From the NCBI GenBank assembly GCA_021791345.1, contig JAJYWT010000158.1, positions 1 to 27,791 of the forward strand: a stretch of DNA of 27,791 bases, given 5' to 3'. Source of the DNA: a bacterium (GTDB lineage Bacteria > Chloroflexota > Dormibacteria > UBA8260 > Bog-877). Each line of letters starts with the position of its first letter. The first letter of the stretch is position 1. The notes beneath the pieces are model-generated. The model did not search any database. It saw only the letters and a list, made by a program, of their open reading frames with translations, and was not told where the DNA came from. Of this stretch, positions 1 through 27,791 are shown in pieces. Both the position numbers and the translations under genes were made by a program.

Positions 1-48
1 CTGCCCGAGAAGAAGCCGGCCGCCGCGCCGGCGATGCCCGAATACTGA
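1..48 (+). CDS. C-terminal end of a truncated upstream gene, possibly GroEL chaperonin
   Basis: The frame beginning at base 1 encodes 15 residues (LPEKKPAAAPAMPEY) and stops at TGA 46-48. The stretch 'LPEKK' followed by an Ala/Pro/Met-rich tail is what the disordered C-terminus of many GroEL chaperonins looks like, where the last conserved strand is followed by a Lys/Glu/Pro/Ala/Met tail. A strong hairpin follows directly, so this is a gene end. The assignment rests on a very short low-complexity tail and is only a suggestion; any protein with an acidic Pro/Ala tail could end this way. Confidence 0.4.
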   Translation: MPEKKPAAAPAMPEY

Positions 49-69
49 TCTCCCCCGCGAGGGGCTGAC

Positions 70-99
70 AGGCGGGGTGGCCCCAGGGCCACCCCGCCT
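70..99 (+). terminator. Intrinsic terminator-like hairpin after the truncated first gene
   Basis: A perfect 13-bp inverted repeat (AGGCGGGGTGGCC at 70-82 and its complement at 87-99) with a 4-base CCAG loop begins 21 bases after the stop at 48. It is followed by a T-containing stretch (TCTTGGTTCT) rather than a clean T-run. Position and stem strength support transcription termination. Confidence 0.75.
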
Positions 100-163
100 T
101 CTTGGTTCTGGACGCTGAGGGCAGCTCCTGCCCGCGTCGCATGACCGACAATGGCCAGAGCTC

Positions 164-982
164 ATGGGCACCGTGCTGACGCTGCTGACCGACTTCGGGA
201 CCGCCGATGGCTACGTCGGCGCTCTGCTGGGCGCGGTGCTGCGGATCGCGCCCGAGCTTCGCGTCGAGACCATCACCCATGGCATCCCACCCCATGACAT
301 CGCGGCGGGCAGCTACTGGCTGGCGGCCGCGGCGCCGTACTTTCCTGACGGGACGGTCCACTGCGCGGTGGTCGACCCCGGTGTCGGCGGCGACCGGCCG
401 CTGGTGGCAGCGGTCGTCGACCGTCAGGTGGTGGTGGGGCCCGACAACGGGCTGTTGCACTTTCTCTGGCTCAAGGGCAGGGAGCGCGCGGCCTTTCGCG
501 TCGACGAGGCAGCCCTACGCCCCGCCGAGATGAGCTTCACCTTTCACGGCCGCGACCTGATCGGACCGCTGGCGGCGCGGCTCGCCGTGGGCAGCCTGGC
601 CCTCGAGGATCTCGGGCCCCGACTGCGCAGCCCGGCGATGCTGGGAGAGCTGCTGCCGGATGGCGACGAGAGCGGAACCCAGGCGCGTGTGGTCGTGGTC
701 GACCGGTTCGGCAACGTCATCACCGCGGTCACCAGGACCCCCTGGTACTCGCCGGTCCCAAGCGCCGCCGCGGTGGGGGAGGGCCGGATCGTGTCCGAGG
801 TGGTCAGCACCTACTCGGAGATCGCGGGGGACGTGGCGCTGCTGTGGAACAGCTCAGGGCACCTGGAGATAGCCGGCAACCGGACCAGCGCCGCCCAGGC
901 CCTGGGACTGGGCCCGGGGGACCAGGTGCGAATCCTGTGGTCCACGCCGAGCGTGGTCCCGCTGCAGAAGGCTGGGACCTGA
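164..982 (+). CDS. SAM hydrolase / SAM hydroxide adenosyltransferase (DUF62 family)
   Basis: The 272-residue product matches the DUF62 family, which includes the SAM-dependent chlorinase/fluorinase fold and enzymes that split S-adenosylmethionine with water-derived hydroxide to adenosine and methionine. Visible family motifs are TDFGTADGYVG near residue 10, VVDPGVGG near 69-76, GPDNGLLHF near 92-100, FHGRDLIGPLAARLA near 127-141 and DRFGNVITAV near 180-189. Length fits single-domain members. ATG 164 is used because nearby upstream ATGs at 141 and 151 are out of frame; no strong Shine-Dalgarno is seen. The stop is two bases before the ATG of nnrE (985), so the two are probably co-transcribed. 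The physiological role is not known for most members; halogenase activity is unlikely without halogenase-specific features. Confidence 0.9.
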   Translation: MGTVLTLLTDFGTADGYVGALLGAVLRIAPELRVETITHGIPPHDIAAGSYWLAAAAPYFPDGTVHCAVVDPGVGGDRPLVAAVVDRQVVVGPDNGLLHFLWLKGRERAAFRVDEAALRPAEMSFTFHGRDLIGPLAARLAVGSLALEDLGPRLRSPAMLGELLPDGDESGTQARVVVVDRFGNVITAVTRTPWYSPVPSAAAVGEGRIVSEVVSTYSEIAGDVALLWNSSGHLEIAGNRTSAAQALGLGPGDQVRILWSTPSVVPLQKAGT

Positions 983-984
983 TC

Positions 985-1698
985 ATGGAACCCGGCGTGA
1001 CCCGAGCCCAGGCGCAGGAGTTGGATCGCGCCGCCGAGCGGGCGGGGGTGCCGGGGCCGATGCTGATGGCGGTCGCCGGCTTCCAGACCGCGCGGTTAGG
1101 GCAGCGGTTGCTGGAGGAGGATCCGCTGCCGGATCCCGTGGTCGCGGTGCTGGTCGGCAAGGGCAACAATGGTGGCGATGGACTGGTGGCGGCGCGCCAT
1201 CTGGCGGCGTGGGGCCACCGCGTCCGCTGCCTCATGCCGCCTCGCCCACCGGTCTCCCAGCCGGGGCTGGCCGAGGCGGCAGCCGCAGCCGGCACCGTCG
1301 TGCGCCAGCCTGCCGCCACTCCGTCCGGGCTCAAGGAACTCGCCGACTGGTGCCTCGCCGAGGCCTCCCTGGTGGTGGATGGAATCTTGGGGACAGGAGC
1401 CGTGGGCGCCCCGAGAGGCGACCTCGCGGAGCTGATCGGACGGGTCAACCGCTGTTCAGCCAAGGTCCTGTCGATCGATCTGCCCAGTGGTCTCGACTGC
1501 GACTCTGGGCTGGCCCCCGGGGACTGTGTGCGCGCTGACCACACGTTGATGCTGGGGGTGGCCAAGCGCGGCTGCCAGGAGGCGCGGGCGCGCCACTGGG
1601 TGGGGCGGCTCTGGCTCGCGGACATTGGGATCCCCCCGGGCTGCTACCGCGACCTCGGCCTCCAACCGCCATCTGGTCTGGGGCCAGACCCCAACTGA
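985..1698 (+). CDS. nnrE: NAD(P)H-hydrate epimerase (YjeF N-terminal domain)
   Basis: The 237-residue product is a stand-alone YjeF_N domain. The enzyme interconverts the R and S forms of damaged, hydrated NAD(P)H so that a separate dehydratase can repair it. Motifs: GKGNNGGDGLVAARHL (Rossmann nucleotide-binding region), VVDGILGTGAVG, and LSIDLPSGLDCDSG, followed by TLMLGVAKRG. The frame is open upstream to 844 but homology begins at ATG 985 (MEPGVTRAQAQELDR), which sits just after the preceding stop. The usual C-terminal ADP/ATP-dependent dehydratase domain (NnrD) is not fused and is not found elsewhere in the window, so repair would need an NnrD encoded elsewhere. Confidence 0.9.
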   Translation: MEPGVTRAQAQELDRAAERAGVPGPMLMAVAGFQTARLGQRLLEEDPLPDPVVAVLVGKGNNGGDGLVAARHLAAWGHRVRCLMPPRPPVSQPGLAEAAAAAGTVVRQPAATPSGLKELADWCLAEASLVVDGILGTGAVGAPRGDLAELIGRVNRCSAKVLSIDLPSGLDCDSGLAPGDCVRADHTLMLGVAKRGCQEARARHWVGRLWLADIGIPPGCYRDLGLQPPSGLGPDPN

Positions 1699-1735
1699 CC
1701 GTCCAGTCGCCGCCGGGGCCGGGCTGCGGCTCGCG

Positions 1736-2224
1736 CTAGCCCCGCGCTTGGCCCGCGCCGACCGCCTGCTGAACCAGGGCGGTGACCCTGGCCTCCTCGG
1801 CCGGGCCCAGCTCCAGGATCGCGTAGCTGATCGGCCACATGGCGCCGTCGTCCAGCTGCGCCCGGTCGTTGAAGCCGAGCACCTGATATCGGGCCTTGAA
1901 CTTGCCGGCGTTCTGGAAGAAGCAGACGACGTTGCCGCCGCGCGCATAGGCGGGCATCCCGTACCAGGTTCTCGCCTCCAGCTCGGGCGCCGCGGCCTTG
2001 ACCAGAGCGTGGACCCTGGTGGCGATCGACCGGTCCGGCTCGTCCATCTTGGCGATCGCGGCCAGCAGCAGTTGCTCGCCATCCTCCTTCGCGGCTGCCG
2101 CCTTGAGCTCCCGGGCCCGCTCGCGCATGGCGGCCCGCTCATCGGCCGAAAACCCTGTGGCCCCGTCGCCGCCCCCGCGGCTGGAGGTCCGTGGTCTCGT
2201 CCGATCCGGTGTCCGCTCCGCCAT
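1736..2224 (-). CDS. DUF1801-family (YdhG-like) protein
   Basis: The 162-residue product has a low-complexity, Arg/Thr/Gly-rich N-terminus (about 25 residues) followed by a DUF1801 domain. Recognisable elements are the helical segment with IAKMDEPDRSIATRVHALVK, then ELEARTWYGMPAYARGG and NVVCFFQNAGKFKARYQVLGF, ending in ISYAILELG. Family members such as B. subtilis YdhG have been linked to iron handling, but most are functionally uncharacterised. The gene is convergent with nnrE, 37 bases between stops, and lies downstream of the VOC gene on the same strand with a 234-bp gap, so it may have its own promoter. Confidence 0.8.
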   Translation of the reverse strand: MAERTPDRTRPRTSSRGGGDGATGFSADERAAMRERARELKAAAAKEDGEQLLLAAIAKMDEPDRSIATRVHALVKAAAPELEARTWYGMPAYARGGNVVCFFQNAGKFKARYQVLGFNDRAQLDDGAMWPISYAILELGPAEEARVTALVQQAVGAGQARG

Positions 2225-2458
2225 CTGGGCTCCTCCGTCGTCCCACGACTCGACTTCTGCGCGATGTTACCGCCCGCAGGTGACGCTGGCGCTCCGGCTC
2301 CGCTTGGGCCCGCCACCACCGACATGCGGCTGGGTCACGACGTCAGGGCAGCCCGCAGCCACCACCTGGTCGTTGACCGCCGCCGAAGGGGCCGCTCCAG
2401 TCCACCTCACGGCACCTGGATCCAGTCGCACGCCCAGGAGGCCTGGTCGCGCACGGAA
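2225..2458. other. Gap between the DUF1801 and VOC genes, nothing recognised
   Basis: This 234-base stretch carries only low-complexity Gly/Pro/Arg open frames in either direction. No RNA gene, repeat or clear promoter was recognised; it presumably holds the promoter of the DUF1801 gene. Confidence 0.5.
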
Positions 2459-2902
2459 CTATGGGGATCCCAGAGCGCGGACGAGGACGTCCGCCCCACC
2501 CCGGCGATGCTCGGCCAGGTGCCGGACCCACTGCTCGCTCATCTGGGTCAACTCCACCTCATTGCCGTCCGGGTCGCGCACGGCGGTCACCCAGGACCCC
2601 TCGCCCAGTCGCTCGATGGGATACAGACACGGGATTCCCTTCTCCTGCAGCCGGGCCACGTATGACTCCAGATCGAAAACCCACAGGGCGAAGCGGATAG
2701 AGCCACGGCCGGAACCGGATTCCCCGGGGTGAACCGCGAAGTGGACGTCTCCCAGCTCGCAGCCCCAATGAGACTGGCCACCGTGCTCCTCGCTGACAAG
2801 GGGGATTCCCAGCCCGTCCCGGTAGAACGCGGCCAGCCGGCCCGGTTCGGCGGATGTGATCAAGACTGCCGACAGGAACTCTACGCGCTCTGACCCTTCC
2901 AT
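2459..2902 (-). CDS. VOC-superfamily (glyoxalase/dioxygenase-like) protein
   Basis: The product (147 residues from ATG 2902; an upstream in-frame GTG at 2911 would add three) has the paired beta-alpha-beta-beta-beta modules of the vicinal oxygen chelate fold. It opens with VEFLSAVLITSAEPGRLAAFYRDGLG and ends with VRDPDGNEVELTQ, the classical C-terminal strand whose Glu is a metal ligand; HWGCELGDVHFAVH supplies candidate His ligands. ATG 2902 is preferred because GAGG/GTGAGG stands at a workable distance upstream. The C-terminal about 25 residues (EQWVRHLAEHRRGGADVLVRA) extend beyond the usual domain. The substrate cannot be predicted: the family covers glyoxalase, resistance proteins and dioxygenases. 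Confidence 0.85.
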   Translation of the reverse strand: MEGSERVEFLSAVLITSAEPGRLAAFYRDGLGIPLVSEEHGGQSHWGCELGDVHFAVHPGESGSGRGSIRFALWVFDLESYVARLQEKGIPCLYPIERLGEGSWVTAVRDPDGNEVELTQMSEQWVRHLAEHRRGGADVLVRALGSP

Positions 2903-3027
2903 CTGCCTCACTCCTCGCTCGATCTCGGCGGAACAGGAAGCCCAGCCGCCTGATCCTGAGGAAGACTACCGCGCCGACAACCCGGCGATACGCACAACCG
3001 CCCGGGGATCGAGCCGAGGAAGACCGA

Positions 3028-3062
3028 GTGCGGGGGGTGCCTCCAGGCGGCACCTCCCGCAC
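3028..3062. other. Strong hairpin in the divergent gap before the sigma-factor gene
   Basis: A 14-bp inverted repeat (3028-3041 and 3049-3062, one G-T wobble) encloses a 7-base loop TCCAGGC. It lies between the divergent VOC and sigma-factor genes, upstream of both, and has no T-run on either side, so a simple terminator is unlikely. It could be a leader structure, an operator or a small RNA stem. Confidence 0.45.
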
Positions 3063-3149
3063 CGGGACGACCCTCGGCATTGGCGGCAGGCCGTGGACCC
3101 GGTCGGCCACAACGCCTTTACTGATTCCCCAACGCCGTCGTTCGGTCGC

Positions 3150-3178
3150 TTGCACTTTTGGAGCGGGGCGGCTATGCT
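3150..3178 (+). promoter_or_regulatory. Sigma-70-type promoter for the sigma/anti-sigma pair
   Basis: TTGCAC (3150-3155) and TATGCT (3173-3178) are separated by exactly 17 bases, matching four or five of six positions in each consensus hexamer. The expected transcript start near 3185 lies about 27 bases before the ATG at 3212, which also argues against the upstream in-frame start at 3158. Confidence 0.65.
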
Positions 3179-3211
3179 GGCCACCAGCTCGCGTGGCCAC
3201 CACGCAACGTC

Positions 3212-3733
3212 ATGAACAGCGTCTTAGAACGACCTCAAACTGCCGCGAGCACGCTGGAGGAGCTCGCCCGCCAGCATCTCGATTCGCTGGTCACCTACGC
3301 ACTCCATCTCACCGGGACCCCTGAGGAGGCGGTGGAGTACGTGACGGCGGGTCTTTACTATGCTCGGCACTTCCCGCCAGCCAGCCTGCAGCGCGATGGG
3401 CGGGCGATCCTGTACCGGGCCGTGACCAGAGCGGCGCGGCAGCACCAGCACTACCCCCCCCAGCGAAAGGGAGTCGGCCGGCTCTTCGGCAAGCGGCCGC
3501 CGCTGATCAGCCTGGGGTCGTCCGGGGCCGACGCCTCCCGCATCAACACCGCCAAGCGGGCGCTGCTCGCGTGCGAGTTCGGCAGGCGGTCCGCACTCTT
3601 GCTGCGCGACCTGGCCAAGCTCAGCTATCGGGAGATCGGCGTCGCCATGGAGTGCTCCCCGGAGGCGGCCTCGCGGCTGGTCGCCACCGCCCGTCGGGAG
3701 TTCGGCAGCATCTACAGGGACATTTCGATCTGA
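3212..3733 (+). CDS. ECF-like RNA polymerase sigma factor
   Basis: The 173-residue product carries a clear sigma region 4 helix-turn-helix in its last third (RSALLLRDLAKLSYREIGVAM, then SPEAASRLVATARREFGSI). The N-terminal half (LEELARQHLDSLVTYALHLTG onward) is in the place of sigma region 2 but is only weakly similar, lacking an obvious RxxxDxxQ-type core-binding signature. The gene sits directly in front of a zinc-finger anti-sigma-like gene (3736, two bases after this stop), the usual arrangement of an ECF pair. ATG 3212 is chosen from the promoter at 3150-3178. It could instead be a sigma-like transcription regulator that no longer binds core polymerase. Confidence 0.75.
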   Translation: MNSVLERPQTAASTLEELARQHLDSLVTYALHLTGTPEEAVEYVTAGLYYARHFPPASLQRDGRAILYRAVTRAARQHQHYPPQRKGVGRLFGKRPPLISLGSSGADASRINTAKRALLACEFGRRSALLLRDLAKLSYREIGVAMECSPEAASRLVATARREFGSIYRDISI

Positions 3734-3735
3734 CC

Positions 3736-6027
3736 ATGAAGTGCAGCCTCCTGACCCTGAGCTGCGCCCTGGATGGCGAGCTATCCCGGGAGCGGCAGTC
3801 AGAGCTGGAGGCCCATCTGGTCACCTGCGAACGCTGCCGAACCGGTATGCGCTACCTCCGGGACGAGACCGACCGCATCTCCCAGCTGGCCCGAGTGGAG
3901 GTCTCCGGCACGACCGCGACCGCGCTCCTGGAGCGGGCCCGGGTGGTGGTGACGCCGTCGGAGTCGGTCGAGCCCGAGACCAAGCAACCGCCGGACCCGA
4001 GCGACGAGGGGAAGGAGAGCGCGGTCGATCCCTTCAACCTCATGGGCATCGGCACCGAGGCGGTGGCGGCCGGAGAACTCCTGGACGCGGCGCCCAGCGA
4101 ACACGCCACCGAGATCCCAGTCGAGCCGCCCGCCGCGGAACAGATGGCCGAGGAACCGGGGGAGCCCCAGGTTCCGATCGCCGACGACCTTGCCGAGCCA
4201 GCGCCCGAACCCGTCCTGCTGCCGCCGGGAGCCTTCTCCTATGCTCCCGTGCCCCCTGCCGACCAGTACCACTCCCCCGGTGCCGAGAACGCCGAGGGAG
4301 AGGCCGCAGCCACGGCCGAGGGATCGCTGGGTGAGGCCGAGACCAACCCGGAGGCAGGCGATGACGACGCGTCGCTTCCGATGGCAGCCGCGATCGCGGA
4401 GACCGAACTCGACAAGCCTCCCGCTGACGGCGATGCCATGGCAGCCCCGGCTGGAGATGGTACTTCAGAGCCCACCGCGGCACAGGCCGCCGACCCGGAT
4501 CCAGAAGTCCAGGGCGGAGACGAGGACCGGCCCTCAGCCGAGCTGGGAGTGGTCGACGGCACGCGACCGCCCGATGATCCGCAGCCACCATCCGGCGGCG
4601 CACCTGCGGACGCTCCGATGGCCCCAGGTACGACCGGCGAGGCCGACCTCCTGGATGGTGAGCCGGAGCCGTGGTCATCGGACCGCGACGGCTGGAACGC
4701 TGCCCCAGACCGCAGCGCACAGCTTGAGGGCACACCGGACACCCTGGGCCCGCTGCCGTCCCCCACGGATCCACCCGAAGTACTCGCCGGAAACGAGCCC
4801 GCGACCACCGTGTGGCCAGCCGACAGCGGTCCGGAGCAGCCCATCGAGGTAGGAGATGGCCCGCCACCCCTCTTCGTGCCGTTGCGGTTCGACGCTGGGG
4901 ATGACCCTCCACACACCCCGCGACCGAGCGCCTGGCCCCCGAATCTCGTAGCGACCGGAGACACCCCCATGGATGCGGCCCCTCCACCACCGCCTCCATC
5001 GTCCCATCAGAGCGACGAGGTGATGCAGGTTGCGCTGGAGGAGTCGGCGCTGCTGGGGGAGCTGAGCCAGCTCGACCGGTTGGCAGCGGATCCCCGACCT
5101 CCGGGTCCGGCCCCGGCAGAACCTTCGATCCCCCCACCTCCATCGATCACCAGTCGCTCGGGCAACCTCGGCTGGGAGCCCAGCAGCTCACTCAATCTGG
5201 GGCTGGATCAGCTCCCCGCAGCGGCGCTCGATGCCGGCGACACCGAGCCCAAGCCCACGCAGCGCCCCTGGAAGATGGACCGGGTGGAGGCGAGCGCTGT
5301 GCTCGGATCAGGCGCGGCGACGCGCCCCAAGGATTCCGTGGTCCCACCGTCAGAGCCTTCGGCGCCGGGCCGGCTGCAGAGCGGCCGGCAGGCAGCGATC
5401 CCGCCCCGGCGGCGGCGGGTGCCGACGGAGGAGAGCCAGGGGGGGGCCCCACCCCGCAGCTGGACCAAGACAGCTACCATCGCGATCGCCGCGCTGGCGG
5501 TCTTCCTGATCGGGTGGAGCCTGCTCCATCACAGCTCCACCCCTGCTCCCAAGCCGACCGCTCACCACCATGCCATCCTCCCGACGCAGTCCAAGCCGAC
5601 CCCCACCCAGCAGCCGACGGCCTCGACCCAACCGGCAGTGACACTCACCGACACGCAGAGCTTCGGCGGTACCGGCAGCGGGTATCAGGTCCAGAACGTG
5701 CGCTACGGCCTGCACCAGAACAACACCCAGCTCTGGGTCGTGTTTCAGCTCATTCAGGGGACCGGGGCGCCCAAGGTCACAACTGGGTTCAGCGGCGCGA
5801 CCGACCTCTACCTCGAGATGTCAGGAGTGGCACCGGGAGCCGCCGTCGCCCAACCCGCCCCAGGCGGGCTCGTCACCAAGGTGACGCCCACCCAGGTCCC
5901 CGGGTTCAGCGGGGCGGCGTACCTGCTCCAGCTCAGCCGGGCGACCAAGATCGACAGTGCGTATCTCCTACCGGGGAGCGAGACCAGCTCCGCCGGCGAG
6001 AGGGTGGTCCTGGAGCTGCAGAACTGA
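3736..6027 (+). CDS. Large zinc-finger anti-sigma-like membrane protein with AMIN-like domain
   Basis: The 763-residue product starts with an anti-sigma zinc-finger (ZAS) module: HLVTCERC at residues 27-34 gives the H-x3-C-x2-C motif, with Cys3 and Cys10 nearby. Residues about 70-570 are an extremely Pro/Glu/Ala/Asp-rich, probably disordered linker. One transmembrane helix lies at about 579-597 (ATIAIAALAVFLIGWSLL). After a Pro/Thr-rich stretch, the C-terminal about 125 residues resemble an AMIN-like domain (DTQSFGGTGSGYQVQNVRYG, then LWVVFQL and FSGATDLYLEMSG). The predicted topology is cytoplasmic sigma-binding head, long tether and extracytoplasmic sensor. ATG 3736 follows the sigma-factor stop immediately. 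The ligand is unknown; the linker is unusually long for an anti-sigma factor. Confidence 0.8.
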   Translation: MKCSLLTLSCALDGELSRERQSELEAHLVTCERCRTGMRYLRDETDRISQLARVEVSGTTATALLERARVVVTPSESVEPETKQPPDPSDEGKESAVDPFNLMGIGTEAVAAGELLDAAPSEHATEIPVEPPAAEQMAEEPGEPQVPIADDLAEPAPEPVLLPPGAFSYAPVPPADQYHSPGAENAEGEAAATAEGSLGEAETNPEAGDDDASLPMAAAIAETELDKPPADGDAMAAPAGDGTSEPTAAQAADPDPEVQGGDEDRPSAELGVVDGTRPPDDPQPPSGGAPADAPMAPGTTGEADLLDGEPEPWSSDRDGWNAAPDRSAQLEGTPDTLGPLPSPTDPPEVLAGNEPATTVWPADSGPEQPIEVGDGPPPLFVPLRFDAGDDPPHTPRPSAWPPNLVATGDTPMDAAPPPPPPSSHQSDEVMQVALEESALLGELSQLDRLAADPRPPGPAPAEPSIPPPPSITSRSGNLGWEPSSSLNLGLDQLPAAALDAGDTEPKPTQRPWKMDRVEASAVLGSGAATRPKDSVVPPSEPSAPGRLQSGRQAAIPPRRRRVPTEESQGGAPPRSWTKTATIAIAALAVFLIGWSLLHHSSTPAPKPTAHHHAILPTQSKPTPTQQPTASTQPAVTLTDTQSFGGTGSGYQVQNVRYGLHQNNTQLWVVFQLIQGTGAPKVTTGFSGATDLYLEMSGVAPGAAVAQPAPGGLVTKVTPTQVPGFSGAAYLLQLSRATKIDSAYLLPGSETSSAGERVVLELQN

Positions 6028-6045
6028 CCTAGGCGCGCTCTTAGA

Positions 6046-6690
6046 TCAGTTGAGGCTGTAGGCGGGCGATCCCACCAGCCGGCTGGCCAGCTGACGGTCG
6101 AGAAGCAGCGCCTCCCGGCGGAGCAGGGATAGCTCCAGGCCGATCCTGGACATGGGGTCGGACTCCTCCAGAAGGCGTTGCTTGTCCCGGAGTTCCACCA
6201 CCAGGTGGCCCGCCACCGCCCACGACAGCTCGGCGGGCTCGGCGGGCAGCTCCCAGAACGGGGGAATCGCGACCCCCATCGCCAGCAGGCTGCTGCGGTA
6301 GCCCTCATAGCTCTCGCGCAGCTGCAAGGCGACCCCGGGAGATGGCGCCACGGCCCGCGCCGACTCCACCAGCTCGACCTCGGCGCGAAGGTACGGACGT
6401 CCCTCCAGCGGATGGATCGCCTGGAACCTGGTCGCGCCCGCGACGACCAGGTTGAGCCGTCCTCCGGGCAGCCGGACCACGCGTTCGATCCGGGCCAGGG
6501 TGCCCACCCGGTACCAGTCGGGGCTGGGGTCGGTGTCCGAGCCACGCCGGATGGCGACCACGCCGAAGTGGGAGTCACCGACCAGGCAGTCCCTCACCAG
6601 CGCGCGGTAACGAGGCTCGAAGACGTGGAGTGGGATCCGCGCCCCGGGGAAGAGGACCGTGCCGAGCGGAAAGATGGGGACTACCTGCAC
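6046..6690 (-). CDS. Lon-protease N-terminal (substrate-binding) domain protein
   Basis: The 214-residue product is a free-standing LON substrate-binding domain: VVPIFPLGTVLFPGARIPLHV at the N-terminus, FEPRYRALVRDCL, FGVVAI, GTLARIERVVRLPGGRLNLVV, then RFQAIHPLEGRPYLRAEVE, followed by a helical half ending in RREALLLDRQLASRL. There is no AAA+ or protease domain, so it is not the Lon protease itself; isolated LON-N proteins are widespread and poorly characterised. It is convergent with the anti-sigma-like gene (18 bases between stops) and lies 29 bases downstream of argS on the same strand, probably the last gene of that transcript. Confidence 0.85.
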   Translation of the reverse strand: MQVVPIFPLGTVLFPGARIPLHVFEPRYRALVRDCLVGDSHFGVVAIRRGSDTDPSPDWYRVGTLARIERVVRLPGGRLNLVVAGATRFQAIHPLEGRPYLRAEVELVESARAVAPSPGVALQLRESYEGYRSSLLAMGVAIPPFWELPAEPAELSWAVAGHLVVELRDKQRLLEESDPMSRIGLELSLLRREALLLDRQLASRLVGSPAYSLN

Positions 6691-6719
6691 GACGGATCAG
6701 TATGCCAACGGCGGACGTC

Positions 6720-8597
6720 TCAAATCCGCGCCAGCGGCTTCAAGCCGAGCAGGGTGAGGGCATCGGCCAGGGTGGCCCTGGTGGCATCGACCAGGGCGCG
6801 GCGGAACCCCCTGACCGCCGGATCCTCGACCCGATACAGGCGCTCGGTGTGCTCGTACAGATCACTGAAGGCGGTGGCCAGCCGGTAGGTGTAGCCCGCC
6901 AGGGTGGAGGGGCTCAGGGAGTCCGCCGCGTCCGCGACCGCGCGCGGGAAGCTCGCCACCAGCTTGACCAGCTCGCGCTCCTCCCGAGTGAGTTCGGGAG
7001 CCACCTCGGGGACCGGTGCCGGCTCGACCCGCTGGAGGACCCCGCAGGCCCGGGCGTGAGCGTACTGCAGGTAGACCCCGCTGTCCCCGGTGGTCCGCAG
7101 CGCCTCTCCGAAGTCGAAGGTGATGATGGAGTTGAGACCGAAGCGCAGCAGGTAATAGCGCACGGCGCTGGCCGCCAGCTCGGCGGCCGTGGCCTCGTCC
7201 TTGGCCTTGGCCTGCACCTGACGCTGGGCCTCGTCGAGCAGCGAGTCGGCGCCAACCTCGATGCCCTGACGGCCGCTCAGGGCATACATCGCCCTCCCGT
7301 CGCTGATGTCCACCCCCAGAGCGGCGGCGGCGGCCGGGGACAGGGCGACCACCTCGTAGGCCAAATGGTGCAGCTGCTCGGCTTGATCGACGAATCCCAG
7401 CCGCCGCAGCGCCTCCTTGACCACCCGCTGGGGGGCGCTCTGGCGCTGGTCGATGACATTCACCACCGCCCCCGCGCGACCGAACCGCTGCGGGTCCAAG
7501 GACGCCTGGGTGGGATCCGCGCAGGACGTGGCCGGTCCGCCCTCTCTCCAGGGGCGGTAGTTGAAGTCCAGGCCCAGGACTCCGAACTTCCAGAGGTGGT
7601 AGGCGATGTCCTTGGCGGTGTAGGTGGCGATCCCGTCGCTCTTGATCAGGACCTTGGCGTCCACCTGGTCGGATTCGGCATCCTCCCAGCCCTCCTCCAC
7701 CGGCAGGACCCAGCATCCTGCCAGCCGCCCCTGCTCAGCCTTGTGAATCACCCCACGCTCCAGCAGCAGATCGACCGCATGCCGCAGAAAGCCAAGCTCG
7801 ATGATGTCGGACTCCCAGGTCAGGAGGTCGTAGCCGATCCCGGCGCGGGCCATGGTCTTGAGATGGCAGTCGACGATCCGGCTGGTGAGCTCCTTGGCCG
7901 CGGCGGCCACCTCTCCCTCCCGGGACTCGATGGCGTGCAGGGTCTGGCGGCGCAGCTCGACCAGGTCGGGTTCCTGCTCGTAGCGGCGGCACACCTCGAC
8001 GTAGGCGCGGGAGCAGAAGCGGTCGTAGGCCTCGCCAGGATGGGGACTGAGCCCGAGGTGGCGGATGCCCACCAGCACGTCCGCCACCTGGACGCCGGTG
8101 TCATCGATGTAGTTCTGGACCTCCACCTGGTGCCCGCGGGCCCGCAGCACCCGGGCCACGGTGTCGCCGATGCAGGCATTGCGCAGATGCCCGAGGTGGG
8201 CGGCCTTGTTGGGGTTGGTGGCGGTGTGTTCGACCACCACCTTGACCCCGGCTCTCGGGTCCGCGTCGAGCACCCTGGGCTCCCGGAGGGCGTCCTCCAC
8301 CACCTGGGGCGCAAACGTCGAGAAGTCGATCCTGAGGTTGAGATAGCCCCCACCCGTAACCGTGATTTCCCTGACGTGCCCCGGCGGCCGCCGGGAGATC
8401 CGGTCCGCCAGCTCCTCGGCGATCTGGCGGGGAGCCCGGTGCAGTTCGCGGGCGAGCCGGAAAGCCGCTGCGGACGAGTAGTCCCCGGCCTCCGGGACTG
8501 CGGAGGGCTCGACTAGAACCTCCACCGGGCTTGCGATCCCCAGTTCGAGGATCGCCTCCCGGATGGCGCGCGCGAATTCGCTCTGGAGGTCTGGCAT
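6720..8597 (-). CDS. argS: Arginyl-tRNA synthetase
   Basis: The protein (625 residues from ATG 8597; an in-frame GTG at 8603 would add two) attaches arginine to tRNA-Arg. It has the N-terminal tRNA-recognition domain, the class I HIGH motif in the ArgRS form TATNPNKAAHLGHLRN (about residues 125-140), YIDDTGVQVADV, the Rossmann catalytic core with GIATYTAKDIAYHLWKF, and a C-terminal anticodon-binding DALR domain including SGVYLQYAHARA. The KMSKS-like loop reads YALSGRQGIEVGADSLLDEA, lacking the usual Lys-Met. Such relaxed loops are known among arginyl-tRNA synthetases. ATG 8597 is preferred because AGG stands about seven bases upstream. It follows trxA by 38 bases. Confidence 0.95.
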   Translation of the reverse strand: MPDLQSEFARAIREAILELGIASPVEVLVEPSAVPEAGDYSSAAAFRLARELHRAPRQIAEELADRISRRPPGHVREITVTGGGYLNLRIDFSTFAPQVVEDALREPRVLDADPRAGVKVVVEHTATNPNKAAHLGHLRNACIGDTVARVLRARGHQVEVQNYIDDTGVQVADVLVGIRHLGLSPHPGEAYDRFCSRAYVEVCRRYEQEPDLVELRRQTLHAIESREGEVAAAAKELTSRIVDCHLKTMARAGIGYDLLTWESDIIELGFLRHAVDLLLERGVIHKAEQGRLAGCWVLPVEEGWEDAESDQVDAKVLIKSDGIATYTAKDIAYHLWKFGVLGLDFNYRPWREGGPATSCADPTQASLDPQRFGRAGAVVNVIDQRQSAPQRVVKEALRRLGFVDQAEQLHHLAYEVVALSPAAAAALGVDISDGRAMYALSGRQGIEVGADSLLDEAQRQVQAKAKDEATAAELAASAVRYYLLRFGLNSIITFDFGEALRTTGDSGVYLQYAHARACGVLQRVEPAPVPEVAPELTREERELVKLVASFPRAVADAADSLSPSTLAGYTYRLATAFSDLYEHTERLYRVEDPAVRGFRRALVDATRATLADALTLLGLKPLARI

Positions 8598-8635
8598 CGG
8601 CACCTGATCGTAACCGGTCGGGTGCGGGAGCGGTC

Positions 8636-8959
8636 TCAGACCATCGGGTCGAGCTTCGCCTTCAGCGCGGACTTGGGCTGGTATCCCACCAAGCGCTGTA
8701 CGGCCTCTCCCTGCTTGAACAGGATCAACGTCGGGATGCTCATGACCCCGAACTTGCCGGCGATGTTGGGGTTGGCGTCAACATCTAGCTTGGCCACCTT
8801 GACCCGGGCCCCATACTCGGACGCGAGGTCCTTCACGACCGGTTCCAGCATCTTGCACGGGCCACACCACTCGGCCCAAAAGTCGACCAGGACCGGTCCG
8901 TCCGCCTTGATCACCTCGCTGTCGAAGGTCGCGTCGCTCACATGCACTGGCTCAGCCAT
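8636..8959 (-). CDS. trxA: Thioredoxin
   Basis: The 107-residue protein is a canonical thioredoxin: active-site WCGPC at residues 31-35 preceded by VLVDFWAE, the cis-Pro loop SIPTL near residue 74-78, and the terminal helix region [12 protein letters not shown]. It reduces disulfides and could also supply reductant to the sulfur-transfer proteins of the neighbouring sHdr locus, although it belongs to a separate transcript with fmdB and argS. The frame is open for about 300 codons further upstream, but homology begins at ATG 8959, which overlaps the end of fmdB by eight bases. Confidence 0.95.
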
Positions 8960-9320
8960 TCTTGCCTCCACCAGCGGCGGCGCCACCGGTTGTGGTGGGG
9001 ACGCTCGGCTGGGTTTCCTTACTGCTCTTGGTCGTTGCAGCCTCACTCTGGGCCGTCGGCTTGGCCGCTTCGGATGGCTCCGCCGGCTTGCCTGCGGCCC
9101 CGTTGTTGGAGGCCGAGCTCGCAGGTCCGATCGAGCCGCTCGAAGAAGACCGGGAGTCGGTCTTGTAGAAGCCCTGCCCCTTGAAGACGATCCCCACGGG
9201 GAACACCACCCGGTGCACTGGAGCGGCGCACACGCTGCATGAGGTGAGGGGGGCAGCCGTGATCGGCTGGACGACCTCGAAGTCGTGTCCCGAGTCACAC
9301 CGGTAGGCGTATGTGGGCAC
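8952..9320 (-). CDS. FmdB-family zinc-ribbon protein
   Basis: The 122-residue product begins [18 protein letters not shown] and has [15 protein letters not shown] followed by [12 protein letters not shown], the diagnostic core of the FmdB/regulatory-protein family. Cys8, Cys28 and Cys31, with His12, can form the zinc site; the first knuckle is C-D-S-G-H rather than C-x2-C-G-H, a variant seen in actinobacterial relatives. The C-terminal about 65 residues are a low-complexity Ser/Ala/Thr/Pro/Gly tail. Members are thought to be regulatory or ribosome-associated, without firm function. It is the first gene of the fmdB-trxA-argS-LonN run. Confidence 0.85.
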
Positions 9321-9759
9321 TTCAATCTCAGAGTACCCGAAACCACCCTGCCCCCAAACTGAGCCGCCACCAAAAGGTGTGGCGAACCGCCCGCCCCGCG
9401 GTGGCTGAGATGCCGGATCGGAGATGATGGGAGCCCGCCCAGGTGACGGGGGGACGGGACCTTGGTGGTCGGTCGCCGACCCAGTGCGTCCAGCGATGCT
9501 CGGTGGTGGTCCTTCAACAAGCCCGTCCCACCGGGACGGAGCGGTCTGCTGGGTGAGCGCTGGCCCGTGCGGTAGCGTCGCTTCGCCCAGAACGGCTGGG
9601 GATTGAGGGCCAGTGGCATCGACTGGTCTTCAGGTAGCCCGCTCGGTACGGAGGGCTCAGGTGGCCGCCGCAGGCTAGCCTCGGCCGCCGCCGACCACCT
9701 CACAGCCGCCCCCAGCCCAAACGTGGAGACGGGACCCAAGACCGACGAGGGCCACCTGG
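9321..9759. other. 439-base noncoding gap between lplA and fmdB
   Basis: No coding region was recognised here. A 7-bp perfect hairpin (9523-9529 with 9533-9539, CCGTCCC/GGGACGG) is present but has no T-run. I looked for RNase P RNA, tmRNA, SRP RNA, and cobalamin, TPP and SAM riboswitch consensus elements and did not see them. It must hold the fmdB promoter and probably the end of the lplA transcript. Confidence 0.5.
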
Positions 9760-10848
9760 TCAGGCCAGTTCCTGCGAAGCCGTGGGCTCCAGGGCGGACT
9801 CGACCACCTCCGCGACATCTCCAGGATCCAGCCCGGGGATGGCATCGGCACGCCACCGGCGGTAGAGGCGATCTCGCGGACCCGATTTGGCAACTGGCCC
9901 CAGAAGCGCCTGCTCCAACTCCGGGACGACATCGCCGACCGCGTAGAAGTCGCCGCTGAGCAGGGCCTGGGTGATCTGGCCGTCAGCGATGATCAAGGTC
10001 GCCCGCACCAAGCCACCCGGGGCCTTGCGGACAGCGTGGCCGACCCTCACGTTTCCCGTGATCCGCAAGGCCCGGAGACGGTCCGCCGGAAGGCGCACAT
10101 CATCCAGCCACGCGCGGCTGCGCATGCGCCGGACCCGCCGCGAGTAGGCCTGGCGCTCGTCTCCTCGCAGGGTGCCGGGGATCAAGGCGACCCCCAGGGT
10201 ACGCTCGAACGCGGTCACCAGCGCCCGGCCTACCACCCGTGGCGCCGGCCGTCGGCCCAACTCCCGCTCCAGGCTAGACACGTACGCCGCCATGGTGTTG
10301 GCCACCTTGTCCCGGATCTTCTCGTCAGGGATGAGCAGGACGCTGGCGGCGGCGCCGGCGTCGAAGGCGCTGATGATCGAACCCACGAAGACGAACGCCT
10401 GACCGATCGTGGCCGCCCCCAGGCCTCCAATCTTGCGGCCACCGACCTGGAGATCGTTGACAGGCGCGAAATGAGCGCCCGGGATCCCCAGGGCACGGTA
10501 GCACTCGACCGGCCCGCGCGCGAAGTACTCGAATGCCTGGGCGATGCGCGGCGGCACATCTCGGGGCTGCCAGACCATCTGGAAGAAGAGCTGATCGCGA
10601 TCCAGGTAAACCGCTCCCCCACCCACTTCCCGGCGCAGAATCGGCAGCCCCAGGCGGGCACATGCGGCCGTGTCAACTTCGCGGCCCAGCTCCTGGTGGC
10701 GTCCGATACAGACGTACGGCCGGCGGGGCCGACAGAGGATGATGGTGTTCGGTTGGTCAGGCCGCAGGCTGTCGGCGAGCGCGTGATAAAGAGTCTGGCT
10801 TTGGGTGTATGAGCAAAGCCCCAAATCCAGCAGTCTCACTTCGTCCAT
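9760..10848 (-). CDS. lplA: Lipoate-protein ligase A family enzyme
   Basis: The 362-residue protein has the BPL/LplA catalytic fold: [12 protein letters not shown] at about residues 72-83 (the lipoyl-AMP loop, RRxSGGGxVxxD in the family, with Glu for Ser), followed by [14 protein letters not shown] with catalytic Lys139, and a C-terminal accessory domain ([21 protein letters not shown], then [17 protein letters not shown]). It would activate lipoate with ATP and load it on a lysine of an acceptor. Two GcvH-like acceptors are encoded at 13245-14149, which in sHdr systems are its known type of partner. ATG 10848 has GGGAGGG at good spacing; the open frame extends to 11013 but the extra residues are low complexity. 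It is separated from the sHdr run by a gene on the other strand. Confidence 0.88.
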
Positions 10849-10939
10849 GAAGCCCTCCCACCAGGCGTTGCCGCCGCGGAAGTGGTCAGTTCGGGTCGCC
10901 CCCGAGCTCGAGCTGCCGTCACCATTCTGGCCGCCCACG

Positions 10940-12031
10940 GTGGGCTGGAAGGTGGTGGAGTCGCTCACCCTGCGGCCTATCGTTCGAGCCTGGACGGTGG
11001 CTTCGGACCACACTGTGCTGGTGGCCCGCGATGCCGTGAGCTCGGAGCTGGCGGCACTGCCCTCGCCAAGCCGGGAGTATCGGCAGGTCGCGGAGCTGGC
11101 GCTGCCCGCCTACCGCATCGTGGCTGCCGCCGGGGGCTGGCTGTGGCTGCGCTCCTGGCCCGCCCGGATCGCCGATCGGGCCGGGTATCGGCCGTTCGGC
11201 CGGCAGCTGGTGGTGCTCTCTCCGGCGGGCGTGGTGACTCGGGTCCTGACCCTGGACGGCGCTCTGACCCAGATCGTGGTGGCAGGGGAGCTGGTGCTGG
11301 TGGCGACCTCCGGCGGTGCGCTCAGCGCCTTCGACCCCAGTGGCGGCCACCTCTGGAGCCATGCGGTGCCCGGCTGGCCGGCCACTCCCGAGCAGCGTGT
11401 GTGGGCTTCCCCCGGTGGCGGCAGGGTGTGGGTCTCCGAGCGCGGCGGGATCACCGAACTGGACGGGGTGGGCGCCGTGCGGTGGAGCTGGGCGGCTCCG
11501 GCGGCCGGGGACGACACCTCTGAGCCGGGCCGCCGCCAGGCGGCGGAGTTGCTCCGGATCCCGCTCGACTCCAGCCCCACCACGGTCCGGCGCGCCTTCC
11601 GCCGCCGGGCGAAGGAGACCCACCCGGATCACCATCCCGAAGAGCCGGAGGCGGAGCAGCGCTTCCGGGCGGTGGCCAATGCCTATCGGGTGTTGCTCCA
11701 GCGGCAACCGTCGCCAGCGCACCGCCTGGTTGACAGCGGCCGCTTGGAGATCAGCGGAGTCTGGCCCTGTGGACCAGACCAGGCCTGGGTCGCCACCTGT
11801 TCGGGCACCTGGCATCTCCTCGACGGCGGGGGCCGGGAGCGGGAGCAAGGGCGGCTGAGCCGCCACGCACCGGTCAGACTGGCGGTCACGGCAGTCGGCG
11901 ATCTGGTCGCAGCCGGGGGGCCGGGGGAGCTGCGGCTCGCCCACGGAGGCCTGGTACCGATCCCGGTGGACTGGGAATACGAGCTGCGCGCCACCCGGCC
12001 GGGATCGTCGCCCACGGGCGGGAGGGGCTGA
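10940..12031 (+). CDS. J-domain protein with beta-propeller repeats, probably frameshifted at its end
   Basis: From GTG 10940 the product is about 363 residues; starts from ATG 10847 to GTG 10955 are possible, with none having a convincing ribosome site. The N-terminal half has PQQ/WD-like strands (for example LVLVATSGGALSAFDPSGGHL and VWVSERGGITELDGVGAVRW). In the middle is a J domain (AAELLRIPLDSSPTTVRRAF, then the HPD signature in KETHPDHHP and FRAVANAYRVLL), which stimulates Hsp70 ATPase. Propeller-like strands resume after it (AWVATCSGTWHLLDGGG). The reading frame stops at 12029-12031 in the middle of a propeller strand, and the alternative frame carries the expected continuation (see 12031-12201). 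The J domain inserted in a propeller is unusual. It is divergent from lplA. Confidence 0.7.
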   Translation: MGWKVVESLTLRPIVRAWTVASDHTVLVARDAVSSELAALPSPSREYRQVAELALPAYRIVAAAGGWLWLRSWPARIADRAGYRPFGRQLVVLSPAGVVTRVLTLDGALTQIVVAGELVLVATSGGALSAFDPSGGHLWSHAVPGWPATPEQRVWASPGGGRVWVSERGGITELDGVGAVRWSWAAPAAGDDTSEPGRRQAAELLRIPLDSSPTTVRRAFRRRAKETHPDHHPEEPEAEQRFRAVANAYRVLLQRQPSPAHRLVDSGRLEISGVWPCGPDQAWVATCSGTWHLLDGGGREREQGRLSRHAPVRLAVTAVGDLVAAGGPGELRLAHGGLVPIPVDWEYELRATRPGSSPTGGRG

Positions 12032-12201
12032 TGCTCGTAACCGGCGATGGCGCAGTGGCACAGTCGCGGCTGCTGCGACCAGCCCAAGCCGAATGGGTGG
12101 GAGATGATCTCTATCTCCTCTACGCGGAAGGGGATTTCTGGAGGGTCACATTTGGTAACCCTGCTCCTCCAGCAGCTCCTCCATCACGTCGCCGAGGATG
12201 A
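12031..12201 (+). pseudogene. Out-of-frame continuation of the J-domain/propeller protein
   Basis: An ATG at 12031 overlaps the preceding TGA (TGATG). The 56-codon frame encodes MLVTGDGAVAQSRLL, then EWVGDDLYLLYAEGDFWRVTF, which reads as one or two more propeller strands. In the same frame just upstream, bases 12004-12030 read IVAHGREGL, a natural join to the strand before the shift (WEYELRA). A -1 shift near 11990-12006 (region CCCGGCCGGGATCG) would make one protein. It could be a real frameshift mutation, an assembly error, or a translationally coupled small gene. The last about 18 codons overlap the convergent hdrC. Confidence 0.5.
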
Positions 12202-12829
12202 TGTGCAGATTGGGATCGATGCTCTTGATCATGTCCAGCACCCCGGTGAGGTGCCAGATCAAATACAGTTCGGTGAGCGTCTTGGGGGCCACGTCCCAAG
12301 AGGTGCTGGTGGTGTGCAGGGTCTCTGGCGGCAGCGCCTTGCGCCACAGCTGTAGGTTCGCGGAGGTCTCCTTGGTGTCCGGGCCCCAGTCGGGGAAGGC
12401 CTCCGGCTGAATCATGTCGGGGGAGACCTGGGTGCCGGTCCCCATGATCTTGTAGATGATCCGGCCGTAGCCCTCCAGCGCCTCCTTGGCGGTGCGCAAG
12501 CCATGCCTCACCGCCACCTCGCGCAGGATCGTGATCACTCCCCCGGGATTGTTCCCGCGAGGGCAGCGCAAGCAGGAGAAACACTGGGAGCAATCCCAGA
12601 CCTCACCGTTCATCTGCTCCCACACCAGCTCCACGTCCTGGCGGGCCACCGCCTGCGTGATGCGACGAGGACTGAAGTTGTAGAAACGGGCAGACGGGCA
12701 AGCGGCCACGCAGATCCCGCACTCGTAACAACCCTTGAGGTACTCCGGGAAGCGGGGGTCGGCCTCCACCTCGCTGAAGAGGCGCTGCTTTTCCTCGAAG
12801 GTGGCGTCGGGAATCGAGGTGGGTCGCAT
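12146..12829 (-). CDS. hdrC: HdrC-like iron-sulfur subunit of the sHdr complex
   Basis: The 227-residue protein carries two [4Fe-4S] sites in its N-terminal half: C34-x2-C37-x2-C40-x3-C44-P (CYECGICVAACP) and C80-x2-C83-x2-C86-x2-C89-P (CSQCFSCLRCP), then an extended helical C-terminus. HdrC subunits relay electrons between HdrA flavin and the HdrB catalytic subunit. The second motif has one residue fewer than the usual C-x2-C-x2-C-x3-C-P. ATG 12829 overlaps the tusA stop (ATGA) and has GGAGG at good spacing; earlier starts in the open frame run antisense-like through tusA. It is the last gene of the run and is far from its hdrB/hdrA partners (about 9 kb), unlike typical loci. Confidence 0.88.
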   Translation of the reverse strand: MRPTSIPDATFEEKQRLFSEVEADPRFPEYLKGCYECGICVAACPSARFYNFSPRRITQAVARQDVELVWEQMNGEVWDCSQCFSCLRCPRGNNPGGVITILREVAVRHGLRTAKEALEGYGRIIYKIMGTGTQVSPDMIQPEAFPDWGPDTKETSANLQLWRKALPPETLHTTSTSWDVAPKTLTELYLIWHLTGVLDMIKSIDPNLHIILGDVMEELLEEQGYQM

Positions 12830-13068
12830 CAGCTGGTCCTCCGGATCAGAAATCGCAGCACCTTGCCGTCCTGCTCGGTGGCGACCAACTCGTGGCCCAT
12901 CCGCCGCGACCAGGTCTGAATGTCCGGAGTCGCGCCCGGGTCGTCGGCGATCAGCAGCAAGGTCTGCCCCACCTCCACCTCCTTGATCGCCTTGGACACC
13001 TTCACGATCGGCATCGGGCACATCATGTGGAGACAGTCGAGCGTCTTGTCGGCACCTTCAATCGCCAT
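12829..13068 (-). CDS. tusA: TusA-family sulfur carrier protein
   Basis: The 79-residue protein has the TusA signature LDCLHMMCPMPIVKVSKAI: Cys17 in the C-P-x-P motif is the persulfide-carrying residue, with Cys12 just before it. The remainder (VEVGQTLLLIADDPGATPDIQ) is the conserved alpha/beta sandwich. TusA proteins accept sulfane sulfur from rhodaneses or DsrE proteins and hand it on; in sHdr organisms TusA is a required step in sulfur delivery to the complex. ATG 13068 is preceded by AGGAGGAGAACG, a strong ribosome site. The gene overlaps the zinc-ribbon gene upstream by 11 bases and hdrC downstream by 1, consistent with tight co-expression. Confidence 0.93.
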   Translation of the reverse strand: MAIEGADKTLDCLHMMCPMPIVKVSKAIKEVEVGQTLLLIADDPGATPDIQTWSRRMGHELVATEQDGKVLRFLIRRTS

Positions 13069-13279
13069 CGTTCTCCTCCTGCTTGGGGGTGCGGATGGAA
13101 TCCTCCTCAAGGAGGCGTGACCAATCCGCCTGCTGGTTGTCCTTGAACTTGCGCCGCACCCAGGTGGGGGCCAGCCGCCAGCAGGTCGGGCACATCGGCC
13201 GTCCGGCCTCCATCGGCATCATCTGGCAGAGCGGGCACAGCTGCTCAGTCGGCGCAGCGGTAGCATCGGATTCCTTCAC
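13058..13279 (-). CDS. Small zinc-ribbon protein in the sHdr run
   Basis: The 73-residue product has two C-x2-C knuckles, CPLC and CPTC, 12 residues between them, suiting a zinc ribbon or rubredoxin-like metal site; the C-terminal half is charged (KFKDNQQADWSRLLEED). GTG 13279 is the only start that keeps both knuckles. It overlaps lbpB by 35 bases, long for this operon, and tusA by 11. No family was recognised. Its place between lipoyl carriers and tusA suggests a role in assembly or regulation of the sulfur pathway, which is inference only. Confidence 0.7.
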   Translation of the reverse strand: MKESDATAAPTEQLCPLCQMMPMEAGRPMCPTCWRLAPTWVRRKFKDNQQADWSRLLEEDSIRTPKQEENDGD

Positions 13280-13709
13280 GGTCGATGCGCTCCTTGTAAT
13301 AGTCGAAGGCCTGCGGACCTGCCGTCAGCCGGGGCCGGTCGCGAACGAGGTCGCTGGGGCGCAGCCGGGCCAGCCAGCCCTCGCCATAGGGGTCGCGATT
13401 GGCAATCAGGATGTCTCTCTGGAAGCCTGCCTGATTGACCTCCAGGAGCTCCCCCGACAGGGGGGTTGGGAAGGGCCCCACCCACTTCGCGCTCTCGATG
13501 GTCGCCACGCTCTGGCCGGCTTCGAGCAGCCTGCCCGGACGTTTGAAGAGGATGCTCACCAGCTTGCCCGCCCGGGTCTGGGCGGGATCGGTCATGCCCA
13601 TGGTGGCGCTGCCGTCTGCCTCGAAGCGCACCCACACATCGCTCTCGAGGTCGTACTCAAGATCATGGGGGATGGCACAGCCCTGATGGGTACGCGGGGG
13701 AATGTCCAC
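13245..13709 (-). CDS. lbpA: Second lipoate-binding (GcvH-like) protein of the sHdr locus
   Basis: The 154-residue protein has the GcvH/biotinyl-lipoyl hammerhead fold. Start at GTG 13709 gives VDIPPRTHQGCAIPHDLEY; the nearby ATG at 13711 is out of frame. The lipoylation hairpin is GQSVATIESAKWVGPFPTPLSG with the modifiable Lys at about residue 75. Unlike glycine-cleavage GcvH, the hairpin reads ESAKWVGP as in sHdr lipoate-binding proteins, and no gcvT or gcvP is near. It ends with an unusual tail (DREGIRCYRCAD) having C-x2-C. Two bases separate it from the first lipoyl gene, so translation is probably coupled. The tandem paralogue is described in the next entry. Confidence 0.88.
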   Translation of the reverse strand: MDIPPRTHQGCAIPHDLEYDLESDVWVRFEADGSATMGMTDPAQTRAGKLVSILFKRPGRLLEAGQSVATIESAKWVGPFPTPLSGELLEVNQAGFQRDILIANRDPYGEGWLARLRPSDLVRDRPRLTAGPQAFDYYKERIDREGIRCYRCAD

Positions 13710-13711
13710 AT

Positions 13712-14149
13712 TCAGCTGCCGCAGTCGATCCCCTCCGCCTCCAGCAGGCGGCGGTAGGCTTCGACCCCATCGGTCCCGGTCACCAGGTCGCCACTCTCCT
13801 CCTCCCAATTGGAGGGTTGCAGCCGCACTATCCAGTTGCCGTACGGGTCCCGGTTCAGCACGGTGGGATCGTCCTGGGGCGCCTGGTTGACAGCCACGAT
13901 CTCACCGGTGAGCGGGCTCGGGATCGGGCCCACCCATTTTGAGCTCTCGATGGTGCCTGTGCTCTGACCCTTGGTCAGACCCCGGCCGACTTTCTTGGTG
14001 GTGACCACGATGATCTTGCCCGCCAGCTTTTGGGCGACATCGGTGATGCCGATCAGGGCACAGCCGTCGCTTTCGCGCTGGACCCAGACATGCTTTTGGA
14101 TCATGTAATGGAGATCGTCCGGAATGTTGCAGTGGTTGACTGTGGCCAA
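13712..14149 (-). CDS. lbpA: First lipoate-binding (GcvH-like) protein of the sHdr locus
   Basis: The 145-residue protein matches GcvH-like lipoate carriers: HVWVQRESDGCALIGITDVAQ, then GQSTGTIESSKWVGPIPSPLTG with modifiable Lys71, and NRDPYGNWIVRLQPSNWEEE. In sHdr organisms LbpA carries the sulfur intermediate on its lipoyl arm to the Hdr-like complex and cannot be replaced by glycine-cleavage GcvH. The start is a TTG at 14149 with GGAGGG about seven bases upstream and the preceding stop (TAG 14152-14154) immediately before it, so no ATG is available. The C-terminus (DGVEAYRRLLEAEGIDCGS) aligns with the paralogue at 13245-13709 up to its Cys-containing tail, showing a tandem duplication. Confidence 0.92.
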   Translation of the reverse strand: MATVNHCNIPDDLHYMIQKHVWVQRESDGCALIGITDVAQKLAGKIIVVTTKKVGRGLTKGQSTGTIESSKWVGPIPSPLTGEIVAVNQAPQDDPTVLNRDPYGNWIVRLQPSNWEEESGDLVTGTDGVEAYRRLLEAEGIDCGS

Positions 14150-14151
14150 GG

Positions 14152-14442
14152 CTATCCCTCCGTCGGTCCCTCTACGGCGGCTGCGACATGCGTCTCCCAG
14201 TGATAGAGCAAGAGATCGAAGCCCACCATCCTAATCTCGTCCGCGAACTTGTCCAAGAACTCGGGGTCGCGCCCGCGCGGGTTCACCTCCTTGCTGATCC
14301 CCTCGGAACAGGTCGGGCAGTTCACCTCCATGAAGATTCGTCCTTCCTCGCTTCTGGTGACCAGCCGGTCCCTATGGTCAGACAGCATGTGCGCGTGCAG
14401 CTCGCGCCGCTCGCCGGCCTGCTCGCAAAATGGACAGGTCAT
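14152..14442 (-). CDS. Small zinc-finger-like protein of the sHdr run
   Basis: The 96-residue product begins MTCPFCEQAGERRELHAHM, with C-x2-C then two or three His (HAHMLSDH), like a C2H2 zinc finger, and has a second knuckle NCPTCSEG near the middle. The C-terminal half (FADEIRMVGFDLLLYHWETHV) is helical with more His. No named family was recognised. ATG 14442 overlaps the previous stop (ATGA), and two bases separate it from the first lbpA, so it is embedded in the operon. Metal binding is a prediction from the Cys/His spacing; function unknown. Confidence 0.75.
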   Translation of the reverse strand: MTCPFCEQAGERRELHAHMLSDHRDRLVTRSEEGRIFMEVNCPTCSEGISKEVNPRGRDPEFLDKFADEIRMVGFDLLLYHWETHVAAAVEGPTEG

Positions 14443-14852
14443 GGGCTCGCCTGGTTGCGCACCCCCTCGATGCCAGCCTCGAAGAATCGCATCAGGGCAG
14501 CGACCAGGGCGGTCCCGCGCAGCTCGCCGGTCGCCGGATTCCAGGTCGCCAAGCCGGCCTGCGCGAGCGCTTGCCGGGAGACCTCCACGAGCGGGCTGGG
14601 GGTGGCCGCCAGGCTGCCCTCGGCCACGAGCCGCCGTGCCAGGGAATACTCAGAGGACTCGGCCAGGCACTGCAGGGCACGCCTCAGCAGCGCCTCGGAA
14701 AGACTGCGCCCAGCGCCCCCCGACCCCGCTTCCAGCGGCGCCCCCGGGGCCAACGCCAGCCCCCGCTCGTGAGCGCGCAGCAAGCCCGCCTGGCGGTCGG
14801 CGATGGCATCCGCGAGGGCGCTTCCTGGCTCCGGCTGTTCAAGCGACAGCAA
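14439..14852 (-). CDS. Unknown mostly helical protein of the sHdr run
   Basis: The 137-residue product is Ala/Leu/Glu-rich and predicted helical, without signal peptide, transmembrane helix or metal motif; it has a single Cys (RALQCLAESS). The C-terminal WNPATGELRGTALVAALMRFF is its most distinctive stretch. The start is TTG 14852, which has GGAGGAGG about seven bases upstream and overlaps the end of the membrane subunit gene by 14 bases. No family was recognised. Conserved packing between the membrane electron acceptor and the zinc-finger/lipoyl genes suggests it belongs to the system. Confidence 0.65.
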   Translation of the reverse strand: MLSLEQPEPGSALADAIADRQAGLLRAHERGLALAPGAPLEAGSGGAGRSLSEALLRRALQCLAESSEYSLARRLVAEGSLAATPSPLVEVSRQALAQAGLATWNPATGELRGTALVAALMRFFEAGIEGVRNQASP

Positions 14853-16833
14853 CGGTGGCCTCCTCCGGCTCCAGGGCAGCCTCCACCAGTTCGATGACGT
14901 CCATCACCTCGATGCGGCCGTCCATTTGCGTTGTTTGCACCGCCGCCGTGTACATGACCACGTCCTTGGGGCACGCCACCACGAAGTAGCGGGCATCGCC
15001 AAGGGCCACCGCCTCGCGAATCCGGTTCTCACTGGGGCGCTCCTTGACCCCACGATCGTCCATCCAGATCCTACCGCCGCCGGCCCCGCAGCAGAAGCTG
15101 TTCTCGCGACAGCGGGGCATCTCGTGCACCTTGACCCCGAGCAACTCCATGACCCGGCGGGGTGCGTCGAAGCCGTTGTTGTACCTGCCCAGATAGCAGG
15201 GGTCGTGGTAGGTGGCCACCATCTCCTGACCCCGAGTGGGCTTGAGTGCCCCCTGCTCCAGAAGCTCCAACAAGAGCTGGGTGTAGTGGAGCACGGGATA
15301 GGTTCCCCCGAGTCTGGGGTACTCCTGGCCGAGCGCGTTGAGGCTGTGGGGGTCGGTGGTCATGATGCGCTGGAACTGGCACTTGCCGAGGGTCTCGATG
15401 TTGTGCTGGGCCAGCATCTCGAAGAGGCCCTCCTCGCCGACCCGGCGCACATCATTGCCGCTGTTGCGCTCGCTGTCATAGAGAATCCCGAAGTCCACTC
15501 CGGCGCGGTGGAGGACTCTGGCCACGGTCTGAGTGAGGCGCTGGACCCGGGGGTCGTAGGAAGCAAAGTCGCCCACGAACCAGAGCACGTCGACCGGCTC
15601 CTTGCGCGCGTCCTTGATCGTGAAGCCGAGATCCTTGGTCCACTTGGAGCGCAGCCGCTCAGACTGATTGAAGGAGTTGCCGTACTGGGCGAGGCTGGCC
15701 AAGGTGTCCTGTAGCCGCGGCTCCATCCGTCCCTGCTCCACCAGCTGCCGGCGCATGTCGACGATCTTGGGCACATGCTCGATATGGAGCGGACAGACCT
15801 GCATGCAGGCGCGGCAGGTGGTGCATGCCCAGAGCGTGTCGTCACGGACCGCGTCGCCCAGCAGCTGGACCCCACCCACCCCCTTGCGGTGGGAGCCGAT
15901 GCCCTCCTGCTCCAGGAGGTGGTCGCGCAAATCCATGATCAGGAGCTTGGGGCTGAGCGGCTGGCCCGCGGCGAAGGCAGGGCACACCGCCTGGCAGCGC
16001 CCGCACTCCGTGCAGGCGTAGAGATCCAGCATCTGCTTCCAACCCATCTGGTGGATCTCCTTGAGGCCGATCGAGGGCTGGCTGAGATCCGCCGCCGGCA
16101 GGGTGCCCTTGGGGGACAGGTCCCGGAAGTAGATGTTGGGGATGCCCACGAAGATGTGCAGATGCTTGGAGGTCGGAATGTAGGCCAGAAAGCCGAGGAT
16201 CGCCAGGATGTGGGTCCAGTAGAAGACGTGGGCGTAGGGCTGGGCCGCCCGCCCGTGGATCCCCGCCAGCCCCACCGCCGCCGCCAAGGCGGAGCTGACC
16301 GGCCGCCAGGCGGCCGAGGGGTCATGCCCCTCGGCCACCCGGAAGGTGCTGTGCAGCAGCATGCTGGCGACGACGCAGAAGATGAGGATCAGGATTATGG
16401 TGGCGTCCCGCTCGTTGGACCCTTTGAAGCGTTCCGGCCGCCGCACGTAGCGGTTGAAGGCCGCCATCGCCAGGCCCACCAGCACCAAAACGTCAAAGAT
16501 GTCCTGCAGCAGGGCGATCCAGGTGTTGCCGCCTATCGGCGCCAGGCTGAATCCGGGAACGAGGCCCTTGCCGAACTCCTCGACCACGGCGGTGAGCAGG
16601 ACCACGAAGCCGCTGAAGATCATCAGGTGCAGGGTCCCGGAGTAGCGGATCTGCAGCAGGCGGGTGTGTCCTCCGACGTTGGTGACCACCCCCAAGATGC
16701 GGCGGAGCGGATGGTCGAAACGGTCTTCCGCCCCAGCTCTGGTCAGGGGTCGCAGCAGCCTGGCGAAGCGATAGCCGGACCACGCGAAGGTTGCCACCAT
16801 CAGGGCGAGCAGGGCGATCGTGGTCGGTGCCAT
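14839..16833 (-). CDS. Membrane cytochrome b / HdrD-like protein, ETF:menaquinone oxidoreductase (EMO) type
   Basis: The 664-residue protein has an N-terminal membrane domain of about six helices (roughly residues 5-23, 66-88, 106-127, 144-163, 180-193, 203-221) of NarI-like type with several helix His (69, 161, 202, 208) as haem b ligand candidates. Two [4Fe-4S] sites follow: C274-x2-C277-x2-C280-x3-C284-P and C337-x2-C340-x2-C343-x3-C347-P. The C-terminal half has two HdrB/D-type CCG domains; the second keeps HDPCYLGR and CCGAGGG, while the first has lost its cysteines (GDFASYDPR, SERNSGND). This architecture is that of the membrane ETF:methylmenaquinone oxidoreductase EMO and relatives. 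It starts three bases after etfA, which strongly suggests that it takes electrons from EtfAB to the quinone pool. Confidence 0.88.
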   Translation of the reverse strand: MAPTTIALLALMVATFAWSGYRFARLLRPLTRAGAEDRFDHPLRRILGVVTNVGGHTRLLQIRYSGTLHLMIFSGFVVLLTAVVEEFGKGLVPGFSLAPIGGNTWIALLQDIFDVLVLVGLAMAAFNRYVRRPERFKGSNERDATIILILIFCVVASMLLHSTFRVAEGHDPSAAWRPVSSALAAAVGLAGIHGRAAQPYAHVFYWTHILAILGFLAYIPTSKHLHIFVGIPNIYFRDLSPKGTLPAADLSQPSIGLKEIHQMGWKQMLDLYACTECGRCQAVCPAFAAGQPLSPKLLIMDLRDHLLEQEGIGSHRKGVGGVQLLGDAVRDDTLWACTTCRACMQVCPLHIEHVPKIVDMRRQLVEQGRMEPRLQDTLASLAQYGNSFNQSERLRSKWTKDLGFTIKDARKEPVDVLWFVGDFASYDPRVQRLTQTVARVLHRAGVDFGILYDSERNSGNDVRRVGEEGLFEMLAQHNIETLGKCQFQRIMTTDPHSLNALGQEYPRLGGTYPVLHYTQLLLELLEQGALKPTRGQEMVATYHDPCYLGRYNNGFDAPRRVMELLGVKVHEMPRCRENSFCCGAGGGRIWMDDRGVKERPSENRIREAVALGDARYFVVACPKDVVMYTAAVQTTQMDGRIEVMDVIELVEAALEPEEATVAVA

Positions 16834-16836
16834 CGG

Positions 16837-17811
16837 TCAGCCAGCCGCCTTGAGACGCTTGCTGAGGGCGGGGAGGATGTCGAAGAGATCGCAGGTGGTC
16901 CCGTAGCTGGCAGCCTGGAAGATGGGAGCGTTGGGATCGGTGTTGATGGCGATGATCAGGCCGGCAGCCTGCATGCCCTCCAAATGCTCGGGCGCCCCGG
17001 AGATGCCGACCGCCACGTAGAGCTTCGGCTTGACCGTCATTCCCGACTTGCCGACCTGGCGCTCCTTGGGCAGCCAGCCACTGTCCACCACAGGACGAGA
17101 GGCTCCCAGCTCGGCTCCAAGGGCCGCCGCGAACTCCTCCGCCACCTCGATGTTGTCGGGCCCACCGATGCCACGCCCGACGCTGACGATCCGCTCCGCC
17201 TTGGTGATGTCGATCCCGCCCTCGCCGCCGCTCCCGGTGGCGATGAGCCGGGTCCTGAGGTGGTCGAGAGCCTCCGGAGGGGACATGACGCTCCTGATTC
17301 CCTCCCCGCCGGAGTGGCCGGCTGCCTCCGCGAAGGTGCCGGCGACCACCGAGAACACCGCCGGCGGGGCGGTCCTGGTGGTCGCCACCAACTTGCCTCC
17401 GTAGAGCTGGCTCTCGGCCACCAGCTCGCCACCTTCGGCACTGAGCCCGACGCAGTACGCCACCAGCGGCCGCCCGGTGGCGACCGCGCTGCCGGCCGCG
17501 AGGTCGATCCCGGCCGAGGTGTACCCCACCAGCACCACCGCCGGCTCGCGAGCCCGGATCGCCTCCACCAGCACCGCCTGGTGGGCCTCCGGGAGGTAGT
17601 CCGCCAGAGCCGGGCTGGTGACGGTGACGATGGTGTCCGCGGCGCCCAGCTGGTCCGCCAGCGGCTCGCAGTCCGCCGCCGCCACCAGGGCCTCGACCGG
17701 GCCGCCAAACGCCTCCGCCAGCTGCCGCGCCGCACCCAGCAGCTCAAAGGTGATGGGAGCGACCCGGCCCTGGTCGGCTTCCACGTAGACCATCACACCG
17801 GCCATGCTCAT
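16837..17811 (-). CDS. etfA: Electron transfer flavoprotein alpha subunit
   Basis: The 324-residue EtfA carries the C-terminal FAD domain: GRGIGGPDNIEVAEEFAAAL, ASRPVVDSGWLPKERQVGKS, then LYVAVGISGAPEHLEGMQ and AINTDPNAPIFQAASYGTTC. The consensus near the end is usually ADYGIVGDLFEVVP; here it is ASYGTTCDLFDILP, so the conserved Asp and Gly-Ile-Val-Gly are changed, possibly altering FAD environment. ATG 17811 overlaps the etfB stop (ATGA); ATG 17805 is a possible alternative two codons on. With EtfB it forms a soluble heterodimer. Its position between Hdr genes and the EMO-like gene points to electrons from the Hdr-like complex rather than from acyl-CoA dehydrogenases, none of which is encoded nearby. 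Confidence 0.93.
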   Translation of the reverse strand: MSMAGVMVYVEADQGRVAPITFELLGAARQLAEAFGGPVEALVAAADCEPLADQLGAADTIVTVTSPALADYLPEAHQAVLVEAIRAREPAVVLVGYTSAGIDLAAGSAVATGRPLVAYCVGLSAEGGELVAESQLYGGKLVATTRTAPPAVFSVVAGTFAEAAGHSGGEGIRSVMSPPEALDHLRTRLIATGSGGEGGIDITKAERIVSVGRGIGGPDNIEVAEEFAAALGAELGASRPVVDSGWLPKERQVGKSGMTVKPKLYVAVGISGAPEHLEGMQAAGLIIAINTDPNAPIFQAASYGTTCDLFDILPALSKRLKAAG

Positions 17812-18575
17812 GCTCCCACCAATCCGCGCTCGCGGAGCAGGTCGACTATCTGCTGGGCCACCTCCTCGGGTTTGCCCTCCAGCATCCTTGCCCCCGCGCC
17901 CCTGGCCGGCGCGGCCAGGCGGGTGACCGCCGGGGCCCCGACCGGAGCCCCAGCCGCCGGCGCCGCCGCGGTGATCTGGGCGGAGGCCATGACCTGGCGG
18001 AGGCGGCTGATGGGGACATACCGGGGCGGCCGAGCCGCCGCCTGCACCCCCAGGACTGCCGGCAATTGGACCTCCAGGGTTGCCATGCGCCCGCCGGAGT
18101 ACTCCTGCTGCACCCGGACCGTGGCCGCCCCCGGCTCGATGCCACTGACAACGCTGACGTGGGGCCACCCCAGGCTGGTTGCCAGGATCGGGGCTAGCTG
18201 GCCATGGATGTCGTCGGCGGCCTGAACCCCGGTCAGCACCAGATCGGGAGCCATCCCCGGGAGAACCTCGGTCAGAGCCGCCGCCGCCCGTGGCGCATCG
18301 GTGCGCCCGTCGGGGGTGGGGATCTTCACGGCCCGGTCGGCACCCCGCGCCAGCGCGGCGTAGAGCATCTGGTCGACCCCATCGGCGTCCAGAGCCAGGG
18401 CCGTGACCTCACCGCCTCCAGCCTCCTTGAGGAGGATCGCCTCCTCCAGGGCGTGGTCGTCGAATTCGTTCAACTTCCACTTGACGCTGTCCCGGTCTAT
18501 GTCGGTACCCGTGGCGTCAACCTCCACCTCCTCCACCAGATCGGGGACCTGCTTCAAGATCACTGCGATATGCAC
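17808..18575 (-). CDS. etfB: Electron transfer flavoprotein beta subunit
   Basis: The 255-residue EtfB begins VHIAVILKQVPD and shows the AMP/flavin-binding features LNEFDDHALEEAILLKE, GVQAADDIHGQLAPILATSLG and the signature YSGGRMATLEVQLPAVLGVQ followed by ARPPRYVPI. After about residue 195 there is an Ala/Pro/Gly-rich linker and a C-terminal helix (EEVAQQIVDLLRERGLV) that arches over EtfA in known structures. GTG 18575 has AGGAGG at optimal spacing; the open frame to 18620 overlaps the upstream gene and is not homologous. Whether this Etf bifurcates electrons cannot be told from sequence alone; no bifurcation partner such as NADH-linked subunits is near. Confidence 0.93.
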   Translation of the reverse strand: MHIAVILKQVPDLVEEVEVDATGTDIDRDSVKWKLNEFDDHALEEAILLKEAGGGEVTALALDADGVDQMLYAALARGADRAVKIPTPDGRTDAPRAAAALTEVLPGMAPDLVLTGVQAADDIHGQLAPILATSLGWPHVSVVSGIEPGAATVRVQQEYSGGRMATLEVQLPAVLGVQAAARPPRYVPISRLRQVMASAQITAAAPAAGAPVGAPAVTRLAAPARGAGARMLEGKPEEVAQQIVDLLRERGLVGA

Positions 18576-18585
18576 GCACCGCCTC

Positions 18586-19851
18586 CTAGTGCAGGGCCTC
18601 GTCCACGAGCTCGATGACATCGCGAACGAGCAATTTGCCCTCGTTGCCGGTTGACTTCACCGCGTCCTCGAAGCGGGAGACCTCATAGGGGCAGCAGACG
18701 ACCAGCATCTCCGCGCCGGTCTCCACCGCTTCCCGCACCCGCCGCTCGCTGAGCCGCTCCTTGGTGTGATTGCCGGAAAAGCTGTCCAGCCACATGCCCC
18801 CGCCCCCGCCGCCACAGCAGTACCCGTTCTCCTTGCAGCGGAACATCTCCACGAACTCCAGCCCGGGGATCTGCCGGATCATCTCGCGGGGAGCGTCGTA
18901 CTCACCGTTGTGGCGGCCCAGGTAGCAGGGATCGTGGAAGGTGACGCGATAGGGCAGCTCCCGCTGCCAGGGCAGCTGGCCCATCAAGGGCGCCAGGAAC
19001 TGGGTGTAGTGGGTGACGTCGTAGACCCCGCCCAGCTTGGGATACTCATTGCGGAAGGAGTTGTAGGCGTGGGGGTCGGGGGTGACCAGCCGTTTGAACT
19101 CGTAACGACCCAGGGTGGCGATGTTCTGCTCCGCCACCATCTCGAAGAGGCCACGCTCCCCCGCCGCCCGCTGGCTGTCGCAGGAACACTTCTCCTCCGA
19201 CCCCAGAATGCCCCAATCGACCCCCAGCGCGGCCATGGTCCTGGCAAAGGCTCTGGCCGCGTCGCGGCCCCTGGGGTGGTAGGCCCAGTAGCACTCGACG
19301 AAGAAGAGCACGTCCACGGGACGGGGCTCGCGACTGAGAACGGTCACCGGGGCCCCGGCCTCGGCCACCCAGTCCGCGCGCTTGCGCGCTGGCTCACCCA
19401 GGGGATTGCCGTACTGGAAGGTGTTCTCGAACGCCTTCTGCAGCTCGGCCGGGACGTTGCCGGCGGCGACGGCCTGCTCCCTAACCGCAGGCATGATCTT
19501 GAGCAGATTGACCTCCTTGGGGCACACCCGCAGGCAGTTGCCGCAGGTGGTGCAGAGCCAGAGGTCCGGGCTGGTGAGCAGATCCGCACCCAGCTGGGTG
19601 CGACGGTATATCTTGCGGGGGCTGTAGTCGCCCACGTGATCCACCGGGCAGGCGGGCGTGCACTTGCCGCACTGGTAGCAGTAGGCCAAAGACTCCGCCC
19701 CGGGGATCTCGGTCACCCGGTCCAGGGCGCTGATGTCGTGCTCCCAGACCACCCGCTGCTCGAACATCCGGTTCCACTGGCCCGAGATGTCCATGCCCTC
19801 AAAGACCAGGTGCTCTTCCTCGTGGACTCGCTCCGCCTCTATCTCAGACAT
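18586..19851 (-). CDS. HdrC-HdrB fusion (HdrD-like) iron-sulfur protein of the sHdr complex
   Basis: The 421-residue protein fuses an HdrC-like domain with two [4Fe-4S] motifs (C58-x2-C61-x2-C64-x3-C68-P; C100-x2-C103-x2-C106-x3-C110-P) to an HdrB-like domain with two CCG units. The first unit reads VECYWAYHPRG and EEKCSCDSQ, where the usual CCG is CSC; the second keeps HDPCYLGRHNG and YCCGGGGGG, ending CCPYE. There is no membrane segment, so it is a soluble HdrD. It is paralogous to the C-terminal half of the EMO-like protein (shared SERLR/NPLGEP-type linkers, HYTQ, DPCYLGR). It takes the place held by hdrC2 and hdrB2 in typical sHdr loci. ATG 19851 directly abuts the previous stop. Confidence 0.88.
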   Translation of the reverse strand: MSEIEAERVHEEEHLVFEGMDISGQWNRMFEQRVVWEHDISALDRVTEIPGAESLAYCYQCGKCTPACPVDHVGDYSPRKIYRRTQLGADLLTSPDLWLCTTCGNCLRVCPKEVNLLKIMPAVREQAVAAGNVPAELQKAFENTFQYGNPLGEPARKRADWVAEAGAPVTVLSREPRPVDVLFFVECYWAYHPRGRDAARAFARTMAALGVDWGILGSEEKCSCDSQRAAGERGLFEMVAEQNIATLGRYEFKRLVTPDPHAYNSFRNEYPKLGGVYDVTHYTQFLAPLMGQLPWQRELPYRVTFHDPCYLGRHNGEYDAPREMIRQIPGLEFVEMFRCKENGYCCGGGGGGMWLDSFSGNHTKERLSERRVREAVETGAEMLVVCCPYEVSRFEDAVKSTGNEGKLLVRDVIELVDEALH

Positions 19852-20595
19852 TCAGACCTCCATCCGGTGGATGCCCAGCAGCCGGCGGGTCAGCTGGGGC
19901 AAGGGGGGAATGACCTTGTTGAACTCCTGGCTCATCCGGATCCGGGTGATCGTGTACAGGTAAACCCCATAGACGCAGGCGAGGTAGACGTCGACCCCGA
20001 AGGCCTCGGTTCCGAAGCGCGTGAATCCGACGGAGCGTCCCGTCTGGTTGACAAATGCAATGCCCTCGCCGACCCGCAGGTAGGTCTCCCCGGCCGAGCT
20101 GGCGGATAGGTCGTGCTCCTCCATGGTCACCAGCGGGAGGGCGCCGGTGCCGATCTCCGGGTCCCAGATCCAGCGCGTCCAGAGCCAGTGACGCTCGGGG
20201 TCGAAGAAGTGCAGTGCCTCCCCCGCCACGTCCCGGCGGATGCCCTGGTCCACCTCCGCCAGCTCCTGATCGAACGAGTCGATGCGCGCCGAGACGGGCC
20301 CCGGCTCGTGGAGAAGGTTCCAGAGCGCCTGCCGCCACCGTCCATCTCCGACCTGGGCCAGCAGCTCGTCGGAGTGGCGCCGAGCCGCAAAGATGGTGCG
20401 CAGACAGCCTCGCAGCTGCTCCGAGGACAGAGCGGACAGCGAGTCGCGGTCCAGCATCTCCCGGAAGCGCCGGGACTTCACCTCGAGCTCCAAGGCGATC
20501 CCATCGAGCTCCGGCGCCTGGATCAGCCGCTCGGCCTCGCGCATGAACTCCTGAGCGGCATCGGTGTCGACCACCTGGCCGTGGCCGGTGATCAT
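19852..20595 (-). CDS. Conserved 'Hyp' type protein following hdrA
   Basis: The 247-residue product has no recognised domain. It is helical in the first half (AAQEFMREAERLIQAPELDG, then EVKSRRFREMLDRDS) and has a distinctive C-terminal half (LWTRWIWDPEIGTGALPLV, AFVNQTGRSVGFTRFGTEAF, VYLACVYGVYLYTITRIRMS). In sHdr loci of Hyphomicrobium, Acidithiobacillus and others, an uncharacterised conserved gene ('hyp') lies between hdrA and the second hdrC/hdrB pair; this one is in exactly that position, downstream of hdrA (ATGA overlap) and abutting the HdrC-HdrB fusion. Homology to known Hyp proteins is inferred from position and general character, not tested. Confidence 0.75.
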   Translation of the reverse strand: MITGHGQVVDTDAAQEFMREAERLIQAPELDGIALELEVKSRRFREMLDRDSLSALSSEQLRGCLRTIFAARRHSDELLAQVGDGRWRQALWNLLHEPGPVSARIDSFDQELAEVDQGIRRDVAGEALHFFDPERHWLWTRWIWDPEIGTGALPLVTMEEHDLSASSAGETYLRVGEGIAFVNQTGRSVGFTRFGTEAFGVDVYLACVYGVYLYTITRIRMSQEFNKVIPPLPQLTRRLLGIHRMEV

Positions 20596-21662
20596 CCCGC
20601 GACAGGGACCGCTGAACGGCGGCGGAGCGCGGCCACCGCCTTCATGGCGGCCGATCCGGCCATGGAGACGCAGTCGTCCAGATCCTTGGGACCCGCCGCC
20701 GCGCCGGCCACGTAGATGCCCGCCACCGAGGTGCCGACGGAGTCGAGGGCGTTCTCCGGGGGGGCGATGAAGCCGTGCTTGTCCTGGGCCACGCCCAGCA
20801 GCTTGCCCACCGTCTTGGTCCCCTCCGACGGGACCATCCCCACCGAGAGGACCACCACATCCATGGGGATCTCCATGGGACGGTTCATGGTGGTGTCCTC
20901 TCCCTTGATCACCAGGCGGTCGCCCCGGCGGGTGATCTCGGTCACGATCCCGCGCACGAAGTTCACGTGGTCTTGCTCCTGCGCCTTCCAGTAGATGCGG
21001 TCCTCCCAGAACCCGTACATCCGCATGTCGATATAGAAGATGAAGACGCGACAGTCGGGGACCAGCTCCCGGATTTCGGAGGCCTCCTTGGTGGCGACGC
21101 CGCAGCAGACCTTGGAGCAGTACTCGTTGCCGATGCGGCGGTCGCGGGAGCCGACGCACTGGATGAAACAGACCTGCTTGGGGGGCTGGCCGGTGGATGG
21201 GCGCACGAAGTTCTTGGCCGCCAGCATCCGCTCGGCGTCGACCAGAGTGATCACGTCGTCGTACTCGTAGTAGCCGTAGGACTGGGTCTCCCGGCCCGGG
21301 TCGAAGTGGTCGAAGCCGGTGGCGATGATGGCCGCGCCACAGCTGACCTCGGCAGCCGCGCCGTCCGCCGCTAGCAGGCTGGCCCGGAAGTCCCCCAGCT
21401 CCCCGTCGAAGGCGGTGACCTCGGTCTCCAGGTGAACCTTGATCAAGGGGTGGGTCAGCACCGCCTGGCGGGCGATCTCCAGCACCTCCTGGGCGGGGCG
21501 GTGATCCAGTGCGAAGGCGGAGTAGCCCGCCGAGTCCGGGGTCCCGCCCAACCGTGCCCTGCGCTCGACCAGGATCACCTCGCTGCCGAGGTCCGCCGCC
21601 CCCCGCGCCGCCTCCAGGCCAGCCGGGCCACCGCCGATCACCAGGATGGCTTCACTTGACAC
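20592..21662 (-). CDS. hdrA: HdrA-like FAD/iron-sulfur subunit of the sHdr complex
   Basis: The 356-residue protein starts with a FAD-binding Rossmann motif (VIGGGPAGLEAARGAADLG), has GGTPDSAG, then the HdrA iron-sulfur region C165-x3-C169-VGSRD and YC182-SKVC186-C187 followed by GVATKEASEIREL, and ends with a second nucleotide-binding half (VVVLSVGMVPSEGT, GIYVAGAAAGPKDLDDCVSM). It lacks the N-terminal and ferredoxin-insert domains of methanogen HdrA, and is of the short sHdrA type. It carries electrons between the HdrC/HdrB subunits and the electron acceptor. GTG 21662 is the start, overlapping the hdrB end by 11 bases. Confidence 0.92.
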   Translation of the reverse strand: MSSEAILVIGGGPAGLEAARGAADLGSEVILVERRARLGGTPDSAGYSAFALDHRPAQEVLEIARQAVLTHPLIKVHLETEVTAFDGELGDFRASLLAADGAAAEVSCGAAIIATGFDHFDPGRETQSYGYYEYDDVITLVDAERMLAAKNFVRPSTGQPPKQVCFIQCVGSRDRRIGNEYCSKVCCGVATKEASEIRELVPDCRVFIFYIDMRMYGFWEDRIYWKAQEQDHVNFVRGIVTEITRRGDRLVIKGEDTTMNRPMEIPMDVVVLSVGMVPSEGTKTVGKLLGVAQDKHGFIAPPENALDSVGTSVAGIYVAGAAAGPKDLDDCVSMAGSAAMKAVAALRRRSAVPVAG

Positions 21663-22866
21663 CGGTCTGCTCCCAGGTGAGGTACTGCATCTCCCCGCTC
21701 TGAATCCGCTTCAGGTCCTGCTCAAACTCGGCCCAGCGCGCCTCCCAGTCGATGCCCATCTTCTCCAGCAGGGGTCGGTAGTCGACCGAGTGCCAGTGCA
21801 GCTGGCAGACGCGGTAGGGATGCGCCCCCATCGCCAGGGCCACGAACTGGGCCTCCGACATCACCGGGATGCCGACGTTGTACCCCTTCGCCTGGCCCAC
21901 GAACTGACTCTTGTCGAGGGTCGTGACGCAGCCGGTGTCGTGGGTGAGCACCACGTCCGGATTCGCTTCGTCCTTCATCACCTGGATCTTGCGCAGGGTG
22001 GCAAAGGAGCGCGTGAAGTCCCGTTGCACCAGGATGTGGCGGAAGCCGAAGCCGCAGCAATCGAACCAGGTGGAGTAGTCGGCCACCTTGGCGCCCATGG
22101 CCTGGACCACCGCCGACACGATCGCAGTGCGCTGACCACTGTAGATGTCGGCGTCGTAGATGGCGTCCTCAGCGACCAGCTTGTAGTAGTGGCAGGCCGG
22201 GTGAACCGTCACCGTGATGTTCGAGAAGTCCAACACCCGCCGCTTGGCGAACTCTCCCCGCATCGCGTGCACCCATTCGCTGTAGTGCACTATCTCCTCG
22301 GGGATCACCAGCGGCTTGCCCAGCCGGGTCATGATGTCGCGCACCTGGGCGCGTAGGTCCGGGCTGTGCACCAGCTGCTCCCGCACCTCCTTGTAGTGGC
22401 CGTAGCTGGTGCCACAGTGGATCATCGGGTAGTAGCCGGTCTCATAGGCAGCGGCAAAGTTGCGCTGCGCCACGGCCGCTTGAGCGGCCGCATTGGAGGT
22501 GGCGGAGGCGTAGTAGTTCCAGGCGGTGCAGGAGGTCTGGTCACGGGGGTCGTTGTAGTCCAGTTCCAGAGCTCGGTGCAGCCAGAATATGGAGGTGGAG
22601 TAGCCGGGTATGTGCCCACACTGGCCGCAGCTCTTGTGGTGCCAGGTGTGCTGCATCGGAATCTTCTTCTTGCGCCCGTACTTGGTCTCCACCTCGACGT
22701 AGGGCTCGGGCACTCGCTGCACCACCCACTCGCCCTGTCGCTCCAAGTCGAAGACCGCCTCGCGCAGATCCTCGGTCGGCGCCTTTGCCGGGTCCCGCTC
22801 AAACTTCCGGGCCAGAGACGATGGGGGAGGTGACCCCGCGATGCTCATCAACGGCTCGTCGCTCAT
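21652..22866 (-). CDS. hdrB: HdrB-like catalytic subunit of the sHdr complex
   Basis: The 404-residue protein has two CCG-type modules. The second is C225 (VHPACHYYK), C270-C271 (WFDCCGFGF) and C313 (THDTGCVTTLD), enough for a noncubane cluster although the final C-x2-C is C-x4-D. The first is irregular: C80-x2-C83 (SCGQCGHIPGYSTS), C113 (TSCTAWNYY) where CC would be expected, and C151 (IHCGTSYGHYK). In sHdr complexes HdrB1 is thought to hold the catalytic site where lipoyl-bound sulfur is oxidised. A basic 60-residue N-terminal extension (ETKYGRKKKIP) precedes the first module. ATG 22866 has AAGGAG at close spacing. It is the first gene after the control region. Confidence 0.9.
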   Translation of the reverse strand: MSDEPLMSIAGSPPPSSLARKFERDPAKAPTEDLREAVFDLERQGEWVVQRVPEPYVEVETKYGRKKKIPMQHTWHHKSCGQCGHIPGYSTSIFWLHRALELDYNDPRDQTSCTAWNYYASATSNAAAQAAVAQRNFAAAYETGYYPMIHCGTSYGHYKEVREQLVHSPDLRAQVRDIMTRLGKPLVIPEEIVHYSEWVHAMRGEFAKRRVLDFSNITVTVHPACHYYKLVAEDAIYDADIYSGQRTAIVSAVVQAMGAKVADYSTWFDCCGFGFRHILVQRDFTRSFATLRKIQVMKDEANPDVVLTHDTGCVTTLDKSQFVGQAKGYNVGIPVMSEAQFVALAMGAHPYRVCQLHWHSVDYRPLLEKMGIDWEARWAEFEQDLKRIQSGEMQYLTWEQTGVK

Positions 22867-22993
22867 ACGCTCCTTGCCTCCTATGTCAATGACCGCGCCT
22901 CAGTATGTGAGAGCCAAGTCGTCCTGACACTCCCCCGATTGAGGTGATTAGCATCCCCCAAAGGGGGGATTCGGGATTGCCGTCAGGGTTCGG
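22867..22993. promoter_or_regulatory. Control region upstream of the hdrB operon with a palindrome
   Basis: The only sizeable gap in the sHdr run (127 bases). It has a perfect dyad ATCCCCC-AAAG-GGGGGAT at 22953-22970, about 87 bases before the hdrB start, and a smaller CTCA-N5-TGAG dyad overlapping CATACT (reverse strand of 22902-22907), a candidate -10 element about 36 bases before the start codon. GTGTCA is 17 bases upstream of CATACT as a weak -35 element. The first dyad could bind the adjacent NarL-type regulator or ArsR protein, or be the end of the regulator transcript; no T-run follows. Confidence 0.5.
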
Positions 22994-23641
22994 CTAGTTC
23001 GGAGCAGGCTCCAACAGGCCCGCCTGGAGAGCCGCCAGAACCGCTTCCAAGCGATGCTTCTTGCCCATCTTGCGCAGCGTGGACTTGATATGGCTGCGGA
23101 TCGTCTGTTCGCTGAGGAACAGGCGAGAGGCGATCTCTCGATTGCTGAGACCCGCAGCGATCAGCTCCAGAACCTCCAGTTCCCGCTGGCTGAGATGCCA
23201 GGGACCGCCGGAGTCCCTGAAGCCACGACGCGCGAAGCCCAGGACGATCCCGGTCACGGCCGGGTCGAGGTACGCCTGGCCGGCCGCGACCGCCCGGATC
23301 GCCACTCTGAGCTGGGCCACGGGCACTTGTTTGAGCACGTAGCCTGCGGCCCCGGCACCGATCGCCGCCAGCGCGTCCTGATCGCCCGCGATCCCGGTCA
23401 GCACCAGCACCTGCGCGGTCGCGCCCCGATGGCGCAGCGCGCGCAGAGCGCCGAGCCCCCCCATGCCCGGCATGTGCAGATCCATCAGGACCACGTCGGC
23501 CTGCGAGGTGGTGATCAGCTCGACCGCCTCCTCCCCGCTGGCCGCGGTGGCCACGACCTCGAGATCCGGGTCAGCTGCGAACATGAGCTGCAGCCCCTCG
23601 CGGACCATCTCGTGGTCATCTGCGATCAGGAGGCGGATCAC
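22994..23641 (-). CDS. NarL/FixJ-type response regulator
   Basis: The 215-residue protein has a receiver domain (Asp8, Asp9 acidic pocket; phospho-acceptor Asp54 in VVLMDLHMPGMGG; Thr82 in VLVLTG; Lys104) and a GerE/LuxR helix-turn-helix (LSQRELEVLELIAAGLSNRE, then LSEQTIRSHIKSTLRKMG). GTG 23641 overlaps the kinase stop (GTGA), so it forms a pair with that kinase. It lies directly upstream of the hdrB control region and is the obvious candidate to regulate the operon, though the target site is inferred. Confidence 0.93.
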   Translation of the reverse strand: MIRLLIADDHEMVREGLQLMFAADPDLEVVATAASGEEAVELITTSQADVVLMDLHMPGMGGLGALRALRHRGATAQVLVLTGIAGDQDALAAIGAGAAGYVLKQVPVAQLRVAIRAVAAGQAYLDPAVTGIVLGFARRGFRDSGGPWHLSQRELEVLELIAAGLSNREIASRLFLSEQTIRSHIKSTLRKMGKKHRLEAVLAALQAGLLEPAPN

Positions 23642-24936
23642 GGTGCCGCCGCCACCGCCATCGACCGGGGGACCGTCGCCTCGACCATGGTCCCCTGGCC
23701 GGGCTCGGAGATGAGCTCCAAGCGGCCGTCGAACGCCGCCAACCGTGAGCGCATGCCGCGAATGCCGAACTGAGGGCGCATCGGTTCAACGGCCATGCCA
23801 CCGCCATCGTCTGACACCTGTAGTCGGACAGGGTCAGATCCGGCATCCAACACCACCGTCACCCGATGCGCGCGCGCGTGCCGCGCCACGTTGCTGAGCG
23901 CCTCCTGGGCCACGCCCAACAGCACCTGGCGGGTTTCCCGGGTCAGGTCGGCCAGATGCCCCCTGGCCTCCCACTCCAGTTCCAAGGGACGGTCGGGGGT
24001 GCCCAGATCTGCCAAATGAGCCTGCAATTGATCGAGGAACTGCCGCTCCAACAGCTCGGCCGGCCAAAGGTCATAGATGCTCTGACGGACCTGGATCAAA
24101 GTCTTCTCGGCCAGGCGGCGACACTCCGCCAAGCGCCGGGCCTGTTCCGGGTCTTGGCCCTCAGCGGCCCGGGCGCAGCCCTCGAGCGTGCAGGTGATCG
24201 CGAACAGGGACTGGATCACCGCGTCATGCATCTCGATGGAGATACGGGTCCGCTCCGCCTCCACGGCCAGGCGACGAGTGCGGTCGACGCACATGCGCAC
24301 CCCGGCGAGGGCTTCGCTGGCGTGAGGACAGAACCGCTCGAGCGCCTCCTCCATGCCGCGGCCGAGGCCGTGCCCCGGTAAGGTGACGCCGAGCAACCCG
24401 AGCCGCTGATCTCGGTAGGCGAGAGCGGCAATGGCCATCACGCCCTGGCCCAGCTTCGCCCGTATGACCCGGCCCGGGCGGCGAAAGGCTCTGGCCAGTG
24501 AGCCATGGTCGTCGATTGGCAGGTTGGGTAGCAACTGCTGTGCATTCTCGGCACCGCCGAACCATCGCCAACTGCCCACCCGGGCCTGAGCATCGTCGAC
24601 AAGGCCGATGGTGACGCCGACAAAGCCCAGCCCCTCGACCAGAGCGGTGCCGATGCACTGCTGCACGTCCGACAACTCGGCCGTCCCGGTCACCATGGAG
24701 TGCAGACGCTGGAGGGCCGCGAGCTCCCTCGCCACCTGCGGGGAGGACGACGACCGCGGGTCCCCGAAGGTCGCGTGGCGGGGTGCGGGGCGCGCCACAC
24801 CGGGGTCCGACCCATCCCGTCGGGAGGGGTGGACCTCGACCACGGCGTTGCGAGTCCTGCTCCGGGTAGGCGTCCGGCCGCCCGGCGCCGCTTCCCGCAC
24901 CACCCTAATTGCAGGTGGCCAACTGGCCCTCTTCAT
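23638..24936 (-). CDS. Soluble GAF-domain sensor histidine kinase
   Basis: The 432-residue protein has a disordered N-terminus (about 65 residues), a GAF-like sensor region (about 70-225, with Cys94, Cys203 and Cys216), a HisKA_3 dimerisation domain with phospho-acceptor His237 in ERTRISIEMHDAVIQ, and a HATPase_c domain (EALSNVARHARA N-box, VSDDGGGM G1, FGIRGMRSR G2). There is no transmembrane segment, so the input is cytoplasmic, perhaps a small redox or sulfur signal on GAF cysteines or a bound cofactor (inference). ATG 24936 lies inside the arsR end; GTGs at 24903/24900, just after that stop, are alternative starts. It is paired with the downstream response regulator. Confidence 0.9.
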   Translation of the reverse strand: MKRASWPPAIRVVREAAPGGRTPTRSRTRNAVVEVHPSRRDGSDPGVARPAPRHATFGDPRSSSSPQVARELAALQRLHSMVTGTAELSDVQQCIGTALVEGLGFVGVTIGLVDDAQARVGSWRWFGGAENAQQLLPNLPIDDHGSLARAFRRPGRVIRAKLGQGVMAIAALAYRDQRLGLLGVTLPGHGLGRGMEEALERFCPHASEALAGVRMCVDRTRRLAVEAERTRISIEMHDAVIQSLFAITCTLEGCARAAEGQDPEQARRLAECRRLAEKTLIQVRQSIYDLWPAELLERQFLDQLQAHLADLGTPDRPLELEWEARGHLADLTRETRQVLLGVAQEALSNVARHARAHRVTVVLDAGSDPVRLQVSDDGGGMAVEPMRPQFGIRGMRSRLAAFDGRLELISEPGQGTMVEATVPRSMAVAAAP

Positions 24937-25267
24937 CGAGGGTGGCCCGGAACACCATGCGCAACAGGTCGAAGGCCTCGATCAAGCGCCGGTCGCGCAA
25001 CTGGTAGTAGACCGTGCTTCCCTCCCGGCGGCAAGAGACCAGCCGCTTGGCGCGGAGGATGCCCAGATGCTGGGAGAGGTTGCTCTGGGTGACTCCAAGC
25101 CCGAGGAGAAGCTCGGTGACCGATCGGGGCCCGTCCCGGAGTTGGTCGATGATGAGTAGGCGGGTGGGATGGGCGAGCGCCTTGCAGAGATAGGCGTGCA
25201 TCTCGTAGTAGGCCCCAGCCGGGGAATCGATGCCACGGCCCTCAGATGAGGAGCGAGATGTCCGCAT
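24905..25267 (-). CDS. ArsR-family transcription regulator, candidate sHdrR-type sulfur sensor
   Basis: The 120-residue product is a winged-helix ArsR repressor: YLCKALAHPTRLLIIDQLRD, helix-turn-helix VTELLLGLGVTQSNLSQHLG, and wing LVSCRREGSTVYYQL. Cys28, Cys79 (in the wing segment) and Cys119 (next to last residue) are the only cysteines. In SqrR, BigR, YgaV and sHdrR regulators a pair of cysteines senses persulfides; the N-terminal helix Cys and C-terminal Cys119 could do so here, but the pattern is not the standard one. ATG 25267 overlaps the DsrE stop; ATG 25201 is an alternative but would leave a very short N-terminal helix. No ribosome site is evident for either. Confidence 0.85.
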   Translation of the reverse strand: MRTSRSSSEGRGIDSPAGAYYEMHAYLCKALAHPTRLLIIDQLRDGPRSVTELLLGLGVTQSNLSQHLGILRAKRLVSCRREGSTVYYQLRDRRLIEAFDLLRMVFRATLDEEGQLATCN

Positions 25268-25805
25268 CTGAGGCCCAGTCCAGGAAGGTGGCGGCTCCAC
25301 AGGCGGCCTCCGCCCCCTCCATGAAGTCTGCGCTCTTGTAGCCGAATACCTCCATGGTCATGGCACAGGGCATAAGCCGCACCCCGCTGGCGACGGCGGC
25401 CTCCAGCAGGTCGTCGATGGAAGCCACTCCATGCGACTTGAACAGCGACCTCATGACCGAGGTTCCCAACGAGGTCATGCCTGGGATCGCGCCCAGCAGG
25501 TTGGGGACCGGCATCGGCATCGCCGGATTGCCGAGTGGAGCCACCTGCAGCTTGGTCTGCTTCTGCTTGTGAATGATGTTCAGACCGTAAAAGGTGAAGA
25601 AGATGGCGGAGTCCCAACCCAGGGCAGCGGCGGTGGTGGCCAGGATCAAGGGCGGGTAAGCCATGTCGAGGGTGCCCTTGGTCGAGATCAGGGCAATCTT
25701 CTTGACACGGGCCTCCTCCTGTCTAGCCTTCTCCGCCAAATACTCGTCCACAGCCTGGCGGACCATCTCCTGCATCTCGGTGGGAGCAGAGATCGGAGCT
25801 TGCAT
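25242..25805 (-). CDS. DsrE2/DsrE3-type sulfurtransferase (DrsE_2 family, PF13686)
   Basis: The 187-residue protein has the DrsE_2 pattern: IALISTKGTLDMAYPPLILA, GWDSAIFFTFYGLNII, APLGNPAMPMPVPNLLGAIP, GVRLMPCAMTMEVFGYKSAD and GAATFLDWASDADISLLI. Candidate sulfur-carrying cysteines are Cys147 (MPCAMTM) and Cys169. These proteins pass sulfane sulfur to TusA in sHdr and rDsr organisms. ATG 25805 is preceded by GGAGGG at good spacing; the upstream frame is low complexity. A helical N-terminal extension (about 35 residues) precedes the domain. It is the first gene of the minus-strand run, leading into arsR, and is divergent from a second DsrE gene at 25936. Confidence 0.92.
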   Translation of the reverse strand: MQAPISAPTEMQEMVRQAVDEYLAEKARQEEARVKKIALISTKGTLDMAYPPLILATTAAALGWDSAIFFTFYGLNIIHKQKQTKLQVAPLGNPAMPMPVPNLLGAIPGMTSLGTSVMRSLFKSHGVASIDDLLEAAVASGVRLMPCAMTMEVFGYKSADFMEGAEAACGAATFLDWASDADISLLI

Positions 25806-25935
25806 CGTGAGCCCTCCGCGCTGGCCTTGCCCGGTACCCCCGGAGCAGGAGGTCAACCATATTCGGATGTCGGCATACTATGCTTCCTGCGCTGGAAGTC
25901 AAGCCCCAGGCTCACTGCACCCGAGGAGGAGGCCG
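25806..25935. promoter_or_regulatory. Divergent control region between the two DsrE genes
   Basis: The 130-base gap must hold promoters for both operons. A perfect 11-base palindrome GCATACTATGC (25873-25883) lies about 53 bases upstream of the plus-strand ATG; the embedded CATACT or TATGCT could be -10 elements, with GGTCAA or CCATAT 17 bases upstream as poor -35 elements. It could equally be a dyad operator for the neighbouring ArsR protein. The minus-strand promoter was not resolved. Confidence 0.45.
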
Positions 25936-26310
25936 ATGGCCAACAAACTGCTGATCATGATGACGTCAGGTCCGGACTCACCACATCGCCTGGGCACTCC
26001 GTTCTTTCAGGCGATGGCCGCAGCCGCTCTCGACTACGAGGTGCTGATCGTGACCACCATGGACGCCACCCTCCTCTTCAAGAAGGGAGTCGCGGAAGGG
26101 CTGACCGTCAAGGAGGGCGCCAACAAGTCGGTGCTGGACTTCATCCGGGAGGCGAAGTCAGCCGGGGTTAGCCTGTATGTTTGTCCGGCCTCGCTCTCCC
26201 TGCATGACCTGTCTATGGATGACCTGATCCCCGAGGTGGATGCGGCAATGGGCGCGGCCCGCTACTCCGAGGTGGGGATGGATGATGACTGCAGGGTCTT
26301 CTGCTATTGA
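25936..26310 (+). CDS. DsrE/DsrF-family small sulfurtransferase-like protein
   Basis: The 124-residue product has the DsrE-fold pattern KLLIMMTSGPDSPHRLGTPF, FQAMAAAALDYEVLIVTTMD, GVSLYVCPASLSLHDLSMDD. Cys83 after the fourth strand is the position of the sulfur-carrying Cys in DsrE family members; Cys119 and Cys123 lie at the end. ATG 25936 has GGAGGAGG six bases upstream. It starts a short plus-strand operon (26310 ATG overlaps this stop) and is divergent from the DsrE2-type gene. A role in sulfur relay to the sHdr complex follows from location and family. Confidence 0.87.
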   Translation: MANKLLIMMTSGPDSPHRLGTPFFQAMAAAALDYEVLIVTTMDATLLFKKGVAEGLTVKEGANKSVLDFIREAKSAGVSLYVCPASLSLHDLSMDDLIPEVDAAMGAARYSEVGMDDDCRVFCY

Positions 26311-26507
26311 TGGACGCCCCGACTCCCTCCTCGCAATTCACGATCACCAGTCGGCGGCGTTCCGCCTTCCACCTCCAGAGCCCCGACGGATCGCCGCTCA
26401 CCTTCCCCACCCGGCAGGCCGCCGAGGCCGTCTGTGCAGCCTTGAATCGAGAAGACCCGAACGATGAGGAGCCGGAGTATCTGGTGGAGGAGCACAGTTC
26501 AGCATGA
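26310..26507 (+). CDS. Small unknown protein between DsrE and ubiquitin-like genes
   Basis: The 65-residue product (MDAPTPSSQFTITSRRRSAF ...) starts at ATG 26310 inside the dsrE stop (TGATG) and ends with ATGA overlap into the next gene. It has one Cys (AEAVCAALNRE) and an acidic C-terminus (DPNDEEPEYLVEE). No family was recognised. Its place between two genes with coupled starts argues that it is real. Confidence 0.65.
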   Translation: MDAPTPSSQFTITSRRRSAFHLQSPDGSPLTFPTRQAAEAVCAALNREDPNDEEPEYLVEEHSSA

Positions 26508-26773
26508 ATACAGGCAACGATCTCGCCAAGGTTTCGGTGTCGTCGGCCGGTGCGCGACAGGAGTTCTCGCTGCCCTGGGAGACGACCCTCAGGGATCTCA
26601 GCCAGCTGGCAGAGGAGAGGTTCGGAGCGCAAGCCGGCACCGGAGCCGAGCTCTGGTGCACTGACGGAACCTCCATGTCCACCAAGCTGGAAAGGACGCT
26701 GGGCGAACTCAAGGATCGGCTGATCTGCCCTCGGCGGGAATTCGAGCTTCGCCCGCATCGACCCCGAAGGTAG
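26504..26773 (+). CDS. Small ubiquitin-like (beta-grasp) protein
   Basis: The 89-residue product has a pattern of strand (KVSVSSAG), strand (RQEFSLPWETTLRDL), helix (SQLAEERFG), strand (AELWCTDGTSMS) and a terminal LGELKDRLICPRREFELRP that resembles the beta-grasp/ubiquitin-like fold, especially the 'LPWETTL...L' and 'LxDGT' positions. It does not end in Gly-Gly, so conjugation or thiocarboxylate chemistry of the MoaD/ThiS type is not supported. Cys52 and Cys75 are present. Fold assignment is from pattern alone. It is the last gene of the DsrE operon (ATGA overlap with the previous gene). Confidence 0.6.
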   Translation: MNTGNDLAKVSVSSAGARQEFSLPWETTLRDLSQLAEERFGAQAGTGAELWCTDGTSMSTKLERTLGELKDRLICPRREFELRPHRPRR

Positions 26774-26789
26774 TTCGAATGCTCTGGCA

Positions 26790-26811
26790 GCTCCAGCGGT
26801 CCGTCTGGAGC
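26790..26811 (+). terminator. Possible terminator hairpin after the DsrE operon
   Basis: GCTCCAG (26790-26796) and CTGGAGC (26805-26811) form a perfect 7-bp stem with an 8-base loop, 16 bases after the last stop of the operon. No T-run follows, so it may be an inefficient or Rho-assisted end. Confidence 0.4.
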
Positions 26812-27077
26812 CGCGCCGACGACCGACGGCGCACCCGGGCACGGACGAAGCGCACTCCTTGCGGGGTACCCTCCCGCGGACCAGTGGTTCCGGCCAGACC
26901 GTGCTATCCCCAACTCAAGCGCAGAGTTGGCGTACGCCTGAGAGAAAGCCGGGGACCAAGCACGGGGGAGTGAGAGGGCGGCCGGTAGGTCGGCCCAGCG
27001 GGTTGGGACGAAGGTCGGTGCAGCCACCGGCTGGTCTTCCGCTGCGCGAGGCGATCCGCTGCCCGCAACTTCATCCC
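26812..27077. other. Noncoding gap before the DUF1015 gene end
   Basis: This stretch separates the DsrE operon from the 3' end of the convergent DUF1015 gene. The only open frames are short and Arg/Pro-rich. A riboswitch-like patch (CCTGAGAGAAAGCCGGGGAC near 26936-26955) was examined, but no complete known consensus fits. Nothing else was recognised. Confidence 0.4.
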
Positions 27078-27791
27078 TCACTGGTTGGGCAACAGCACCA
27101 GTCCCGCCGGCACCTTGGGAAAGAAGTAGGTGGACTTCTGCGGCATCGCCGCACCTGCCAGGGACACCGCCTGCACCTCCGCCACGGAGGGGGGATTCAG
27201 CAGGAAGCCGACCGCTCCCCGCGCTCCGACCAGTCGCATCGCCACCGCCGGATCCCTGGTGTAGCGCAGCCGGCCAGCTTCCAGGTCGTTCGCGCCAACC
27301 CCTAGATGTGCCTCCAAGATCTCGCGGTTCAGGACCGCGACATCCAGGTGAGCGGCAGTCCCCGGCCCGCTGGCCGCCTGTCGGCGGCGGGATACCAGCC
27401 AGGTGGTGTCGGAGTCGAAGATCACGAACGAGTGCCAGGCGTCGCGCAGCTCCGCCAAGCCGACGAGTCCCAAGTCGAGGCCCTCCACGGGCTGCGCCCG
27501 CCAGCCCGCTCCGACCAGTGCAGTCATAAGCTCATCGGGATCCAGAGGGCTGCTGAGCAGCACCCGGTGAGTCGGCAGGATCACGGTGGCGGGATCGTCC
27601 AGGGGCGCCAGCAGAGCGAGCACCCCGGGCAGATGCAACCCCAGAGCGGTCTCATAGCGGTGGTGGCCGTCCGCTATGAACAGGCGGGTGCGACCGAGGA
27701 GCTGGCCGATCGCCGCGACCGCCGCAGGGTCGCGCACCCTCCAGAGCCGGTGGCACTCGCCGCCCCGTTCCCCCTCGACCATGGCTTCCGC
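27078..27791 (-). CDS. DUF1015-family protein, N-terminus beyond the window
   Basis: The open frame runs to the window edge with no stop, and about 237 residues are present. The diagnostic DUF1015 motif FIADGHHRYETALG is followed by PATVILPTHRVLLS and, near the end, RLVGARGAVGFLLNPPSVAE, then MPQKSTYFFPKVPAGLVLLP, which is the typical C-terminus. Family proteins are about 400 residues, so roughly 160-170 residues lie outside. The function is not established; the family is often found near serine or phosphoglycerate metabolism genes. It is convergent with the DsrE operon. Confidence 0.9.
   Translation of the reverse strand, partial: AEAMVEGERGGECHRLWRVRDPAAVAAIGQLLGRTRLFIADGHHRYETALGLHLPGVLALLAPLDDPATVILPTHRVLLSSPLDPDELMTALVGAGWRAQPVEGLDLGLVGLAELRDAWHSFVIFDSDTTWLVSRRRQAASGPGTAAHLDVAVLNREILEAHLGVGANDLEAGRLRYTRDPAVAMRLVGARGAVGFLLNPPSVAEVQAVSLAGAAMPQKSTYFFPKVPAGLVLLPNQ

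Follow-up and report, generated by a model that had tools for sequence, protein, structure and literature searches.

A type II sHdr locus in Dormibacteria, a candidate route from sulfane sulfur to sulfite

Does a packed gene cluster in an uncultured bacterial group encode the sHdr pathway of sulfur oxidation and, if so, where would its electrons and its sulfite go? We analysed a stretch of 27,791 nucleotides (contig JAJYWT010000158.1; here, the window) from a member of the Dormibacteria, an uncultured group with published reports from soil and from acid mine settings (PMC9326234). Among named ArgS matches, those from 80% downwards all belong to Dormibacteria and another name first appears at 61%, in keeping with this host. 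A previous reading made from the sequence alone (the sequence-only reading) had described an sHdr locus in an unexpected high-GC background and in a lineage where the pathway was rarely described. The background is not unexpected: 68% GC is normal for Dormibacteria, as in a published MAG (PMC8357290). The remark on the lineage was fair, as our literature searches gave no paper on sHdr in Dormibacteria among the matches listed. The sHdr system itself is known, and its presence in Dormibacteria seems to have been little noticed. The novelty lies in what adjoins it, namely a sat-aprBA-qmoAB-HdrCB module that accompanies type II sHdr in relatives.

We found that the sHdr locus is a minus-strand run extending from 25805 to 12146 (Table 1), based on an ORF scan with Pfam covering 30 ORFs of the window. 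The run encodes DsrE2, an ArsR-family regulator, a two-component pair, sHdrB1, sHdrA, sHdrH, sHdrB3, EtfB, EtfA, an EtfD-like membrane protein (EMO), two small conserved proteins, two lipoate-binding proteins, TusA and sHdrC1. All of the genes named previously, from DsrE2 to HdrC, were recovered by Pfam domains, and Hyp (sHdrH) by its orthologues; every part of the locus had Pfam matches except sHdrH and the small proteins. That inventory left the two small genes of the run and the divergent DsrE gene unnamed, and the lipoate ligase gene lies beyond its range; the divergent DsrE gene and the ligase gene are parts of the locus. The packing was as described: 12 of the 16 gaps between genes are within -14 to +10 bases, and the other four are -59 (DsrE2/ArsR), +61, +127 and +176. 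The Hyp ORF opens deep within hdrA, with a likely start at about 20595. The locus of the nearest relative (L001) is colinear with the window for 13 kb, with a DNA identity of 82.7%. Searches of the window for RNA genes gave neither a tRNA nor an Rfam family that reached the gathering score.

Table 1. Features of the sHdr locus (positions in the window).
Feature	Position	Strand	Evidence
LplA-like lipoate-protein ligase, candidate for LbpA lipoylation	9760..10848	-	PF21948 5.9e-29
sHdrC1, two [4Fe-4S] sites	12146..12829	-	Fer4 dicluster matches on longer ORF
TusA sulfur carrier	12829..13068	-	PF01206 9e-24
LbpB (name used here), second lipoate-binding protein, probable TTG start	13245..13715	-	PF01597 5.3e-28, GcvH-like
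LbpA, lipoate-binding protein	13712..14149	-	PF01597 4.4e-34, GcvH-like
zf96, 96-aa conserved zinc-finger-like protein	14152..14442	-	invariant Cys/His
137-aa protein	14439..14852	-	tblastn matches in relatives
EMO, EtfD-like candidate membrane ETF:menaquinone oxidoreductase	14839..16833	-	Fer4 + CCG domains; best solved relative 9ojn_A (EtfD)
EtfA	16837..17811	-	PF00766 3.3e-34, PF01012 2.3e-32 on longer ORF
EtfB	17808..18575	-	PF01012 1.4e-28 on longer ORF
sHdrB3, HdrC-HdrB fusion	18586..19851	-	CCG + Fer4 matches
sHdrH (Hyp)	19852..20595	-	orthologues in related loci; no Pfam match
sHdrA flavoprotein	20592..21662	-	6tjr match, type II clade
sHdrB1, proposed catalytic subunit	21652..22866	-	PF02754 2.8e-11
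LuxR-type response regulator	22994..23641	-	PF00072 4.5e-26, PF00196 2.1e-19
Sensor histidine kinase (start uncertain; ORF opens at 24936)	23638..24843	-	HisKA_3/HATPase, PF07730 5.4e-14
ArsR-family regulator	24905..25300	-	PF01022 9.1e-13
DsrE2 sulfur carrier	25242..25805	-	PF13686 1.3e-47 on longer ORF
Divergent promoter region, candidate promoter for minus-strand run	25806..25935		TTGACT-16-TAGTAT
Second DsrE-type sulfurtransferase, divergent	25936..26310	+	PF02635 3.3e-10 on longer ORF
89-aa conserved protein	26504..26773	+	no Pfam match; orthologues in relatives

The locus is a type II sHdr locus by gene set, gene order, kinship and signature residues. By definition, type II loci unite shdrC1, B1, A, H, B3 and etfAB within a single syntenic cluster (PMC11582611). 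All seven genes are on one strand of the window (12146-22866); C1 is the final gene of the run and so is not adjacent to sHdrB1. The closest known systems are type II sHdr-LbpA loci such as that of Thermomicrobium roseum (trd_0160-0142), a species placed in Chloroflexi by the paper that describes its cluster (PMC6776052), and Group III of Cao et al. 2018, the EtfBA-linked loci published for Actinobacteria and Firmicutes (PMC6067878). These share with the window the core genes, lipoate-binding proteins, TusA, DsrE-type carriers, EtfAB and an EtfD-like membrane protein. In those loci sHdrC1 and TusA precede sHdrB1, whereas in the window both close the run at its 3' end. The window also has the additional 137-aa gene, and the two-component pair and ArsR gene at the 5' end. 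The type I locus of Hyphomicrobium denitrificans has C1, B1, A, H, LbpA and TusA in common with the window. In contrast, its C2 and B2 correspond to the single B3 fusion of the window, which also has EtfAB and EMO. We rejected assignment to type I, which needs separate shdrC2 and shdrB2. The sequence-only reading had proposed an electron exit different from that of type I; this was correct, yet etfAB is already within the type II definition.

Phylogeny of sHdrA, a check proposed with that reading, placed the window protein with type II sHdrA, including that of Thermomicrobium and Sulfobacillus loci (support 100/99; 84 rows, among which three pairs are one genome entered twice). The type I clade was supported at 100/100 and the fork uniting types I and II at 97/44, with methanogen HdrA outside. 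The best solved relative of sHdrA was 6tjr, from the type I system of H. denitrificans, matched over residues 5-345 of 356 (293.6 bits, compared to at most 212.7 bits for methanogen HdrA). The iron-sulfur ligand pattern of sHdrB1 was strict in 77/77 aligned rows, one of the two bridging cysteines being serine in all of them, and the 8 ligand cysteines of sHdrC1 were invariant (76/76). sHdrB3, in which HdrC2 and HdrB2 are fused, is a single ORF of 421 aa; it combines a CCG domain with two [4Fe-4S] motifs, and its nearest named homologues are from Dormibacteria. An sHdrH orthologue is located between A and B3 in 80/80 related loci; its predicted model has a pLDDT of 92.6.

The hallmark of LbpA, a lipoyl lysine plus two extra cysteines that GcvH lacks (PMC6067878), is present in the window LbpA: C7 and K71 were found in 63/63 rows and C143 in 45/63. 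LbpB has an N-terminal cysteine (C12) and the lipoyl lysine (K76) in 61/61 rows, and C150 in 43/61. Also conserved were the CPxP cysteine C17 of TusA (65/65), C147 of DsrE2 (48/48) and C83 of the divergent DsrE (65/65). DsrE2 scored 184 bits against NF047629, under the cut-off of 210. Gene content, sHdrA phylogeny, the 6tjr match and the LbpA residues thus agree on the sHdr identity proposed earlier.

Most sHdr genomes, not all, have dedicated lipoate assembly (sLpl(AB), LipS1/S2). We found a lipoate-protein ligase orthologue in the equivalent position in four relatives (G001, G040, G052 and G055). Neither LipS1/S2 nor any other lipoyl synthase was among the 30 window ORFs scanned, and LipA, a lipoate source, was above cut-off in only 4 of 7 related sHdr genomes. 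Among the small proteins, zf96 is present in 26 of 80 related loci, with C3, C6, H18, H23, C42, C45 and H81 invariant in 26/26 rows. The 137-aa protein had tblastn matches in only two of the 80 loci (L001 and L002), and also in G040, G052 and G055. In these last three genomes, an orthologue of the 89-aa protein adjoins the divergent DsrE.

EMO may pass electrons from ETF to menaquinone, given its homology and the adjoining etfBA genes. EMO carries Fer4 and CCG matches. Its best match among solved structures was 9ojn_A, the EtfD of mycobacteria, an ETF:menaquinone oxidoreductase (334.8 bits, across the membrane and Fe-S parts). The alignment pairs the N-terminal part of EMO with the EtfD membrane part, and both heme b ligands, His78 and His241 in EtfD, are kept (H69 and H226). 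In contrast to EtfD, EMO has no cysteine at any of the four D1 cluster ligand positions in 60/60 rows, has Asp in place of Cys712 (cluster D2) in 60/60 rows, and is missing the long C-terminal tail. The best solved relative of EtfB was 1o94_C (132.7 bits), which we take to be a non-bifurcating ETF.

We surveyed 110 genomes (completeness not given) of the class that contains the nearest relative. sHdrB1 was found in 7, and dissimilatory AprA above cut-off in 6, all within those 7; the exception was G002. This co-occurrence has a Fisher p of 3.3e-9, a value that ignores relatedness and is overstated because the 110 genomes are related. The hypothesis that sHdr has one origin within Dormibacteria was not rejected (AU p 0.345). 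None of the 110 genomes had DsrA, SoxB or QmoC above cut-off. In close relatives, though not in the window, the module is within or adjoins the sHdr operon, in the order sat-aprB-aprA-qmoA-qmoB followed by an HdrC-HdrB fusion that a quick tree placed with sHdrB3; type II loci elsewhere differ in this respect. The linkage suggests that sulfite continues to sulfate. AprA was rare in type II genomes beyond Dormibacteria (4/50 and 2/28); Apr therefore does not belong to type II in general. The earlier description of the locus as complete stands for the type II core set, but not for the pathway around it: no sulfite-oxidising enzyme was among the 30 window ORFs scanned, lipoyl synthase was likewise not found there, and the lack of SoxB in the class of the nearest relative leaves Sox-type thiosulfate entry unsupported. 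RuBisCO (E 1e-40) was not found in the five nearest sHdr relatives (G001, G002, G040, G052 and G055) and was found in G014 and G016; the host is therefore most likely a heterotroph, with sulfur as an extra electron source.

We consider it quite probable that this type II sHdr locus oxidises sulfane sulfur to sulfite, with electrons going through EtfAB and EMO to menaquinone, in a host that is likely heterotrophic. By analogy with the Hyphomicrobium sHdr work, sulfane sulfur would travel via DsrE-type carriers and TusA to LbpA, be presented to the sHdr complex on the lipoyl arm of this protein, and be oxidised by sHdrB1 to the level of sulfite. Electrons would pass from sHdrA, sHdrC1 and sHdrB3 to EtfAB, then to EMO (heme b) and menaquinone. 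In this class, AprBA and Sat would probably convert sulfite to sulfate, the module being outside the window or absent from this organism. The literature we consulted gave no type II sHdr that has been proven genetically. The locus could instead form disulfides from thiols, by which a carrier such as TusA would become linked to an organic or protein thiol; its use would then be persistence and not sulfite production. The authors who described the homologous 19-gene T. roseum cluster proposed this, calling for validation, and reported that the cluster was up 45-fold on average under starvation (PMC6776052); the absence of SoxB from the class survey also fits. However, Sat, AprBA and QmoAB in or next to the operon of relatives are best explained by sulfite production, an indirect argument because Apr genes are absent from the window, and LbpA, TusA and the DsrE carriers match the sulfite-forming Hyphomicrobium system. 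We regard thiol oxidation as unlikely.

Two other readings are far less probable still. The Apr-Qmo-sHdr set might run in reverse, reducing sulfate or disulfide, as there are Gram-positive sulfate reducers with QmoAB and HdrBC or HdrD in place of QmoC (PMC10504309). QmoAB-HdrBC is also described there from other sulfur oxidisers, the DsrE2/TusA/LbpA set belongs to oxidisers, and DsrA was not above cut-off in the class; we give reversal very little credence. The relatives resemble such QmoAB-HdrBC/HdrD systems with Sat-AprBA in module order, the HdrC-HdrB fusion and the lack of a QmoC above cut-off. They differ in that the module is tied to a type II sHdr operon, with its fusion near sHdrB3 and no DsrA found. 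A methanogen-like or Flox/Mvh-type soluble Hdr with flavin-based bifurcation is just as improbable, although the domains of HdrA, HdrB and HdrC are common to methanogen Hdr. HdrA of those types is about 650 aa, has ferredoxin domains and is partnered by Mvh or Flx, whereas the window protein is 356 aa, has no Fer4 match and groups with sHdrA. In addition, no Mvh, Flx or MCR gene was among the 30 window ORFs scanned, and the invariant serine of sHdrB1 and the closest solved relative of EtfB argue against this reading.

The preferred reading, sulfane sulfur oxidation to sulfite, has a doubtful but somewhat less remote extension. One Dormibacteria operon might take sulfane sulfur to sulfate in the cytoplasm, with sHdr and AprBA-QmoAB sharing one exit: two paralogous HdrC-HdrB proteins, sHdrB3 and the fusion encoded beside qmoAB, would deliver electrons to EtfAB and EMO, EMO would replace the missing QmoC, and the Apr half of the window organism would be elsewhere in its genome. 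The module's tie to type II sHdr, in a class with no QmoC, DsrA or SoxB above cut-off, makes it testable how Qmo complexes that lack a membrane subunit reach quinone. The strict ligand pattern of sHdrB1 is a direct target for the chemistry of sulfite formation. If the locus works, Dormibacteria join the bacteria that draw electrons from reduced sulfur.

The two-component pair and the ArsR protein probably switch the operon. sHdrR of Hyphomicrobium has two conserved cysteines, Cys50 and Cys116. In an alignment of the window ArsR with its orthologues in G040, G052 and G055, we did not recognise such a pair; over the aligned part, the only cysteine of the window protein common to all three is that of the YLCKAL stretch. 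The response regulator and the sensor kinase are both conserved in these three genomes, and the pair with ArsR is also at the 5' end of two Chloroflexi loci (L027 and L043). In the candidate promoter, TTGACTT is conserved in 4/4 aligned Dormibacteria sequences.

The operon on the minus strand of the window is a type II sHdr locus, a kind defined in print by shdrC1, B1, A, H, B3 and etfAB in one syntenic cluster (PMC11582611). ORFs were called with codon-position GC and 30 of the 131 listed ORFs were scanned against Pfam; both bore out the gene list of the sequence-only reading (see the table). The genes are tightly packed, with 12 of 16 adjacent pairs separated by at most 10 bases or overlapping by at most 14. 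The other ORFs scanned were housekeeping or unremarkable (ArgS, a Lon-domain protein, thioredoxin, SAM hydroxide adenosyltransferase, YjeF, a DnaJ-domain protein and DUF1015).

Features of the sHdr locus and records of the Apr-Qmo module in relatives
Feature	Coordinates	Strand	Remark
Divergent DsrE-type protein (second DsrE)	25936-26310	plus	divergent from minus-strand run
89-aa protein	26504-26773	plus	adjoins divergent DsrE
DsrE2	25805-25242	minus	first gene in reading order
ArsR, histidine kinase, response regulator (in this order)		minus	after DsrE2, before sHdrB1
sHdrB1	22866-21652	minus	
sHdrA	21662-20592	minus	
sHdrH	about 20595-19852	minus	
sHdrB3	19851-18586	minus	
EtfB, EtfA (in this order)		minus	between sHdrB3 and EMO
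EMO, 664-aa iron-sulfur protein	16833-14839	minus	
137-aa protein	14439-14852	minus	after EMO
96-aa protein	14152-14442	minus	after 137-aa protein
Two GcvH-like lipoate-binding proteins (LbpA, LbpB), then TusA		minus	between 96-aa protein and sHdrC1
sHdrC1	12829-12146	minus	last of run
Lipoate-protein ligase	10848-9760		further down from operon
Apr-Qmo module	L001:223-6790; L097/L098 (G040); L099/L100 (G052); L101/L102/L118 (G055); L116 (G016); L109 (G006)		records in other genomes

The proposed sHdr identity held in a phylogeny of HdrA. The tree comprised 84 type II rows (the window and 83 from loci and relatives, with three genomes in duplicate) and 11 type I rows, namely 6tjr with ten relatives selected among 120 listed; three stretches of methanogen HdrA and a single QmoB completed it. 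The window fell within the type II clade (100/99), type I formed a separate clade (100/100) and methanogen HdrA lay outside; the fork joining types I and II had support of 97/44, and QmoB was a very long branch. Residues 5-345 of the window sHdrA match 6tjr, the Hyphomicrobium sHdrA, with 293.6 bits. Thus, an sHdr-type locus, probably for sulfur oxidation, is present. Its interpretation, a pathway in a lineage where it is rarely described and with an electron exit unlike that of type I, stands in outline, but the claim of novelty falls, since such an exit already belongs to type II as defined in print. Group III sHdr of Actinobacteria and Firmicutes was described earlier as carrying EtfBA along with two or three LbpA, in a paper whose LbpA alignment takes in Thermomicrobium roseum (PMC6067878). 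In T. roseum, a 19-gene hdrABC-etfAB-tusA-dsrE-lbpA cluster was up on average 45-fold on starvation (PMC6776052). As far as literature searches can tell, the window locus is a new sHdr member for its class.

Scanning genomes with an alignment of sHdrB3 yielded at least 584 confirmed candidates, and the best 80 loci were kept. By titles or NCBI ranks, these best 80 came from Chloroflexota, Thermomicrobiota, Actinomycetota, Bacillota, Bacteroidota, Calditrichota, KSB1, Planctomycetota, Acidobacteriota, Gemmatimonadota, Myxococcota, Rokubacteria, Neomarinimicrobiota and SAR324. All 80 had A, H and B3; 77 had B1 as well, and 73 also C1. The full type II set including EtfAB was found in 61, many of the others being short or cut contigs, and EMO was found in 62. 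Based on this spread and these counts, the window locus belongs to a widely distributed kind. Type II cores were seen in MAGs of Bacteroidota, Calditrichota, KSB1 and Planctomycetota (loci L006, L008, L009, L012-L016, L022, L024, L029, L030, L032-L035, L038, L045, L046, L049, L068, L069 and L071), lineages that are seldom named among sulfur oxidisers. A sediment study that searched for the six type I subunits reported 329 MAGs with sHdr, every one from Proteobacteria (PMC12345210).

The 137-aa protein was seen in Dormibacteria sHdr loci only, namely 2 of the best 80 loci (of at least 584) and the Dormibacteria genomes G040, G052 and G055. The 96-aa protein carries CPxC and His motifs and was present in 26 of the same 80, from Chloroflexota and Thermomicrobiota, Actinomycetota, one Gemmatimonadota record and two Myxococcota records; a fold comparison of it gave no match. 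In three Dormibacteria genomes, as in the window, the 89-aa protein keeps its place beside the divergent DsrE.

The host is a member of the Dormibacteria. ArgS (6720-8603) had a top match of 98%, its named matches from 80% down were Candidatus Dormibacteria, Dormibacteraeota or Dormiibacterota, and the first named match outside was from Verrucomicrobiae, at 61%. A search with sHdrB3 gave proteins named as Dormibacteria at 82% and, in the case of a partial one, at 92%. L001 (bacterium LSA5.bin69), the nearest genome locus, aligns colinearly with window positions 9935-22974 at 82.7% DNA identity. The high GC, which had been called unexpected, is usual for Dormibacteria at about 68%, the value of a published MAG (PMC8357290). 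The authors of that paper assessed sulfur cycling through dsr and sox genes only.

More interesting than the sHdr locus alone are the Apr-Qmo module linked to it in relatives and the invariant pattern of sHdrB1. In G040 and G052, the 5' part reads divergent DsrE, then DsrE2, ArsR, kinase and regulator, followed by sat, aprB, aprA, qmoA, qmoB and an HdrC-HdrB fusion, and then sHdrB1 onward. G001 has the same order from sat onward, close to a contig start. In G055 the module lies downstream, after the ligase gene; in G016 it is about 31 kb ahead of tusA, on the contig in which the sHdr cluster begins. G014 has a short contig with sat, aprB and part of aprA, and the sHdr contig of G002 stops within sHdrB1. 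In an Actinomycetes MAG (locus L050, genome G006), the module is directly upstream of sHdr. In the window, as in G055, sHdrB1 directly follows the regulator. Used as tblastn queries, Sat, AprB, AprA, QmoA and QmoB of the relatives found no such gene in the 27.8 kb of the window.

We compared sulfur genes across 110 genomes of the class of L001. sHdrB1 was found at E 1e-40 or better in seven (G001, G002, G014, G016, G040, G052 and G055), and AprA above the curated cut-off in six, every one among these seven, with G002 the exception. The co-occurrence has a Fisher p of 3.3e-9, a rough guide only, as the genomes are related and their completeness is not given. Neither DsrA nor SoxB was found in any of the 110 at E 1e-20. 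No QmoC was above cut-off in the 110; 13 had weaker matches, three of which, in genomes without sHdrB1, span most of the model at 83-96 bits. RuBisCO was found at E 1e-40 in 14 of the 110, including G014 and G016, and at that threshold was not found in the other five sHdrB1 genomes. Among the other 78 genomes (loci L003-L080), AprA was above cut-off in only 4 of 50 and 2 of 28 (one more of these 28 has a split match). Thus, the sHdr-Apr link characterises Dormibacteria rather than type II sHdr as a whole.

The qmoAB-linked fusion shares 57-61% identity with the window sHdrB3. Its N-terminal part matched the QmoC model at 111-116 bits (G001, G016, G040, G052 and G055), and sHdrB3 matched it at 59-67 bits in six genomes; domain matches of the L001 copy were of Fer4 and CCG types only. 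QmoAB-HdrBC or -HdrD without QmoC is already known, and such forms are thought not to be membrane-coupled (PMC10504309). The EtfD-like EMO of the neighbouring operon is a candidate electron exit for QmoAB-HdrCB.

The best solved relative of EMO is 9ojn_A (334.8 bits, two stretches over the membrane and iron-sulfur parts). EtfD holds heme b by His78 and His241 and has clusters D1 to D4 (PMC13083937); the two histidines align with H69 and H226 of the window EMO. We aligned 60 EMO rows (the window, 54 of the 80 loci and five Dormibacteria rows; at least 38% identity and 80% coverage). In these, none of the positions of the D1 ligands holds Cys, the residues being Asp, Asn/Ser/Thr, Asp and Ser/Thr/Ala; His583 of EtfD is kept in all 60, and Cys712 is Asp in all 60. 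D1 ligands are also missing from FadF and DgcB, which are suggested to take electrons at D2 (PMC13083937), and by this likeness EMO would fit an ETF acceptor of their kind. In sHdrB3, His583 is likewise kept and Cys712 is replaced by Glu in 86 of 86 rows (the window, all 80 loci and five rows from Dormibacteria, among them the qmoAB-linked copy G016a). The best solved relative of EtfB is 1o94_C (132.7 bits), the Methylophilus ETF, and solved bifurcating ETFs scored 72.7 bits at most; this closer match argues mildly against bifurcation.

sHdrB1 is the proposed catalytic subunit. In methanogen HdrB the bridging cysteines are Cys81 and Cys234 (PMC13083937). By alignment, Cys234 is kept as C313 of sHdrB1, whereas Cys81 is replaced by S154. 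The ligand residues Cys41 and Cys231 are replaced by S112 and D310. Across 77 rows (the window, 72 of the 80 loci and four Dormibacteria rows; at least 50% identity and 80% coverage), C80, C83, S112, C113, C151, S154, C225, C270, C271, D310 and C313 were invariant. A search of open papers gave nothing on this ligand pattern among the matches listed. On an Acidithiobacillus ferrooxidans plasmid (L081:332-4490), a lone HdrB1-like gene is accompanied by one GcvH-like gene and two genes with hemerythrin domains, and neither HdrA nor HdrC is annotated within the 18 kb shown; its HdrB1-like protein agrees with the invariant pattern.

Residues of the sulfur carriers were also conserved, counting for LbpA and LbpB only rows above identity and coverage limits. 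LbpA has C7 and K71 in 63 of 63 rows and C143 in 45 of these; LbpB has C12 and K76 in 61 of 61 and C150 in 43. C17 of TusA (65/65), C147 of DsrE2 (48/48) and C83 of the divergent DsrE (65/65) were found throughout.

ArsR and the kinase-regulator pair keep their position in G040, G052 and G055, and such pairs lie beside sHdr in 3 of the best 80 loci of at least 584 (L027, L043 and L073). The cysteine pair of sHdrR was not recognised in an alignment of the window ArsR; many sHdr-linked ArsR proteins lack it (PMC12423496). Four genomes share a TTGACTT box 5' of dsrE2. After 16 bases it is followed by TAATAT in two of them; the window and G055 have versions of TAATAT with one change.
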